64,000 nt of DNA from Kineosporia sp. NBRC 101731 (GTDB lineage Bacteria > Actinomycetota > Actinomycetes > Actinomycetales > Kineosporiaceae): NCBI RefSeq assembly GCF_030269305.1, contig NZ_BSTC01000002.1, forward strand, positions 620,001 through 684,000, written 5' to 3'. The notes below the pieces were generated by a model that worked only from the letters and a program-made list of their open reading frames with translations, ran no database searches and was not told the DNA's origin. Made by a program: the position numbers and the translations under genes. The first letter of the stretch is position 1. Each line of letters opens with the position of its first letter. Below are positions 1-64,000 of this stretch, in pieces.

Positions 1-10
1 ACCAGAACAC

Positions 11-36
11 TAGACGACCGGTCTACTTCTGTCTAC
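11..36. promoter_or_regulatory. TetR-type operator upstream of the MFS exporter
   Basis: An inverted repeat TAGAC-GACCG-GTCTA lies at 11-25, with the inner palindrome GACCGGTC at 16-23. A further direct half-site GTCTAC follows at 31-36. The ATG at 46 lies only 20 bases downstream, so a bound repressor would block transcription initiation. The identical 15-mer recurs at 2590-2604 in front of the hydrolase gene. The repressor gene is not in the window. TetR exporters are commonly controlled by a divergent regulator, so it may lie just left of position 1. This is an inference. Confidence 0.65.
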
Positions 37-45
37 TGTGACGGC

Positions 46-1257
46 ATGACAACCACCCACCCGGTCGCCATCACCCCTGCGACCCCACCTCGTACGGCCG
101 GTCCGGACGCCTGGAAGCGGCCCGCATTCGGTGCGCTGGTGGTGGCCTGGGGCGCGAACATGTTCGCCTCCCTGCTGCAGACCTATCGGGGCGACCTCAG
201 CCAGGTGCAGGTGACCACCCTGTTCGGCGCCTACGCGCTCGGCCTGATCCCGGCCCTGCTGGTCATGGCCAAGGCCTCCGACCGGCTCGGCAGGCGCGCG
301 GTACTCAGCGCCGGTCTGGTCCTGTCCGCGACCGGGACCCTGCTGATCCTCGCTTCCGGTAATGCCTTCGGCGGCATCCTGGCCGGGCGCATCCTGGTCG
401 GGATCAGCGCGGGGGCGGCTCTGGCCCCGGCCACGGCCTGGATCAAGGAGCTCTCCGAGGCCGGCGGACTCGCCGCGTCCGGGGCCCGGCGCGCGGCAAC
501 GGCCCTGACCGGCGGATTCGCACTCGGCCCGCTGGCCTCCGGCATCATCGTCCAGTGGCTGCCCGCACCCCGGCCCACGGCCTACCTGCTCCACGTCGCC
601 CTGGTCCTGGTGGCCCTGTTCCTGATGGGCTCCGCTCCGGAAACCCCTGTCCGCACGAATGTTCCGGATGATGTGGCCGGGCCCGGCCTGTATGAGGTAC
701 TGACCGGCCGGCTCTTCCTGACCGCCGTCGCGTCCACTGCTCCCTGGGTGTTCGGGGCCGCCACCACCTCCCTGGCCGCACTGCCCGTCCTCGTGCCGCT
801 GGGCGCCTACGGCGCGGTCGGCAGTGGCGCGATCGCCGCCCTGACGCTGGGCACCGGCATCCTGGCCCAGCCCCTGGCCCAGCGTCTGGCCCTGAGTTCA
901 CCGGCCCGGCCGTTCCGCGCAGGCCTGGCCGCCGTGATCGTGGGCATGCTGGTGGCCGCGCTGACCGCCGCCACGGGATGGGTTCCGCTCCTGGGCATCA
1001 CGGCCGTCATCCTGGGCTCCGCCTACGGGCTGCTCCTGGTCAGCGGTCTGAAAATGGTTCAGGCCCTGGCCCCGGCACAGCACGCCGCGATGACGACGGC
1101 CGTCTTCTACGCCCTCACCTACGTCGGTTTCGCCGCGCCGGTGGTCATTCCCGTCCTGTCCGCCGCCTGGAGCCCCACGATCGTGCTCGTGGGCGTATCG
1201 GCCCTCGGACTGATCAGCCTGGCAACCACTTTCATGGCCTGGCCGCGTCGTCGATAG
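46..1257 (+). CDS. MFS transporter, probable drug/metabolite exporter
   Basis: The 403-residue protein is almost entirely hydrophobic, with about 12 predicted membrane segments, the normal size for a major facilitator. The loop between segments 2 and 3 reads AKASDRLGRRA, matching the MFS signature DRxGRR, at about residues 76-86. A short Pro/Thr-rich cytoplasmic tail precedes the first segment. It should act in the plasma membrane as a proton-coupled exporter; the substrate is unknown. ATG 46 has no clear ribosome-binding site, and the operator lies so close that the message may be nearly leaderless. The operator shared with the hydrolase at 1680-2522 suggests both respond to one effector. 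Family assignment is firm, substrate is not. Confidence 0.85.
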   Translation: MTTTHPVAITPATPPRTAGPDAWKRPAFGALVVAWGANMFASLLQTYRGDLSQVQVTTLFGAYALGLIPALLVMAKASDRLGRRAVLSAGLVLSATGTLLILASGNAFGGILAGRILVGISAGAALAPATAWIKELSEAGGLAASGARRAATALTGGFALGPLASGIIVQWLPAPRPTAYLLHVALVLVALFLMGSAPETPVRTNVPDDVAGPGLYEVLTGRLFLTAVASTAPWVFGAATTSLAALPVLVPLGAYGAVGSGAIAALTLGTGILAQPLAQRLALSSPARPFRAGLAAVIVGMLVAALTAATGWVPLLGITAVILGSAYGLLLVSGLKMVQALAPAQHAAMTTAVFYALTYVGFAAPVVIPVLSAAWSPTIVLVGVSALGLISLATTFMAWPRRR

Positions 1258-1337
1258 TTATCAGCGGGAACGAGACCGACCAGCGCCGCCGGACCACCGA
1301 CTCGGTCCGGCGGCGCACTGCGTCCGCTCCAGCGCCT

Positions 1338-1610
1338 TTGACATTCCGGGCCGCCGGGAGACGTCAACTTCCGATCCTGGTGGCCGCGGTGATGGCGATG
1401 CTGATGTCAGGAGCCAGCAGCACCCAGGACAAGTGCCTGAGCTCGAGCTTCGCCGGAAGCGTGTACCCCACGCAGTGCAGCGGCAGCATTCATCGCCGGT
1501 GGCAGCGGGTGAGCAATGGTGAGTTGCGCCATGCCGGAACCCATCTCTGCCTGAGTGCGAACGCTGCGAACGTCTACACGACGGGATGCAGCCACCGGCA
1601 TGACGGCAAA
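1338..1610 (+). pseudogene. Ricin-type beta-trefoil lectin fragment
   Basis: This frame reads a Cys-rich stretch resembling one repeat of a ricin B-type lectin: a DKCLSSSFAGSVYPTQC segment, then HRRWQRV in place of the usual QxW, then THLCLSANAANVYTTGC. In actinobacterial ricin domains the pattern is CLDSN..GNVYTLGCNGG..QxW. A hydrophobic stretch (LPILVAAVMAMLMSG) precedes it and could be a signal peptide read from a TTG at 1338. After the last Gly-Cys the similarity stops, and the frame runs on without a natural end into the antisense of the hydrolase. A complete trefoil needs three such repeats. I therefore read it as a remnant; no ribosome-binding site is visible. Confidence 0.4.
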
Positions 1611-1611
1611 A

Positions 1612-1655
1612 CCGTGATGTGGTGCCGTCGCCGGAGCGAGGGCACCACATCACGG
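1612..1655. terminator. 15-bp hairpin between convergent genes
   Basis: CCGTGATGTGGTGCC at 1612-1626 pairs perfectly with GGCACCACATCACGG at 1641-1655 around a 14-nt loop. It lies just beyond the stop of the hydrolase (1680, minus) and after the lectin fragment on the plus strand. No U tract is present, as is usual in actinobacteria. A bidirectional terminator is the simplest reading. Confidence 0.55.
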
Positions 1656-1679
1656 AGGTGTTCTGGTCGTGCGCGGGGA

Positions 1680-2531
<852 letters not shown>

Positions 2532-2589
2532 TCATCCGTGGTGAAGTCGCACCGTGCGGTCCCGGTCGGTCCCGCTGAAAGAAAACTAC

Positions 2590-2604
2590 TAGACGACCGG
2601 TCTA
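2590..2604. promoter_or_regulatory. Second copy of the TetR-type operator
   Basis: TAGACGACCGGTCTA at 2590-2604 matches 11-25 base for base. It lies 68 bases upstream of the hydrolase ATG, in the expected promoter region of that minus-strand gene. The DUF3500 fragment on the plus strand begins only eight bases further right. Confidence 0.65.
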
Positions 2605-2611
2605 CTTTCAA

Positions 2612-3118
2612 GTGAGCGGGCGAGGCCGCGAGATCGCGCTGGCGGTGAAGGCCATCCAGGCGCTCAGCAGCACGGAACAGGGCCAGGCGATCATCGCGGC
2701 GGAGAAGTTCGCCACCGAGTCGGTGGCCGGGGCCTTCCAGGACAATCTGGTGCAGGAGTACGAGGGGGTCGCACTGGGCGACGTGTCGGCGAAGGGCCGC
2801 CGGGCGATCCTGGCGTTCGTCGAGCGGATGGTCGGCAACGTCAAGGAGGGCCAGGCGAAGATCAAGATGGCCGAGATCCGCAAGCACCTGGACGAGACCT
2901 ACTTCGCGTGGATCGGTGGAACCGATGACGACGCGGTCTTCTACGTGCGGGTTCAGTCTCCGGTGATCTGGATCGAGTTCGACTGTGAAGGGCCGGGCCC
3001 GCTGGGCAAGGGCGTGACCGGTTCCAGTCGTAACCACGTGCACTCGGACGTGCGAACCCCCAACGGCAATGACCACGGCAAGTCTCTGCTGGCACTGCAC
3101 CTCGCGCTCGACCACTGA
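2612..3118 (+). pseudogene. DUF3500 protein, C-terminal remnant
   Basis: The frame from GTG 2612 gives 168 residues resembling the C-terminal part of DUF3500 proteins: an internal YFAWIGG stretch, VYVRVQSPVIWIEFDCEG-type strands and the ending HVHSDVRTPNGNDHGKSLL. Family members are normally about 300-400 residues, so roughly half the protein is missing at the N-terminus. The frame starts right beside the hydrolase operator, with no ribosome-binding site or promoter of its own. This looks like a gene whose 5' half was replaced when the operator-hydrolase segment arrived. The function of DUF3500 is unknown. Confidence 0.6.
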
Positions 3119-3253
3119 TCCAGCCGCCGGGAGCGACGGGTGGGCGTCACCGCCCCGGGGCGTCCACCGTCCGGCCCGGCCGGAACTGACCACCGTGTCC
3201 GGGCCCCGCGCCCGTTCCGCATCATCGCTGGACACGTGCCCAGGGAAGACCCA

Positions 3254-3329
3254 TGGTGCCCCCGACGGGATTCGAACCCGTACTGAAGCGCTTTTAAGGC
3301 GCCTGCCTCTGCCGTTGGGCTACGAGGGC
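3254..3329 (-). tRNA. tRNA with UAA anticodon (Leu-type anticodon, short variable loop)
   Basis: On the minus strand this folds as a cloverleaf: acceptor GCCCTCG/CGGGGGC with one G-U pair, D arm with three pairs, anticodon stem GGCGC/GCGCT, seven-base loop CTTAAAA, five-base variable loop TCAGT, T arm ACGGG-TTCGAAT-CCCGT, discriminator A at 3257 and encoded CCA at 3254-3256. The anticodon is UAA, which reads UUA (leucine). Leucine tRNAs normally have a long variable arm, which is absent here. The structure is intact, so I call it a tRNA gene, but its amino-acid identity is uncertain. Confidence 0.8.
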
Positions 3330-3418
3330 GTACGGACACAGGTTATTAGGTCCACCATCCTCGATGTGCAGGGACTGCCGAGCATCACGTCATCCCGGGC
3401 AGGCTTACGCTCAGGAGC

Positions 3419-4246
3419 ATGGGACATCTCGTGGACCGCCGCCCGGTCGTGCGTGTGCGTGGGGCCGGAGGGCCCGGGGCCACCGCGACCACCCGCCCCG
3501 ACTCGCTCGCGGTGGAGGCGCCGCTGACCATCAAGGCCGGCGACACCACCATCGCCACCACCATGCGCACCCCCGGTCACGACCTGGAGCTGGCCCTGGG
3601 CTGGCTGGTCGCCGAGGGGGTGGCGCACGCCAGTGCCGACATCACCGAGCTGACCTCGTGCGACACCGACACCGTGCAGGTGCGCCTGGCTCCCGGGGTG
3701 CCCGTGCCGCAGGCCCGTCTGGGCGCCACGTCCAGCGCCTGTGGCGTGTGCGGCAGCGACTCGATCGCCGAGGTGCTCAACCGGCGCCCCCGGCTCTCGA
3801 TGAAGGACGTCGTCGAGCCTCTGGTGGACGCCGGCACCCTGGTCTCGTTGCCCGGCAGGCTGCGCGAGGCGCAGCGCGCCTTCGACCGCACCGGTGGGCT
3901 GCACGCGGCCGGGCTCTTCACGCCCGAGGGTGAGCTGCTGTGTGTGCGGGAGGATGTGGGCCGGCACAACGCTGTGGACAAGGTGGTGGGCTGGGCCCTG
4001 ACACACGGTCTGCTGCCGGCGTCGAACACCGTGCTGCAGGTCAGCGGGCGGGCCTCCTTCGAGCTCACGCAGAAGGCGACGATGGCCGGGATTCCCCTGC
4101 TGTCAGCGGTCTCCGCACCGTCCACGCTGGCGGTGGACCTGGCGGAAGAGGCCGGCCTGACGCTGGCCGGGTTCGTGCGGGGCGACTCGATGAACCTCTA
4201 CGCGCACCCGGAGCGGGTGCGCGTAGAGGTCGCGGTCAGCGCTTAG
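3419..4246 (+). CDS. fdhD: Formate dehydrogenase accessory sulfurtransferase FdhD
   Basis: FdhD passes sulfur from a cysteine desulfurase to the molybdenum cofactor of formate dehydrogenase, in the cytoplasm. The 275-residue product has the family size and the essential cysteine pair in SACGVCGSDS (about residues 119-122). Other conserved blocks are LALGWLVAEG near 60, REDVGRHNAVDKV near 178 and GRASFELTQKA near 210. The start is uncertain: ATG 3419 lies only one base after AGGAG, while an in-frame GTG at 3431 is rather far from it. No formate dehydrogenase gene is in the window. The 3' end overlaps the convergent ppx gene by 11 bases and contains a long inverted repeat. Confidence 0.93.
   Translation: MGHLVDRRPVVRVRGAGGPGATATTRPDSLAVEAPLTIKAGDTTIATTMRTPGHDLELALGWLVAEGVAHASADITELTSCDTDTVQVRLAPGVPVPQARLGATSSACGVCGSDSIAEVLNRRPRLSMKDVVEPLVDAGTLVSLPGRLREAQRAFDRTGGLHAAGLFTPEGELLCVREDVGRHNAVDKVVGWALTHGLLPASNTVLQVSGRASFELTQKATMAGIPLLSAVSAPSTLAVDLAEEAGLTLAGFVRGDSMNLYAHPERVRVEVAVSA
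4195..4229. terminator. fdhD: Perfect 15-bp inverted repeat inside the end of fdhD
   Basis: CCTCTACGCGCACCC at 4195-4209 pairs perfectly with GGGTGCGCGTAGAGG at 4215-4229 around a 5-nt loop. It lies entirely within the last codons of fdhD and just past the stop of ppx on the other strand. It is well placed to end ppx transcripts, and possibly those of fdhD, while also encoding the C-terminus of FdhD. Confidence 0.5.
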
Positions 4247-5180
4247 ACCAGGCCAGGCCCCAGGCCATCCCGTCGAGGATGTCGTGCTCGGAGGTGACCT
4301 GCTGTCCGATCCGGCCGGTGGCGCCCATCCGTTCGACGATGCGCCGCCAGACCAGGGCCCCGGCGCCGATCACGTCGACCCGGCCCGGGTGCATGAAGGG
4401 CAGCTGTGCCCGCTGCTCCCGCGGCATCTCGATCAGCTCGGTGCAGGCCTTCTCGACCTGGTCGAGGCTGAGCGTGGCGCCGTGGATGGCGGCCGGGTCG
4501 TAGGCGGGCAGACCCAGGGCGTGCGCGGTCACCGTGGTGATCGAGCCGGCCACCCCGACCAGCGTGCGGGCGTCTTCCAGGGCCACCTTCCCGGCGACCT
4601 GGGTCAGGGCGGCGTCGATGTCGGCGGTGGCGGCGGCCACCTCGGAGGCGGTCGGTGGATCGCTGCGCAGGTGCCGCTCGGTCAGCCGCACACAGCCGAT
4701 GTTCACCGAGATCGCGCTGTCGACGGTCTTCTCCCCGAGGACGAACTCGGTCGAGCCGCCGCCCAGGTCGACCACCAGGAACGGCGCGTCGTGGCCGCCG
4801 GGCAGACCGCCGGTGGCCCCGGTGAACGACAGCTCGGCCTCCTCGGCGCCGGGGATGACCTCCGGCTCCACCCCGAGCGCCTCCCGGACCCCGTCGACGA
4901 AGATCTTGCGGTTGCGCGCGTCCCGGGTGGCCGAGGTGGCGACGAACCGGATCGAGTGCACCTCGTGCTGGTGGCACAGGTCGGCGTACCGGCGGGCGGC
5001 GGCCAGGGTGCGTTCCATCGCCTCCGGGGCGATCTCTCCGGTCTTGTCCACCTCCTGGCCCAGTCGCACGATCTCCATCCGGCGCTCGATGTCGACGAGC
5101 TCGCCGCGACTGCGGCTCACGTCGGCGATCAGGAGCCGGATCGAGTTGGTGCCGCAGTCGATTGCTGCAACGCGGGTCAT
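4236..5180 (-). CDS. ppx: Ppx/GppA exopolyphosphatase family protein
   Basis: The product hydrolyses terminal phosphates of polyphosphate or pppGpp in the cytoplasm. The 314-residue length matches the short actinobacterial form without a C-terminal HD domain. The ASKHA phosphate-1 motif is seen as IDCGTNSIRLLIADV at residues 6-20, and the phosphate-2 motif as VVDLGGGSTEFVLG near 136-149. ATG 5180 overlaps the DUF501 stop by four bases (ATGA), which fixes the start and indicates translational coupling in the eno-ftsB-DUF501-ppx operon. Whether polyphosphate or (p)ppGpp is the main substrate cannot be told. Confidence 0.92.
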   Translation of the reverse strand: MTRVAAIDCGTNSIRLLIADVSRSRGELVDIERRMEIVRLGQEVDKTGEIAPEAMERTLAAARRYADLCHQHEVHSIRFVATSATRDARNRKIFVDGVREALGVEPEVIPGAEEAELSFTGATGGLPGGHDAPFLVVDLGGGSTEFVLGEKTVDSAISVNIGCVRLTERHLRSDPPTASEVAAATADIDAALTQVAGKVALEDARTLVGVAGSITTVTAHALGLPAYDPAAIHGATLSLDQVEKACTELIEMPREQRAQLPFMHPGRVDVIGAGALVWRRIVERMGATGRIGQQVTSEHDILDGMAWGLAWSKR

Positions 5181-5706
5181 TGTTCCTCCACCACTGAGCA
5201 GGGCCCTCTTTCCCACCAGCACGGCAGAGCGTCGAGAACTTCGTCCCCCAGCGGATTCACGCCCCGGCCGGCCGCGAGCGCGTGCGCGGCGTAGACGTGC
5301 AGGCACTTGACCCGGTCGGGCATGCCGCCGGCGCTGACGCCGGCGATCTCGGGCACCGGGGCGAGCTGGGCCCGCCGCTGGAGGTAGTCCTCGTGCGCCC
5401 GACGCTGGGCGTCTGCCAGATCCGGATCCTCGGCGATCCGGGCTGTCATCTCCTTCATCAGACCGGAGGCCTCCAGGGTGCCGATCGCACCGGCGGCCTT
5501 CGGGCAGGTCAGGTAGTACATCGTCGGGAACGGCGTGCCGTCGTCCAGCCGCGGGAAGGTCTGCACCACGTCGGGCTGGCCGCAGGGGCAGCGGGCGCCG
5601 ACGGCGACCACGTTCCGGGCGGGCCGGCCGAGCTGACGGTGCACGGCCGCGAGATCTTCCGCGGTGGCCGGGGTCGGACCCGGGTTCCGCTGTGCGTCGG
5701 CGCCGC

Positions 5707-5710
<4 letters not shown>
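5177..5710 (-). CDS. DUF501 domain protein
   Basis: The 177-residue protein belongs to DUF501, an actinobacterial family of unknown function found between the FtsB/DivIC-like gene and ppx. Visible family features are the Cys-containing GARCPCGQPDVVQTFPRL near residue 35, FPTMYYLTCPKA near 60 and the C-terminal RVKCLHVYAAHALA block followed by a tryptophan pair. The conserved cysteines could bind a metal, though this is inference. GTG 5710 overlaps the upstream stop by four bases (GTGA) and was chosen for that reason. Its own stop overlaps the ppx start in the same way, so three consecutive genes are coupled. Confidence 0.88.
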
Positions 5711-7886
<2,176 letters not shown>

Positions 7887-7918
7887 TCAGACCGGTTTCA
7901 GTGGAGTTTCTGTGGACC

Positions 7919-7942
7919 GTTACGTCTACGCAACTACGTAAC
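7919..7942. promoter_or_regulatory. Inverted repeat upstream of eno
   Basis: GTTACGT at 7919-7925 and ACGTAAC at 7936-7942 are reverse complements ten bases apart, 51-74 bases upstream of the eno start. Position and symmetry suit an operator, but no regulator is identified. Confidence 0.3.
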
Positions 7943-8038
7943 CGAGCCTATCGTCCGGCCTGTGGCCCACCCCTCACCTGGGGGCAGGTGTCCGGGGGCC
8001 GAAGGTCCTGCTAATGCCTGACTCCCCACAAGTGGGAT

Positions 8039-9733
8039 TCAGTCGAGTCCCAGTAATGCCCGCAGGTGCCGGGGCGGTGGCGCCCCGTGTGCCAGTAACT
8101 CGTCGTGCACCTGCCGTTTCGACCAGTCCGGGTTCTCCGCGTGAATCCGACCGGCCAGGTCGCGGATCTCGCGGTGCCCCACGTAGTAGGTGGACAACTG
8201 GGTGGAGGTGAGCAGCGCCCGTCGCCACTTGCCCGCCGCCTCACCCTCCTCCTGGTGGCCGCGAGCTGTCATCAGCAGCATCGCCTCGTCCTCGGTCATG
8301 CCGTGCGCGTGCACCCGCACGTCGAGGATCGCGTTGATCGCGCTGCGCAACGCCATCTTCAGCGTCATCAGCCGCAGCCACATGTCGTCGTCGTTGTTGC
8401 CGGAACCCAGGCCGAACGAGGCGATGAGCTCCTCGGCGTAGACCGCCCAGCCCTCGATGAACGTGCCGCTGCGGATCGCACTACGCACCGGCGTGGTGCC
8501 GCGGTACCGGTTGCCGTGCGCCAGTTGCAGCGCATGCCCCGGAATCGCCTCGTGCACCGCAAGATTGCGCAGCATGTGGCCGTTGTACTCGCGGTAGAAA
8601 GCGTCGGTGCGGGCCTGGTCCCACTCGGCGGGGGTGGGCGCCACGGCGAAGAACGTGGGGAGCGTGCCGTCGGCCGCCCCGGGCTCCAGCGGCCCGGGCG
8701 GGTCGCAGTAGGCCACGGCGATGCCGGCCCGCGACGGCGGCATCTCGATCACGTGGATCGGCGCCGGGGGCACGGTGACCAGATCGAGCTCCCGCACCCG
8801 GGCGGCCAGCAGAACCAGTGCCTGCTCACAGAGCGGGCGGATGGACGTGGGGGTCACCGGTGCGCTCGCGGCCGCCTGGTCGAGCACCTCCCGCACGAGC
8901 GTCTCCGACATCGGCCGGCCGCTGATCCGGCAGGCCAGCTCGGCAATGTCCTCCTCGATCGCCTGGAGGTCGCTCTCGGCCCGGGTGAGCAGGGCGTCGG
9001 GACCGGTCTCGGTGTCGAGGGTGTACCAGAGCCGGGCCGCGTAGTTGAGCTCGCCCAGACGCGGGTCGCCGTCGCTGACCGGCAGCTGCGCCTCCAGCCA
9101 GCGGGCGTGGTCGCGCAGGGCCTCCACCGCCGCGTCGCGCACCTCGCGAACCCCGGAGGCGAGGGACTCGTCTTGTGCCAGCAGTGGTTCCAGGTCTTCG
9201 GTCAGCAGCGGCACGGTACCCCGGGCCTGGCCGATGGCGGTCTGCACCGCGGGCCGGGGCATGTCGCGCAGCACGTCACGGGCCTGGGCCAGCCGCTGCG
9301 GCACCTGGCCCAGCCGGGCCGCCAGCGCCCGCAGCCGCTCGGGCGCCGGGCCCTCGCGGCTGATCAGCGGATACAGCCCGTCGGCGGGCAGGTGCAGGAG
9401 GGGGTCGTTCTCGAAACGGCGCAGCTCCGTCTGTTCCCACAGGGTGCCGCTCACCCGGGTCCGGAGGATCTCCAGGTCGACCCGGTCGCCCGGGGTGAGG
9501 GCGGTGTCGTCGACGTCGTCCAGCGCGGACATCGCGTCGACCAGCATCGAGGCCCGCCGGATCGTGGCCTCGACGGTGAGTTCGGTGGTCAGTTCGTCGT
9601 AACGGTGATCGCCCAGCTCGGTGGCCTCTTCGGGTGCGGCCTCGAGCAGGGCGTCCAGCACCTTCGTGGCGGCGTCACGGAATCTCGCGGTCACGATCGG
9701 GTCATCGTCCTGCTGCTCGCGCATGCACCCCAT
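8039..9733 (-). CDS. DUF885 family probable zinc metallopeptidase
   Basis: The 564-residue protein has the DUF885 hallmark NLAVHEAIPGHALQLAHGN near residue 388, where HExxPGH resembles a gluzincin zinc site. A downstream acidic residue occurs in EGWAVYAEELI near 420, the usual third ligand region. It lacks a signal peptide, so it is probably cytoplasmic. DUF885 proteins are widespread in actinobacteria and likely cleave peptides, but substrates are not established. ATG 9733 is used; a second ATG three codons in (9724) is possible. It lies 42 bases after purC and may share its transcript. Confidence 0.85.
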   Translation of the reverse strand: MGCMREQQDDDPIVTARFRDAATKVLDALLEAAPEEATELGDHRYDELTTELTVEATIRRASMLVDAMSALDDVDDTALTPGDRVDLEILRTRVSGTLWEQTELRRFENDPLLHLPADGLYPLISREGPAPERLRALAARLGQVPQRLAQARDVLRDMPRPAVQTAIGQARGTVPLLTEDLEPLLAQDESLASGVREVRDAAVEALRDHARWLEAQLPVSDGDPRLGELNYAARLWYTLDTETGPDALLTRAESDLQAIEEDIAELACRISGRPMSETLVREVLDQAAASAPVTPTSIRPLCEQALVLLAARVRELDLVTVPPAPIHVIEMPPSRAGIAVAYCDPPGPLEPGAADGTLPTFFAVAPTPAEWDQARTDAFYREYNGHMLRNLAVHEAIPGHALQLAHGNRYRGTTPVRSAIRSGTFIEGWAVYAEELIASFGLGSGNNDDDMWLRLMTLKMALRSAINAILDVRVHAHGMTEDEAMLLMTARGHQEEGEAAGKWRRALLTSTQLSTYYVGHREIRDLAGRIHAENPDWSKRQVHDELLAHGAPPPRHLRALLGLD

Positions 9734-9774
9734 CGTGCCGCACGATCAGGCCAAGAACCCGCTCAGAGCAGGAT

Positions 9775-10608
9775 TTACCAGCGGTTGCCGGTGATTCGCT
9801 CATAGACGTCGACGTAGAGGGCGCGGGTCTTCTCCACGATCTGCGCGGGGATCTCGGGGCCGGGATAGGTCTTGTCCCAGCCACTGGCCAGCGACCAGTC
9901 TCGGACAAACTGCTTGTCCCACGACTGCTGCGGGCCGCCCGGGGCCCAGGTGTTGGCCGGCCAGAACCGCGAGGAGTCGGGAGTCAGCACCTCGTCGCCG
10001 AGCACCAGCTCACCGGCGGCGTCGATCCCGAACTCCAGCTTGGTGTCGGCGATGATCACACCGCTGCGGGCGGCGATCTGCGCGCCCCGGGTGTAGACGG
10101 CCAGCGTCAGCTCCCGCAGCCGGTCGCTGAGGTCGGCGCCCTGCTGGGCCACCACCTCGTCGAAGGTCATGAACTCGTCGTGACCCTCGGTGGCCTTCGT
10201 GGTCGGTGTGAACACCGGCGCGGGCAGCTTCGACGCCTCCACCAGGCCCTCGGGCAGCGCGAGACCGGAGATGGCACCGTCGCGGCGGTACTCCTGCAGG
10301 CCGAGGCCGGCCAGGTAGCCGCGGGCGATGCATTCCACGGGCACCATGGTCAGTTTCTTGCAGCGCACGGCCCGGCCGGCCCACTCCGGCGGCACGTCGG
10401 TGCCGGAGATGATGTGGTTCGGGACAACGTCTTTGATCTGCTCGAACCACCACAGCGAGAGCTGCGTGAGAATCGCGCCCTTGTCCGGGATCGGCGTCGG
10501 CAGGATCACGTCGTAGACCGACATCCGGTCGGAGGCGACCAGGATGATGTCGTCGCCGTCGGCGTAGACCTCACGCACCTTGCCGGAGTGGAGCAACTGC
10601 GGGCTCAT
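9775..10608 (-). CDS. purC: Phosphoribosylaminoimidazole-succinocarboxamide synthase
   Basis: PurC condenses CAIR with aspartate using ATP, step 8 of purine synthesis, in the cytoplasm. The 277-residue length is typical of the longer PurC form. Conserved blocks are LHSGKVREVYADGDD near residue 6, ASDRMSVYDV near 26, LVPVECIARGY-type sequence (MVPVECIARGYLAG) near 92, and FGIDAAGELVLGDEVLTPDSSRFW near 190. AGGCAGTTCTAG upstream offers an AGG-type ribosome site for ATG 10608. Other pur genes are not in the window. Confidence 0.97.
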   Translation of the reverse strand: MSPQLLHSGKVREVYADGDDIILVASDRMSVYDVILPTPIPDKGAILTQLSLWWFEQIKDVVPNHIISGTDVPPEWAGRAVRCKKLTMVPVECIARGYLAGLGLQEYRRDGAISGLALPEGLVEASKLPAPVFTPTTKATEGHDEFMTFDEVVAQQGADLSDRLRELTLAVYTRGAQIAARSGVIIADTKLEFGIDAAGELVLGDEVLTPDSSRFWPANTWAPGGPQQSWDKQFVRDWSLASGWDKTYPGPEIPAQIVEKTRALYVDVYERITGNRW

Positions 10609-10646
10609 CTAGAACTGCCTTTCCTCATCGCGCAGAGGAGCCCAAC

Positions 10647-11651
10647 TTACTGTGACGGCGGGACCAGCCGGCCCAGAGCCGCCCGCAGCGTGGCCTCGGC
10701 GTCCTGCCCCGACACCCGGGCCAGCACCACCAACCGCAACAGGGCCTCCGCCAGCTCGTCGCCTTCGGCCGCCTTCTCCACGGCCTCGTCCAGGTCGGCC
10801 CCGGCCCGGGACAGCCGGCCGATCATCTTCTGCGCCTTGGCGAGGGCCGGCAGCGTGGCCGGGATGCCCTCGAAGCCCTGGCGGCCGGCTTTCTCCGCCG
10901 CCTTCAGAACCTCCCACGACGCCTCGGCATCCTGCGCCGAACCAGCCGATTCGTCACCGAACACGTGGGGATGGCGCCGGATCAGCTTGGCCACGATCCC
11001 GGCGGCGACCTCGTCGATGCCGAAGCCCGCCTCCTCCTCCGCCATCCGGGCGTGGAACACCACCTGCAGCAACAGGTCGCCGAGCTCTTCCTGCACGTGG
11101 GCGGGGTCACCGGCCTCGACCGCCTCGATCACCTCGTGCGTCTCCTCCAGCAGGAACGGCAGCAGCGAGGTGTGCGTCTGCTCGCCGTCCCAGGGGCAGC
11201 CCCCGGGTGAGCGCAGCGTGTCCATCACCGCGACCAGGTCCAGGAGCCGCGAGCCAGGCACGTCATACGAGCCGGTCAGCACCTCCACCTCGGGCGGCGG
11301 CTGCGACCCGGGCACAACGGCACGGCGCGACAGGTGCTCGGCCAGGGCGTCGGTCAGGCCGGGGTCGCCGTCCTCGCTCCCCCACCACACCAGCTCCTGC
11401 CCGGCGCAGGCGTCTTCCACCAGCCGGCCGGCACGCTCGGCCACCGGCACCGTGGCGACGTCTTCCGGCGTCACCCCGGCCGCGGCCAGAGCCTCCAGCC
11501 AGGCGGGATCCGGGTCGACGGCCAGCACCGCACCGGCCGACCGAAGCCGGTCCCAGGCAGCGAAACTCAGCAGTCCGGGCGCGGTGCGTGGGCTGGTCAG
11601 CAGGATGGTGACGCGCCCCGCGTCCAGCGGGGCCTGATCGTCGCGACCCAC
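10647..11651 (-). CDS. mazG: Nucleoside triphosphate pyrophosphohydrolase MazG
   Basis: MazG hydrolyses (d)NTPs to monophosphates and limits damaged nucleotides. The catalytic domain starts near residue 140 with LRSPGGCPWDGEQTHTSL, followed by the metal-binding helices EETHEVIEAVEAGD and EELGDLLLQVVFHARMAEE (EExxE/ExxD pattern). The N-terminal ~130 residues resemble the degenerate tetrapyrrole-methylase-like domain often fused to actinobacterial MazG. GTG 11651 overlaps the last base of the SurA-like stop codon (TAGTG). The protein is 334 residues, as in related actinobacteria. Confidence 0.93.
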   Translation of the reverse strand: MGRDDQAPLDAGRVTILLTSPRTAPGLLSFAAWDRLRSAGAVLAVDPDPAWLEALAAAGVTPEDVATVPVAERAGRLVEDACAGQELVWWGSEDGDPGLTDALAEHLSRRAVVPGSQPPPEVEVLTGSYDVPGSRLLDLVAVMDTLRSPGGCPWDGEQTHTSLLPFLLEETHEVIEAVEAGDPAHVQEELGDLLLQVVFHARMAEEEAGFGIDEVAAGIVAKLIRRHPHVFGDESAGSAQDAEASWEVLKAAEKAGRQGFEGIPATLPALAKAQKMIGRLSRAGADLDEAVEKAAEGDELAEALLRLVVLARVSGQDAEATLRAALGRLVPPSQ

Positions 11652-12325
11652 TACGGCGCAGGCGTCTGCGTCGGAGCGTCTGTCGGTGCAGCGGCGTCCG
11701 GGCTCTCGGTCGGGGCCGTCTGCTCGGTGGGTGCGGTCGGCTCAGAGCCCTCCGTGGGCGCCGGGGCGGTTGCCGCCGGCGTCGCGGTGCTCTTCAGCCA
11801 GTTCGGCTGCGCCTGGGTGATGGTGAACGTGGTGTAGTCGATGCCGTTGCCGTAGCGCGGGTTGATGTGGACGCCCGCCTTCTTCAGCTTCTGCTCGATG
11901 GTCGAGTAGGTCGCCGTGATCTCCGCGGTGCTGCGGTCGGTCTGCAGGGCGGTGTTGGAGAGGTTGGCCTTCCACACCTCCAGCCCGGCCTCGCTCAGGT
12001 CGGCCTCCTTCACCGTGCCGGACGAGGCGAAGTCGAGCTTGGCGTCCTCGTCGGACACCCCGCGCCCGAGATCGGACGCGGCCTGGCTCAGGTACGGCTC
12101 CAGGATCAGCAGATTCAGGATCTGGGCCTGGGTGATGCCGGCATCCTGCCCGACCAGCGGCACGATGTCGCTGAACCCGTCCTGCACATCCCCGACAGCG
12201 ATACGGCGTTCACCGATCACCGCGGCGGCACCCGCCTGACTGCCGGAACAGCCGGAGAGAGTCACGGCAAGAACGGCGGCCGCTCCGGCCACAAGAGCGC
12301 CCATACGGCGCGGCGTCGCGATCAC
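11651..12325 (-). CDS. SurA N-terminal-like lipoprotein
   Basis: From GTG 12325 the 224-residue product begins with a lipoprotein signal: basic TPRRM, a hydrophobic run and the lipobox LSGC near residues 23-26. A SurA-type N-terminal helical domain follows, with AAAVIGERRIAVGDVQDGF near 33 and long helices, but no parvulin PPIase domain. The last ~50 residues are Ala/Pro/Thr-rich. It probably acts as an extracytoplasmic chaperone-like protein; this is inferred from the family. A longer frame to 12394 exists but would run into the palindromic repeat at 12387-12499, so the internal GTG just before the signal peptide is preferred. Confidence 0.78.
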   Translation of the reverse strand: MIATPRRMGALVAGAAAVLAVTLSGCSGSQAGAAAVIGERRIAVGDVQDGFSDIVPLVGQDAGITQAQILNLLILEPYLSQAASDLGRGVSDEDAKLDFASSGTVKEADLSEAGLEVWKANLSNTALQTDRSTAEITATYSTIEQKLKKAGVHINPRYGNGIDYTTFTITQAQPNWLKSTATPAATAPAPTEGSEPTAPTEQTAPTESPDAAAPTDAPTQTPAP

Positions 12326-12386
12326 GCACGAAATGCTATCGCCCGGGCACGACGCGTGGGCAGCTAAGGTCACCCCAACCTCCTGC

Positions 12387-12499
12387 GTGATCATGCAAAT
12401 CCCCCAGCCTTCGGCCGGGAGGTGCCCCCACTCCCCGGAGCTCCTGAACTCCCGGCGTCACAGTTCTAGAACTCCGGGGAGGTTTTGCATGATCACGAA
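12387..12499. repeat. Nested palindromic repeat, long form (copy A)
   Basis: The ends are GTGATCATGCAAAT at 12387 and TTTTGCATGATCACGAA ending at 12499. The left half carries module 2 (CCCCCAGCCTTCGGCCGGGA). The right half carries module 1 (AGTTCTAGAACTCCGGGGAG), which itself contains the palindrome TTCTAGAA. It lies between the 3' end of mfd and the start of the SurA-like gene. It is close to the reverse complement of the copy at 56414-56522. Confidence 0.85.
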
Positions 12500-12507
12500 C
12501 AAAAAAT

Positions 12508-12526
12508 GGGGAGGGGAGGGGAGGGG
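12508..12526 (+). other. G-quadruplex motif (GGGGA)3GGGG
   Basis: Four G4 runs separated by single A bases occupy 12508-12526 on the plus strand, nine bases right of palindrome copy A. The minus-strand transcripts of mfd would carry the C-rich complement, so any quadruplex would form in DNA on the non-template strand for leftward genes or in antisense RNA. Confidence 0.6.
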
Positions 12527-12536
12527 ACGGACGGGC

Positions 12537-12561
12537 GGGCGGGCACCTTGGGTGCCCACCC
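12537..12561 (-). terminator. Probable mfd terminator hairpin
   Basis: GGGCACC at 12541-12547 pairs with GGTGCCC at 12551-12557 around a TTG loop. The stem extends outward by GGG/CCC after one mismatch. It lies 22 bases past the mfd stop. No U tract is seen. Confidence 0.55.
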
Positions 12562-12582
12562 GCGTCCTCAATTCGCTGTCAG

Positions 12583-15500
12583 CTATCTGCTCGCGGCCGA
12601 CGCCGCCGCCTTCACCGACGCCATCAGCACCGACTCGATGAACTCCCGCGCCCAGGAGAGCACCGCGACGTCACGCAGCGGCCGGCCGCCGATGCGCGCC
12701 GTGGTCGGGGCGGGCACCAGCACCGTCTTCGTGGCGGGCTTGTCCTGCGTGCCCGGGTAGAGACGGTGCAGCCGCATGCGGGCCGAGTCGGGCAGGTCGA
12801 TCGGGCCGAACCGGATCGCCTTGCCCATCGTGGCGATCTCGGTGAGCCCGGCCTGACGGGCCAGGATGCGCAGCCGGGCGACCTCGAGCAGGTTCGTCAC
12901 CACGTCGGGGATCGGGCCGTAGCGGTCGACCAGCTCGGCCTTCACCGCGTCCAGCGCCTCGTCCGAACCGACCTCGGCCAGCTTGCGGTAGGCCTCCAGA
13001 CGCAGGCGCTCGTCGGGCAGGTAGGTGGTGGGCAGGTGTGCGTCCACCGGGAGATCGATCTTGACCTCCTGGTGCTCCTGCTCGTTGTCGCCGCGGTACT
13101 CCGCGACCGCCTCGCCGACCAGCCGGATGTACAGGTCGAACCCGACACCCGCGATGTGCCCGGACTGCTCGCCGCCGAGCAGGTTGCCCGCGCCGCGGAT
13201 CTCCAGGTCTTTCATCGCCACGCGCATGCCGGCACCCAGGTCGGTGTTCGCCGCGATCGTCTGGAGCCGGTCGAGAGCCGTTTCGGTGAGCGGCTTCTCG
13301 GGCGGGTAGAGGAAGTAGGCGTAGGCCCGCTCGCGACCCCGGCCGACCCGGCCCCGCAGCTGGTGCAGCTGCGAGAGACCCATCATGTCGGCCCGCTCCA
13401 GGATCAGCGTGTTGGCGTTCGAGATGTCCAGGCCGGTCTCGATGATGGTCGTGCAGACCAGCACGTCGAACCGCTTCTCCCAGAAGTCGACCATCACCTG
13501 CTCGAGGGCGTGCTCGCCCATCTTGCCGTGGGCGGTGGCGATCCGGGCCTCGGGCACCAGCTCGTGCAGCCGCGCGGCGGTGCGGTCGATCGACTCCACC
13601 CGGTTGTGGATGAAGAAGACCTGCCCCTCCCGCAACAACTCCCGCCGGATCGCCGCGGAGATCTGCCGCTCGTCGTAGCCCCCCACGAAGGTCAGCACCG
13701 GGTGCCGCTCTTCCGGAGGTGTGGCCAGCGTGGACATCTCGCGGATACCGGTGACCGCGAGCTCCAGGGTGCGCGGGATCGGGGTGGCGCTCATGGCCAG
13801 CACGTCGACGTTGGTGCGCAGCTGCTTCAGGCGCTCCTTGTGCTCCACGCCGAACCGCTGTTCCTCGTCGACCACCACGAGACCCAGATCCTTGAACTGG
13901 ATCTCACCGGTGAGCAGGCGGTGGGTACCGATGACGACATCGACCGAGCCGTCTTTAATACCCTCCTTCACCGCCTTGGCCTCGGAGTCGGTGGAGAAGC
14001 GGGACAGGCCCCTCACGTTGACCGGGAAGTTGACGTACCGCTCGACGAACGTGTCGAGGTGCTGCTGCACGAGCAGGGTGGTCGGCACCAGCACGGCCAC
14101 CTGCTTGCCGTCCTGCACCGCCTTGAACGCCGCCCGCACCGCGATCTCGGTCTTGCCGTACCCCACGTCGCCACAGATCAGCCGGTCCATCGGGACCGTC
14201 TTCTCCATGTCCTTCTTGACCTCTTCGATGGTGACCAGCTGGTCGGGCGTCTCCACGTAGGCGAACGCGTCTTCCAGCTCCCGCTGCCACGGCGTGTCCG
14301 GCCCGAAGGCATGGCCGCTCGTCGCCATGCGCGCCGAGTAGAGCTGGATCAGCTCACCGGCGATCTGCTTGACCGCCTTGCGGGCGCGGCCCTTGGTCTT
14401 GGCCCAGTCGGTGCCGCCGAGCTTGTTCAGCGTCGGCTGCTCGCCACCCACGTACCGGGTGACCTGGTCGAGCGCATCGGTCGGCACGAACAGCCGGTCG
14501 CCCGGTTGCCCACGCTTGCCCGGCGCGTACTCGATCACCAGGTACTCGCGGGTGGCCCCGCCGACGGTGCGCTGCACCAGCTCGACGAACCTGCCCACGC
14601 CGTGCTGCTCGTGCACCACGTTGTCACCGGTGCTGAGCTGCATCGGGTCGACCACGTTCTTGCGGCGCGCCGGCATCCGGCGCATGTCCTTGGTGGTCGA
14701 GCCGGGGGCGGTGCTGCCGGTCAGGTCGGTCTCGGTGAGCACCGCGAACTTCAGCGCGGGAGCGATGAACCCCTGCGGCAGACGGCCGGTGCCGACCGCC
14801 GCCACCGACGGCGCCGGGGGCTGCGAGAGGTCGTCCACGGTCACCGCGGCCAGGTCGGCCTCGGTCAGCATCTCCACGACGCGCCGGGCCAGGCCACTGC
14901 CCTCGGTGATCACCGCGACCCGCCAGCCGTCGTGCAGCCAGCCACCGATGTCGGCGATGGTGCGCTCGCGGTCACCGCGGTACGGCTCCGGGGCCACCAC
15001 CTCGGGCACGAACACGACTGCACCCTCGTCGCCCTCGTCGTGCGCGGCCTGACCGGTCTCGTCCAGACCGAACGGCGAGATGGTCCACCAGGGCAGGCCC
15101 TGCTTGAGGGCGTGCGCGCGCACGTCGGCCAGCGCCCAGAACGAGCCCGTGCCCAGCACCGGCTCCAGATCGATCGGCACGGCGCTGCCCGCGGCCGCGC
15201 TCAGCCAGCTCGCCTGGAGGAATTCCTCGCTGGTGGCAACCAGGTCGTGGGCCCGCGCGCGGATCCGCTCCGGGTCGGCCAGCACCACGTGGGTGTGGGC
15301 CGGCAGCACGTCGAGCACCGACTCCATCGCGTCGACGAGCACCGGGGTCAGCGACTCCATCCCCTCGACCGCCACCCCGGCCGCGACCTTGCCCAGCAGG
15401 TCGGCCACGCCGGGCAGGCGCTCGGCCAGCTCGGCCGCGCGCGCCCGGACATCTTCGGTCAGCAGCAGCTCGCGGCACGGCGGTGCCCACAGACCGGTCT

Positions 15501-16188
15501 CGGCGACGTGCAGACTGCGCTGGTCGGCGACCGCGAAGTAGCGGATCTCCTCCACGTCGTCGCCCCAGAACTCCACCCGCAGGGGGTGCTCCTCGGTGGG
15601 CGGGAAGACGTCGAGGATGCCGCCGCGCACGGCGAACTCGCCGCGGCGCTCGACCAGGTCGGTGCGGGAGTACGCGGCGGCGGCCAGGCGCTCGACCACC
15701 TCGGTCAGCTCGGCCTCCTGCCCCGCGTGCAGGGCGACCGGCTCGAGGTCGCCCAGACCCCGCACGACGGGCTGGAGCACCGCGCGCACGGGGGCCACGA
15801 CCACCTGCACCGGGCCGTGCTCGTCGGTCTCGGGGTGGGCCAGACGGCGCAGCACGGCGATGCGCCGGCCGACCGTGTCGCTGCGCGGGCTCAGGCGCTC
15901 GTGCGGGAGCGTCTCCCAGGCGCCGAACTCGGCGACGGCGTGCTCGGGCAGAAAACAGCGCAGCGCGGCGGCGAGGTCCTCGGCCTCGCGGCCGGTGGCG
16001 GTCACCGCCAGGACGGGTCGCCCGCCGCCGCCCGGGGCGGGGCCGGCCAGCGCGGCGATCAGAGGGGCGCGCAGACCGGCCGGGCCGGTGAGGTCGAGCA
16101 AGGGCTCGCCGCCCTCGCGGGCGATCCGCAGAACGTCGCTCACGGCACGGTCGGCGGTGAGCAGGTCGAGGATTCCGGTGAGGCTCAT
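12583..16188 (-). CDS. mfd: Transcription-repair coupling factor Mfd
   Basis: Mfd dislodges RNA polymerase stalled at DNA lesions and recruits UvrA. The 1201-residue protein has the full architecture. UvrB-like N-terminal domains cover about 1-350. The RNA-polymerase-interacting domain lies near 510-580 (GDNVVHEQHGVGRF at its start). The RecG-like translocase has Walker A GDVGYGKTEIAVRAAF near 685, DEEQRFGVEHKERLK near 785 and the Q-rich motif HQLRGRVGRGRERAYAY near 955. A C-terminal TRCF domain ends the protein. ATG 16188 follows GGAG. Downstream lie a hairpin, a G-quadruplex motif and palindrome copy A before the SurA-like gene. Confidence 0.98.
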   Translation of the reverse strand: MSLTGILDLLTADRAVSDVLRIAREGGEPLLDLTGPAGLRAPLIAALAGPAPGGGGRPVLAVTATGREAEDLAAALRCFLPEHAVAEFGAWETLPHERLSPRSDTVGRRIAVLRRLAHPETDEHGPVQVVVAPVRAVLQPVVRGLGDLEPVALHAGQEAELTEVVERLAAAAYSRTDLVERRGEFAVRGGILDVFPPTEEHPLRVEFWGDDVEEIRYFAVADQRSLHVAETGLWAPPCRELLLTEDVRARAAELAERLPGVADLLGKVAAGVAVEGMESLTPVLVDAMESVLDVLPAHTHVVLADPERIRARAHDLVATSEEFLQASWLSAAAGSAVPIDLEPVLGTGSFWALADVRAHALKQGLPWWTISPFGLDETGQAAHDEGDEGAVVFVPEVVAPEPYRGDRERTIADIGGWLHDGWRVAVITEGSGLARRVVEMLTEADLAAVTVDDLSQPPAPSVAAVGTGRLPQGFIAPALKFAVLTETDLTGSTAPGSTTKDMRRMPARRKNVVDPMQLSTGDNVVHEQHGVGRFVELVQRTVGGATREYLVIEYAPGKRGQPGDRLFVPTDALDQVTRYVGGEQPTLNKLGGTDWAKTKGRARKAVKQIAGELIQLYSARMATSGHAFGPDTPWQRELEDAFAYVETPDQLVTIEEVKKDMEKTVPMDRLICGDVGYGKTEIAVRAAFKAVQDGKQVAVLVPTTLLVQQHLDTFVERYVNFPVNVRGLSRFSTDSEAKAVKEGIKDGSVDVVIGTHRLLTGEIQFKDLGLVVVDEEQRFGVEHKERLKQLRTNVDVLAMSATPIPRTLELAVTGIREMSTLATPPEERHPVLTFVGGYDERQISAAIRRELLREGQVFFIHNRVESIDRTAARLHELVPEARIATAHGKMGEHALEQVMVDFWEKRFDVLVCTTIIETGLDISNANTLILERADMMGLSQLHQLRGRVGRGRERAYAYFLYPPEKPLTETALDRLQTIAANTDLGAGMRVAMKDLEIRGAGNLLGGEQSGHIAGVGFDLYIRLVGEAVAEYRGDNEQEHQEVKIDLPVDAHLPTTYLPDERLRLEAYRKLAEVGSDEALDAVKAELVDRYGPIPDVVTNLLEVARLRILARQAGLTEIATMGKAIRFGPIDLPDSARMRLHRLYPGTQDKPATKTVLVPAPTTARIGGRPLRDVAVLSWAREFIESVLMASVKAAASAASR

Positions 16189-16584
16189 GGCTCCGGGGGG
16201 TTGGCACTAGGGTTTTGCGAACAGCGTCGTCGCGTCTTGGCGAACAGCACAACGCGCCGGGCTGCACGGGCAGTCCGGGGCGTTGTCAGCTTACGGCGAA
16301 TTCTCCGGCGCCGCCGGAGCCGAGCGCCCGAGCCACCCCGGGTGATTTCCGCAGGCCGGGAGCCGGTCGGCCGGTTGCTACCCCGATCTGAGCGACAGTT
16401 GAGGGGCAGATTCGGGAGTTCGGCACAGCACTCAGACGGCCATCAGAATTTCTGGACCCTGGCGCAATTGCGGCCGACTCATAAAATGATCCGGATCGGA
16501 AACGCACCCGGCACGGGGCCGGGCATTACGGCGGGTCGAATCCCCTCGCGGGAAAGAGACGCTGGGCATCTGTGGAGGGGGCAC
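16189..16584. promoter_or_regulatory. Divergent intergenic region, mfd / transposase-derived gene
   Basis: This 396-base region separates two divergent genes and should hold both promoters. I see no gene, tRNA or strong hairpin in it. Base composition falls somewhat near 16440-16500 (AATTTCTGGACC, CATAAAATGATCC), where the rightward promoter could lie. Confidence 0.4.
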
Positions 16585-17760
16585 GTGCACGATCCCGCGT
16601 ACGAGAGATCACTGAAGGTCGTCTACGATCGGATCGCACACAATTTCAGCCGCGCCGAACCACGGAAGCGCGCCTGGAACTATCTCGTCGATCTACCCAG
16701 GGCACATACCGCCGGTCTCCGGCGGGGCGAGACGGTCGGTCATTATTCCGGGGAAATTCGTGCCGACGGTGTGCAGAGATTGCTCACCTCGGCCCGTTGG
16801 GACGAGTTCTCCGTCCGGGAGGAACTGCGCGCCATTGCGATTCAGGCGGGCGGCCGCACCGGCGGCACCCTGTTCCTCACCGAGATCGCCTTCCCCAAAA
16901 AGGGCCGCAACGCGGTGGCGGTCGAACGTCAGTACAGCCACGACACCCAGCGCGTGGAGAACTGCCAGATCGGTCTGCTGCTCTTCTATCTGACCGCCGA
17001 CCGGCAGGCATTCCTGATCGACTCCGAGCTGTATCTGCCGCCCGCGTGGGTGAGCGATCCGCAACGCCGGGAGCAGGCCCAGATCCCGCCCGAAGTGGTT
17101 TACCGCAGCAAGTCCGCGATCGCGGCGGAGATGATTCGCCGGGCCTGGGAAAGTTCCATCCGCCCGGTCTGGGTGGCCTGCAATCTCGTGTGCACCGAGA
17201 AGACCATCCTTCATCGCCTGCTACGGCGTTACGGGGTTCAGCACCTGGTGGCGGGCAGTGCCGGCGAGATGCAGGCCGGTGGCGTCGGACGGGCGATCAC
17301 CGACGAGTCCGGCCAGCCCAACGGCACCACCCCGATGCCACCGGGGCACGAGATGCTCCAGTTACGCAACACGGTGCTGCACCGCTTCTCCACCCGCAGC
17401 TCCGACCCCTCGCGCATCGAGATGTCGTACCTGATGCTCTCGGGCACCAGCCGCAACGCCCGGGCCCGGTCGTACTACACGGCCTACCTGCGCCCCCACG
17501 CAGGCCTGGCCGAGGTGGTACCCATCGTGCAGCTGATCGAGGGAGCCGCCGCGCACTGCCGGGCGGTCAAGCAGAAGACCGGGCTGGGCCACTACGAGGT
17601 GCGCAGCTGGCGGGGCTGGTACCGGCACGTCACGCTCGCCTCGGCCGCCCAGATGGCGCTCGAGCTGGCCCGGCACGACAACTCGGCCGATCTGCGACCG
17701 CAGTACGTGGACCTGCGCGACGTGGCCTACGCGGCAGGGGGTAAGGGTCAGGCGGTCTGA
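16585..17760 (+). CDS. IS701-type transposase-derived protein with altered catalytic residues
   Basis: The 391-residue frame aligns by eye along the whole IS701/DDE_5 transposase fold: GVQRLLTSARWDEFSVREEL (62-81), VERQYSHDTQRVENCQIG (113-130), DSELYLPPAWVSDP (146-159) and TGLGHYEVRSWRGWYRHVTL (332-351). The catalytic aspartates are replaced. The VDETGFLKKG motif reads LTEIAFPKKG (Asp to Thr99), and WVTADEVYG reads WVACNLVC (Asp to Asn200). The glutamate region keeps IE at 318-319. The frame is complete, with GTG 16585 six bases after GGAGG, and no terminal inverted repeats were recognised. This suggests a domesticated, non-transposing DNA-binding protein, or less likely a recently dead transposase. 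Confidence 0.75.
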   Translation: MHDPAYERSLKVVYDRIAHNFSRAEPRKRAWNYLVDLPRAHTAGLRRGETVGHYSGEIRADGVQRLLTSARWDEFSVREELRAIAIQAGGRTGGTLFLTEIAFPKKGRNAVAVERQYSHDTQRVENCQIGLLLFYLTADRQAFLIDSELYLPPAWVSDPQRREQAQIPPEVVYRSKSAIAAEMIRRAWESSIRPVWVACNLVCTEKTILHRLLRRYGVQHLVAGSAGEMQAGGVGRAITDESGQPNGTTPMPPGHEMLQLRNTVLHRFSTRSSDPSRIEMSYLMLSGTSRNARARSYYTAYLRPHAGLAEVVPIVQLIEGAAAHCRAVKQKTGLGHYEVRSWRGWYRHVTLASAAQMALELARHDNSADLRPQYVDLRDVAYAAGGKGQAV

Positions 17761-17830
17761 ATTCGAGATGAAGGACGCCGTTGAGCCCCGGTCCCCCGGG
17801 TCACCGACGGTCCGCCCGGGTCGGGGACAG

Positions 17831-17905
17831 TTTGCATGATCACGGCAGTGGAGGGGCCCCTGAGGGGGCGCCCCTTCTCCTGGTCGTGATCATGCCATCC
17901 CCCAA
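17831..17905. repeat. Palindromic repeat, everted arrangement (copy B)
   Basis: The element ends appear in inside-out order: TTTGCATGATCACGG at 17831-17845, then a GC-rich hairpin (GAGGGGCCCC...GGGGCGCCCC), then CGTGATCATGCCATCCCCC from 17885. Other copies have GTGATCATGC on the left and GCATGATCAC on the right. It lies between the convergent transposase-derived and glutathione-transferase-like genes, where it could terminate both. Confidence 0.6.
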
Positions 17906-17966
17906 CCTCAGCTCAGCGGGCGTTGACGCGCCTCTGGGAGGCTCGACGACGTCCTCAATTCTGGTG

Positions 17967-19031
17967 TCAGCCCGCCCGTAGGGGCGTGTGGGCCGGGTCG
18001 ACCTGCTCGCCCTCACGCACCGGGCCGGGCGCAGTGCCGTCGCCGAAGGGACGGCCGCCGAGCTGCTCGCGGTGGTGCGGTGTGAGCCAGTTGTCCAGGG
18101 CCGGGCCGGACGGCACGATCTTCGTCGGGTTGATGTCCTCGTGCACCACGTAGTAGTGCTTCTTGATCTGGTCGAAGTCGATCGTGTCACCGAAACCCGG
18201 CGTCTGGAACAGGTCTCGCGCGTAGCCCCAGAGAGCCGGGAACTCGATCAGCTTCTGCCGGTTGCACTTGAAGTGCCCGTGGTAGACCGGGTCGAAGCGG
18301 GCCAGCGTGGTGAACAGCCGCACGTCGGCCTCGGTGATCGTGTCTCCGACCAGGTAGCGCTGGTTCGTCAGGCGCTCCTCCAGCCAGTCCATCGCGTCGA
18401 ACAGGCGCTGGTAGGCCCGCTCGTACGACGTCTGGCTACCGGCGAAACCGCAGCGGTAGACCCCGTTGTTGACATCCTTGAACACCTTCAGCGCGACCTC
18501 GTCGATCTCGGCCCGCAGGTGCTCGGGGTAGAGCTGGGGCGCTCCCTCGCGGTGGTACTGCGTCCACTCGGTGGAGAGGTCGAGGGTGATCTGCGGGTAG
18601 TCGTTGGTGACCACCTGCCCGGTCGGCACGTCGACGATCGCGGGAACGGTGATGCCCCGCGGGTAGTCGGGGAACCGGGCGAAGTAGGCGTCCTGGATGC
18701 GGGGGATGCCCAGCACCGGGTCGACACCACCCTCGTCGAGGTCGAAGGTCCAGCTGCGCGCGTCGTGGGTGGGACCGCAGACGCCCATCGAGATCGCGTC
18801 CTCCAGGCCCAGGAGCCGGCGCACGATGATCGCCCGGTTGGCCCATGGGCAGGCCCGCGCCACCACGAGGCGGTAGCGCCCCGGTTCGACCGGGTAGCCC
18901 TCGGCGCCGTCGCGGGTGATCCGGGTGGTGATGTAGTTGGTGTCGCGCGTGAATTCCTGCCCGGAGGTCACGTAGGCACCGGCCGTCGAGGTGGACGCGT
19001 TCGAGTCGTTGCTCACGCAACTATTCTGCAT
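17967..19031 (-). CDS. Glutathionyl-hydroquinone reductase-like (Xi-class GST family)
   Basis: The 354-residue protein matches the YqjG/ECM4 family, which reductively removes thiol adducts from hydroquinones via an active-site cysteine. The nucleophile is C61 in ARACPWANR. Other family marks are the conserved TNDYPQITLDLSTEW segment, NNGVYRCGFAGSQ near 205 and DVRLFTTLARFDPVYHGHFKCN near 256. Actinobacteria use mycothiol rather than glutathione, so the thiol partner is probably mycothiol; this is inference. ATG 19031 is used, with an in-frame GTG at 19016 as alternative; neither has a strong ribosome site. The divergent TauE/SafE gene begins 90 bases away. Confidence 0.88.
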   Translation of the reverse strand: MQNSCVSNDSNASTSTAGAYVTSGQEFTRDTNYITTRITRDGAEGYPVEPGRYRLVVARACPWANRAIIVRRLLGLEDAISMGVCGPTHDARSWTFDLDEGGVDPVLGIPRIQDAYFARFPDYPRGITVPAIVDVPTGQVVTNDYPQITLDLSTEWTQYHREGAPQLYPEHLRAEIDEVALKVFKDVNNGVYRCGFAGSQTSYERAYQRLFDAMDWLEERLTNQRYLVGDTITEADVRLFTTLARFDPVYHGHFKCNRQKLIEFPALWGYARDLFQTPGFGDTIDFDQIKKHYYVVHEDINPTKIVPSGPALDNWLTPHHREQLGGRPFGDGTAPGPVREGEQVDPAHTPLRAG

Positions 19032-19120
19032 CAGCCCTGGCCCGCCCGCGACCCTTGGAGTTTCGTAACAGTCCCTTCACCCCACTGTTCAATATCTTCT
19101 CTACTTTCTATAGTGTCCCG

Positions 19121-20110
19121 ATGGACTTTGATCCGCTCATGGCTGCGGCCGCCTTCGGCATCGGCATCGTGGTGGGCCTCACCGGTATGGGCGGCGGCGC
19201 ACTGATGACGCCGGTGCTCGTGCTGTTCTTCGGGGTCACGCCGATGGCCGCGGTCTCCAGCGACCTGGTGGCGGCCGCGGTGATGAAGCCCGTGGGCTCG
19301 TGGGTCCATCTGCGCCGCGGCACGGTGAACCTGTCACTGGTCGGCTGGCTGTGTCTCGGCTCGGTACCGGCGGCCTTCGGCGGCGTGCTGGTGGCCCGGG
19401 CGTTCGGCAGCGGCGAGTCGGTGCAGCACGGCATCAAGATCGCGCTCGGGGTGGCCCTGATCATCGCCGCGGCCGGGCTGGGGGTGCGGGCCTATCAGCG
19501 GTTGCTGGAGCGGGCCGCGCGGCGCGACGGCCGGGCCGCTCCCCTGCCCGCCGAACGGCCCGACGTGGTCGCGCGGCCCGTGCCCACGGTGATCATCGGG
19601 GCTCTGGGCGGGCTGATCGTCGGTATCACCTCGGTGGGTTCCGGATCGCTCATCATCATCGCGCTGATGGCTCTCTACCCCACGCTCAAGGCCAGTCAGC
19701 TCGTCGGCACCGACCTGCTGCAGGCCGTGCCGCTGGTCTTCTCGGCGGCGATCGGGCACATCCTGTTCGGTGACTTCCAGCTCGACCTCACGCTGGCCCT
19801 GATCGTCGGCAGCGTGCCCGGCGCCTGGCTGGGCGCGCAGCTGTCCACCCGTCTGCCCGGTGGCCTGGTGCGCCGGGCCTTGGCCTTCGTGCTGCTCGCC
19901 TCCGCGCTGAAGATGTTCGGCGTCGGCAACGCCGAGACCGGGATCGCCCTGGCCTCGTTCCTGGTGATCGCTCCCGTGGCCTGGATGCTGCTGCGCCGCC
20001 GTCACGGTTTCCCGGCCCTGCCCCAGCCGGGTGAGGACGACGAGGAGGAGCAGACCGCACCGGATCCGGCCGGTCCGGCCGATCCGGTGCGGTCCGCCCC
20101 CGCTCGCTAA
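19121..20110 (+). CDS. TauE/SafE family sulfite/anion exporter
   Basis: The 329-residue integral membrane protein has about eight hydrophobic segments in two repeats. Each repeat carries the family glycine motif: GIVVGLTGMGGGALMTP near residue 15 and GLIVGITSVGSGSLIIIA near 180. Family members export sulfite, sulfoacetate or related anions. ATG 19121 is preferred over a TTG at 19055 because the hydrophobic domain starts directly after it. The AT-rich stretch just upstream (CTACTTTCTATAGTG) resembles a promoter. The C-terminal tail is acidic and Pro-rich. Its stop overlaps the convergent propeller gene by three bases. A link with the cys genes 18 kb away is only suggestive. Confidence 0.85.
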   Translation: MDFDPLMAAAAFGIGIVVGLTGMGGGALMTPVLVLFFGVTPMAAVSSDLVAAAVMKPVGSWVHLRRGTVNLSLVGWLCLGSVPAAFGGVLVARAFGSGESVQHGIKIALGVALIIAAAGLGVRAYQRLLERAARRDGRAAPLPAERPDVVARPVPTVIIGALGGLIVGITSVGSGSLIIIALMALYPTLKASQLVGTDLLQAVPLVFSAAIGHILFGDFQLDLTLALIVGSVPGAWLGAQLSTRLPGGLVRRALAFVLLASALKMFGVGNAETGIALASFLVIAPVAWMLLRRRHGFPALPQPGEDDEEEQTAPDPAGPADPVRSAPAR

Positions 20111-22368
20111 CGCGCCTGGTAGTGCGCCGCCACCGCCGCCGCCGACAGGGCGGTCGGATAGACGGCCACCTCGTCGACGCGTCCGGCGAAGAACCGGCTG
20201 CTCGGTGCGGACGGCCAGCTGTTCAGGTTGTCCCCGCCGACGCGCCAGTACCCGTCGTACGACTGGTTCGTCGTGGTGGTGTTCTGCCCCTGCAACTCAC
20301 CGTCGACGTACAGCCGCATCCCGTTCGCACCCTGGGTCCCGACGACGTGGTGCCAGCCGTCGTCGTTCAGCGGGGCGGTGCTGGTGAGCGTGGCGAAGCT
20401 GCCGGTGTACACGCCGAACGTGATCCGGCCGTTGTCGGTCATGTACAGATGTTTGTCGTACTGGCTGCTGACAGCCGGGTTACCGCTGAAGTCGAGCCCA
20501 CCGCGGTTGTTGCCGAACCCGACGATCCGGCCACCCGATCCGGTGGTGGTGCGCACCCAGGCCTCCACCGTGAAGGTCGACGGTGAGGGGCGGGTGACCT
20601 CGCTCGACACATACCCGGTGCTGCGGTCGAAGGTGACCGCCGGGTTGCCCGCCACCGCACCGGACTGACCGTGCGTCACGCCGCCGGCGAAGGTGCCCGC
20701 GTCGAGCTGCGCCGAGCTGTCCGCCGCCACCGGCCCTGCCGACTGCCCGAGCCGCCAGTACAGCGAGGGCGAGTCGGCCTCCACCGCGGACTGGTAGGGC
20801 GGGACGGTGGTCGCCACCGTGACCGCGGTCGAGGTGGCCCGGGGGCTCGCCCCGGTGCCGTTGGCCTGGGCGACGTCCACCGCATAGGTGTGGCTGCTGC
20901 CGTTCGCCAGACCCGTGTCCTCGAAGGAGGCGACCGGCCGGCGCCAGAACAGTGAGTGCACGTCCTGCGTCGCGATCGGTGTGGTGCCGTTGTCGCGGTA
21001 CAGCCGCACGACCAGATCGGTATCGTCCAGGTCGAGCGGTGACTGGACGAAGACCGAGATCCGGCCCCCTCCCCGGGCCACCGCCACCGGCACGGCCGGG
21101 CGGGCCGGCCCGGCGACCGGGCTCGCCGTCGGAGAGAACCGGGTGAAGCCCTGCTGGGCTACGTTGTTCACGGTGGTGAACTCGCCGCCGACGAAGATCT
21201 GGGTGCCGTCGGTGGCCAGCACCCGCGGGCCCAGACCGGCCCCGGTGCCGCCGTTCGTGTTCGGGTACCAGCTACCTACCGCCCCGGTCCCGGTCGACCG
21301 GGCGAGCAGGTGCCGCGACAATCCGTTCGACCACCCGATCTCGGGGAAAGCATCAGGATCGAAGGCGGTGTCGGCGCTGCAGTCGTGCGCGTGGGATCCG
21401 GTGTAGAGAAGACCGTTCAGCACGGCGATCCCCTGGGTGGCGCCGAGACAGCGGCTCACCCACTTCAGCGAGCCGTCCGACTGGTTCGCCGCGAACGTCC
21501 CGTCGAAACAACCACCCCCGGAGCCCTCGGCCCCGAAATAGACCGAGTCCGCGTCCACCGTGACCGCTTTGATCTGCACCGAGCAGGCGCTGCTGGCCGT
21601 GGGAATCACCGAGCCGGCCCCGAACGGCTCCAGTGTGCCGTCGGTCGCGTTCAGCGCCCCGGCCCGGTCGTACGTCACGTCGCCGTCCAGGCTGTCGAAA
21701 GCGCCTGCCACGTAGAGCTTGTCTTCTGCGGCCGAGAGATCGAGGCCGTAGACCACACCGTCGGCCGAAGCGTTGAACGCCGTGACCGTCGCTCCGGTCG
21801 TGGTGTTGACCCGGGCCAGCCGCAGCCGGGAGACGTTGTTCACCCGACCGAACCCACCGCCCAGGTAGACGGACGAGCTGCCGGCCGAGACGGCGTAGAC
21901 CCGGTAGTCGGCAACCGGGGCCCAGCTGGTGAGACTGCCGGTGGAGGTACTGAAAGCGGCCACCCGGCTGCGGCCCGTACCGGCGGCCGAGGTGAAATCG
22001 CCGGCGACGTAGAGCGTGGAACCGTCCGGGCTGACGTCGAGCGAACGCACCAGACCGTTCAGGTTCGCGTTGAACGAGGTCACCAGGGCGCCGGTCGCGG
22101 CGTTGAAGGCAGCCAGGTAGTTGCGGGTGGTCTCATTCGTGCCGGAGGCCGCCCCCGGTGGCCTCACCCGGGTGAAGTCTCCTGCGACATAGACATTTCC
22201 GTTGGCGGCGGCAATGGCGCGCACCACCCCGTTGGTTTGCCAGCTCGGCGCGGCCGACCCCGGTACAGAACCCTGTACCGCGTGCGCGGGGCCGGCCGGG
22301 ACGAGAGCGACGGAGACCGAGGACAGAAGTCCCACGGCGAACAATGACAGGCGTCTGAATCCGTTCAT
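20107..22368 (-). CDS. Secreted beta-propeller protein with C-terminal LamG domain
   Basis: The 753-residue protein has a Sec signal peptide ending AHA near residue 30. Residues ~45-420 contain repeats of the type VYVAGDFT/LYVAGAFDS/IFVGGEFTTVNNVA, which mark a propeller. A fibronectin-type-III-like segment covers about 425-525, and a LamG/concanavalin-like fold about 530-753 (FTVEAWVRTTTGSGG, DDGWHHVVGTQGANGMRLYVDGELQG, GRVDEVAVYPTALS). LamG domains bind carbohydrates, so this could be a matrix protein attached to the exopolysaccharide made by the neighbouring genes. A similar propeller protein lies at the other side of the locus (34501-37443). No sortase or membrane anchor is seen. Confidence 0.8.
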   Translation of the reverse strand: MNGFRRLSLFAVGLLSSVSVALVPAGPAHAVQGSVPGSAAPSWQTNGVVRAIAAANGNVYVAGDFTRVRPPGAASGTNETTRNYLAAFNAATGALVTSFNANLNGLVRSLDVSPDGSTLYVAGDFTSAAGTGRSRVAAFSTSTGSLTSWAPVADYRVYAVSAGSSSVYLGGGFGRVNNVSRLRLARVNTTTGATVTAFNASADGVVYGLDLSAAEDKLYVAGAFDSLDGDVTYDRAGALNATDGTLEPFGAGSVIPTASSACSVQIKAVTVDADSVYFGAEGSGGGCFDGTFAANQSDGSLKWVSRCLGATQGIAVLNGLLYTGSHAHDCSADTAFDPDAFPEIGWSNGLSRHLLARSTGTGAVGSWYPNTNGGTGAGLGPRVLATDGTQIFVGGEFTTVNNVAQQGFTRFSPTASPVAGPARPAVPVAVARGGGRISVFVQSPLDLDDTDLVVRLYRDNGTTPIATQDVHSLFWRRPVASFEDTGLANGSSHTYAVDVAQANGTGASPRATSTAVTVATTVPPYQSAVEADSPSLYWRLGQSAGPVAADSSAQLDAGTFAGGVTHGQSGAVAGNPAVTFDRSTGYVSSEVTRPSPSTFTVEAWVRTTTGSGGRIVGFGNNRGGLDFSGNPAVSSQYDKHLYMTDNGRITFGVYTGSFATLTSTAPLNDDGWHHVVGTQGANGMRLYVDGELQGQNTTTTNQSYDGYWRVGGDNLNSWPSAPSSRFFAGRVDEVAVYPTALSAAAVAAHYQAR

Positions 22369-22469
22369 CGACGAACCCCCAGTTCACCTACGGCCGGCGT
22401 CTTCACCCGGCCACATGCACGAAAGGTAGCTCTCGGCGAACGAACCCGGACACGCTTTGAGGTTTTTGG

Positions 22470-23210
22470 TCAGACGGCGCTGAGCTGCCGGAACGTGCGC
22501 ACGAGCAGCCGGAGATCGAAGAGGACGTTGAGCAGTGCCAGGATCCCGTAGACGGCGAGGAAGACCTTGGGGGCGCCGAGCAACAGGAAGGCGAGGCAGA
22601 GCGTGCCGTAGTCGACGGGCAGGAGCAGCAGTCCGCGCATCAGCGAGTCACCGGTCTCGGCCGGGCGCCCGCCGGCCTGGGCCCGCAGCAGCTGGTCACG
22701 CAGCATCGAACCGAAAGCCAGTGCCACATAGGCAGTCAGGAAGACCAGCGGAAGCAGCAACATCCAGCCGGAGAGGTCCGGGACGAATCGGTAGACGCTG
22801 ATGGCCACGGCCGAGTGCAAGAGACAGGACTTCACGGCGTCCACCACATGGTCGAGCCATTCCCCGACCGGCGAACCGCCACCACGCAACCGGGCGAGCT
22901 GACCGTCCGCGGAGTCAAACGCGAAACCGGCCAGTAATGCGAAAGAAACCAGTACCCCTAGCCACCAGGACGGTTCGACCAGCATCACGGCGACCACACC
23001 CACCAACGAGAGAGCCGCACTGATCGCCGTCAGACGGTTCGGCGTCCAGCCCCGCACGAACGAGGCCGCCGCCAGGTATCCCCCCAGCCGACGGTTCACG
23101 AATCGCAGGTAGGCGGGCGTCTGAGCCTTGGGCTTCTGGGCGAACCGCAGCCGCGAGACGGCCTCGGCGTAGGTGAGGACGGGAGCCGGAGGATCGGCGG
23201 AGACGACCAT
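22470..23210 (-). CDS. CDP-alcohol phosphatidyltransferase family membrane enzyme
   Basis: The 246-residue membrane protein has the CDP-OH-P signature DGxxAR(x)nGxxxDxxxD, seen as DGQLARLRGGG followed by GEWLDHVVD. It has about six membrane segments. Such enzymes displace CMP from a CDP-linked alcohol onto a second alcohol. ATG 23210 has AGGAG seven bases upstream and is preferred over an earlier frame start at 23279. The divergent neighbour at 23555 is a cytidylyltransferase that could make the CDP-alcohol substrate. Phospholipid head-group transfer is the default function for the family. Transfer onto a polysaccharide precursor is an alternative suggested by context. Confidence 0.83.
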   Translation of the reverse strand: MVVSADPPAPVLTYAEAVSRLRFAQKPKAQTPAYLRFVNRRLGGYLAAASFVRGWTPNRLTAISAALSLVGVVAVMLVEPSWWLGVLVSFALLAGFAFDSADGQLARLRGGGSPVGEWLDHVVDAVKSCLLHSAVAISVYRFVPDLSGWMLLLPLVFLTAYVALAFGSMLRDQLLRAQAGGRPAETGDSLMRGLLLLPVDYGTLCLAFLLLGAPKVFLAVYGILALLNVLFDLRLLVRTFRQLSAV

Positions 23211-23554
23211 GAGAGCACTCCTGAGGCGAACGTGACACCGCCCGGTGTCACTGAAAAGCGGGTGAACGGCGTCAAACACACAAAGGGCCTAGATCATGAA
23301 CTAATGGTTGACAGGACACGAATCCTTGATCTTCCCTGAGGGGGAGCCGCCCGGGAGGACGCGGAAGTCGCCATTGACGGGGGTGACGCAACCTCAAGGT
23401 ACGACAAAGTTAGGGAAAAGTACTCCAAACGGTCATTCGGGCGTTTACAGTCAATCCACAGCTCAGCGTCGGGCGCTCACCGCAGATCGCCAGATCGTCG
23501 AAAAAGGAGCAGTCACCGCGTAGAGCGGTGCCGGACAACGTCTTTGGGGATGAG
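23211..23554. promoter_or_regulatory. Divergent promoter region of the exopolysaccharide locus
   Basis: This 344-base region is lower in GC than its surroundings and separates the CDP-alcohol transferase from the cytidylyltransferase. AAAAAGGAG occurs at 23501-23509, but the nearest plausible starts are 19 or more bases on. A TTGACGGGGG element near 23374 might be a -35 box. I see no credible gene in it. Confidence 0.4.
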
Positions 23555-24007
23555 ATGACTCTGCGGGTCGGCTATGCGCCGGGTGTCTACGACATGTTTC
23601 ACATCGGACACCTCAACATCCTCCGGCACGCCGCGGCCCGCTGCGACCGCCTGATCGTCGGCGTGGTGTCCGACGAGATGGCCTTCCGGGCCAAGGGCCG
23701 GATGCCCGTCGTCCCGCTGATCGAGCGGCTGGAGATCGTCCGCAGCATCGCCTGCGTCGACGAGGCCGTGGCCGAGGTCAAACCCGAAAAGCTCGACACC
23801 TGGCAGGATGTCAGATTCGACATCCTGTTCAAGGGCGATGACTGGCGGGGCACCCCGAAGGGCGACAAGCTCGAGCGGGACTTCGCCTCGGTGGGTGTGG
23901 AGATCGTCTACTTCCCTTACACGGTGCACACTTCCAGCAGCATGCTGCGGAAGGCACTGGAAAAGATGCTGAGCCCGGCCACGGCGTCCGCAGCGGCGGA
24001 GAGCTGA
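23555..24007 (+). CDS. Cytidylyltransferase, TagD/glycerol-3-phosphate type
   Basis: The 150-residue enzyme belongs to the HxGH nucleotidyltransferases, which join CTP to a phosphoalcohol. The start region reads VGYAPGVYDMFHIGHLN with the HIGH motif at residues 16-19. Later blocks are GVVSDEMAFRAKGR near 47-60 and a TSSSML segment near 129-134 in place of the RTEGISTS loop. ATG 23555 is preferred because the family starts a few residues before the first strand and GGGGA lies just upstream; a GTG at 23528 adds nine residues. With the divergent CDP-alcohol transferase it forms a likely two-step pathway. Wzz follows after six bases. The phosphoalcohol is not determinable. Confidence 0.85.
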   Translation: MTLRVGYAPGVYDMFHIGHLNILRHAAARCDRLIVGVVSDEMAFRAKGRMPVVPLIERLEIVRSIACVDEAVAEVKPEKLDTWQDVRFDILFKGDDWRGTPKGDKLERDFASVGVEIVYFPYTVHTSSSMLRKALEKMLSPATASAAAES

Positions 24008-24013
24008 TCGCGG

Positions 24014-25864
24014 GTGACCACCACGCACTCCTCGTCCGGCAGTCAGACCGTGACGGTGGGCCAGGTTCTGCACGCCCTGCGCCGCCGGGTCGGCATCTTG
24101 CTGCTGTGCACGGTGGCCGGCGGTCTACTGGCCGCCGCCTGGTCCACCACGGCTTCACCCAGCTATTCGGCCGGTTCCGTCGTCAAACTCGCCTCGCTCC
24201 CGGATAATCCGCTCACCACCAGCGCGGGGGCGGTGCGGGCGGTGAACCCCGCGACCGAGGCCGAAGTGGTGACCTCCAGTTCGGTCGCCGCCGGCGCCGC
24301 CGACCTGATGAAGAGCGACCTGTCGGCGGCCGATCTGATCTCCCGGGTGAAGGTCACCAACCCGGCCGACAGTCAGGTGCTCCGCATCGCCTTCACCGCG
24401 ACCTCCCCCGAGCGGGCCGCTCAGGGAGCCAACGCCTTCGCCCAGGCATACCTGAACTACCGGGCCGACGCCATCGAGGCCCAGATCAACGCGCTGGACA
24501 AGGAACTCAGCCGGCAGATCGACGATCTGACGCAGCAGCAGGAAGAGGCCCAGAACCGCGCCATCACCAGCACGAACGAGGTCACCCGGGCCAATGCCAA
24601 GGCCCGCGTGACCTCACTGAGCAGCGTGCTGCAGCAACTACGGGGCCAACGGGCCCAGCTCGGCGGCGCCTCCCGGCAGGCCGGTGAACAGGTCGGCTCA
24701 GCCCAGCCCCCGTCCGCCGCCTCCGGCATCGGCCGCCCCGTGCTGCTCGTCGCCGGCCTGGCCATCGGCCTGGTCGGTGGCCTGGTACTGGCCCTGCTGC
24801 GTGACCGCACCGATCAGCGGGTGCGCGACCGCGAGCAGGTCGAGTCCGAGCTCGGTCCGGTCATCATCACCGAGATCGCCACCCGACGGGGAAAGTCGTC
24901 CCCGGGAACCGAGACCGAGGCATTGCGACGACTCGGGGCCGTGGTGGCCGCTCCGCTCAACGCGGCCCGGATGAGCCCGGTCCTGGTCATGCCGGTGCGG
25001 GGCAACGACTCCTCCGACCTGGTCGCGAAGCTGACCGAGGCCGTCGGCACCCACACCCGCACCGTGCTGCTGTGCGCGGCCGACGCCGTCGCCCTGAACG
25101 GGAGCGCGCTGGAGTTCTCGCCGAACCGGCGAGGTCTGGTGCGTTCTTTCGGTGCGGAGGACGCGGTCAAGGCCGGTACCGATCTCACCTCCCTGGCCGG
25201 CGATGCCGACGTGGTGCTGGTGGACGGCATCAATGTCACCGACCCGAGCACCGCGCTCATGCTCGCACCGTCCTGCTCGGCCGTCCTGCTGGTGATCCGG
25301 CGCAAGGTCACCCGCCTGCCGGAGATCACCGCCACCGTGCGCGAACTGCGTCACGCCGGGGCCCAGGTACACGGTGTGATCCTTTTGCCGTCCCGCCCGG
25401 CCCGCCGGGCCGGTCATCCGGTCGGAGCGCATGTACGGCCGATGCCCCTGCACGAATCCGGCCGGGTCGCAGACCGTAGGACCAGCATCGAGTCTTCGGT
25501 TGGGCCCTCGGTCAAGCCTTCTGATGAGCCTTCGGTTCGGCCCTCCGCCGGGCCTTCCGGTCAACCCTCGGTTCGGCCCTCGACTGAGCGCTCAACTGAG
25601 TCCTCGACCGGGCTCTCGGTTGAGCCCGCCGCCGAGCCCTCGACCGGGCCCTCGGTTGAGTCCGTTGATTCCGCGCCGGTTCCGAGCCGCACCGGCTGGC
25701 CGACCCGAACCGTCTCGGCGCCACGTAACGGCATCGGCCGCTCCGGCAAACCCCACGGCGAACACAGCACCGGGGTGCCCCCGGTGACCCGGCCGCAGCC
25801 GATCATCGGCGATGCGCCCGGCCCCGGCGACCCGAAGAAGCAACCGTCCCGTGGAGGTTCGTGA
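24014..25864 (+). CDS. Wzz-type polysaccharide co-polymerase with degenerate kinase domain
   Basis: The 616-residue protein regulates chain length or export of the polysaccharide. It has two membrane helices at about 27-43 and 242-262 enclosing a Wzz periplasm-side domain with long coiled coil (150-225). The cytoplasmic part (300-460) resembles a BY-kinase, but the Walker A position reads VMPVRGNDSSDLVAKL with no GK(S/T). A Walker-B-like VVLVDG remains at 400-405. It is therefore unlikely to bind ATP as a kinase. Residues ~488-560 are an imperfect Ser/Pro repeat (PSV/PSA units), followed by a basic, Pro-rich tail. GTG 24014 lies six bases after the previous gene; the stop overlaps the next start. 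Confidence 0.82.
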   Translation: MTTTHSSSGSQTVTVGQVLHALRRRVGILLLCTVAGGLLAAAWSTTASPSYSAGSVVKLASLPDNPLTTSAGAVRAVNPATEAEVVTSSSVAAGAADLMKSDLSAADLISRVKVTNPADSQVLRIAFTATSPERAAQGANAFAQAYLNYRADAIEAQINALDKELSRQIDDLTQQQEEAQNRAITSTNEVTRANAKARVTSLSSVLQQLRGQRAQLGGASRQAGEQVGSAQPPSAASGIGRPVLLVAGLAIGLVGGLVLALLRDRTDQRVRDREQVESELGPVIITEIATRRGKSSPGTETEALRRLGAVVAAPLNAARMSPVLVMPVRGNDSSDLVAKLTEAVGTHTRTVLLCAADAVALNGSALEFSPNRRGLVRSFGAEDAVKAGTDLTSLAGDADVVLVDGINVTDPSTALMLAPSCSAVLLVIRRKVTRLPEITATVRELRHAGAQVHGVILLPSRPARRAGHPVGAHVRPMPLHESGRVADRRTSIESSVGPSVKPSDEPSVRPSAGPSGQPSVRPSTERSTESSTGLSVEPAAEPSTGPSVESVDSAPVPSRTGWPTRTVSAPRNGIGRSGKPHGEHSTGVPPVTRPQPIIGDAPGPGDPKKQPSRGGS

Positions 25865-26313
25865 TGCGCGTACTCATGGTCTGTTCCAGTGGTGGGCATC
25901 TCAGTCAGCTGCACGTGCTGGAAGACTGGTGGGGTCAGCACGACACCCACTGGGTCACGTTCGACACCGAGCACGCCCGGTCGCTGCTGGCCGGTCGTCC
26001 GACGATCTGGGCCCACCACCCCACCACCCGCAACATCCCGAACCTGCTGCGCAATTTCGGTCTGGCGGTGAAGACCATGCTGCGCCAGCGCCCCGACGTG
26101 GTGGTGAGCACCGGTGCGGGTGTGGCCCTGCCGTTCTTCCTGATGGCCCGGCTCCTTCGGGTGCCCACCGCATACCTCGAGGTCTACGACCGCATCACCT
26201 CACCCACCCTCACCGGACGGCTCTGCGCACCGTTGAGCAACGTCTTCATGGTGCAGTGGCCGGAGCAGACCGCCCTCTATCCGCGCGGAGTGGTGGTCGG
26301 CCGGGTCTTCTGA
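25864..26313 (+). CDS. PssD/Alg14-like glycosyltransferase subunit
   Basis: The 149-residue protein is the membrane-recruiting half of a two-part GT28-type glycosyltransferase. The N-terminal MVCSSGGHLSQL matches the Alg14/PssD signature. The middle reads RPDVVVSTGAGVALPFFLMARLL, and the C-terminus VVVGRVF is typical of PssD. ATG 25864 lies six bases after GGAGG; a GTG one codon earlier is possible. Its partner, the Alg13-like catalytic subunit, is encoded at 26570-27127. The 256-base gap between the two halves is unusual, since they are normally adjacent or overlapping, and it contains a perfect palindrome. Confidence 0.87.
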   Translation: MRVLMVCSSGGHLSQLHVLEDWWGQHDTHWVTFDTEHARSLLAGRPTIWAHHPTTRNIPNLLRNFGLAVKTMLRQRPDVVVSTGAGVALPFFLMARLLRVPTAYLEVYDRITSPTLTGRLCAPLSNVFMVQWPEQTALYPRGVVVGRVF

Positions 26314-26408
26314 TGCGACGACCCTGCAGCTACCCCGGGCCACGCACGGATCATGCCCGGCCCACCCGCGACCTTGTTCCAGAGCCTCATGACATGACAG
26401 CCGAGCGT

Positions 26409-26445
26409 TGTGTACACCTGGTACACCCGGTACCAGGTGTACACA
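26409..26445. promoter_or_regulatory. Perfect 16-bp palindrome between the Alg14- and Alg13-like genes
   Basis: TGTGTACACCTGGTAC at 26409-26424 is the exact reverse complement of 26430-26445, with a 5-nt spacer. It contains internal palindromes GTGTACAC and GGTACC. There is no U tract. It could be an operator for a dimeric regulator or a hairpin that tunes expression of the second subunit. Confidence 0.6.
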
Positions 26446-26569
26446 GCGCAGACCTGCCAGCTCCCGCTCCGGATACCCACGGCGCCCAAAGGTCGGCGAA
26501 TATTCGCGGCGTCCGCAGCTGGGTCTGTCCTGCCGAAGGAACGGCGATCGAACACCTCAGGAGTGAGCC

Positions 26570-27127
26570 ATGAGCACGGATTCGAGCGCACGACCCCGCG
26601 AGTTCGAAGCCAGCTACGGGGCAGATATTTTCGTGACGGTCGGCACCGATCACCACCCGTTCGACCGGCTCGTCGCCTGGGCCGACGCCTGGGCCCGCGA
26701 TCACCCCCGGGCCCGGGTGACTGTGCAGTACGGCCACGGCACTGCCCCGGACACCGCTCAGGGCGTGGTTTCCCTACCCGCGGCCGGTGTCCGGGCCCGC
26801 ATGGCCGCGGCCGATGTGGTGATCACCCAGGGTGGGCCGGGCGGCATCATCGACTGCCGGGCGACGGGACGGCTCCCGATCGTCGTGCCCCGGCGTCACG
26901 ACCTCGGCGAGCACGTCGACGACCACCAGGTCGCCTTCGCCACGCACATGGCCGAGGTCGGCCGTATTGCCCTGGCTACCGACGAGGCGACGTTCCGGCA
27001 GCTCATGACCCGGGCACTCACCGATCCCGGCGCCTTCCGGGTCGAGCCGGAGAGCTCCCCCACCGCCTCCACCGTGGCCGCGATCGACGCGGAGATCAAC
27101 CGCATCGCCCGCCGCCGGAGGCGCTGA
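26570..27127 (+). CDS. PssE/Alg13-like glycosyltransferase catalytic subunit
   Basis: The 185-residue protein carries the nucleotide-sugar-binding half of the pair with 25864-26313. DIFVTVGTDHHPFDRLV near residues 19-35 matches the Alg13/PssE N-terminus. DVVITQGGPGGIIDCRATGR near 84-103 is the GT28 donor-binding loop, followed by PIVVPRRHDLGEHVDDHQ. Together they would add the second sugar to the lipid-linked primer on the inner membrane face. ATG 26570 has AGGAG seven bases upstream. Immediately at the stop codon begins a 17-bp tandem repeat. Confidence 0.87.
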   Translation: MSTDSSARPREFEASYGADIFVTVGTDHHPFDRLVAWADAWARDHPRARVTVQYGHGTAPDTAQGVVSLPAAGVRARMAAADVVITQGGPGGIIDCRATGRLPIVVPRRHDLGEHVDDHQVAFATHMAEVGRIALATDEATFRQLMTRALTDPGAFRVEPESSPTASTVAAIDAEINRIARRRRR

Positions 27128-27207
27128 ACAGTCGGAGACGCTGCACAGCCGGAAGTGCTGCACAGCCAGAAGCGCTGCACAGCCAGAAGCGCTGCACAGC
27201 TGGCCCG
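27123..27207. repeat. 17-bp tandem repeat starting at a stop codon
   Basis: Five units of the type GCTGCACAGCCAGAAGC occupy 27123-27139, 27140-27156, 27157-27173, 27174-27190 and, partly, 27191-27207. The third and fourth are identical. The first contains the TGA stop of the Alg13-like gene. The array lies between convergent genes. Confidence 0.8.
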
Positions 27208-27295
27208 TTCCCCGTCAGCGATTCACGGCCGAGCCCCGGATGCGGTGGTCGTCGTCCGGATGCGGTGGCCGGTTGAGGCTACGGTCACCACCGCA

Positions 27296-28822
27296 CTACC
27301 CCCGCCGGAACGGTATGGCCGCCCGCATCGGGGCCATGTCCAGCCGGTGGGTGTTTTTCACCACCAGGAGAACGAAGGCGAGGACACCTACCAGGCAACA
27401 GGTCACGGCCGCCCAAGCGCTGCCGTCGGTCAGCGTCCGGTAGACCAGTCCGGTCGGCAGGAACGCCAGCGCTGACATCAGCATCGCCGGGTAGACCCGC
27501 CGCCACGTGCGTTCCAGGCCCACGGCGTACCGCACCTCGAGCATCACCAGCAGCGCGTCGGCCACCCAGGTGACCGACCAGGCCACGGCCGCGCCGTTCA
27601 TCCCCCAGATCGGCACCAGCAGGAAGTTCATCGCCAGGTTGCCGCCCAGGGCCAGTACCCGGTTCGCCATCTGCAGACCGCTGCGGCCACTCATCAGCAG
27701 GATGGTCTGGTTGTTGCCTGCCGACATCACCAGCAGCATGGCGACCGACAGCATCGTCAGAGCCGTTGCGCCGTCGTCGAACCCGGGCCCGAACACCGAG
27801 AGCACAGCCGGTGAGTACAGGGCGAGCACCAGGTAGAGCGGCCACGACAGCAGCACGGTCCACTGCGTCACGACCGACGAGAGCCGCGCCGCCCCGGGCA
27901 GATCGCCCAGGGCCAGCAGCCGGCTGATCTCCGGGGCCATCGCGACCCGCATGGCTCCCTCGGCCAGGGTGCCGGTCAGGATGAACCGGCTGGCCGCCGC
28001 GTAGATACCGGCATCGCGCGGGGAGGCCAGGGCGGCGACCACGAGCACGTCCGACCAGACGATCGCGGCCTCCAGAGCCGCCGTGACCGCCCGGGGACCG
28101 CTGAACCGCCAGAACTCGGAGGCCACCTCGCGCACCGGACGCGACGGGACCGCATCTGGATGGGCCCGCTCGATCGCCCGGGTACGGCGGGCCACCAGCA
28201 CCACCGCGATCGCCAGACCCACCACGAACGGCAGGTTCCAGGTCAGGATGGCCGCGCTCAGCCCCAGTCCGGCGACCAGTGCGATCCCGGCCAGGACCGG
28301 CCGCAGGCCAGGCACGATCACGTTCTGCACAGCCGCGTAGCCGAGGATGTTGCCGGCCCCCCGCAACCCCGCGGCCAGCACCATCCCGGGCCCGGCCACG
28401 ATCACGAAGGGCGCGCTGAACCGGAACAGGGTGTCCAGGTCGTCGCCCGCCCCGATCACGTCGGCCAGCCACGGCGCCAGCAGGTACAGCGCCACCGCCA
28501 TCAGCACCCCGGCGGCCAGCGACGGCACCACGCCCACCCACAGCGTGGTGCGGATGTCGCGGGGCCGTTGCAGAGCCCGGTGCCGCGCCACGGCCCAGAC
28601 CAGCCCGGTGTCGGCGCCCAGCTTGCCGATCGTCGTGATGACGGTGAGAACGGCCACCACGACGAAGAACTCACCGGATGCAGACGGGCCGAAGCCCCGC
28701 CCGATCACCACGTTGAGCAGGAGGCCGGTCACCGCGGCAATGCCGGAGCCGGCCAGGGCGATGGCGCCGTTGCGGGCCGCGCCGCCGAGATCGGCTCCCG
28801 GGCGCGAGGTATCGGTTGTCAT
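27296..28822 (-). CDS. Wzx-type polysaccharide flippase (MOP superfamily)
   Basis: The 508-residue protein is hydrophobic throughout, with about 14 membrane segments, the size and pattern of lipid-linked oligosaccharide flippases. The N-terminal GAARNGAIALAGSGIAAVTGLLLNVVIGR is typical of Polysacc_synt proteins. A central FWRFSGPRAVTAALEAAIVWSDVLVVAAL segment marks the second half of the fold. It should move the undecaprenyl-linked repeat unit across the membrane for the polymerase encoded just upstream. ATG 28822 overlaps the stop of that polymerase gene by four bases. Confidence 0.87.
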   Translation of the reverse strand: MTTDTSRPGADLGGAARNGAIALAGSGIAAVTGLLLNVVIGRGFGPSASGEFFVVVAVLTVITTIGKLGADTGLVWAVARHRALQRPRDIRTTLWVGVVPSLAAGVLMAVALYLLAPWLADVIGAGDDLDTLFRFSAPFVIVAGPGMVLAAGLRGAGNILGYAAVQNVIVPGLRPVLAGIALVAGLGLSAAILTWNLPFVVGLAIAVVLVARRTRAIERAHPDAVPSRPVREVASEFWRFSGPRAVTAALEAAIVWSDVLVVAALASPRDAGIYAAASRFILTGTLAEGAMRVAMAPEISRLLALGDLPGAARLSSVVTQWTVLLSWPLYLVLALYSPAVLSVFGPGFDDGATALTMLSVAMLLVMSAGNNQTILLMSGRSGLQMANRVLALGGNLAMNFLLVPIWGMNGAAVAWSVTWVADALLVMLEVRYAVGLERTWRRVYPAMLMSALAFLPTGLVYRTLTDGSAWAAVTCCLVGVLAFVLLVVKNTHRLDMAPMRAAIPFRRG

Positions 28823-30078
28823 GCCATGACCTCCGGAGGCCGGATCCGGCGCAGCACCAGGGCCGCCACGAGCATCATCACGCTGAGCTGGGGACCGTCG
28901 TAGCCGTAGTAGACGATCGTCAGCAGGGCCACCACCAGGCTGACGTGCAGCCACAGGTGGCTGCTGTGCTGCCACCGCACGGAGACCAGGGCCAGCCAGG
29001 CGAACCAGCCGACGAAGAGGAAGAGACCGACGAACCCGAAGCTGAACATCACGTTCCAGATCTGCCCCTGGGTGCCGACGGAGATGTCGAGCGTGGCGGA
29101 GGGCCGGGGTGCGCCGTTGCCGATGAGCGGCGAGGCGAGCGTGCCGTTGAACGCCTCCGCGTAGATGGTGCTGCGGCTCTCGTTCGTCGCGCTGTATTCC
29201 AGACGCTGCGACAGGCTGGAGAACAGTCCCACCGCATGGGCCGCACCGGCCACCACCACCCCACCGGCCAGCACCCCACCCAGGGGCACCAGGCGTCCGT
29301 GAAAAGCGAACCGGACCACCGCGTACAGCAGGCCCACCACCACCGCGATGTACAGACCGCGGTTCAGCGTGGCGAAGGCGGGCACGATACCCAGTGCGAG
29401 CACCAGGATCGTCGCCAACCGCACCCGTCGCCCGGCCAGGGAGACCAGCGCGAGCATGCACGGCACCAGCAGCGCCACATTGCAGCCCCAGCCGTTGGTG
29501 TAGGCGAAGGGCGCACTGGGCCGGGTGAAGGGCTGCGGAGCCCCCCATGGTTGCTGCACCTCGGCGAACCGCGGCCGTACCAGCGCCCCCACGTACTCGT
29601 TACTCGCGATCGAGCCCGGCAGTACCAGGGAGGTCGGGGTGGTGAGCCGGACCTCGGGCAGCAGCACCCCGAGCCAGCCGCCGAGCACCACGAACGCGAA
29701 GAAGGCCAGCAACACGGTGAGGGCCCGCCGGTCGCTGAACCGCTGCCTGCCCAGGTTGTAGACGTAGACGAACACCATGGTGGCGCCCAGATAGTTCGTC
29801 ATCCGGACGCCGTAGCCCACCACCCGGAAGATGTTGTCCAGAGCCAGAACCGCCACTGCGGCCCAGATCACGAAGAAGATCCAGAAGGCGGAACCGACCG
29901 GCAGAGAGACGTTTCCACGAGCCCAGAGCAGTACGAGCATCGGTACCGCACAGATCATCGGGGCGAACGAGGCCAGACCCAGCACCCACAGCAGGGGGAA
30001 CCCGGCGAAGAGCAGCACCACCGGCCAGGCCGGAAGTTCGGCCTGACGGGTGACCGGCCTCGTCAGGGTCTCAGACAC
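28819..30078 (-). CDS. O-antigen ligase/Wzy-type polymerase
   Basis: The 419-residue protein has about 11 membrane segments and a large extracytoplasmic loop between roughly residues 145 and 195, as in WaaL/Wzy proteins. The conserved second loop reads ESRSTIYAEAFNGTLASPLIGNG near 298-320. It probably polymerises repeat units delivered by the flippase, with chain length set by the Wzz-like protein. ATG 30078 lies within the end of the upstream GT2 gene (8-base overlap). Ligase and polymerase cannot be separated by sequence alone; locus context favours polymerase. Confidence 0.82.
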   Translation of the reverse strand: MSETLTRPVTRQAELPAWPVVLLFAGFPLLWVLGLASFAPMICAVPMLVLLWARGNVSLPVGSAFWIFFVIWAAVAVLALDNIFRVVGYGVRMTNYLGATMVFVYVYNLGRQRFSDRRALTVLLAFFAFVVLGGWLGVLLPEVRLTTPTSLVLPGSIASNEYVGALVRPRFAEVQQPWGAPQPFTRPSAPFAYTNGWGCNVALLVPCMLALVSLAGRRVRLATILVLALGIVPAFATLNRGLYIAVVVGLLYAVVRFAFHGRLVPLGGVLAGGVVVAGAAHAVGLFSSLSQRLEYSATNESRSTIYAEAFNGTLASPLIGNGAPRPSATLDISVGTQGQIWNVMFSFGFVGLFLFVGWFAWLALVSVRWQHSSHLWLHVSLVVALLTIVYYGYDGPQLSVMMLVAALVLRRIRPPEVMA

Positions 30079-31024
30079 CCCGGCCGAACCGGCGGCCGAG
30101 ACCGATGACCTGATCGGGGGTGACCAGGTGGGACGTCACCAGCAGCGAGGCCAGGGCCTGGCGGTTGGTGGGATGGTTGCGCAGGGCCCGGGCGGCCAGC
30201 CCGAGGGCCTTGCGGCGCTTTCCGAGAGCCGCGTTGGCGAAGGCCAGCTGCCCCTGTACCCGGCCGAGACCGCGCCGCTCACCGGCGAATTCGGGGAAGC
30301 GCCGCAGCAGCCAGGTGAGTGCCTGATCGATCATCTCCCAGCGACTGGTGAAGAACGAGCCGTTGTGCCAGTTCACCCGCACCAGGGTGTCGCGCACGCA
30401 GACCACCGGGCCGGTCCTGGCCGCCCGCAGCAGCCAGTCGTAGTCCTCGGCGTAACCGCCCGGGATCTCCTCCTCGACCAGACCGAACCCGTCCACCACC
30501 GCGGACCGCCGGGCCAGGTAGGTCGAGGGATGCACCTCCATCCGGCGGTCGCGCAGGAAGTCGCGGAAGGTGAGCACCTCGTCCTGTGCCTGACGGGGTA
30601 TGTCGCGGCCGGAGAAATGGATGACGATGCCGGTGGCCACCAGACTGGCCTGCGGGTAACGGTCGAGCAGGTCGAGCTGGGCCTTCAGTTTGCCCGGCAG
30701 CCACTCGTCGTCGTCGTCGCAGGCGGCCACGACGGAGTGGGACGCCTTGAGATATCCGGTGTTACGGGTGCCCGCCAGGCCCGGTGTGCGCTCGTTGCGC
30801 AGCACCCGCAGGGTGCGGCCCGGCCCGGTGGGAACCTCGGGCCGGTGGATCTGCTCCTGGTCGAACACCACGATGCACTCGATCGGCCCGTCGAACTCCT
30901 GCGCCAGCACGGCCTGTACGGCCCGGGCCAGGAGTTCCGGCCGGTCTTTGGTCGGGACGATCACGCTGACGCCGGTCACTTCGACCGGAACCGGCTCTGC
31001 CATAACGCCTTCAGTCAAACTCAC
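30071..31024 (-). CDS. Family 2 glycosyltransferase
   Basis: The 317-residue protein is a GT-A glycosyltransferase. The N-terminal strand and loop read GVSVIVPTKDRPELLARAV near residues 18-36. The metal-binding motif is VAACDDDDEWLPGKL near 98-112. The acceptor-side acidic residues fall in YAEDYDWLLRAA near 190-201. It acts on the cytoplasmic side and likely extends the lipid-linked repeat unit. GTG 31024 is taken as start; ATG 31003, close to GAAGG, is equally possible. It is first of three overlapping genes with the polymerase and flippase. Sugar specificity is unknown. Confidence 0.86.
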   Translation of the reverse strand: MSLTEGVMAEPVPVEVTGVSVIVPTKDRPELLARAVQAVLAQEFDGPIECIVVFDQEQIHRPEVPTGPGRTLRVLRNERTPGLAGTRNTGYLKASHSVVAACDDDDEWLPGKLKAQLDLLDRYPQASLVATGIVIHFSGRDIPRQAQDEVLTFRDFLRDRRMEVHPSTYLARRSAVVDGFGLVEEEIPGGYAEDYDWLLRAARTGPVVCVRDTLVRVNWHNGSFFTSRWEMIDQALTWLLRRFPEFAGERRGLGRVQGQLAFANAALGKRRKALGLAARALRNHPTNRQALASLLVTSHLVTPDQVIGLGRRFGRGV

Positions 31025-31136
31025 GACACCTGTCCCCTAGTGCTCAGACCCCGTGGCATCGTCGCGAGACGGGTCGACCGACCAGACCGTGCTACTCACC
31101 GTGCATCCCCGGATCATGTTAGGTGACCTTTGTGGC

Positions 31137-31187
31137 CTTGTACCGGATACTGTGAATTAAGTTAGATTTTGCCCGAATGTGTACAAG
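31137..31187. promoter_or_regulatory. Spaced inverted repeat in the GT2/acetyltransferase divergent promoter
   Basis: CTTGTAC at 31137-31143 and GTACAAG at 31181-31187 are reverse complements 37 bases apart, flanking an AT-rich stretch (GAATTAAGTTAGATTTTG) that could be the promoter core. The GTGTACA string also occurs in the palindrome at 26409-26445. The whole 181-base region holds no gene. Confidence 0.3.
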
Positions 31188-31205
31188 TCATCCCAGGAGA
31201 CCTCC

Positions 31206-31718
31206 GTGACGCTGGCCGACTGGCTCCAGACCTGCCGCCGCGACCTGCGCGCGAACGCCGGCTACCCGAAGAGTCAGCTGTTGCTGCTCCTCTTCCGCAC
31301 GGCGCAGTACGTGCGCACCGGCCCACGCCCCGTCCGGGCCACGTATCCCCTGGTCGGCACGGTGTACAAGGTCTTCTCCGAGTGGTTCCTGGGCATCGAG
31401 CTGCCGGCCAGTACGCCGGTGGGCCCGGGCCTGCGGCTGCGGCACGGCGTCGGCACGGTGGTGAACCCGGCCGCGTCGATCGGCGCCGATGTGATGTTGC
31501 GGCACGGTGTCACGATCGGCAATCGGCGCGACGCCACCGACTGCCCGGTGCTCGAAGACGGCGTGGAGGTGGGCGCCGGCGCCGTACTGATCGGGGCGAT
31601 CCGGATCGGGGCCCACAGCCAGATTGCGGCGGGCACGGTGGTGCTCAAAGACGTTCCGCCGGAGTCGGTCGTGCACCCGGCCACCGAAGTGGTCATCCGG
31701 CCCCGCAAGTTCGACTGA
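31206..31718 (+). CDS. Serine O-acetyltransferase-like hexapeptide acetyltransferase
   Basis: The 170-residue protein has a short helical N-terminus and a left-handed beta-helix. Repeats include RLRHGVGTVVNPAASIGADVMLRHGVTIGNR (about 79-109) and VEVGAGAVLIGAIRIGAHSQIAAGTVVLKDV. The catalytic His is likely in LRHGV. Members of this group in polysaccharide loci usually acetylate sugars, while CysE makes O-acetylserine. The truncated N-terminal domain and location favour the former. GTG 31206 is six bases from AGGAG and is preferred over a GTG at 31179. Degenerate tandem repeats start at its stop codon. Confidence 0.83.
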   Translation: MTLADWLQTCRRDLRANAGYPKSQLLLLLFRTAQYVRTGPRPVRATYPLVGTVYKVFSEWFLGIELPASTPVGPGLRLRHGVGTVVNPAASIGADVMLRHGVTIGNRRDATDCPVLEDGVEVGAGAVLIGAIRIGAHSQIAAGTVVLKDVPPESVVHPATEVVIRPRKFD

Positions 31719-31760
31719 CAGGGCCAAGTTCGACTGATACGCAAGTCCCGCTGACAGCAG
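31706..31760. repeat. Degenerate tandem repeat spanning a stop codon
   Basis: Units CAAGTTCGACTGACAGGGC, CAAGTTCGACTGATACG and CAAGTCCCGCTGACAGCAGT follow each other from 31706. A fourth, weaker unit (CAGGTCCGCTGATACAC) runs into the convergent GH16 gene. Each carries a TGA. The first TGA is the stop of the acetyltransferase. Confidence 0.6.
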
Positions 31761-32648
31761 TCAGGTCCGCTGATACACCCGCACGTAGTCGATGTCGTAC
31801 GTAGCCGGAAAACGGGTTTCGGCCGTGGGATCTCCGGGCCAGCTACCTCCGACCGCCAGATTAACCCGCAGGTAGAACGGTTTGTCGAAGGTCGAGGCCA
31901 GCCAGCCGGTGGTGTCTTCGGTGCGCTCGTAGACCGGTAGATCGTCGATGTACCAGACGATCCGGTCGGGCGACCAGTCGACGGTGTAGGTGTGCATACC
32001 CTCGCCGGGCTCCTGACCGGCCGGGAAACTGTGCTCCTGGCCCTGCTTCTTGTGCGTGCCGACGTAGTCGTACCAGATGGTCTGATGCGCCTTGTCGAAC
32101 TGGGACTCACCCGGACCACTGCCGATGGCCTCCAGCACGTCGATCTCACCGGTGCCGCCCTCGGTCGGCCGGGCCCAGAACGCCGGCCACATACCTTTCG
32201 AGACACCCTTCTGGACGGGGAGTTCGGCCCGGATCTCGAACCGGGCGTAGGTCCACTCGTGCAGCCCCTTGGTGGACAGGTGAGCGGAGCTGTAGTCCCG
32301 CCCCCGCGGGAAGCGCTCGTCCCGGCCCTTGCCACACTCCAGCGGCTCGTTCTCACGAAGAGCCGTGAGACGCAGCCGGCCGTCGGCCACCGAGACGTTC
32401 TCCGGCCGGTCCATCAGGCAGGAGACCTGACCACCGCCGTCGCCGTAGGTGGACTCGTGCTCGACCACCCAGTTCGCCGGATCGACTGCGCCGCCCTCGA
32501 ACTCGTCCGCCCAGACCAGACCCCAACCGTCGCGCGAAAGCCGCGCAGACTCGTCCTCCATCGTGCCCATGGTCTCGCTGCGGAGAAGCACGACCGCCAG
32601 CCCGATGACCACCACCACGGAAACCACCGCCAGCAATCGTTTCACCAC
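31761..32648 (-). CDS. Glycoside hydrolase family 16, membrane-anchored
   Basis: The 295-residue enzyme has an N-terminal hydrophobic helix (residues 4-22) that may be a signal peptide or anchor, then one GH16 domain. The catalytic motif ExDxxE is EIDVLE at 168-173 (nucleophile E168, acid/base E173). GH16 enzymes cut beta-1,3 or mixed-linked glucans and galactans. In an exopolysaccharide locus it could trim or release polymer. Start codons are GTG 32648 or 32645, with no strong ribosome site. The catalytic domain is clearly similar to that of the next gene, from FDGSSLD/FEGGAVD to the shared ending DYVRVYQR, indicating duplication. Confidence 0.88.
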   Translation of the reverse strand: MVKRLLAVVSVVVVIGLAVVLLRSETMGTMEDESARLSRDGWGLVWADEFEGGAVDPANWVVEHESTYGDGGGQVSCLMDRPENVSVADGRLRLTALRENEPLECGKGRDERFPRGRDYSSAHLSTKGLHEWTYARFEIRAELPVQKGVSKGMWPAFWARPTEGGTGEIDVLEAIGSGPGESQFDKAHQTIWYDYVGTHKKQGQEHSFPAGQEPGEGMHTYTVDWSPDRIVWYIDDLPVYERTEDTTGWLASTFDKPFYLRVNLAVGGSWPGDPTAETRFPATYDIDYVRVYQRT

Positions 32649-32741
32649 GCATCACCCCAGAACAGGATAGACGTGAAGAGACGCGCACAGTGGGCGGAAC
32701 CGGCAATGGTGCCGATCCCGCCCACCCGGTGCCGACGAAGG

Positions 32742-34322
32742 TCAGCGCTGGTACACGCGCACGTAGTCGACCACGTAGTTCGCGGGGAAGATGGTGCTGG
32801 CGTCGGGCGTTCCGGGCCAGTTACCACCCACGGCCAGGTTCAGCCGGATGTAGAACGGCTTGTTGAAGGCCTGGTCGATCCACGAGGTGTTCGTCTTGTT
32901 CCGCGTGACGGTGAGCTTGCCGTCCACGTAGAACCGGATCTCACCGGGCTCCCACTCCACCGCGTAGGTGTGATAGCCGTCACCGAGATGCCCACTGGTC
33001 AGGGCATACTCGTAACCGACCTGGGGATGCGTGCCGACGTAGTCGTAGTGCAGCGTCTGGTAGACCTTGTTGCTGGTCGTACCGCCGTTGCCACTGCCGA
33101 TGGCCTCGAGGATGTCGAGTTCACCGGTGCCGCCGTCGGTCGGGCGAAGCCAGAACGCCGGCCACAGACCCTTCGACTTCCCCGGGGTGAGGGGCAGTTT
33201 CGCCCGCATCTCGAAACGGCCGTACTTCCACTCCTTGAGCCCCTTGGTGCTGATGTGCCCGGAGCTGTAGGACCGGCCGTTCGGGAAGCGGGTATCGCTG
33301 TTCCCGCACTTCAGCGGCGTGCTCTCGCGCCGCGCGCTCAGCGTGAGCGTGCCGCCCGACACCTTGAGGTTCTCCGGACGGTCCATCAGGCAGGGCAGTT
33401 CCTTGTTGCCCTCGCCGTAGGTGGAGTAGTCCTCGGCCTTCCAGACGGCGGGGTCGAGGCTGCTGCCGTCGAACTCGTCGGCCCAGACCTTGCGCCATCC
33501 GGCCGGCACCGCCGGAGCGGTCGTGGTGGTGGACGTCGTGGGCGGCTTCGTGGTGGTCGTGGTCGAACTGACCGGAGGCTTCGTGGGGCTCGGCGGCCTG
33601 GTGGGGCTGACCGGCGGTTTCGTGACCGGGATGGTGGACGCCGGCGGCTTGGTGGGTGCCGGCGGAACGGTCACGACCGGGCCGCCCGCGGTGCTGTCGT
33701 CCAGCACGATGTCGTCCACGACGATGCCCACGTTGGCCGGGACCTGGTTGCCCACCACGTTCAGGTCGAGGCTCGACCCGTCGGTGACGGCCCGGTACTT
33801 CGTGGTGAGCGGATGCCAGGCGGTGTCGGTGAGCCAGAGCGTGGACCGCTTCTGCCCGCGTAACGTGCGCCCGTCGTACTCCATGATGCGCAGTGCCACG
33901 GACACCCCGGGCCGCGTCGCCCGCACCCAGGCGCGGGCCTCGTACCAGGCACCCTGGTCCGACGACTCGACGCTGTTGGTCTTGTCGTTCAGCGCGATCG
34001 TGCGCCGGCCCGGTCCGGGGTGCGAGATCTGCGCCCCCTGACCGCTACGCCCCTTGACCAGCTCCAGGCGGGCACCGGAGCTGGCGAACCAGCCCGACAA
34101 CCCGTCGTCGAAGGTGGAGTTGGCGACGACGTTCCCGGTACCGGAGGCCGAGGTGGTGGCCACGACGGCCAGCGCCACCGCCACCACGCCGGCCGCAGCC
34201 ACCGCGACCAGGGGTTTGCGACGCAGCCCCCTCCTCCGCCGGGGTGCGTCGCCGGTGACGCCCCCCGATTGCCTTCTCCTTCCCGCCGGAGGCCGGGCCT
34301 CCGTCGAAGAACGTTGAACCAT
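32742..34322 (-). CDS. Secreted GH16 glucanase with N-terminal carbohydrate-binding-like domain
   Basis: The 526-residue protein starts with a basic tail and a hydrophobic segment (about 37-58). A CBM4/9-like beta-sandwich covers ~63-210 (NVVANSTFDDGLSGW ... VGIVVDDIVLDD). A Pro/Thr linker of repeated KPP and TTTT units covers ~215-272, and a GH16 domain covers 276-526 with ELDILE at 401-406. It should act outside the cell on beta-glucan-like polymer. ATG 34322 is used; the first 36 residues are unusually long for a signal peptide n-region. It lies 93 bases upstream of its paralogue at 31761-32648, same strand. Confidence 0.87.
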   Translation of the reverse strand: MVQRSSTEARPPAGRRRQSGGVTGDAPRRRRGLRRKPLVAVAAAGVVAVALAVVATTSASGTGNVVANSTFDDGLSGWFASSGARLELVKGRSGQGAQISHPGPGRRTIALNDKTNSVESSDQGAWYEARAWVRATRPGVSVALRIMEYDGRTLRGQKRSTLWLTDTAWHPLTTKYRAVTDGSSLDLNVVGNQVPANVGIVVDDIVLDDSTAGGPVVTVPPAPTKPPASTIPVTKPPVSPTRPPSPTKPPVSSTTTTTKPPTTSTTTTAPAVPAGWRKVWADEFDGSSLDPAVWKAEDYSTYGEGNKELPCLMDRPENLKVSGGTLTLSARRESTPLKCGNSDTRFPNGRSYSSGHISTKGLKEWKYGRFEMRAKLPLTPGKSKGLWPAFWLRPTDGGTGELDILEAIGSGNGGTTSNKVYQTLHYDYVGTHPQVGYEYALTSGHLGDGYHTYAVEWEPGEIRFYVDGKLTVTRNKTNTSWIDQAFNKPFYIRLNLAVGGNWPGTPDASTIFPANYVVDYVRVYQR

Positions 34323-34500
34323 TGTTCGAATCTCCCGTGTGTCGCCGTTCGAATGTCGGCTGCACCCGGCCGGCTGATTTCCCCGTGCCGACCGGGACGG
34401 CTTTTCTTACCGAGAATGAATGTGCAGCCGCAAGGCATTCAGCGACGCCCGGGAAACGTTCGGACGGATTTTGGGTCGACTTAGCAGTTTTTTGCCCGGA

Positions 34501-37443
34501 TCACTCGGGAAAGCCGGTCAGTTTCACGTCGTCGAGCACGACGCTCTTGGCTCCGGAATTGGCGGACGAGCGGTTCAGGGAGACGAAAACCTGCCCGTCA
34601 ACAGTGACATCAGAATCTGTCACGGTCGAATTCCAGGTATTCGGTTCCGGGCTCTGGTCGGACCAGATACGGAACCGGATCGTTGATCCCTGGGCCTGTA
34701 TCCGGAGCCATTGTTTGCCGGTGCCGACGGTCTGGGCATTGGCGGCCGAGGCCAGCGTCGTGGAGACCTCGTTGACCGACTTGAGAACGTACACAGTGCC
34801 CGTGGTCGGCGACAGTTGCAGACCATAACCATTCTTCGGGCGGTACGAATTCTGCCAGCCGCCCGAGCCTCTCAGGAAGACGGAGAGGAACGAGCCCGCC
34901 GTGGCCTGCTGCCAGGTGAACGACGTCAGCAGTTCGGCGTCCCCGGCCGCGGCCGGGCCGGACAGCTGGGCCCGCACGTAGGCCCCGGAGACGTCGTCGA
35001 AGGTGAGCACACCGGCGTCGTCGGCGACCGTGGCACTCCCGTTGCTGCCGGAGGTGGCCCAGTCGGCCGGCCAGTCGGTGGCACCGCTGAAGTCGTTCTC
35101 GTACAACACGTCCCCGGTGGCCGGGCCGGGTGGTTCCTCGACCACGCTGACGGGGGTGGAGGCGGAGCGGTTACCCGTCGCGTCGATGGCCCGCACCCAG
35201 TAGCGAGCTGTTCCCGCGCCGTCCGGATCGGTCCAGGTGGTGCCCGTCACCGTCGCGACCACCCGGTCGTCCCGCAGCACCTCGTACCCCGAGGGCGATC
35301 CGCCGGACGCCGACCAGGCGAGCTGCACCCCGGAGGGGGTGAGTCCGTTCGTCAGTCCGGTCGGCGGGTCGGGGGCCGTGGTGTCGCGGGCGCAGAGCTT
35401 GCCGAACCCGCCGAGCCACTGCTGGGTGGTGCCGGTGTACGACCCGGCGGTGAAGTCGCCGCCGAACCACAGACATCCGTCCGGGCCGTTCTCCAGGGCC
35501 CAGGGCCCCATGTCGTTGCGGGCCGACAGGCTGGAGACGTAGAACTGCGGGATGAACGCCCCGGTCTGCTCGTCCCAGGCCCCGATGAACCGGATGCTGT
35601 TGACATCGGTGGCGGCCGTGATCGGGCTGCTGTAACTGGTGGTTCCGGAATAGGTGAAGTTCAGGCAGTGGCAGGCGCCGTAGATCACGCCGTCCTTCTC
35701 CGCCAGGGCCTGGAAGTCGCCACCGTTGCGGGTGATGTTGCCGCTGATGAAGTTGTAGGCGTCGCGGCCGTACTTGCTCAGGATGTGTTGCGAGCCGCCC
35801 TGCCAGACGTCCTGGCCGACCTCGAGGATCGTCTGCTGATAGGTGCTGGTGCCGGAGCCCGCGGCCACCACCGACGGCGACAGCCCGGGCACGTTGGCGG
35901 CGCCGTCCTCGGTCGAGACCACGCCCTGCATCGGTGACGGGGAGAAGTTGACGTTGTTGAAATTACCCACCAGATAGACCCGGTCGCCCTGCTCGGAGGC
36001 GTCCAGCTCGAACACCGTGCCGTCCACGTGCGGCTTCCAGGCGCCGTCGGGCGTGCCGTCGGTCAGGTTGGTGCGGGCCATGCTGCGCAGCGTCAGCGGC
36101 GCGTCCATGGTCGTGCCGCCTGCCACCCGGTTGAACCGGCCACCCAGGTAGAGCCAGTCGCCCTGGACGTCGATGGAACGCACGTTCGGCGTGTCGGTGC
36201 CCTCGTAGGCGGCGTAGGCCCGCCAGCCGGCCACGGGTGCCCCGGTGTCCGGATCGAGGGCGGCCACGCCCTCGGTCTGCGCGACCCCGTTGACGTTCGT
36301 GAACTCACCGCCCACGAACAGTTTCGTTCCGTCGGGACTGGCCGCGAGCGACCAGGCGGTGGCGTCCAGGGTGGGCCGGAAGTCTTCTCGCCACTCCCCC
36401 GTGTCCACGTCGAAGGCCGCCAGGTAGGACTGCTCGATCTGCTCCCCGTCCGCCCCGTGCTTCACGTAGCGGAATTTTCCTGCCACGTAAGCGGTGTCAC
36501 CGATGAAGGCGAAGTCCTCCACCTCGGTGACCTCGCCGGCAGCGCCCCCGGTGGCGAGACCGGTCACGCCCCAGGGCGTGTCGTCCGAGGTGCGGTTCGC
36601 CAGCAGTGGACGCACGGTCTCGCCATCGGTTCCCGGGTCACCGATCGCGGTGTATGCCGGGGAGGTGAGCCGGGGCCGCAGGAACACCTGGGTGAACGGG
36701 AGTGCCGCCCGTTCACTGGCATACATCCACAGATAGCTCGTGGAGTTGTTCACCCCGCTGATGTTCGAGCCGAACGCGAACCCGGAGCGGTAGTTGTGCG
36801 CCTGGAGCGAGGTCGTGGTCAGGCGCAGGTAGTTCTGGTCGGTGCCCCAGCTCTGGCTGTTGGCAGCGGTGTAGCTGGTGGTACCGACCCGGATCGAGTT
36901 CAGCAGCACCCCGCCGCCGATCGCCCAGGTCCAGTCGGCCCGGCTCCTGGCCAGCAGGCGCATCTCCTGCCAGGTCGTGCCGGTGGTGTTGGTGGCGCGG
37001 CGCACCCGCACGCCGTCGGTGAGGGCGTCCACCCGGGTTCCGCCCAGCAGCCCCTGCACGGTGTCACCGGGCAACGTGGCCACGGCGAAAGCACCCGTGC
37101 CGGTGGGGGTGTTACGGAGGTTCGCGACGCTGCCCTGACCGTTCGGCAGCCACTGCCAGCCGTCCCGGCCCCGGCCGATCAGCACCCAGCCACCACCGTC
37201 CGTCGTCTGGTCGCAGTAGAACTGCTGCGGCGCAACGAGTTCAGGTGTCTGGAGCCAGTAGGTGCCGTCGGCGGACGCCGGGTCGTTCTGCTTGATCTCC
37301 CAACAGGAGGCGGCCGCCCGGCCGGAACTCGTGCCGTCCCGGGGCACGGCGACGGCGTGCGCCGGAGAGACGGCGACGAAGGCGAGAGCCGTGGCCGCGA
37401 CCCCGGCGATGACCAGACTGCTGATGGTGCGTCTGAACCCCAT
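34501..37443 (-). CDS. Large secreted fibrinogen-like / propeller / FN3 protein
   Basis: The 980-residue protein has a signal peptide ending SPAHA near residue 30. Residues ~45-255 resemble a fibrinogen-related domain (ASCWEIKQNDPASADGTYWL, FYCDQTTDGGGWVLIGRGRDGW). Residues ~290-690 hold propeller repeats (TAYVAGKFRYV, LFVGGEFTNVNGVA, YLGGRFNRVAGG, YLVGNFNNV, LWFGGDFT). An FN3 domain covers ~695-775 and a terminal jelly-roll-like domain ~785-980. It shares the propeller type with 20107-22368, placed at the other side of the locus. Carbohydrate-binding matrix protein is the best guess; no enzyme motif is seen. The closest parallels I know are large secreted proteins of actinomycetes without assigned function. 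Confidence 0.75.
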   Translation of the reverse strand: MGFRRTISSLVIAGVAATALAFVAVSPAHAVAVPRDGTSSGRAAASCWEIKQNDPASADGTYWLQTPELVAPQQFYCDQTTDGGGWVLIGRGRDGWQWLPNGQGSVANLRNTPTGTGAFAVATLPGDTVQGLLGGTRVDALTDGVRVRRATNTTGTTWQEMRLLARSRADWTWAIGGGVLLNSIRVGTTSYTAANSQSWGTDQNYLRLTTTSLQAHNYRSGFAFGSNISGVNNSTSYLWMYASERAALPFTQVFLRPRLTSPAYTAIGDPGTDGETVRPLLANRTSDDTPWGVTGLATGGAAGEVTEVEDFAFIGDTAYVAGKFRYVKHGADGEQIEQSYLAAFDVDTGEWREDFRPTLDATAWSLAASPDGTKLFVGGEFTNVNGVAQTEGVAALDPDTGAPVAGWRAYAAYEGTDTPNVRSIDVQGDWLYLGGRFNRVAGGTTMDAPLTLRSMARTNLTDGTPDGAWKPHVDGTVFELDASEQGDRVYLVGNFNNVNFSPSPMQGVVSTEDGAANVPGLSPSVVAAGSGTSTYQQTILEVGQDVWQGGSQHILSKYGRDAYNFISGNITRNGGDFQALAEKDGVIYGACHCLNFTYSGTTSYSSPITAATDVNSIRFIGAWDEQTGAFIPQFYVSSLSARNDMGPWALENGPDGCLWFGGDFTAGSYTGTTQQWLGGFGKLCARDTTAPDPPTGLTNGLTPSGVQLAWSASGGSPSGYEVLRDDRVVATVTGTTWTDPDGAGTARYWVRAIDATGNRSASTPVSVVEEPPGPATGDVLYENDFSGATDWPADWATSGSNGSATVADDAGVLTFDDVSGAYVRAQLSGPAAAGDAELLTSFTWQQATAGSFLSVFLRGSGGWQNSYRPKNGYGLQLSPTTGTVYVLKSVNEVSTTLASAANAQTVGTGKQWLRIQAQGSTIRFRIWSDQSPEPNTWNSTVTDSDVTVDGQVFVSLNRSSANSGAKSVVLDDVKLTGFPE

Positions 37444-37598
37444 GCTCTGCCCCCGTTGCCGCGATACCGGCGGATGGAAGTGGCTCCGCGGAGTCAGAGT
37501 AGGAGGACAAAGTCGGGCGTGGAGTACAAACCATCAAATTTAACTTCAGAGTGCATTAACCTCGTTTTTCACCCCTGCTCACCTGGGCCCGGACGCGC

Positions 37599-37633
37599 GA
37601 GAGGCGCCCCCGCCGGATGCGGGGACGCCTCTC
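37599..37633 (-). terminator. Probable cysQDN operon terminator
   Basis: Arms of 15 bases at 37599-37613 and 37619-37633 pair with a single mismatch (core GAGAGGCG/CGCCTCTC) around a 5-nt loop. It starts 17 bases past the cysN stop. No U tract. Confidence 0.65.
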
Positions 37634-37649
37634 ACGGAACGGTGCTGCG

Positions 37650-38912
37650 TCAGTCGGCCGAGGTGATCATCCCCGCGCCGACCGTGCGGTTGGTGTTCTC
37701 GTCGATCAGGATGAACCCACCGGTCTCCCGGTTACGGGAGTACTCGTCGCACAGCAGCGGCTGCGTGGTGCGCAGGCGGATCCGGCCGATGTCGTTCAGG
37801 TTCAGCTCCGTCGCGGCCGAGTCGCGGTGCAGGGTGTTGACGTCGAGGCGGTACTCGAGGTCTTTCACCACGGCCCGGGCGCTGCGGGAGGTGTGCTTGA
37901 TGGCCAGCTTCCGGCCCGGCCGCAGCGCGTCGTCCGCCATCCAGCAGACCATCGCGTCGATGTTCTGCGCGGCCTTGGGCGCGTTCTGCGGGCGGCAGAT
38001 CATGTCGCCCCGCGAGATGTCGATCTCGTCGTTCAGCCGCACCGTGACGGCCATCGGCGGAAACGCCTCGGCCACCGGCCCGTCGGCGGTCTCGACCGCG
38101 GCGATCGTGCTGGTGAAACCGGACGGCAGCACCATGATCTCGTCGCCGGCCTTGAGCGTGCCGCTGGCCACCGTACCCGCGTAACCGCGGTAGTCGGGGT
38201 ACTGGCTCGACTGCGGGCGGATCACGTACTGCACCGGGAACCGCACGTCGATCAGGTTGCGATCGCTGGAGACGTGCACGTGCTCCAGGTGGTGCAGCAG
38301 CGACGGCCCTTCGTACCAGGGCATGTTCGCCGAGCGGGTGACGATGTTGTCACCCTTGAGCGCCGACAGCGGGATCACCGTCAGGTCGGCGACGTTGAGC
38401 TTGTCGGCGAAACGGGTGAACTCTTCGCTGATCTCGTCGTAGACCTCCTGGGAGTAGTCCACGAGGTCCATCTTGTTCACGGCGAGCACCAGGTGCGGAA
38501 CCCGCAGCAGAGTGGCGAGGAACGCGTGCCGGCGGCTCTGCTCGACCAGGCCCTTGCGCGCGTCCACCAGAATGATGGCCAGGTCGGCGGTGGAGGCACC
38601 GGTGACCATGTTCCGGGTGTACTGGATGTGCCCCGGGGTGTCGGCGATGATGAACTTCCGCCGCGGCGTGGCGAAGTACCGGTAGGCCACGTCGATCGTG
38701 ATGCCCTGCTCCCGCTCGGCCCGCAGGCCGTCGGTGAGCAGCGCCAGGTTCACGTAGTCGTCGCCCTTGGCCGTACTGGCCGCCTCGACCGCGCTGAGCT
38801 GGTCCTCGAAGATCGACTTGGAGTCGAACAGCAGCCGCCCGATGAGGGTGCTCTTGCCGTCGTCCACCGATCCGGCAGTGGCGAACCGCAACATGTCCAT
38901 GGTCGGCGGCAT
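37650..38912 (-). CDS. cysN: Sulfate adenylyltransferase subunit 1 (GTPase)
   Basis: CysN is the regulatory GTPase of ATP sulfurylase, which makes adenosine 5'-phosphosulfate with CysD. The 420-residue protein has the EF-Tu-type G motifs: GSVDDGKSTLIGRLL near residue 14, DTPGHIQYTRNM near 92 and NKMDLVDY near 147. A beta-barrel follows in the C-terminal half. It ends at residue 420 without a fused CysC APS kinase domain. GTP binding and elongation-factor fold are secure. It overlaps cysD by one base and ends the operon before a terminator hairpin. Confidence 0.96.
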   Translation of the reverse strand: MPPTMDMLRFATAGSVDDGKSTLIGRLLFDSKSIFEDQLSAVEAASTAKGDDYVNLALLTDGLRAEREQGITIDVAYRYFATPRRKFIIADTPGHIQYTRNMVTGASTADLAIILVDARKGLVEQSRRHAFLATLLRVPHLVLAVNKMDLVDYSQEVYDEISEEFTRFADKLNVADLTVIPLSALKGDNIVTRSANMPWYEGPSLLHHLEHVHVSSDRNLIDVRFPVQYVIRPQSSQYPDYRGYAGTVASGTLKAGDEIMVLPSGFTSTIAAVETADGPVAEAFPPMAVTVRLNDEIDISRGDMICRPQNAPKAAQNIDAMVCWMADDALRPGRKLAIKHTSRSARAVVKDLEYRLDVNTLHRDSAATELNLNDIGRIRLRTTQPLLCDEYSRNRETGGFILIDENTNRTVGAGMITSAD

Positions 38913-39820
38913 CAGAAGTACCCCTCACGCTTGCGGTCTTCCATCGCGGCCTCGCTGAACTTGTCGTCGCCGCGAGTGGCGCCGCGCTCGGTGATCCGGG
39001 TGGACGCGACCTCGTCGATGATCTTGTCGAGCGTATCCGCATCGCTGCGGACGGCGGCGGTCAGGCTGGCGTCACCGACGGTGCGGTAGCGAACGGTCTC
39101 GGTGAAGACCTCCTCACCGGCCTTCGGTTGGCACACCTCGTGCACGCCGTAGAGCATGCCGCCCCGGTCGAACACCTCGCGCTGGTGCGAGAAGTAGATC
39201 GACGGCAGGGCGATCTGCTCGTGCTTCACGTACTGCCAGATGTCCAGCTCGGTCCAGTTGGACAGCGGGAAGACCCGGATGTTCTCGCCCATCTGGATCC
39301 GGCCGTTGTAGGTGTTCCAGAGCTCGGGACGCTGGTTCTTGGGGTCCCACTGGCCGAACTCGTCGCGGAACGAGAACACCCGCTCCTTGGCCCGGGCCTT
39401 GTCCTCGTCGCGCCGAGCACCACCGAAAGCAGCGGTGAACCGGTACTTCTCGAGAGCGTCCAGGAGCACCGGGGTCTGAATGCGGTTCCGGGTGCCGTCC
39501 GGCGGCTCGCTGACCAGGCCGCGGTCGAGGGCCTCGGGCACGCTGGCCACGATCAGCTGCACGCCGAGCTCGGCCACGCGCAGGTCGCGGAAGTCGAGGA
39601 CCTCCTGGAAGTTGTGGCCGGTGTCGACGTGCATCACCGGGAACGGGATGCGGGCCGGGAAGAACGCCTTCTCCGCCAGGCGGAGCATGACGATCGAGTC
39701 CTTGCCACCACTGAACAGGAGGACGGGGCGCTCGAGCTCGGCCACCACCTCCCGGATGATGTGGATGGACTCGGCTTCCAGCGTCTGCAGCTGAGTGAGC
39801 CGGTACTCCGACGCGCTCAT
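38912..39820 (-). CDS. cysD: Sulfate adenylyltransferase subunit 2
   Basis: CysD is the catalytic PP-loop subunit of ATP sulfurylase. The 302-residue protein has the ATP-binding LLFSGGKDSIVMLRL near residues 34-48, MHVDTGHNFQEVLDFRD near 63 and the conserved GARRDEDKARAKERVFSFRDEFGQWDPK region, plus NWTELDIWQYV near 187. ATG 39820 overlaps cysQ by four bases and its stop overlaps cysN by one, giving a coupled cysQ-cysD-cysN order. It supplies APS for assimilation or, with an APS kinase, for sulfation. Confidence 0.96.
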   Translation of the reverse strand: MSASEYRLTQLQTLEAESIHIIREVVAELERPVLLFSGGKDSIVMLRLAEKAFFPARIPFPVMHVDTGHNFQEVLDFRDLRVAELGVQLIVASVPEALDRGLVSEPPDGTRNRIQTPVLLDALEKYRFTAAFGGARRDEDKARAKERVFSFRDEFGQWDPKNQRPELWNTYNGRIQMGENIRVFPLSNWTELDIWQYVKHEQIALPSIYFSHQREVFDRGGMLYGVHEVCQPKAGEEVFTETVRYRTVGDASLTAAVRSDADTLDKIIDEVASTRITERGATRGDDKFSEAAMEDRKREGYF

Positions 39821-40587
39821 CGGGCGATCACCTCAGGAATGTGGCGGGCAACGGTGGCCAGAATCTTCTCAGCGAACTCTGTGCGGCACACAAGGAGGTC
39901 GGGAAGCTGCGGGTCGGGCCGGTTGTAGACCAGCGGCGAGCCGTCGATCCGGCTGGTGTGCAGGCCCGCGGCCCGGGCCACGGCCACCGGCGCGGCGCTG
40001 TCCCACTCGAACTGCCCACCCGCATGCAGATAGGCGTCGGCCTCACCGGTCCACACGCTGGAACACTTCACCCCGGCCGAACCCATCGGCACCAGTTCCG
40101 CGCCGAGCTCCTGCGCCACCGCGGTGACGAAGGCCGGCGGGCGGGATCGGCTCACGGCCAGACGGATCGGGCCCTCTTCACGCGGAGGCAGTACCGGCGG
40201 TTCGTCGGTGCCGTAGGTCACGTCGCGGGCGGGCAGGGCGATGGCCCCGGAGGCCAGCTCACCCTTCTCCCAGAACGCCACGTGCACGGCCCAGTCGGTG
40301 CGCGGCCGCTCGGAGAATTCCCGGGTGCCGTCCAGCGGGTCGATGATCCAGACCCGTTCCGCGCTCAGGCGGGCGGCCGAGTCGGCGGCCTCCTCGCTGA
40401 GCACCGCGTCGCCGGGCCGGTGTTCCGCCAGCAGCGCGGCGAGTACCGCCTGGGCGCGCGCGTCACCGGCGTCTTTCAGCGCCTTACCCTCTGCCGCACC
40501 GGTTCGCTCCTCAAGCAGGGCGAGGCCGGCCGCATGAGCCAGATGGCGGGCAAGACGCGCGTCGTCCCCGCTGGGCTCGATCGTCAT
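39817..40587 (-). CDS. cysQ: 3'(2'),5'-bisphosphate nucleotidase CysQ
   Basis: CysQ removes the 3'-phosphate from PAP or PAPS and controls flux through sulfate activation. The 256-residue protein has the inositol-monophosphatase fold metal sites: SEEAAD near residue 64, WIIDPLDGTREFSE near 80-93, and FEWDSAAPVAVARAAG near 205. ATG 40587 is preceded by GAAGGGAAC and is preferred to a longer frame beginning at 40671, which would overlap the neighbouring gene. It is first in the cysQDN operon, 38 bases after the glycosylphosphotransferase gene, so both could share a transcript. Confidence 0.92.
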   Translation of the reverse strand: MTIEPSGDDARLARHLAHAAGLALLEERTGAAEGKALKDAGDARAQAVLAALLAEHRPGDAVLSEEAADSAARLSAERVWIIDPLDGTREFSERPRTDWAVHVAFWEKGELASGAIALPARDVTYGTDEPPVLPPREEGPIRLAVSRSRPPAFVTAVAQELGAELVPMGSAGVKCSSVWTGEADAYLHAGGQFEWDSAAPVAVARAAGLHTSRIDGSPLVYNRPDPQLPDLLVCRTEFAEKILATVARHIPEVIAR

Positions 40588-40625
40588 CGCAGTTCCCTTC
40601 GCAGCACAGCTGAGCGGGCATTCTC

Positions 40626-42164
40626 TCAGTAAGCGCCAGCTCCACGAACCACTGCACGTACGGTGCGCCACAGGATCGTGACGTCCAGGGCGATCGACCA
40701 GTTGTCGGTGTACCGCAGGTCGAGGCGCAGCGACTCCTCCCAGTTCAGGTCGCTGCGGCCGCTGACCTGCCAGAGACCGGTGAGGCCGGGCTTCACCTTC
40801 AGCCGGCGCACCGCGTCGTCGCTGTACGCGGCCACCTCCTCGGGCAGCGGCGGACGCGGCCCGACCAGGGACATGTCTCCCCGCACCACGTTCAGCAACT
40901 GCGGCAGCTCGTCCAGGGAGAGCCGGCGCAGCAGGCCGCCGACCCGGGTGACCCGTGGGTCCTTGCGCAGTTTGAACAGGACGCCGTTGCCCTCGCTGAG
41001 GTTCAGCAACGCGGCCCGGCGCCGGTCGGCGTCCACCACCATCGAGCGGAACTTGAGCATCAGGAACTCGCGGCCCCCGGCTCCGACCCGGGTCTGCCGG
41101 TAGAGCACCGGCCCCGGGCTGGTGACCTTGATCGCCACCGCGATCAGCAGCAGCAGCGGCAGGGCGAGCAGGGTGAGCAGCAGGGCGCCCACCCGGTCGA
41201 AGACCACCTTGCCCATCATCCGGCCACCGTTGGCCGAAGGACGTTCCAGATGCAGCAACGACAGGCCGGCGATCGGCCGGATGGACAACCGCGGGCCGGC
41301 CACCTCGATGATGCCCGGCGAGACGATCAGCTCGACCCCACGCTCCTCCAGGGCCCAGGACAGACGCCGCAGCGCCTGCCCCGACAGGTCCGGGTGGGAC
41401 ACGACCGCGACCACGTGGGCCCCGGTGGCCTCCACCGCGTCGAGCACCCGCTCCGGATCCCCGACCACCGGGACGTCGTTCACGTGCGAGACCTCGACCC
41501 CGACGAACGGCACACAGGCGCCGACCGGTACCAGACCGTGCTGCGGCTCGTTGTCGAGCTTCTCGATGACCGACACCACCACGTCGGCGCGACCGACCAC
41601 GAGCACCCGCTGCAACGCCAGGCCGCGATCGCGCAACCGGTAGATCCAGCCCCGCAGCTGACGCCGGAAGGCGAGTGTCAGCAGAAGGGTCACCGGGATG
41701 GCCAGGAACACATAGCCGCGGGCGACCTCGCTGCGCAGCGCGTAGGAGACCACCGCGATCAGGCAGAACATCATCAGACCGGCCTGGTTGATCCGGCGGT
41801 ACTCCTCCGGGCCGGTGCCCAGGAACCGGCGCTCATAACCCCGCTGCGCGGTGATGATGGCGATCCAGAGCATCGGCAGCAGCAGGGTGAAGGCGATGTA
41901 GGTCGGGTCGGGCTCGCCGAACCGCACCACGGACGCCGCCACGCCTCCCAGCAGCGAGGCCAGGCCGTCCGAGGCCACCGCCATCCGCTGGTAGCGACGC
42001 ATCATCGCCCCGGGTTCGGCACTGCCCGCGCCGATGTGCCGGCCGGTCTTGTGGACCTGTTGCCGGGGGACCGTGCCGGAACTGGGCGGACCACTGGGGC
42101 GAGCGACCACATCGTCCAGCTGGGTCAGCTGGTCAACGTTGCCTCCGGGCTCCATGACTGCCAT
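40626..42164 (-). CDS. Polyprenyl glycosylphosphotransferase (initiating, WbaP/WcaJ type)
   Basis: This enzyme starts repeat-unit synthesis by moving a sugar-1-phosphate onto undecaprenyl phosphate. The 512-residue protein has a Pro-rich cytoplasmic head, four membrane segments (about 65-185), a CoA-binding-like domain (about 185-290) and a C-terminal Bac_transf domain from ~320. Catalytic-domain motifs are LMLKFRSMVVDA, the KLRKDPRVTRVGGLLRRLSLDELPQLLNV block, DMSLVGPRPPLP and KPGLTGLWQVSGRS. ATG 42164 follows GGGAGG. It lies 16 kb from the polymerase end of the locus but is the only initiating transferase in the window. Confidence 0.92.
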   Translation of the reverse strand: MAVMEPGGNVDQLTQLDDVVARPSGPPSSGTVPRQQVHKTGRHIGAGSAEPGAMMRRYQRMAVASDGLASLLGGVAASVVRFGEPDPTYIAFTLLLPMLWIAIITAQRGYERRFLGTGPEEYRRINQAGLMMFCLIAVVSYALRSEVARGYVFLAIPVTLLLTLAFRRQLRGWIYRLRDRGLALQRVLVVGRADVVVSVIEKLDNEPQHGLVPVGACVPFVGVEVSHVNDVPVVGDPERVLDAVEATGAHVVAVVSHPDLSGQALRRLSWALEERGVELIVSPGIIEVAGPRLSIRPIAGLSLLHLERPSANGGRMMGKVVFDRVGALLLTLLALPLLLLIAVAIKVTSPGPVLYRQTRVGAGGREFLMLKFRSMVVDADRRRAALLNLSEGNGVLFKLRKDPRVTRVGGLLRRLSLDELPQLLNVVRGDMSLVGPRPPLPEEVAAYSDDAVRRLKVKPGLTGLWQVSGRSDLNWEESLRLDLRYTDNWSIALDVTILWRTVRAVVRGAGAY

Positions 42165-42357
42165 TCACGCCTCCCTCAGACTTAACAATCGCTTGATACA
42201 AAACCGACACAGGCGAATGTCGAACCACGAGATCAGCGGCGATCTGTCCGGCTTAAGTGAATATAGTGTGGTTGGTTCCCTTTCATCTGGCAGTTGCTCA
42301 CAGTTCACCCATGAAAGACGCCCTGTACAACATCAACTCCGCAGTTAAGGCAGCGAG

Positions 42358-42999
42358 CTACCGACTGCCACTCTTCGTGTTGTAAATCCCCTGAATCCGG
42401 GCAAAGTCCGCCCGGCCGAGCTCCTCGACCGCATCCGCGGCCTCACCGATCATGAGGAGCAGATCTTCACGCTGAGCAGCAGGGACATCACGTAGAACGT
42501 AGTCGGCGGGATCCATCCGGCCGGGCGGACGATCAATACCGAGACGTACGCGGCCGTAGCCTTTACTTCCCGTTGACTTACTGATCGAGCGCAGGCCGTT
42601 GTGACCGCCCTCGCCCCCGCCCCACTTCAGGCGCACCTCGCTGAAGGGGATGTCGAGCTCGTCGTGCACGACCAGAAGCCGGGTCACCGGCAGCTTGAAG
42701 AACTGCAGCAGGCCCGCCACGGGCCCGCCCGACTCGTTCATGTACGTGCTCGGCTTGGCCACGATCATCCGGGCTCCCGGCCGGCCTCCGGTCGGTGCCC
42801 AGCGCCCGTCATGGACCTGGGCCCGCGACCGGTGGGTGGCGAAGCGGCCCCCCATCCGGGCGACCAGCTCGTCGGCCACCCGGTGCCCGACGTTGTGCCG
42901 GTTCCGGGCGTACTTGTCCCCCGGATTCCCGAGACCGACGACCAGCCAGGGCAGGTCGCTGATCTCGGTGGTGGGGTCGGGGGTGGGTTCGGCAGGCAT
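42358..42999 (-). CDS. pth: Peptidyl-tRNA hydrolase
   Basis: Pth releases peptides from prematurely dissociated peptidyl-tRNA. The 213-residue protein shows LVVGLGNPGDKYARNRHNVGHRVAD near residues 19-43 (active-site His in RHNVG), KPSTYMNESGGPV near 80, LVVHDELDIPFSEVRLKWGGGEGGHNGLRSI near 105 and RVRLGIDRP near 147. ATG 42999 has GGAG six bases upstream. The frame is open further 5', but the extension runs into a decayed palindromic repeat and was rejected. In relatives pth directly precedes mfd; here about 26 kb intervene. Confidence 0.96.
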   Translation of the reverse strand: MPAEPTPDPTTEISDLPWLVVGLGNPGDKYARNRHNVGHRVADELVARMGGRFATHRSRAQVHDGRWAPTGGRPGARMIVAKPSTYMNESGGPVAGLLQFFKLPVTRLLVVHDELDIPFSEVRLKWGGGEGGHNGLRSISKSTGSKGYGRVRLGIDRPPGRMDPADYVLRDVPAAQREDLLLMIGEAADAVEELGRADFARIQGIYNTKSGSR

Positions 43000-43311
43000 C
43001 ACGGCTCCGTCGGGTGGGTGGGGTCGAACGCCAACTATGGACGCGTATGAGCGTTCGGTGGGGCACGGTTCAGTTACGTGGGGGCCGGGGGACGCCCTGA
43101 TGTGCCCCCACTTCCCCGGCCGAAGCCGAGGGATCGCCCCGATCACGGACCAGGATCCGCCCGTGCCCGGCATTGCGGCGCTCCGGGACCACTCGGGTCG
43201 TACCCGCCGAGGCCACCCCGGTCGGCAGGCTCTCGACTGCGCCCCGGATCAGATCTTTCGCCGCGACAGGCCCTCGTGCGGTGACCACGAAGGTGGGCCA
43301 CCTCCCCGTTC

Positions 43312-43387
43312 GTGACCAGGTAAACCTTCCCCGGGGACGTGGGGTCACCTCCCGGCTCTCCAGGGGCTGGGGGATTGCCTGATCACG
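43312..43387. repeat. Decayed copy of the palindromic repeat (copy G)
   Basis: The left end reads GTTCGTGACCAGGTAAACCT and the right end CTGGGGGATTGCCTGATCAC. These match the family termini with substitutions (TGATCA to TGACCA; TTGCATG to TTGCCTG). Further weak similarity to a right end (GGGATCGCCCCGATCACG) lies at 43130-43147. Both are between rplY and pth. Confidence 0.5.
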
Positions 43388-43433
43388 GCCGAAGGCGGGC
43401 CGGCGAACGTGGGTGGCCACCGGACCAGACGCG

Positions 43434-43471
43434 CCTCAGGGCCGGCACCCGCGTGGGGGCCGGCCCTGAGG
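43434..43471 (-). terminator. rplY terminator hairpin
   Basis: CCTCAGGGCCGGC at 43434-43446 pairs perfectly with GCCGGCCCTGAGG at 43459-43471, 12-nt loop, beginning 31 bases past the rplY stop. Strong GC stem without U tract. Confidence 0.7.
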
Positions 43472-43501
43472 TCGGGTGTTGCTGGGGGGCTACACGGAGA
43501 A

Positions 43502-44095
43502 TCAGCCCTCGGCGGCGACGGCGTCGGCCTCGGCGGCCTCGGCCTCGGTGCCGACCGCGCGGGTGGAGTCGGTGACGGCGATGACGATGGCGTCCGGGTC
43601 ACCGATGAGGGTGGCACCCTCGGGCAGCGGGATCTGGCCGGCGTGGATCTGGGTGCCGACCTCGGTGCCCTCGATGCTGAACTCGATACCGTCCGGGATC
43701 GCGGTGGCCTCGACCTCGAGGCTCAGCGAGTTGAGCTCGGCCTGGGCGCGGCCGCCCGGCGCCGGGTCACCGGTGAAGTGCAGCGCGACGTCGACGGTGA
43801 CCTTCTCGCCCTGACGGACGATCAGCAGGTCGACGTGCTCGATGGAGCCCTTCAGGGCGTGACGCTGCACGTCCTTCGGGATGGCGAGCTGGCTCTTGCC
43901 GTCGATGTCGATGGTGAGCAGGGCGTTCGCGTTCTTGAGCGCGAGCATCGTCGCGTGCCCGGGCAGGGCGACGTGAACCGGGTCGGTACCGTGCCCGTAG
44001 AGCACGGCCGGAACCTGGTGGTCGCGGCGCAGCCGACGCGCAGCGCCCTTGCCGAAGTCGTTACGCGGCGTAGCGCTGAGCTTTACCTCGGACAC
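43502..44095 (-). CDS. rplY: Ribosomal protein bL25 (Ctc form)
   Basis: The 197-residue protein is the long L25/TL5/Ctc form that binds 5S rRNA. The N-terminal RNA-binding domain reads RNDFGKGAARRLRRDHQVPAVLYGHG near residues 11-36. The C-terminal beta domain contains PLPEGATLIGDPDAIVIAV near 155-173, followed by an Ala/Glu-rich tail. GTG 44095 has GAGGAG eight bases upstream; an upstream ATG at 44110 overlaps that site and was rejected. In many actinobacteria a prs gene lies between glmU and rplY; here there is only intergenic DNA with palindrome copy C. Confidence 0.95.
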   Translation of the reverse strand: MSEVKLSATPRNDFGKGAARRLRRDHQVPAVLYGHGTDPVHVALPGHATMLALKNANALLTIDIDGKSQLAIPKDVQRHALKGSIEHVDLLIVRQGEKVTVDVALHFTGDPAPGGRAQAELNSLSLEVEATAIPDGIEFSIEGTEVGTQIHAGQIPLPEGATLIGDPDAIVIAVTDSTRAVGTEAEAAEADAVAAEG

Positions 44096-44480
44096 AACAG
44101 ATCTCCTCAATCACGGGCGCGACCGAGGCCGCGCACAGAAGTCAGACTGCTTCAACGATATGAATGGCGGCACACCCGGCGGAGTCACAGGCGCGCCATG
44201 CACGTAGTGATGTCCGCGTCGATCACGGTTGCGCTTGATGTTGGGCTGCAACCCTCGCCGAGGTAACCGGACCACTGTACATGACCGGCCGGGGCCCAGA
44301 TTCGCCCATACACCTGACCCCACCTCCTCTTTCTCGACGATCTTGCGCCCCACCGCCCCGGAATGCGGGTGAAACCCTCCGGGGCGACCACCGACCGGGG
44401 ACAGCACCGGTACACACCCCACGACAACAACCCGCCACAACCCCGCGACAACCCCGCGACAACCCCGGCCACAACCCGCC
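44096..44480. promoter_or_regulatory. rplY upstream region
   Basis: These 385 bases hold no convincing gene. They contain the presumed rplY promoter and, at about 44439-44471, a short direct repeat of ACAACCCCGCG-type units. Small open frames here have no ribosome sites and no recognisable product. Confidence 0.4.
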
Positions 44481-44561
44481 GTGATCATGCAAAATCTCCC
44501 CGGAGTTCTAGAACTGTCGCGGTGAGAGTTCTAGAACGCCGGGGAGATTTTGCATGATCAC
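44481..44561. repeat. Nested palindromic repeat, short form (copy C)
   Basis: The arms pair from GTGATCATGCAAAATCTCCC at 44481 to the complementary end at 44561: 23 perfect pairs, one mismatch, then GTTCTAGAACT. Each arm is itself palindromic at TGATCA and TTCTAGAA, so cruciform and alternative hairpins are possible. It lies between the 3' end of glmU and rplY. G-rich GGGGTA repeats follow at 44567-44584. Confidence 0.88.
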
Positions 44562-44656
44562 GAACAGGGGTAGGGGTAGGGGTACTCCATAGCCCCGCGG
44601 GCCGTGCCCGGCCGGGCCTGGCCGAGCCGAGCCTGTTTTGGTCTGGCCCGGTGGGA

Positions 44657-46123
44657 TTACTCGGTGGGGGCTTCGGGGTCGGAGGTCAGGGCGGCCTCGG
44701 CGGCGCGGGCCGAGGGGGTTCCGGCCCGGCGGCGCGCGACCCAGCCCTCGCTGTTGTGCTGACGACCGCGGGCCACGGCGAGGGCGCCGGGAGGCACGTC
44801 TTCGGTGATCGACGAGCCGGCGGCGGTGTAGGCGCCGTCGCCCACGGTGACCGGGGCGACGAGGGTGGTGTCGCTGCCGATCCGGACGTGGGCGCCGACG
44901 GTGGTGTGGTGCTTCTGTACGCCGTCGTAGTTGGCGAAGATCGTCGCGGCGCCGATGTTGGCGCCCTCACCGATCGTGGCGTCACCGGCGTAGGTCAGGT
45001 GGGGCACCTTGGCGCCCGCGCCGATCGTGGTGTTCTTGGTCTCGACGAAGGCGCCGATCTTGCCGTCCGGACCGAGCACGGTGCCCGGGCGCAGATAACT
45101 GAACGGGCCGACCCCGGCGCCGGCCTCGATCTTCGCGCCGGTGCCGTGCGTACGGACGACGGACGCACCTTCGCCGACCGCGCAGTTGGAGAGCGTGGTG
45201 TCGGGGCCGACGGTGGCCCCGGTCGCGACCGTGGTGCCGGCGTGCAGCTGGGTGCCGGGCAGCAGGGTGACGTCGGCGGCCAGGTGCACGTCGACGTCCA
45301 CCCAGGTGGTGGCCGGGTCGACCACGGTGACGCCACCACGCATGTGACCGACGAGCAGGCGGCGGTTCAGCTCGGCGCCGAGGGTGGCGAGCTGAACCCG
45401 GTCGTTGACGCCCTCGACCTGCCAGAGGTCGTGGGTGACGACAGCGCGCACCCGCCGGCCGTCGGCGTGGGCGATGCCCAGCACGTCGGTCAGATACATC
45501 TCGTTCTGGTCGTTGTCCGAGCCGATCCGGCCGAGCGCGTCGACCAGCACCTTGGCGTCGAAGGCGTAGATGCCGGAATTGATCTCCCGGATCGCGGCCT
45601 GCTCCGGGGTGGCGTCACGCTGCTCGACGATGCCGGTGACCGCGCCGGAGGCGTCGCGCAGCACCCGGCCGTAGCCGGTGGGGTCGCCGACCTCGGCGGT
45701 CAGTACGGTCACCGCGGCCTGCTCGGCCCGGTGGGCCTCGACCAGGGCGGCCAGCGTCTCGCCGGAGAGCAGGGGAACGTCGGCGTAGGTGACGACGACC
45801 ACGCCGTCCACCCCGTCAACCCCGTCCAGCCCCGACAGCGCGCGCAGACCGGCGGCGACGGCACTGCCGGTGCCGGGCACCTCGTCCTGGTCGGCGATCA
45901 CGGCGGCCGGGGCGATCTCGGCCACGTGCCCGGCAACCTGCTCACGCTGGTGCCGCACCACCACCACGAGATGCTCCGGCCGAAGGCTCCAGGCAGCGGC
46001 CAGCGCGTGCCCGACGAGGGACCGGCCACCGATGCGGTGCAGCACCTTGGGGGTACGCGAGCGCATCCGCTTGCCCTCACCGGCGGCCAGAACCACGACC
46101 GCTGCCGGCTGCTGTGTACTCAC
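44657..46123 (-). CDS. glmU: Bifunctional GlcNAc-1-P uridylyltransferase / GlcN-1-P acetyltransferase
   Basis: GlmU makes UDP-GlcNAc for peptidoglycan and other glycans. The 488-residue protein has the pyrophosphorylase domain first (VVVLAAGEGKRMRSRTPKVLH near residue 9; Mg-binding YADVPLLSG near 112). A left-handed beta-helix with hexapeptide repeats follows from ~265, including the acetyltransferase segment RPGTVLGPDGKIGAFVETKN and YAGDATIGEGANIGAATIFANYDG. The C-terminal tail is Ala/Arg-rich. GTG 46123 is used, ten bases after GGAGGG; the open frame beyond it overlaps tRNA-Gln and was rejected. Confidence 0.97.
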   Translation of the reverse strand: MSTQQPAAVVVLAAGEGKRMRSRTPKVLHRIGGRSLVGHALAAAWSLRPEHLVVVVRHQREQVAGHVAEIAPAAVIADQDEVPGTGSAVAAGLRALSGLDGVDGVDGVVVVTYADVPLLSGETLAALVEAHRAEQAAVTVLTAEVGDPTGYGRVLRDASGAVTGIVEQRDATPEQAAIREINSGIYAFDAKVLVDALGRIGSDNDQNEMYLTDVLGIAHADGRRVRAVVTHDLWQVEGVNDRVQLATLGAELNRRLLVGHMRGGVTVVDPATTWVDVDVHLAADVTLLPGTQLHAGTTVATGATVGPDTTLSNCAVGEGASVVRTHGTGAKIEAGAGVGPFSYLRPGTVLGPDGKIGAFVETKNTTIGAGAKVPHLTYAGDATIGEGANIGAATIFANYDGVQKHHTTVGAHVRIGSDTTLVAPVTVGDGAYTAAGSSITEDVPPGALAVARGRQHNSEGWVARRRAGTPSARAAEAALTSDPEAPTE

Positions 46124-46157
46124 GGACGAACACCCTCCAGAGCGCGAATGCCAGAAG

Positions 46158-46229
46158 CTCCCCCCACCTGATTCGAACAGGTACCTCAAGGCTCCAAAGG
46201 CCTGTGTGCTGCCGTTACACCAGGGGGGA
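46158..46229 (-). tRNA. tRNA-Gln (UUG)
   Basis: On the minus strand a 72-nt cloverleaf is seen: acceptor TCCCCCC/GGGGGGA, anticodon loop CTTTGGA with anticodon TTG, T loop TTCGAAT and discriminator G. CCA is not encoded. It lies 34 bases upstream of the glmU start on the same strand. Confidence 0.92.
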
Positions 46230-46408
46230 AGGTCGCTCGCCGGGCTCGGCGCCCACGAGGACCGGGGGCCAGTCTGCCAACTCCGGGGCCTCTTCGTCGC
46301 ATCGGCACCCTTCGCGCCCCCGGAATTGCCCGAATCGTTGCCTGGGCGACAAGGGGCAGAACACTCCAGAACTTCCTTGCGTGCCCTCTGCCCAGGCCTC
46401 GGATTCTC

Positions 46409-46443
46409 GGGTTACGCTTTCGTAGGTTACCGACCGTAGGTTG
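46409..46443. promoter_or_regulatory. Candidate desaturase operator
   Basis: The stretch contains GGTTACG-CTTT-CGTAGGTTACC followed by GACCGTAGGTTGC. TACG/CGTA half-sites repeat with dyad symmetry (46412-46423). It lies about 160 bases upstream of the desaturase start. A TetR regulator encoded just after the desaturase is a candidate binder. Confidence 0.4.
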
Positions 46444-46604
46444 CTCGTCGCAGGTCAGCGCGGTCCCGATCCGGATTGACCAGGATCGGTCAGCAGGATT
46501 GACGGCCGGCAGATTTTGGCCGGCACGGTCCGGCAGACACGGGCCCCGGGCAAGCAGCGTCCGGCCCGTGATCTGGCGGCACGACCCGGAAGAGGGGAAT
46601 CCCC

Positions 46605-47753
46605 GTGAGTTCACCGGCAGCCGCAGCGCCCGTCCCCCCGGCGCCCACGAGTGGGACGCCCACCGAGACGACGTCCCCAGGCACCTCGTCCCCAGGCACC
46701 TCGTCCCCAGGCACCTCGTCCCCAGGCACCTCGTCCCCAGGCACCTCGTCCCCAGGCACCTCGTCCTCCAGGACAACGCCACCAGTCACCTCGTCCTCAA
46801 ACACCACCCAGGTGACCTCCCGCACCAGCCAGCCGGCCCAGGCACCCCGGGGCGAACCGCACGTCGACCCCCACCCGAAGCGCCGGGGCGAGCAGACGGC
46901 ACTGTTCATCTTCATCGCGGTGCCGTTCGTGGCGCTGGTCGCGGCGATCCCGATGGCCTGGGGGCGCCTGCTGAACTGGCACGACCTGGTGATCGCCCTC
47001 GTCCTCTACCTGATCTCCGGGCTGGGGATCACGGTCGGCTTCCACCGGTTCTTCACCCACGGCTCGTTCCGCGCCAACCGCCCGCTGACCATCGCGCTGG
47101 CCGTGGCCGGCTCCCTGGCGGTCGAGGGCCCGGTGCTGAGGTGGGTCTCCGACCACCGGCGCCACCACGCCTTCAGTGATCGCGAGGGCGACCCGCATTC
47201 GCCCTGGCGTTACGGCGAGACCGTGCCCGCCCTGATGAAGGGCCTCTGGTACGCCCACATGGGCTGGCTGTTCGACCCGGAGAACACCAACCCCAAGCGC
47301 TACGCCCCCGACCTGCTGCGCGATCGCGGCGTGATGTTCGTGTCCCGTGCGTTCGGCCCCCTGGTGATCCTCTCGCTGGGTCTGCCCGCGCTGCTGGGGT
47401 TCGCCATCACGGGCACCTGGCAGGGAGCGGCCACGGCCTTCTTCTGGGGATCGCTGGTACGGGTGGGGCTGCTGCACCACGTCACCTGGTCGATCAACTC
47501 GATCTGTCATGCCTTGGGAGAGCGCCCCTTCAAGAGCCGCGACCGCTCGGGCAACGTCTGGTGGCTGGCCCTGTTGTCGTTCGGGGAGTCCTGGCACAAC
47601 CTGCACCACGCCGACCCGACCTGCGCCCGGCACGGCGTGCTGCGGGGCCAGATCGACTCCAGCGCCCGGGTGATCTGGTTCTTCGAGAAGTTCGGCTGGG
47701 CGACCAACGTGCGCTGGCCGGACACCACGCGCCTCGCGTCACGGCGCGCGTAG
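46605..47753 (+). CDS. Membrane fatty acid (acyl-CoA delta-9 type) desaturase
   Basis: The enzyme introduces a double bond into acyl chains at the membrane using a di-iron site. The 382-residue protein has the three histidine boxes: HRFFTH at 147-152, HRRHH at 184-188 and HNLHH at 331-335. Two pairs of membrane helices lie between them. The first ~95 residues are an unusual Ser/Thr/Pro-rich tail with six exact SPGTS units (24-53), absent from typical family members. GTG 46605 follows AGAGGGG. A downstream TetR gene may regulate it. Catalytic identity is firm; acyl-CoA versus acyl-lipid substrate is not decided. Confidence 0.9.
   Translation: MSSPAAAAPVPPAPTSGTPTETTSPGTSSPGTSSPGTSSPGTSSPGTSSPGTSSSRTTPPVTSSSNTTQVTSRTSQPAQAPRGEPHVDPHPKRRGEQTALFIFIAVPFVALVAAIPMAWGRLLNWHDLVIALVLYLISGLGITVGFHRFFTHGSFRANRPLTIALAVAGSLAVEGPVLRWVSDHRRHHAFSDREGDPHSPWRYGETVPALMKGLWYAHMGWLFDPENTNPKRYAPDLLRDRGVMFVSRAFGPLVILSLGLPALLGFAITGTWQGAATAFFWGSLVRVGLLHHVTWSINSICHALGERPFKSRDRSGNVWWLALLSFGESWHNLHHADPTCARHGVLRGQIDSSARVIWFFEKFGWATNVRWPDTTRLASRRA
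46677..46766 (+). repeat. 15-bp minisatellite inside the desaturase gene
   Basis: Six near-identical copies of CCAGGCACCTCGTCC follow one another in frame and encode SPGTS six times. The period of 15 keeps the reading frame, so unit gain or loss would change tail length without disrupting the enzyme. Confidence 0.85.
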
Positions 47754-47824
47754 CAGAGCCGGGGTGGTTTGGGCATGGGCGGGCGACCTCTACACCGATC
47801 GCGCGAGTTGGGCATGATAGCCCG

Positions 47825-48526
47825 GTGAGTACAGGCCCCCATTCCCCGACGCCCGACCGTCCGCGCGCGTCCCGGGCCGGTGGCCGCGCCCGGATGACAG
47901 GGGCCCAGCGGCGCGAGCAACTGCTGGCCATCGGAAGGCAATTGTTCGCCGAGAAGGGCTTCGAGGGCACCAGTGTCGAGGAGATCGCCGCCACCGCGGG
48001 GGTCTCCAAACCAGTGGTGTACGAGCACTTCGGCGGCAAGGACGGGCTCTACGCGGCGGTGGTGGAGCTGGAGACCCGCAAGCTGCTCGAGGCGATGACC
48101 GAGGCCCTCACCCAGCCGAACCCACCCCGGCAGGTTCTCGAGATCGCCGCGATGACCCTGCTCACCTACATCGAGACCGAGACCGACGGTTTTCGCATCC
48201 TGGTGCGGGACTCGCCGATCACCAAGCAGGAGGGCGGCTTCGCCAGCCTGCTGAGCGACGTGGCCGGTCATGTCGAGTACATCCTGGGCGAGCAGTTCGC
48301 GGCCCGCGGCTTCGATCCGCAGATGGCCCCGCTGTACGCCCAGATGCTGGTCGGCATGATCGCCATGACCGGCCAGTTCTGGCTCGACCACCGCACACCG
48401 GAAAAGGCCGTGGTAGCCGCCCATGTCGTTAACCTGGCCTGGAACGGCCTGACCGCACTGGAGACCAAGCCCCGGCTGCGCGCCCGCCGATCCATGAAGC
48501 CGGAGGTCGAAAAGCCCCGTGGATGA
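47825..48526 (+). CDS. TetR family transcriptional regulator
   Basis: The 233-residue protein has a basic N-terminal tail, then the TetR helix-turn-helix: QRREQLLAIGRQLFAEKGFEGTSVEEIAATAGVSKPVVYEHFGGKDGL at about residues 28-75. A helical ligand-binding domain follows. GTG 47825 is used; the frame is open upstream into the desaturase but lacks a start with a ribosome site. It begins 72 bases after the desaturase and its stop overlaps the MarR gene by eight bases. Regulation of the desaturase is plausible from position only. Confidence 0.88.
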   Translation: MSTGPHSPTPDRPRASRAGGRARMTGAQRREQLLAIGRQLFAEKGFEGTSVEEIAATAGVSKPVVYEHFGGKDGLYAAVVELETRKLLEAMTEALTQPNPPRQVLEIAAMTLLTYIETETDGFRILVRDSPITKQEGGFASLLSDVAGHVEYILGEQFAARGFDPQMAPLYAQMLVGMIAMTGQFWLDHRTPEKAVVAAHVVNLAWNGLTALETKPRLRARRSMKPEVEKPRG

Positions 48527-49007
48527 GGTAGACCGGATCGTCGCAGCCTGGAACCGCGAGCGACCCGATCTGGATGTCACCCCGCTGGAAGTGCTTTCCC
48601 GGGTCAGTCGACTGTCGCGCCTGCTGGACAAGGCCCGTTCGGCCGCCTTCGCCCGGCACGATCTCGAAACCTGGGAATTCGACGTACTTTCGGCGCTCCG
48701 ACGGAACGGCGATCCATACCGCCTCTCCCCCGGCCAACTCGTCGCCCTGACCATGGTCACCAGCGGCACGATGACCAACCGCATCGACCGGCTGGCGGGC
48801 CGGGGCCTGGTGCGCCGGCTCCCCGACCCGGCCGACGGTCGCGGGGTGATGGTGCAGCTGGAGGAGAGCGGCCGGGCCGTGACGGATGCCGCGCTGTCCG
48901 ACCTGCTCGAGGTCGAGCGCTCGGTCCTCGCCGTGCTCACCAACGGTGAGCACGATCAGCTGGCGCACCTGCTGCGCGATCTTCTGACGGCCTTCGACCC
49001 GAACTGA
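48519..49007 (+). CDS. MarR family transcriptional regulator
   Basis: The 162-residue protein has the winged helix of MarR: ETWEFDVLSALRRNGDPYRLSPGQLVALTMVTSGTMTNRIDRLAGRGLVRRLPDPADGRGVMVQL at about 50-114. The DxRxxxV-type wing reads DPADGRGVMV. GTG 48519 lies within the end of the TetR gene (8-base overlap), so both regulators are co-translated. Ligand and targets are unknown. Confidence 0.9.
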   Translation: MDEVDRIVAAWNRERPDLDVTPLEVLSRVSRLSRLLDKARSAAFARHDLETWEFDVLSALRRNGDPYRLSPGQLVALTMVTSGTMTNRIDRLAGRGLVRRLPDPADGRGVMVQLEESGRAVTDAALSDLLEVERSVLAVLTNGEHDQLAHLLRDLLTAFDPN

Positions 49008-49270
49008 GAATTCGAGCCGAAGATCCACACCGGGCCGGTCCCCCCGACCCGGGCAGGAGAGCCTTACGGCTCTGTTACCGAGCCCCGTTCCCACTCACCC
49101 CCCTATCGGCAAAACGGACATTTGGTACCCGTTCGGGCGCCCGGGTGCTTCCGTTTGGTCAAAGATGGTGCCCGTTTTAGCTCAACCCCTTGTGGAGAAC
49201 CTGTGCCTGAGGTTTACATCACAGACACATGCACCGGGCCGGTTCGGCCACGGACGGGCGGAGGCGGGCA

Positions 49271-50038
49271 ATGGAGCTCTATGCCTATGAACGACGGCGA
49301 TGGCTGGTCGATCAGGCACGGCAGGTGGGACGGATCGATGTTGCCGAGGTGGCACGCGAGCTGACAGTGGCCAAGGAGACGGTCAGGCGCGATCTGACGG
49401 CTCTGGAGGCCGAAGGACTGCTGCGGCGCGTGCACGGCGGGGCGATCCCGGTGGAGCGCCTCGGGTTCGAGGGCACCCTGGCTCTGCGTAACACCTCCCG
49501 CACCGACGAAAAGGGTCGCATCGCCGACCACGCCATCGGTCTGGTGGGCACCGCCGAATCCATATACCTTGACGAGGGCTCCACCACACAGGCTTTCGCG
49601 GAGCGCCTGACCCCCCGGCGACCACTCACCGTGGTCACCAACTCGCTACCGATCGCTCTGGTCATGGCTCCCCGCGACCAGGTCTCTGTGGTACTCATCG
49701 GGGGCCGGGTACGGGGGAAAACCCTGGGAACCATCGACCACTGGGCGCTTCGCATGCTGGAGGACTTCGTCTTCGACCTCAGCGTGCTGGGCACCAACGG
49801 ACTCACCCTGGAACGGGGCGCGACCTGCCCTGATGCCGCCGTGGCGGCGATCAAGGCCCGGGCCGTAAGTGCCAGCCGGCGCACTCTCCTGGTCACCGAT
49901 TCGTCAAAATTGGGGTCCGACTCGTCCTACCGTTTTGCACAGGCAAGGGATTTCTCGACTATCGTCACCGACCGCTCGGCCAATGAGGGTCAGATCCGGC
50001 GACTGCGCGCCATCGGCGTAGAAGCGGTGATGGTGTGA
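49271..50038 (+). CDS. DeoR family sugar-responsive repressor
   Basis: The 255-residue protein has an N-terminal DeoR helix-turn-helix (IDVAEVARELTVAKETVRRDLTALEAEGLLRRVHGGAI, about 21-58). The sugar-phosphate-binding DeoR C-domain follows (IYLDEGSTTQAFAERL, LTVVTNSLPIALVM, DLSVLGTNGLTLERGATCPD). ATG 49271 follows GGAGGCGGGCA and is preferred to an upstream in-frame ATG. The ABC importer genes follow on the same strand, and DeoR proteins usually repress such neighbours. A palindrome at 50118-50131 between the genes is a candidate operator. Confidence 0.92.
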   Translation: MELYAYERRRWLVDQARQVGRIDVAEVARELTVAKETVRRDLTALEAEGLLRRVHGGAIPVERLGFEGTLALRNTSRTDEKGRIADHAIGLVGTAESIYLDEGSTTQAFAERLTPRRPLTVVTNSLPIALVMAPRDQVSVVLIGGRVRGKTLGTIDHWALRMLEDFVFDLSVLGTNGLTLERGATCPDAAVAAIKARAVSASRRTLLVTDSSKLGSDSSYRFAQARDFSTIVTDRSANEGQIRRLRAIGVEAVMV

Positions 50039-50117
50039 CACCTCACGGCAGCCCCGCAGGCAAGGATCCGACGACCGAAAGACGCACGATGAGCAACGGC
50101 CCGACTGCACCTAGTTC

Positions 50118-50131
50118 TGACAACCTTGTCA
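50118..50131. promoter_or_regulatory. Palindrome TGACAACCTTGTCA upstream of the importer operon
   Basis: Two 6-bp arms TGACAA/TTGTCA with a CC centre lie 66-79 bases upstream of the binding-protein start, beside AT-rich sequence (GTAGTTAATACG) that may hold the -10 region. Candidate DeoR operator. Confidence 0.45.
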
Positions 50132-50196
50132 TCACCATAAGTAGTTAATACGTAACTTCTCGCCTCAATATGGTCCCGCACAGTCAAGGAGGATTC

Positions 50197-51567
50197 GTGA
50201 CCCGGACGAACAACAGCTGGAGGATCGGTGTGACGGCAGGGGCCGTCGCCACCGTTCTCATCACCACCGCGTGCTCAGGCGCCGGTGGTGGCGGTGGAGC
50301 CGGCAGTGACGGGAAGGGCGGATCCATCAATGTCCTGATGGTCGCCAACCCGCAGATGACCGACATCCAGGATCTGACCGCCGACACCTTCACCAAGGAA
50401 ACGGGCATCAAGGTGAACTTCACCGTGCTGCCCGAGAACGAGCTGCGTGACAAGGTCACCCAGGACGTCGCGAGCAAGGCCGGCCAGTACGACCTGGCCA
50501 CCGTGGGTGCCTACGAGACGCAGCTGTGGCAGAAGAACGACTGGCTGCACGAACTCAGCTCGTACGCCGACGCGGACAGCGAGTACGACTCGGCCGACCT
50601 GCTCAAGCCGGTCGCCGAGAGCCTCACCGGAGAAGACGGAAAGCTCTACGCCCTGCCGTTCTACGGTGAGTCCTCCTTCCTGATGTACCGCAAGGACATC
50701 TTCAAGGAGAAGAACCTGACGATGCCGGAGAAGCCGACCTGGAACGAGGTCGCCGACCTGGCGGCGAAGCTGGACGGCGCCGAGCCCGGCATGAAGGGCA
50801 TCTGCCTGCGTGGCCTTCCGGGCTGGGGCGAGATGTTCGCGCCGCTGACCACCGTGGTGAACACCTTCGGCGGCACCTGGTTCGACAAGGACTGGAACGC
50901 GAAGGTGAACGCCCCGGAGTTCACCGAGGCGGTCAACTTCTACACCAAGCTGATCAAGGAGCACGGTGAGGCGGGCGCGGCCCAGGCCGGGTTCACCGAG
51001 TGCCTGAACGCCCTGAGCCAGGGCAAGGTCGCCATGTGGTACGACGCCACCTCGGCGGCGGGTTCGCTGGAGGACGAGGCGAGCAGCAAGGTCGTGGGCA
51101 AGATCGGTTACGCCTACGCCCCGGTCAACAAGACCGAATACAGCGGCTGGCTCTGGTCGTGGAACTGGGCCATGCCCAAGACCACCAAGAACGCCGACGC
51201 CGCCGCCAAGTTCGCCCTGTGGGCCACCAGCAAGAAGTACGAGCAGACCGTCGGCGAGAAGCTGGGCTGGGCCCGGGTTCCCAACGGCAAGCGCGCCAGC
51301 ACCTACGAGATCCCCGAGTACAAGGAAGCTTCCGGTGACTTCGGTCAGCTGACCCTGGAGTCGATCGAGCACGCCGACCCGACCAACCCGGGTCTGCAGC
51401 CCCGACCGACCGTCGGCATCCAGTACGTCACCATCCCCGAGTTCGCCGACCTGGGCACCAAGGTGTCGCAGTCGATCAGCGGGGTGCTGGCCGGCCAGGG
51501 ATCGGTGAAGGACGCGCTGGACGACGGCCAGAAGCAGGCCGAGGAAATCGCCCAGGAATACAAGTAA
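50197..51567 (+). CDS. Sugar/polyol ABC transporter substrate-binding lipoprotein
   Basis: The 456-residue protein has a lipoprotein signal with lipobox ITTAC (Cys 26) followed by a Gly-rich spacer. A family-1 extracellular solute-binding fold follows: INVLMVANPQMTDIQDL, LPFYGESSFLMYRKDIF, GYAYAPVNKTEYSGWLWSWNWAMPK. It resembles binding proteins of sorbitol/mannitol importers, but the ligand is not certain. GTG 50197 lies five bases after AAGGAGG. It leads an operon with two permeases and follows a DeoR regulator. Confidence 0.9.
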   Translation: MTRTNNSWRIGVTAGAVATVLITTACSGAGGGGGAGSDGKGGSINVLMVANPQMTDIQDLTADTFTKETGIKVNFTVLPENELRDKVTQDVASKAGQYDLATVGAYETQLWQKNDWLHELSSYADADSEYDSADLLKPVAESLTGEDGKLYALPFYGESSFLMYRKDIFKEKNLTMPEKPTWNEVADLAAKLDGAEPGMKGICLRGLPGWGEMFAPLTTVVNTFGGTWFDKDWNAKVNAPEFTEAVNFYTKLIKEHGEAGAAQAGFTECLNALSQGKVAMWYDATSAAGSLEDEASSKVVGKIGYAYAPVNKTEYSGWLWSWNWAMPKTTKNADAAAKFALWATSKKYEQTVGEKLGWARVPNGKRASTYEIPEYKEASGDFGQLTLESIEHADPTNPGLQPRPTVGIQYVTIPEFADLGTKVSQSISGVLAGQGSVKDALDDGQKQAEEIAQEYK

Positions 51568-51596
51568 AACCGACGTCTCAACCCTGAGGAGTGGCA

Positions 51597-52589
51597 ATGG
51601 CTACCGTTGCCGAAACACATCAGGAAGAGAACGCCGCCCCACCGGTTCGCCGGCCCACCGGGATCTCCCGCAGATCCCGGTGGGTCCGGCGGGCCCCGCT
51701 GCTGCCGGCGCTCATCTTCACCATCGTCATCACCCAGGTGCCGTTCCTCATCACCATGGGTATCTCATCCTTGCAGTGGAACCCGCAGAAGCCCGGTGAC
51801 AAGAGCTTCCTGGGCCTCGGTGACTACACCTCGTTCGTCGGGTTCGACAACTACAAGACCGTTTTCACCGACGAACGACTGCGCAGCGCGGTCATCAACA
51901 CGATCACCCTGACCGTGGGCACCGTGGCCATCAGCCTGCTGCTCGGCCTCGGCCTGGCCGTGCTGCTCGACCGCAAGTTCCCGGGCCGCGGTCTGGCCCG
52001 GACCCTGCTGATCGCACCGTTCCTGATCATGCCCGTGGCGTCTGCCCTGTTGTGGAAGCACGCTCTCTACAACCCGACGTACGGCCTGTTCAACGGCACG
52101 ATCAACGCCGTCTGGAAGCTGTTCGGTGCCGACCACGGCCCGACCATCGACTTCGTGTCCAGCTACCCGATGCCTTCGGTCATCGCGGCGCTGGTCTGGC
52201 AGTGGACGCCGTTCATGATGCTGATCCTGCTGGCCGGGCTACAGGCCCAGCCGACGGACATCCTGGAGGCGGCCCGCGTGGACGGCGCAGGAGGGGTCAA
52301 GATCTTCCGCTACATCACGCTTCCGCACATGCGGCAGTACATCGAACTGTCGACGCTGCTCGGCGCGATCTACATCGTGCAGCAGTTCGACGCAGTCTTC
52401 TCGATCACGCAGGGCGGCCCGGGCAGCGCGACCACCAACCTGCCCTACGAGATCTACCTGACCACGTTCTCGAAGCTCGAGTACGGCGAGGCCTCCGCGG
52501 CCGGCGTCGTCACCGTGATCGGCACGATCGTCGTGGCCACCTTCGCTCTGCGGGTCGTGAGCTCGCTCTTCCGGGAGGAGCACAGCTGA
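51597..52589 (+). CDS. Sugar ABC transporter permease (MalF type)
   Basis: The 330-residue integral membrane protein has six membrane segments and the EAA loop EAARVDGAGGVKIFRYITLPHMRQY near residues 223-247, which docks the ATPase. The order binding protein, MalF-type, MalG-type is standard for carbohydrate importers. ATG 51597 is five bases from AGGAG. The stop shares one base with the next start (TGATG). Confidence 0.93.
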   Translation: MATVAETHQEENAAPPVRRPTGISRRSRWVRRAPLLPALIFTIVITQVPFLITMGISSLQWNPQKPGDKSFLGLGDYTSFVGFDNYKTVFTDERLRSAVINTITLTVGTVAISLLLGLGLAVLLDRKFPGRGLARTLLIAPFLIMPVASALLWKHALYNPTYGLFNGTINAVWKLFGADHGPTIDFVSSYPMPSVIAALVWQWTPFMMLILLAGLQAQPTDILEAARVDGAGGVKIFRYITLPHMRQYIELSTLLGAIYIVQQFDAVFSITQGGPGSATTNLPYEIYLTTFSKLEYGEASAAGVVTVIGTIVVATFALRVVSSLFREEHS

Positions 52590-53485
52590 TGAGCGCACAG
52601 ACGACCGAAACACCCAAGTCCGGAACCATCTTGAACCGGCGTAAGAAGAAGCCGGCCCAGGGCGAGGGCGACCTCGCCGAGACCGGTGGCTTCGTCTGGA
52701 CGACGACGGCCTGGGTACTCACCCTGATCTTCTTCGCCCCCGTGGCCTGGATGTTCCTCACCTCGTTCCACAGCGAGGCGGACGCCGCGACCAACCCGCC
52801 GACCCTGCTCGCCGGGTTCACGCTCGACAACTACTCCGCGCTGTTCGACCGCGGGGTCGGGCCGTTCCTGATCAACTCGGCCACTGCCAGCATCGTCTCC
52901 ACGCTGCTGGTGCTGGCGCTGGCGATCCCGGCGGCCTACGCACTGTCGATCAAGCCGGTGGAGAAGTGGACGGACGTGATGTTCTTCTTCCTCTCCACCA
53001 AGTTCCTGCCCTCGATCGCCGCACTGCTGCCGATCTACCTGCTGGTCCAGAAAATCGGTGGCCTGGACAACATCTGGATCCTGGTCGTCCTCTACACCGC
53101 GATGAACCTGCCGATCGCGATCTGGATGCTGCAGTCGTTCCTGGCCGAGGTGCCCAAGGAGATCATGGAGGCCGCCGAGGTCGACGGCGCCGGCACGCTC
53201 CGGGTGATCTGGAGCGTGATCGTCCCGATCATCACCCCGGGTATCGCGGCCACCAGCCTGATCTGCTTCATCTTCAGCTGGAACGAGTTCCTGCTGGCGA
53301 AGAGCCTGACCGCGGTCGCGGCTTCGACGTCGCCGGTGTTCCTCGTCGGCTTCATCACCAGTGAGGGTCTGTTCCTCGCGAAGCTCTGCGCAGCAGCCAC
53401 TCTGGTGTCGCTGCCCGTGCTCATCGCCGGTTTCGCGGCGCAGGACAAGCTGGTGCGGGGCCTGTCACTGGGCGCCGTCAAGTAA
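52589..53485 (+). CDS. Sugar ABC transporter permease (MalG type)
   Basis: The 298-residue membrane protein has six segments and the EAA motif EAAEVDGAGTLRVIWSVIVPIITPG near residues 193-217. Its start overlaps the previous stop by one base (TGATG). No ATPase gene or catabolic dehydrogenase follows; the operon ends at palindrome copy D. A shared MsmK/MalK-type ATPase encoded elsewhere is therefore needed. Confidence 0.93.
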   Translation: MSAQTTETPKSGTILNRRKKKPAQGEGDLAETGGFVWTTTAWVLTLIFFAPVAWMFLTSFHSEADAATNPPTLLAGFTLDNYSALFDRGVGPFLINSATASIVSTLLVLALAIPAAYALSIKPVEKWTDVMFFFLSTKFLPSIAALLPIYLLVQKIGGLDNIWILVVLYTAMNLPIAIWMLQSFLAEVPKEIMEAAEVDGAGTLRVIWSVIVPIITPGIAATSLICFIFSWNEFLLAKSLTAVAASTSPVFLVGFITSEGLFLAKLCAAATLVSLPVLIAGFAAQDKLVRGLSLGAVK

Positions 53486-53491
53486 TCCCCC

Positions 53492-53563
53492 GTGATCATG
53501 CAATCCCCCTCCGGGAGGTGGGAGCACCACCTCCCGGCCGAAGGCTGGGGATTGCATGATCAC
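53492..53563. repeat. Nested palindromic repeat between convergent genes (copy D)
   Basis: The ends are GTGATCATGCAATCCCCC at 53492 and GGGGATTGCATGATCAC ending at 53563. The interior holds GGGAGGTGG-GAG-CACCACCTCCC and module 2 sequence; the TTCTAGAA module is absent. It starts seven bases after the permease stop and ends ten bases before the ABC-F stop, so it is ideally placed as a bidirectional terminator. Confidence 0.85.
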
Positions 53564-53572
53564 GACCAGGTT

Positions 53573-55396
<1,824 letters not shown>

Positions 55397-55401
55397 TGGG
55401 C

Positions 55402-56346
55402 TTAACCACGCACCGATTCGACGAGACGGGCACCGGGCACCGGACCGTGTGCGCGTCGCACGTCGGCCGCTGCTCCGGACGCGGTCAGGGCGACCGCGAG
55501 ATCAAGGGCTTGACTGGAGTCGCGGGCCAGGAACACCGTGGTCGGGCCGGAGCCGGACACGATGCCACCGAGCGCGCCGACCTTGCGGCCGATCTCCAGC
55601 GCGCGGTCCAGCTGGGGGGCCATCGCCAGGGCGGCGGGCTCCAGCTCGTTGTGCAGACGGGAGCCCAGGGCCGCGGCGTCACCGGCCCGCAGCGCGGCCA
55701 TCAGGGCGTCGTCGATCTCGGGCCTGGGCGTGGGCTGCGGAGCCTCACCGGCCTCGCGCATCCGGTCGATCTTTCCGTAGACCCCGGGCGTGGACAGGCC
55801 GCCCTCGGCGAGCGCGATCACCCAGGTGTACTCGCCGCGGGCCAGCACGGGGGTGAGCAGCTCACCCCGGCCACTGCCGATCGCGGTGCCGCCGAGCAGG
55901 GAGAAGGGCACGTCCGAGCCGAGCTGCGCGGCCAGGTCGAACAGCTGCTCACGGTCGAGACCGGCGTGCCAGAGCGCGTCGCAGGCGACCAGGGCGGCCG
56001 CGGCGTCGGCCGAGCCACCGGCCATGCCACCTGCCACCGGGATGCCCTTGCGCAGGGAGAACGCCACGTCGGCCGATTCCAGGCCGATGTGCGCGGCCAG
56101 CAGCTTTGCTGCCTTCACGGCCAGGTTCGAGTCGTCGGTGGGCACCTCGTCGGCCTGGATGCCGTCCACCGTGATCGAGACCCCCGAGCCGGGCTCGGTG
56201 GCCCGCGCGGTCAGATCGTCGAACAGCGCCACGGCGTGGAACACCGTGGCGAGCTCGTGAAAGCCGTCTTCCCGGACCGGGCCCACCCGCAACTCAAGAT
56301 TGATCTTGGCGGGCGCGCGCACGATCACCGTTCCCGTCGCCGCCAT
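55402..56346 (-). CDS. ispE: 4-diphosphocytidyl-2-C-methyl-D-erythritol kinase
   Basis: IspE phosphorylates CDP-ME in the non-mevalonate isoprenoid pathway. The 314-residue GHMP kinase shows VRAPAKINLELRVG near residues 9-22, the ATP-binding GIPVAGGMAGGSADAAAAL near 100-118, and the C-terminal GGIVSGSGPTTVFLA near 266-280. ATG 56346 is used. Undecaprenyl precursors for the cell wall and the exopolysaccharide depend on this pathway. Its upstream flank is occupied by palindrome copy E. Confidence 0.96.
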   Translation of the reverse strand: MAATGTVIVRAPAKINLELRVGPVREDGFHELATVFHAVALFDDLTARATEPGSGVSITVDGIQADEVPTDDSNLAVKAAKLLAAHIGLESADVAFSLRKGIPVAGGMAGGSADAAAALVACDALWHAGLDREQLFDLAAQLGSDVPFSLLGGTAIGSGRGELLTPVLARGEYTWVIALAEGGLSTPGVYGKIDRMREAGEAPQPTPRPEIDDALMAALRAGDAAALGSRLHNELEPAALAMAPQLDRALEIGRKVGALGGIVSGSGPTTVFLARDSSQALDLAVALTASGAAADVRRAHGPVPGARLVESVRG

Positions 56347-56413
56347 GCGCCCACTCTATGCAATCCGCGGCGCCCCTCCGAACGAGGCAGCCGCGTCCCC
56401 CCAGATCCACTCC

Positions 56414-56522
56414 GTGATCATGCAAAACCTCCCCAGTGTTCTAGAACTGTGACGCTGAGAGTTCTAGAGCTCCGGGGAGTGGGGCACCTCCCGGCCGAAG
56501 GCTGGGGGATTTGCATGATCAC
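56414..56522. repeat. Nested palindromic repeat, long form, opposite orientation (copy E)
   Basis: The ends are GTGATCATGCAAAACCTCCC at 56414 and GGGGGATTTGCATGATCAC ending at 56522. Module 1 (AGTGTTCTAGAACTG) is on the left and module 2 (CACCTCCCGGCCGAAGGCTG) on the right. Nearly the reverse complement of copy A. It lies between the ABC exporter 3' end and ispE. Confidence 0.87.
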
Positions 56523-56537
56523 GAACAAGGGGTTGAG

Positions 56538-59500
56538 TTACCCGGCCAGGTGGCTCCAGCGGTCGTCGAGCTCCGCCCACGTGCCCTGCGCCACCGCCCG
56601 GCCGTTGATCATGACGACCACCCGGTCGGCACGTTCCAGGGCCGCCCGCTTCGACGTCGAGCCCACCACCGTCACGCCGTGCTCGCGCAGGGCATTCCAG
56701 AGGTCTAGCTCGGTGCCGACGTCGAGGGCCGAGGACACGTCGTCGGCCACCAGCAGTTCGGTGCGCGGGGCCAGCGCCCGGGCCAGGGCCAGGCGCTGCA
56801 GCTGACCACCGGACAGGCGGGAGCCCTTGTGCCCGATCATCAGCCCGAGTCCGGAACCGGACTCGGCCAGGTCGCGCTCCAGCTGGGCCGCGGCCACGGC
56901 GGTGTGCAGGTCCACGTCGTGCCCGAGCGAGATGTTGTCGGCGATCGTGCCCGACAGCACGCGCGGCACCTGGCCGACATAGCCCACCTGGTTCGGGCGC
57001 AGGAACCGCTCCGGCTCGGTGACCTCCGTACCGTTCCAGGCCAGGGACCCCGAGTGATGGACGATCCCGGCCAGGGCCCGCAGCAGTGACGACTTGCCCG
57101 CCCCGACCGGTCCGACCACCAGCACCAGCTCACCGCGCCGCACCGTGAGGTCCACGTCGCGGGCACCGAGCATGCCGTCCTCGTGCACGGCGGTGAAACC
57201 GGTCAGGGTCAGCTCGCGCAGCGGCTCGCGGCCGGGCAGCACCGGCGCCGGGGCGGTGCCGGCCGCCACATCCACTTCGGGCAGCTCGGCCGAGTAGTTG
57301 CCCTCACCGATCATCGCGTGGGTGCGCCGGGTCCAGACCCGGGCCGAGGGCAGCTGCGACACGAACGAGGCCGTGGTCCAGGCGAACCACCGCGCCGAGC
57401 CCAGCGTGGAGACCGCGATCAGCACGGCCGCCGAGCTGAGACCACCGTTCAGGTACAGCGCCCAGGCCCCGATCGGCAGCAGGCCGGCGGTCAGCGCCGG
57501 GGTGGACCGCGACCAGACCTGGATCATGATCTCCTCGCGCTGCCGCTCGCTGCGCACCTGGTCGAGCCCGGCCAGGTGCGACAGCACGGGCTGGGTGGCG
57601 CCACTCAGCTTCACCGTGCGGGCCGCCGACAGCGACGACACCAGCGCGGTGGCGAAGGAGGCCCGGGCCGCGACCGTGCGGGCCGCCGCCTTCTCCAGCT
57701 TCGGGCCGAACCCGGTGGCCACGATCCCCGACAGCACCATCGTGGCCGCGAAGAACAGGGCGGGCACGATCGAGCCGGAGATCGCCGTCATGGTGACCAT
57801 GACGACCACGGCGGTGACGTTGTCCACCACGTTGTCGGCGAGCTGCACGACCCGCTCGGTGTCGCCGGACTGCGCGATTACCGCGGCGGGGGTGTGATTG
57901 CTGACCCGCCGGTCACCGGTCTGGCCGTGCGTGAGCCGCAGGTTGATGCGCAGCGTCTGACGCACCCACCACTCCGGGAACCAGCGGTCGGTGAACCACG
58001 GCAGCGGGGCGGTGAGGAGCAGCGCGGTGACGATGCCGGCCGACGGCCAGAACAGGCTGCCCGATCCGTCCACCAGGTCGGCCCACAGCCACGGCAGCAC
58101 CGAGCCGTCCAGCCCGAGCAGGATCAGCACCATGAAGACGCCGACCGCGGCGACCCCGTACCGGGCGTCGTTGCGCACCAGCTGGAAGATCTCGCGCACG
58201 GTGGAACCACCGGTGGCCTCGACGACCTTCGGCGGTTCGGCCCGGCCCGGCGGCTCCGACGCCACCGGCACCGGTGGGACCGGGGCCGGTGGGACCGGGG
58301 CCGGTGGGACCGGGGCCACCACGACGTCCTCCAGCAGTTCGCCCTCGACCGACCGCTGCTGCGGGAGGTGAGTACTGACACCGGCCAGCGCCGGCGAGCG
58401 CAGCTGGCCGCTCTCGACCAGCCGGGCGAACCGCTGCGACTGGGCCAGTGGACCGGCCTCGAGCACGCGGCCGCTGTCGAGCACCACCACCTCGTCGCAG
58501 TCCGCCACCGACGACAGCCGGTGCGCGATCACGATGCCGATGCGCCCCTCCAGCAGCCGGGCCGAGGCGCGTTGAACCTGGTGCTCGGTGACCGGGTCCA
58601 TCCGCGCGGTGGCTTCGTCGAGGATCACCAGGTGCGGGTCACGCACCAGGATCCGGCCGAACGCGACCAGCTGCTCCTGCCCCGCCGAGAGCACGTAGCC
58701 GCCCTCACCGAGCCGGGTGTCCAGACCGTCGGGCAGGCCCTCCACCCAGGCGCCGAGCCCGAGTTCGTCCATCACCCGGCCGGCCGAGCCGGTCAGCTCC
58801 GGGTCGAACAGGGCAATGTTCTCGGCCAGGGTTCCGGCCAGGATCTCGGTGCGCTGCGGCACCACGGCCACCCAGCGGCGCAGCAGTTCCAGATCGACCT
58901 GGTTCAGGTCGGCTCCCCCCAGGTCGACCGTGCCGTCGGGCACGTCGACCGAGCGGGTGAGCACCTTGGCCAGCGTGGACTTGCCCGAACCGGTGCGCCC
59001 GATCAGCGCGTACGAGCGGCCGGGCACGAAGGTCAGCGAGACGTCGTGCAGCACGGCGCCCCGATCCGACTCCCCCGGGTAGGCGAAAGTCAGGTTCCGG
59101 ATGCACAGTTCACCCTCGGTCGGAGCCTCACCGCCGGTCGGCTCGACCTGCGAGGCCGACAGCATCTGCACCCGGCCCCAGGCCCCGAGCCCTTGCTGCA
59201 GGTGCGGCACCATCCGGCTGATGTGGTCGACCGTCGCCCCGAAAGCCAGCGCCAGAAGCCAGGTCGAAGTCAGCCGGGCGGCGTCGAGGTGCCCTGCCTG
59301 CAGGGCCCAGATACCGCCCACCACGACCACCGCGATCGAGGAGCGCACAATGGTGGACGCGACAACTGACAGTTTCGCGCTCAGTCGCCACACGACCCGT
59401 CCCCGGCTCAGGACCTGGCTCGACCGGTCGGCGAAAAGCCGTACCACGTAGGGCCGCGCCAGCGTGGTGCGGACGTCGTCCTGGCCGTGGATCGACTCTT

Positions 59501-60062
59501 CCATCACCGCGGCCAGATCCGACCATGCCTCCTCCTCGCTCATCCGGGCCGGATTGATGCGCCGGATCGGGCGGGACAGGCCCTTCACCGTGAGGGCGAC
59601 CACCAGCAGCATGCCGACACCGGCCGGCCACCAGACGAACAACGCCGTGATGACGGAAACCGTTGCCACCGCGAGCTGTTGAAAGATGCGCAGACCGCTG
59701 TTCCGGATCTCGCTGCCGACCTGGTAGATGTCCTGGTCAATACGGTCGAGCAACTCACCGACCGGCGTGCCCTCCAGCGCCGGCAACGGCTGGGAGAAGG
59801 CGACCGCACACAGACGGCGGCGCAGGTCGGCCGACCAGTCGGCGGTCAGCCGGGCGGCGACGATGTTCACGGCCAGATCGCCCAGCACGTAGAGCGAGAG
59901 ACCGGCGGCCAACAGGACGAACAACGACCAGGAGCGCTCGAGCAGCACCGGTCCGGCCAGCGCCGCGGCGGCGGCCTGGCCCGCGCCCCCGAACGCCACG
60001 AGCACCATCACCAGGGCGCATTGTCGTGGCGAGGTCTGCCAGAGGTCTCGGAGCAGGCGCAT
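56538..60062 (-). CDS. Single-chain asymmetric ABC exporter (TMD-NBD-TMD-NBD)
   Basis: One 1174-residue chain holds both halves of an exporter. The first membrane domain covers ~10-300 and the second ~630-905, joined by a linker of VPPAP repeats (583-600). NBD1 has Walker A GRTGSGKST (355-363), Walker B LVILDEATA (E483), H-loop His514 and an unusual signature LSAGQ (458-462). NBD2 has GPVGAGKSS (984-992) and a normal LSGGQ (1083-1087). Its Walker B reads LLVADDVSS (D1108 for Glu), and the H-loop position reads TSKR. One composite ATP site is thus canonical and the other degenerate. ATG 60062 is chosen by comparison with family starts; an ATG at 60104 is possible. Substrate unknown. Confidence 0.9.
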   Translation of the reverse strand: MRLLRDLWQTSPRQCALVMVLVAFGGAGQAAAAALAGPVLLERSWSLFVLLAAGLSLYVLGDLAVNIVAARLTADWSADLRRRLCAVAFSQPLPALEGTPVGELLDRIDQDIYQVGSEIRNSGLRIFQQLAVATVSVITALFVWWPAGVGMLLVVALTVKGLSRPIRRINPARMSEEEAWSDLAAVMEESIHGQDDVRTTLARPYVVRLFADRSSQVLSRGRVVWRLSAKLSVVASTIVRSSIAVVVVGGIWALQAGHLDAARLTSTWLLALAFGATVDHISRMVPHLQQGLGAWGRVQMLSASQVEPTGGEAPTEGELCIRNLTFAYPGESDRGAVLHDVSLTFVPGRSYALIGRTGSGKSTLAKVLTRSVDVPDGTVDLGGADLNQVDLELLRRWVAVVPQRTEILAGTLAENIALFDPELTGSAGRVMDELGLGAWVEGLPDGLDTRLGEGGYVLSAGQEQLVAFGRILVRDPHLVILDEATARMDPVTEHQVQRASARLLEGRIGIVIAHRLSSVADCDEVVVLDSGRVLEAGPLAQSQRFARLVESGQLRSPALAGVSTHLPQQRSVEGELLEDVVVAPVPPAPVPPAPVPPVPVASEPPGRAEPPKVVEATGGSTVREIFQLVRNDARYGVAAVGVFMVLILLGLDGSVLPWLWADLVDGSGSLFWPSAGIVTALLLTAPLPWFTDRWFPEWWVRQTLRINLRLTHGQTGDRRVSNHTPAAVIAQSGDTERVVQLADNVVDNVTAVVVMVTMTAISGSIVPALFFAATMVLSGIVATGFGPKLEKAAARTVAARASFATALVSSLSAARTVKLSGATQPVLSHLAGLDQVRSERQREEIMIQVWSRSTPALTAGLLPIGAWALYLNGGLSSAAVLIAVSTLGSARWFAWTTASFVSQLPSARVWTRRTHAMIGEGNYSAELPEVDVAAGTAPAPVLPGREPLRELTLTGFTAVHEDGMLGARDVDLTVRRGELVLVVGPVGAGKSSLLRALAGIVHHSGSLAWNGTEVTEPERFLRPNQVGYVGQVPRVLSGTIADNISLGHDVDLHTAVAAAQLERDLAESGSGLGLMIGHKGSRLSGGQLQRLALARALAPRTELLVADDVSSALDVGTELDLWNALREHGVTVVGSTSKRAALERADRVVVMINGRAVAQGTWAELDDRWSHLAG

Positions 60063-60167
60063 GGCAGAAAAATCCTTCGGGAGGCGGGGGCGGCCTCCCC
60101 ACATTGCCGTCAGATGCGCCCTGAACTCAATGTATTTTCCTAGCCGCGGACCGACCGCCGGGTGATT

Positions 60168-60311
60168 TCAGTGACCGGCACCGCGTTCGGGTGCACCGTC
60201 AGGGCGCGTCTGACGTGGGAGCGAGGAGATTCGCTGCTCCAGATCGATACTGATCGCGCTCATCGAGGCCACGGTGATGGTCGGCGTTCCCGTGCTCCCG
60301 TTGTCCGTCAT
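60168..60311 (-). CDS. Possible 47-residue peptide gene upstream of the exporter
   Basis: An open frame from ATG 60311 encodes 47 residues with no cysteine, beginning MTDNGSTGTPTITVAS and ending in a Gly/Arg-rich tail. Third-position GC is high over the first two thirds, as in real genes here. It lies 105 bases upstream of the exporter on the same strand. The ribosome site is weak (AGG ten bases upstream). It could be a peptide substrate, a leader peptide or chance; I do not recognise a family. Confidence 0.3.
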   Translation of the reverse strand: MTDNGSTGTPTITVASMSAISIDLEQRISSLPRQTRPDGAPERGAGH

Positions 60312-60427
60312 GCGGGTGAACCTATGACCCCGGAACGGGCCGCGCCTCCCGGCGACACGGACATCCCGGCGGCCCACCGCGAAAATCCGCCGTACAGACC
60401 GTTCGGGCCGCCGGAACGGCCGAGTCG

Positions 60428-61285
60428 TCACCCCTTCCGGCGGGCAGCCGCCAGCGCGGAGAACTCCTGCACGGTGAGGCGCTCACCCCGGGTCTTCGGG
60501 TCGATACCGGCCTGGCGCAGAGCCGCCTCGGCGGCGTCGGCCGATCCGGCCCAGCCCGCCAGGGCCGCACGCAGGGTCTTGCGGCGCTGGGCGAAGGCGG
60601 CGTCGACGCAGGCGAACACCTCTTCCCGGGTGGCGCTCGTCTCCGGGTGCGGGCGGGCCGTGAACTGCACCAGCCCTGACTCCACGTTCGGCACCGGCCA
60701 GAACACCTGCCGCGGCACCGCCCCGGCCCGTCGCACATCGGCGTACCAGGCGGCCTTCACCGAGGGCACGCCGTAGGTCTTGTCGCCAGGACGGGCCGCG
60801 AGCCGGTCGGCGACCTCGGCCTGCACCATCACCAGGCCACTGGCGAGGGTCGAGACCCGCTCCAGCAGGGTCAGCAGCACCGGTACCGCCACGTTGTACG
60901 GCAGGTTCGCCACCACGGCGGTGGGTGTGCGGCCCCCGACCTCCAGCTGCTGCGCCTGCACCAGCAGCGCGTCGGAGAGCACGACGCTGAACCGCTCCGC
61001 CGCCTCCGGGGCCCGGGTGGCGATCGTGGCCGGCAACTCGGCCGCCAGCTTGGGGTCGATCTCCACCGCGACCACGTGGGCACCCGTCTCCAGCAGCGCC
61101 AGCGTCAGCGAGCCGAGCCCGGGACCGATCTCGGTGACCAGGTCGCCCGCACCCACACCGGCGAGCCGGGCGATGCGGCGCACGGTGTTGGCGTCGACCA
61201 CGAAGTTCTGCCCGAGCTGTTTGGTCGGGCGGACGTCGAGCCGTCCGGCCAGCTGACGGATGTCGGCGGGGCCGAGCAGAGACAT
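60428..61285 (-). CDS. rsmA: 16S rRNA dimethyladenosine transferase
   Basis: RsmA (KsgA) dimethylates the two adjacent adenosines near the 3' end of 16S rRNA. The 285-residue protein has the SAM-binding motif [17 protein letters not shown] near residues 50-66, preceded by [14 protein letters not shown]. The catalytic motif [12 protein letters not shown] lies near 125-136, with a C-terminal helical domain ([13 protein letters not shown]). ATG 61285 is used; a GTG two codons earlier is possible. The rpf-rsmA-ispE order is the usual actinobacterial one, here split by the exporter. Confidence 0.96.
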
Positions 61286-61319
61286 AGACACAACGGGCGA
61301 CCCTAACAGCCCCCTGTTC

Positions 61320-61401
61320 GTGATCATGCAAAGTGTCCCCGGAGTTCTAGAACTGTACCGCCGAGAGTTCTAGAACGCCGGGGAAGGTTTCCATGATCAC
61401 G
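61320..61401. repeat. Nested palindromic repeat, short form (copy F)
   Basis: The ends are GTGATCATGCAAAGTGTCCC at 61320 and GGAAGGTTTCCATGATCAC ending at 61401, both inner modules being GTTCTAGAAC. The right end has one change (TTGCATG to TTCCATG). It lies between the rpf terminator and rsmA. Confidence 0.87.
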
Positions 61402-61425
61402 AGCAGGGACGCGCAGCACACGGCG

Positions 61426-61462
61426 AAGGGGCCGGCCCACCATCGGTGGACCGGCCCCTTCG
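61426..61462 (-). terminator. rpf terminator hairpin
   Basis: Seventeen-base arms at 61426-61442 and 61446-61462 pair with one mismatch (outer stem GAAGGGGCCGG/CCGGCCCCTTC) around an ATC loop, starting 11 bases past the rpf stop. Confidence 0.75.
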
Positions 61463-61472
61463 GTCGTTCTGG

Positions 61473-62750
61473 TTACAGGTTCTTGCCGCAGACCGGCCAC
61501 TGACCGGCCCCGGACTGCTGGTAGAGCAGCTTCGCCCGGTAGGTCTGCTCCGAGGAGCTGGCGTCGGCCGGGTTGCCCGAGCCACCCATCGCGGCCCAGG
61601 TGCTGGTGCTGAACTGGTAGAGCCCGTAGTAGCCAGCCGGGTTCACGGCCTTCGGGTTGCCGCCGGACTCGCACTCGGCCAGCGCGGCCCAGTTCAGCGA
61701 GTCGACGCCGCCACCGACACTGCCGCCGGAGGAGCTACCGCCCGACGAGCTGGACGACGCGGCGGGCTTCTCCTTGGTACCGACCTGCACCACCTCGGTC
61801 ACCGGCTTGCGGGTCACCTTGGTGTCGACGAGCTTGCGCTTGGTGATCTTCCCGTCGGTGCGGGTGATCTGCCAGACGGCCTTCTGCACGCCGTCCTTGC
61901 CCTGCGTGACGACCTTCGACTCGCCCTCGTAGAGCTTGCTCGTCGAGGTCTTCTTCGTCGCGTGGTCGATCGCCGAGGTCTTGGTGACCTTCTTCTGGGT
62001 GACGCGGGCGATCTTCACCGTCAGGCCGTCGCGCAGCGGGGTGCTGGGCACCTGGCTCAGCTTGTCCAGGCCGCCGACCTTCACCTTCTCGTCGGTGAGG
62101 AGCTCGGAGACCGTCACGGCGGTGGTGGTGATCTTGTCCTTGTCGCCGTCAGCCACCAGCGTGACCGACTTCGGTGTGCTGAGCGACATCGTCATCCCGG
62201 CCCGGTCGATGCGGGACGAGCGCGAGGCGGAGAGCTCGGCGCCGTCGCTGCGCACCCCGAGGGCCAGCAACGCCTTGTCCACCGAGAGCTCGGTGGTCCA
62301 GAAGGTGCGCTCGGTGCCGTCGACCGTGAGGTTCAGGGGCCTGGCGTAACGGACGACCACGGTGTCGCCCTCACCGATCGAGGTGTCGACGGCGGGGGCG
62401 ACCAGGTCACGATCGCCGACGGAGATGTCCTCGTCGGCGAGGAAGTCCGAGACGCTGGAGGCGAAGGAGTGGACCTCGGTCGTCTGACCGTCCACGGAGA
62501 GGGTGATCGTCTTGTTCGCCTGGGAGTACCAGACGCTGCCGCCGACGGCTACGGCGAGGACTGCTGCCTGCGCGATGAAGCGCGCGGGTCTGCTGTGGAC
62601 GAGCGAGCGCACGATGCTCCAAGCCTTGTTCTCCCCGGGCACGGCACGGCGGAAATCATCGCCGACGGTGACCGCCTGCGTCCTCGGACCACCCTTGCGA
62701 GGGCCTCGGGATTCCGCCGGGAGGGAACCGACCCCGGCTGTCGACCGCAT
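61473..62750 (-). CDS. Resuscitation-promoting factor, RpfB type
   Basis: This secreted muralytic enzyme promotes regrowth of dormant cells. From ATG 62750 the 425-residue protein has a basic cytoplasmic start and a membrane/signal segment (about 57-75). Three DUF348 repeats follow (~80-235), then a G5 domain (~240-320), a Ser/Gly linker and a C-terminal Rpf lysozyme-like domain. The Rpf domain shows WAALAECESGGNPKAVNPAGYYGLYQFSTSTW, with catalytic Glu in ECESGG. A GTG at 62789 gives 13 more residues; neither start has a good ribosome site. It lies in the conserved tatD-rpf-rsmA arrangement. Confidence 0.94.
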   Translation of the reverse strand: MRSTAGVGSLPAESRGPRKGGPRTQAVTVGDDFRRAVPGENKAWSIVRSLVHSRPARFIAQAAVLAVAVGGSVWYSQANKTITLSVDGQTTEVHSFASSVSDFLADEDISVGDRDLVAPAVDTSIGEGDTVVVRYARPLNLTVDGTERTFWTTELSVDKALLALGVRSDGAELSASRSSRIDRAGMTMSLSTPKSVTLVADGDKDKITTTAVTVSELLTDEKVKVGGLDKLSQVPSTPLRDGLTVKIARVTQKKVTKTSAIDHATKKTSTSKLYEGESKVVTQGKDGVQKAVWQITRTDGKITKRKLVDTKVTRKPVTEVVQVGTKEKPAASSSSSGGSSSGGSVGGGVDSLNWAALAECESGGNPKAVNPAGYYGLYQFSTSTWAAMGGSGNPADASSSEQTYRAKLLYQQSGAGQWPVCGKNL

Positions 62751-63041
62751 ACCGTAATCGAACCGAGACCGAATCCCAAGCCGAACCACAGCCTCCGGAC
62801 CGGGGAACGCATCCGGTCAGACCGGATCAACGCAGGTCAGGATGGCTCCTACGAGTCCGGTCGGTTGCCGAAAATTGCTGGCCTTCAACCGTTTCGATAC
62901 CCCCCAAAATTGTGACACCGCGAAGTGTCGAAAACTCCACCGTAGGGCGGTACGGGTGGGGTATCGCGGCAGTGCGGGAGGGGGGTGACAACGTGTCATC
63001 GGAGGCCTTGAACCGGGCTCCGATCACCCCGTGTCACCTAG
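62751..63041. promoter_or_regulatory. rpf upstream region
   Basis: About 290 bases between tatD and rpf. They contain ACACCGCGAAGTGT-type partial symmetry near 62915-62930 and an AT-richer stretch (CCCCCCAAAATTG) near 62900. I looked for a c-di-AMP (ydaO) riboswitch, known upstream of some actinobacterial rpf genes, and could not recognise its conserved core. Confidence 0.35.
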
Positions 63042-63074
63042 CTACTCACCAGCCACTCACTAGCTCCTCACTAG
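63042..63074. repeat. 11-bp tandem repeat after the tatD stop
   Basis: Read on the minus strand directly after the stop TAG (63075-63077): CTAGTGAGGAG, CTAGTGAGTGG, CTGGTGAGTAG. The three units supply further TAG and TGA triplets in several frames. Confidence 0.65.
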
Positions 63075-63950
63075 CTACCAGGGGCCGTAGACCGCCTCGC
63101 TGGTCGCCGAAAGCGCCGCGCACATCTCGTCCAGGCCGAGCCCGAGTTCCGCCGCCATGGCCCGCACCGTCAGCGGCACCAGGTAACTCGCGTTGGTGCG
63201 GCCCCGGTACGGCATCGGGGTCAGGTAGGGCGCATCGGTCTCGACCATCACCCGCTCCAGAGGCACCACGGCGAGCGCTTCCCTCAGGGGGGCGGCATTC
63301 TTGAAGGTCACGGTGCCGGCGAACGACAGGTACCAGCCGCGATCGGCGGCCAGTCGGGCCATCTCGGCGTCGCCGGAATAGCAGTGGAACACCGTCTTCT
63401 CCGGCGCCCCCTCGGAGTCGAGCACCCGGATCACGTCGTCGTGGGCGTCGCGATCGTGGATCTGTAGCGCTTTGCCCAGCCGCTTGGCCAGGTCGATGTG
63501 CCGGCGGAACGAGTCCTCCTGGGCAGCCTTCCCGGCGTCGTCGGTGACCCAGTAGTGATCAAGCCCGGTCTCTCCGATCACCCGGATCCGGGGGTGCTCG
63601 GCAAGCTTCTCGATCTCTTCGAAAGCACCGTCGAGTTCTTGTGCCGCAGCATGTTTCGATGCCTCGGTGGGATGCAGAGCGACGCCACCGAGCAGCTCCG
63701 GGAACCGGTCCACGGCCTGCACGGTCCAGCGCGCGGCCGGAAGGTCGCAGCCAATCTGCACCATTCGCGTCACGTTGACCGAGACTGCCTGTGCGATCAG
63801 GGTTTTCACAGCCTCGTCGGCGGCCAGCGAACCCACGCCGGTTCCTCGTACGTGGTCGAGGTGTGTGTGGTTGTCCACCACGGGCAACGGGAGCGCCTCG
63901 GGCAGCGGTACGGGTCCGTCGTCCTTCTTCTTACTCATCAAACTCACCAT
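63075..63950 (-). CDS. tatD: TatD family metal-dependent deoxyribonuclease
   Basis: TatD enzymes are TIM-barrel metal hydrolases with 3'-5' exonuclease activity. The 291-residue protein shows the metal-binding DNHTHLDH near residues 26-33, GGVALHPTEA near 87, GETGLDHYWV near 125-134, HDRDAHDDVIRVL near 165, FHCYSGDAEMARL near 188 and the C-terminal VMVETDAPYLTPMPYRGRTN near 234-253. ATG 63950 has GGAGG five bases upstream. It is first in the window on the right and opens the tatD-rpf-rsmA block. Confidence 0.95.
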   Translation of the reverse strand: MVSLMSKKKDDGPVPLPEALPLPVVDNHTHLDHVRGTGVGSLAADEAVKTLIAQAVSVNVTRMVQIGCDLPAARWTVQAVDRFPELLGGVALHPTEASKHAAAQELDGAFEEIEKLAEHPRIRVIGETGLDHYWVTDDAGKAAQEDSFRRHIDLAKRLGKALQIHDRDAHDDVIRVLDSEGAPEKTVFHCYSGDAEMARLAADRGWYLSFAGTVTFKNAAPLREALAVVPLERVMVETDAPYLTPMPYRGRTNASYLVPLTVRAMAAELGLGLDEMCAALSATSEAVYGPW

Positions 63951-64000
63951 GGAGGCCTCCCGGCCCTAACGGGCCGGGAGGTGCCCCCAGCCGGGGGCCG
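63951..64000. repeat. GC-rich palindrome at the window edge, possible further repeat copy
   Basis: GGCCTCCCGGCCC-TAAC-GGGCCGGGAGG is a near-perfect hairpin followed by TGCCCCCAGCCGGGGG. The CGGGAGGTGCCCC and CCCCCAGCC strings match module 2 of the palindromic family, but the element ends lie outside the window. Confidence 0.4.

Follow-up and report, generated by a model that had tools for sequence, protein, structure and literature searches.

Palindromic elements in the window

The window, a stretch of 64,000 nucleotides from the genome of the soil bacterium Kineosporia sp. NBRC 101731, carries a series of short palindromic elements, which are given below by their positions in it.

Element A, 12387..12496, no strand: composite of 110 nt with a hairpin fold; a 12-base end (12387-12398) is followed by module 2 (about 12399-12430), the module 1 hairpin and a further 12-base end (12485-12496)
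Element B, 17832..17895, no strand: TTGCATGATCAC...GTGATCATGC as an outward-facing pair that folds into a hairpin; missing from an earlier note on this DNA
Element C, 44481..44561, no strand: 81 nt; module 1 on both arms, with a variable loop of seven bases between them (44518-44524)
Element D, 53492..53563, no strand: 72 nt of module 2 type, between two convergent genes
Element E, 56414..56522, no strand: composite of 109 nt in reverse orientation to A, with module 2 on the right
Element F, 61320..61400, no strand: 81 nt with one decayed end and a variable loop (61357-61363)

The five copies described in the earlier note (A, C, D, E and F) were all found again, each with a strong hairpin fold (5/5). 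Their limits had been given exactly for C, D and E, and had been placed three bases too far for A (12499) and one base too far for F (61401). The common 12-base ends reported there were confirmed, except at the right end of F, which reads TTCCATGATCAC and is one mismatch away from the end given. The module make-up was also as described: module 1 stands on both sides in C and F, D has only module 2 type sequence, and A and E have one of each in opposite orientation. All five are intergenic and lie past a gene 3′ end, at 6 to 95 bp according to a simple codon-based gene caller: A is 86 bp past the end of gene 12583-16188, C is 95 bp past that of gene 44657-46096, D is 6 and 9 bp from its two neighbors, and E and F are at 15 and 72 bp, respectively. 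Minus/plus pairs resembling element B were seen in the organism's own genome at G000:C1:356059, 616774 and 834049. A search of the window against Rfam at gathering thresholds returned two tRNAs and nothing else; the elements matched no curated RNA family. Readings as DNA uptake sequences or integron attC sites were weighed and set aside.

The elements belong to a large dispersed family beside gene 3′ ends

The five elements are members of a large family of palindromes dispersed between genes. A genome-wide search with the 12-base ends, as the earlier note had proposed, recovered many copies and not merely the few in the window (330 exact ends across 8.26 Mb, with none for the reversed control). 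As exact GTGATCATGCAA occurs 157+173 times and its reversed pattern 0+0 times, the family is not due to chance. The genome of Kineosporia mesophila (~93% identical) contains 286 exact 12-base ends, and four further Kineosporia genomes contain 0 to 1 exact copies. In form the family is REP/MITE-like, as had been suggested: the copies are numerous, intergenic and palindromic, and both occupied and empty sites were found when related genomes were compared.

The elements follow gene 3′ ends at a median distance of 18 bp. They are over-represented in convergent gaps (37 of 102 placed copies, versus 105 of 622 gaps) and rare in divergent ones (12/102 versus 151/622), where loci common to both species are counted twice. 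The 3′-end position and the convergent excess make a terminator role for the elements possible. They also speak for the view that these are ordinary selected hairpins, acting as bidirectional terminators or protectors of mRNA 3′ ends, which selection keeps alike and palindrome instability flips; the co-variation of the arms and the unrelated hairpins seen by eye at some outgroup positions point the same way. We nevertheless consider this view quite improbable, because it leaves unexplained the near-identical arms across loci, the module 2 replacement and the nuclease partner, which are presented below. Two minor points concern the placement of copies: units have only a weak preference for one orientation with respect to genes, and apparent 152-nt elements within a gene proved to be false.

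Arms are exchanged and elements flipped between two Kineosporia species

The two repeat-rich Kineosporia genomes are a natural experiment on the concerted evolution of palindromes. Among 19 shared loci (24 shared elements minus five lacking a 13-base loop), seven have a composite of modules 1 and 2 in the window's genome and the simple form in K. mesophila, and none shows the converse. The K. mesophila catalogue was drawn mostly from a pattern for lengths of 81-111, which under-samples shorter forms. Module 2 is present in elements of our species and mostly missing from those of K. mesophila; for example, the element at the site orthologous to A is 81 nt long and lacks module 2. These comparisons support the exchange of half-elements that had been suggested from the window. 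At two of the seven loci (L005 and L028) the loops have no recognisable relation, so that whole-element replacement is possible there. In addition, the element that bears the nuclease gene described below and three other loci are inverted in place between the two species.

The arms are nearly identical between loci and co-vary, whereas the loops are locus-specific: loop identity is 71% between orthologs versus 40% for shuffled partners (maximum 54%), and between loci it is no higher than expected from the columns. Since orthologous loops are related, there is no need to suppose that a loop is drawn at random at birth; none of the sites inspected by eye had a loop copied from its target site. 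The loop of an insertion present only in our species (C1:1559783) has no second copy in the genome within 3 mismatches. A single clean pair of occupied and empty sites, inspected by eye, showed no target duplication, and the inserted DNA includes pyrimidine/purine-rich flanks of ~26 and ~18 nt.

A putative nuclease fusion gene lies between the arms of an element

The reading of the earlier note thus stood as regards form and half-element exchange, but the window alone could not reveal the partner of the repeats, a gene for an AbiEi-nuclease fusion with inverted-repeat flanks. In the same genome this gene (G000:C1:1543791-1544750) occupies the "loop" of an element, between full arms; in K. mesophila it is inverted in place, with the other arm type. 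The arms of this longer, gene-bearing form measure 40 to 74 nt. The frames on either side of the gene (L031:3040-3627 and 4846-6846) resemble, as we take it, an adenosyltransferase and a mutase.

The protein, of ~310 residues, joins an AbiEi-like DNA-binding region to a PD-(D/E)XK nuclease-like domain. AbiEi_4 scored above its cut-off and the PADLOC AbiEi model matched at 9e-19, whereas the match to MTES_1575 (29.6 bits) fell under the Pfam cut-off of 38.2. The only two matches from a PDB profile search were insignificant (E 0.27 and 0.58), and NCBIfam gave none at E<=0.01. Three residues are kept in most of 80 aligned proteins (E210 in 79, D243 in 76, E254 in 79). Within the genus, the nuclease at the ~530-bit level is confined to the two repeat-rich species. 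The best match in the outgroup genome G004 scores 64 bits, yet the 200 kb read of that genome includes one orthologous element, 42 nt long, whose ends are variant. The family therefore arose before the two repeat-rich species and is able to survive without a close nuclease, and we rejected the idea that it was gained in those two alone. None of 45 pattern matches in viral contigs was a relative; plasmids gave five distant partial matches, three of them annotated DUF559.

Short length, inverted ends, a gene-bearing longer form and the presence of occupied and empty sites are also what one expects of classical MITEs, in which case the elements would derive from a DDE insertion sequence that shares their ends and the nuclease would be a captured passenger. 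This origin seems to us very unlikely. The nuclease was the only gene found between ends, and no transposase was seen, among the 92 places listed on contig C1; in the parts examined we found neither a DDE transposase nor, at the one clean empty site, a target duplication.

The architecture equally recalls that of true REP/REPIN elements, which owe their mobility to a RAYT tyrosine transposase; for these, PMC3116915 and PMC2817692, in the text available, describe inverted doublets whose spacer is less conserved and a gene between inverted repeats. We regard mobilisation by RAYT as extremely unlikely here. The genome, which is 99% complete, gave no match to the Y1 transposase domain (PF01797) at E<=0.001, so that a RAYT could only be too divergent for the model or hide in the missing ~1%; a control search found matches in 5/14 genomes. 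Nor does the unit carry a GTAG/GTGG head followed by a short palindrome; it reads TTCGTGATCATGCAA..., and the palindrome is made of two units.

Nuclease and repeats are associated across actinobacteria

Of 394 sampled genomes of the class, 127 have relatives of the nuclease (E<=1e-30), and their association with repeats across lineages is strong. Inverted, lineage-specific short repeats flank the gene (score >=16) at 60 of 82 distinct nuclease loci and at 45 of 52 loci of its closer relatives; for 22 of the 82 the test gave no flank repeat. L191, which repeats L228, was left out, and L201 had no match. The same test was passed by 6/600 random windows and 3% of 400 mismatched pairs, and in direct orientation by 14/83 loci. 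Twelve of the 82 loci came from genomes chosen for the 12-mer or from the genus Kineosporia, and the other 70 comprise 30 from the class survey and 40 fetched among the matches listed; on these class-survey loci alone (L205-L274) the test succeeded at 53/70.

The repeat motif follows the nuclease tree (from which L193 and L161 were left out), with 5 changes versus 13.9 when shuffled and none of 500 shuffles as low. Moreover, the motif flanking the nuclease is the motif dispersed in the same genome. Nuclease loci were fetched from 56 class genomes. In the 12 of these where TGATCATGCA adjoins the nuclease, its density is 1.1 to 133.5 copies per Mb, versus at most 6.3 in the other 44 (p=1.5e-6). 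Other observations speak against the link: in 100-kb samples of four other genomes, the motif was dispersed for only 3/8 nuclease loci; genome G137 has 36 copies of TGATCATGCA and no nuclease at E<=1e-15 in a 91% complete assembly, and G403, with 7.9 copies per Mb, is not among the matches listed at E<=1e-30. In other lineages the same nuclease family is flanked by unrelated repeats, which argues further against a captured passenger of a single insertion sequence.

AbiEi antitoxins autoregulate through 23-bp inverted repeats, which the proteins bind with gaps of 3 to 13 bp, according to the sections of PMC7319586 available. The repeats beside the gene might accordingly be autoregulatory operators only, and the dispersed copies might have been spread by another enzyme, unidentified or lost, or be bound as a regulon. 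The identity of the flanking and dispersed motifs fits this explanation too. We judge it rather unlikely, since the gene has inverted repeats on either side, including past its 3′ end, where an operator needs none, and since copies are rare in divergent gaps, as described above.

Units are also found in arrays. In genome G013, some arrays have units of ~23 nt, the length of the AbiEi sites, and spacers of 14-15 nt, and 29 of the 32 clusters read, in stretches picked near known sites, are single units or direct repeats that form no such hairpin, which speaks against the view of ordinary selected hairpins. A strand bias of the G013 sites was rejected, as the listing contained forward sites only and L152 has an unlisted reverse site.

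Proposed mechanism and comparison with known systems

We propose, as the probable explanation, that the palindromes are dispersed partners of the AbiEi-PD-(D/E)XK nuclease, which would cause their copying by cutting and repair. The AbiEi-like region would recognise the GTGATCATGCAA-type unit, and the protein would bind units and cut or nick the DNA at these sites or close by. Repair with another copy as template would then convert arms between elements, so that arms become alike across loci, modules such as module 2 spread and elements are flipped in place; the loop and the outside flanks, which offer no homology for repair, would remain particular to each locus. Now and then, capture at a fresh break, mostly beside gene 3′ ends, could give rise to a new copy. 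From the sequences we infer the binding, the cutting, the repair-driven copying and the role of the nuclease, rather than another enzyme, as the cause of the spread. Flips and arm exchange could also take place without any nuclease, by ordinary recombination or template switching in palindromes, and we know of no PD-(D/E)XK enzyme that alone spreads short repeats. The wider proposal, that a PD-(D/E)XK nuclease joined to a repeat-binding AbiEi region disperses the very repeats it recognises and drives their concerted evolution, by cutting and repair and without a transposase, that this is widespread in actinobacteria and that it is an independent invention of the REP/RAYT strategy, stands evenly balanced in our judgement. 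No description of such a repeat-spreading nuclease partnership was found in the literature searched.

The likeness to REP/REPIN-RAYT systems extends to hundreds of short intergenic palindromes, to inverted doublets with conserved ends and a variable, less conserved spacer, and to the agreement between repeat tree and enzyme tree. Because the nuclease gene is bracketed by inverted units, gene and repeats form a REPtron-like locus with a different enzyme, an AbiEi-PD-(D/E)XK fusion and not HUH/Y1, and units here also occur in direct arrays. Word searches of PMC2817692 and PMC3733652, in the text available, found no "actinobacter-". The latter also describes, in that text, TIRYT genes lying between long terminal inverted repeats (TIRtrons), some of them in moderately abundant repeat families; the flanks are comparable, but the TIRYT gene encodes an HUH tyrosine transposase. 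With the AbiE type IV toxin-antitoxin systems the protein shares the AbiEi antitoxin domain, but the Kineosporia AbiEi region is fused to a nuclease-like domain, the sites are dispersed genome-wide, and no AbiEii toxin was recognised beside the gene, judging by what the two flanking frames resemble. Vsr and DUF559-type endonucleases are PD-(D/E)XK nucleases of the same broad class, and the one treated in PMC12907096 has a predicted role in mismatch repair, as far as the text available goes; a link of these enzymes to repeats was not found in the literature searched.

Short dispersed palindromes without a known mobiliser are a standing puzzle. An example is the CGTC REPs, which in the available text of PMC3733652 apparently have no dedicated transposase and for which no partner gene is reported there; their sequence differs from that of the Kineosporia family. 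Our finding names a candidate enzyme family for the spread of such palindromes. If the nuclease drives the spread, bacteria have a way of spreading repeats that needs no transposase, and a function is suggested for genes named only DUF559 or AbiEi-like. As a candidate DNA site lies beside most of the genes examined, recognition is testable in vitro at once.

Hairpin repeats in the window and in the genome

An earlier note had described five palindromic repeats in the window. All five were found (5/5), with corrected limits, together with a sixth site, and every element in the window folds as a strong hairpin:

12387-12496, element A (corrected limits): strong hairpin fold, an outer stem topped by a pair of inner hairpins
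17832-17895, sixth site (B): outward-facing pair of ends around a GC-rich hairpin
44481-44561, element C (corrected limits): strong hairpin fold
53492-53563, element D (corrected limits): strong hairpin fold
56414-56522, element E (corrected limits): strong hairpin fold, an outer stem topped by a pair of inner hairpins
61320-61400, element F (corrected limits): right end with one mismatch, strong hairpin fold

The family is not limited to a few copies: the genome holding the window (8.26 Mb, 88 contigs) contains 157+173 exact copies of the 12-base end against 0+0 for the reversed pattern, and the observation of a palindrome family is confirmed. An Rfam search returned two tRNAs and nothing else, and no published repeat family with these sequences was found in titles and abstract openings among the matches listed. 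Minus/plus pairs of ends like that at 17832-17895 also occur at G000:C1:356059, 616774 and 834049 in the same genome.

In the simple, 81-nt form the end is followed by an arm that contains the TTCTAGAA palindrome, then by TCT, a variable stretch of seven bases and ACA, after which the mirror image completes the element. This form makes up 76 of the 99 elements catalogued in K. mesophila, a catalogue biased to 81-111 nt, and 17 of 51 in the own genome, where 13 are composites (modules 1 and 2) of 104-110 nt; each catalogue contains one false element. Arms of different loci have almost the same sequence. Most changes at pairs 13-16 are compensatory, each of these pairs remaining Watson-Crick in 74 to 75 of 76 copies. 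The seven-base loops of different loci are no more similar than column composition predicts (0.30 versus 0.325 for 29 own loops; 0.33 versus 0.34 for 75 K. mesophila loops). REPIN spacers are likewise reported to be less conserved than REPIN ends (PMC3116915).

Using a simple codon-based gene caller and counting gaps of at least 20 bases, we placed 102 elements of both species between two genes; a further 10 were located at the edges of stretches, and two intragenic ones were false. Convergent, tandem and divergent gaps held 37, 53 and 12 elements, compared with 105, 366 and 151 among all 622 gaps, and the median distance from gene 3' end to element was 18 bp (90 elements with an adjacent gene 3' end). 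Placement looks similar in two other actinobacterial genomes, where 12/28 (G013) and 5/8 (G146) of the placed clusters in the samples lay between convergent genes.

Expansion in two species

Exact 12-mers number 142+144 in K. mesophila, one in another genome of the genus and none in three more. A pattern scan of species genomes for 81-111-nt elements with exact ends, from which own-genome records may be left out, gave 76 stretches: 75 from K. mesophila and one from Bailinhaonella. At least one exact 12-mer occurs in 70 of the 394 genomes of a class sample; besides the own genome only G013 has hundreds (345), belonging to another family, and its clusters in the stretches sampled were single units or direct arrays in 29/32 cases and mixed in 3/32.

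Among outgroup Kineosporia genomes, no element was found at six own element positions inspected in G004 or at four of these inspected in G005, and 80 kb of G005 held no exact GTGATCATGC ends. At the position orthologous to C1:1467986, G004 carries a palindrome of 42 nt whose variant end is GTGATCATGCGA (L303:9548-9589; G004:C1:3669548); across the 200 kb of G004 examined, no other complete element has exact GTGATCATGC ends. G004 has no close nuclease. Because it holds this orthologous element, the family must predate the two repeat-rich species and have expanded in them.

Inherited loops and exchanged arms

Both flanks of 28 of the 50 own elements catalogued could be matched to the K. mesophila DNA examined: 16 elements were shared in the same orientation, three flipped in place, five ambiguous, one a remnant and three empty in K. 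mesophila. The two flips with a comparable loop are supported by the loop match (5/7 and 4/7 loop bases in flipped orientation versus 2 and 0 unflipped); the third is a 71-nt element (identity 0.85 versus 0.52). At the 19 shared loci whose loops could be compared, loop identity was 71%, against 40% for shuffled partners (2000 shuffles, maximum 54%).

The earlier note's interpretation is partly supported. The exchange of half-elements that it proposed is supported: an own composite faces a K. mesophila simple element at 7/19 shared loci, element A among them, and the reverse occurs at 0/19; loops were not recognisably related at two of these seven. Since orthologous loops are alike while arm form is replaced at shared loci, inheritance by locus holds for most loops, and arms are exchanged.

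At the clean own-only site G000:C1:1559783-1559864 (82 nt), the insertion takes in pyrimidine- and purine-rich flanks, and no target duplication was seen at this one site, both judged by eye. Allowing 3 mismatches, its loop sequence occurs nowhere else in the genome; either the element is old and K. mesophila has lost it, or it is a new copy that carries a new loop.

A putative nuclease gene between inverted ends

A 319-codon gene on contig C1 lies between two ends spaced 1.2 kb apart, both arms being full composites. K. mesophila has the same gene in the same place, inverted and with simple arms, the whole segment being turned in place (G000:C1:1543690-1544783 versus G002:C1:144978-146070). 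AbiEi antitoxin models match residues ~22-198 of the own protein (Pfam AbiEi_4 above cut-off; PADLOC AbiEi 9e-19) and the MTES_1575 nuclease model matches residues 238-286 (7.5e-7, below Pfam's cut-off); AbiEi_1 and MTES_1575 were matched at E<=0.01 by 6/6 members of the first alignment. E210, D243 and E254, kept in 79, 76 and 79 of 80 aligned proteins, are by our own reading the residues expected of a PD-(D/E)XK site. Within the genus, only the two repeat-rich species have the ~530-bit nuclease; in the remaining genomes no relative scores above 85 bits.

Two inverted REPs are reported to bracket RAYT genes in every case (PMC2817692), a place taken in other species by long TIRs; CGTC REPs are reported as apparently lacking a dedicated transposase (both PMC3733652). 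The architecture here is that of a RAYT gene between inverted repeats, but the enzyme is unrelated to RAYT and no Y1 transposase was found in the own genome; the locus would thus work like a REPtron without being one. No link of DUF559/AbiEi nucleases to repeats was found in titles and abstract openings among the matches listed.

Association of the nuclease with inverted repeats across the class

A profile built from six AbiEi-nuclease proteins matched 127/394 class genomes at E<=1e-30. Comparing left with right flanks, we found an inverted repeat scoring at least 16 at 60/82 distinct nuclease loci fetched (53/70 for class-survey loci), against 6/600 random windows from six genomes and 3% of 400 mismatched pairs. 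The proportion was 45/52 among closer relatives, at 180 bits and above, 12/22 at 140-180 bits and 3/8 below. In direct orientation 14/83 loci passed, perhaps through partial self-complementarity of some arrays.

TGATCATGCA lies beside the nuclease gene in 12 of 56 class genomes with fetched nuclease loci, and genome-wide reaches 1.1 to 133.5 copies per Mb in those 12 versus at most 6.3 in the other 44 (p=1.5e-6). By eye count, 11/394 genomes hold at least 8 copies per Mb, ten of them among the 127 nuclease-positive; the exception, G137 (36 copies, no nuclease match at E<=1e-15), is a 91% complete assembly in 470 contigs. On a tree of 80 proteins motif class changed 5 times versus 13.9 for shuffled labels (0/500 as low). 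There is good support for an association between the AbiEi-nuclease fusion and repeats of its own, which are inverted and in many cases dispersed. Dispersal is not universal, since only 3/8 nuclease loci had a dispersed motif (100-kb samples, four other genomes; best 14-mer 2-9 hits, reversed 0).

Proposed mechanism

AbiEi proteins are described as binding inverted repeats of 23 bp with gaps of 3 to 13 bp (PMC7319586), and some G013 arrays have units of ~23 nt with 14-15-nt spacers. From this we infer that the AbiEi part would bind the repeat unit. The nuclease part would cut or nick there, and repair from another copy would homogenise arms, move module 2 and flip elements, while loop and flanks would stay local. 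Plain recombination in palindromes could give the flips without a nuclease. That the nuclease fusion drives the spread of its repeats is our best explanation, to which we give roughly even chances.

Diversity of flank repeats

Flank repeats vary by lineage and are often arranged in tandem, with the arrays on either side facing inward; a separate motif accompanies each of the three close nucleases of G027. Palindromes of ~58-60 nt with TGATCATGCA ends and differing interiors occur in G112 (L309, L310, L311) and G128 (L312, L313), and in L312 they adjoin a nuclease-family gene. In G013 a second, distant nuclease-family gene (L172, G013:C1:1248633) is flanked by another repeat, of CAGAATGCTGGG type, which also adjoins GTGATCATGCAA sites in L147 and L158.
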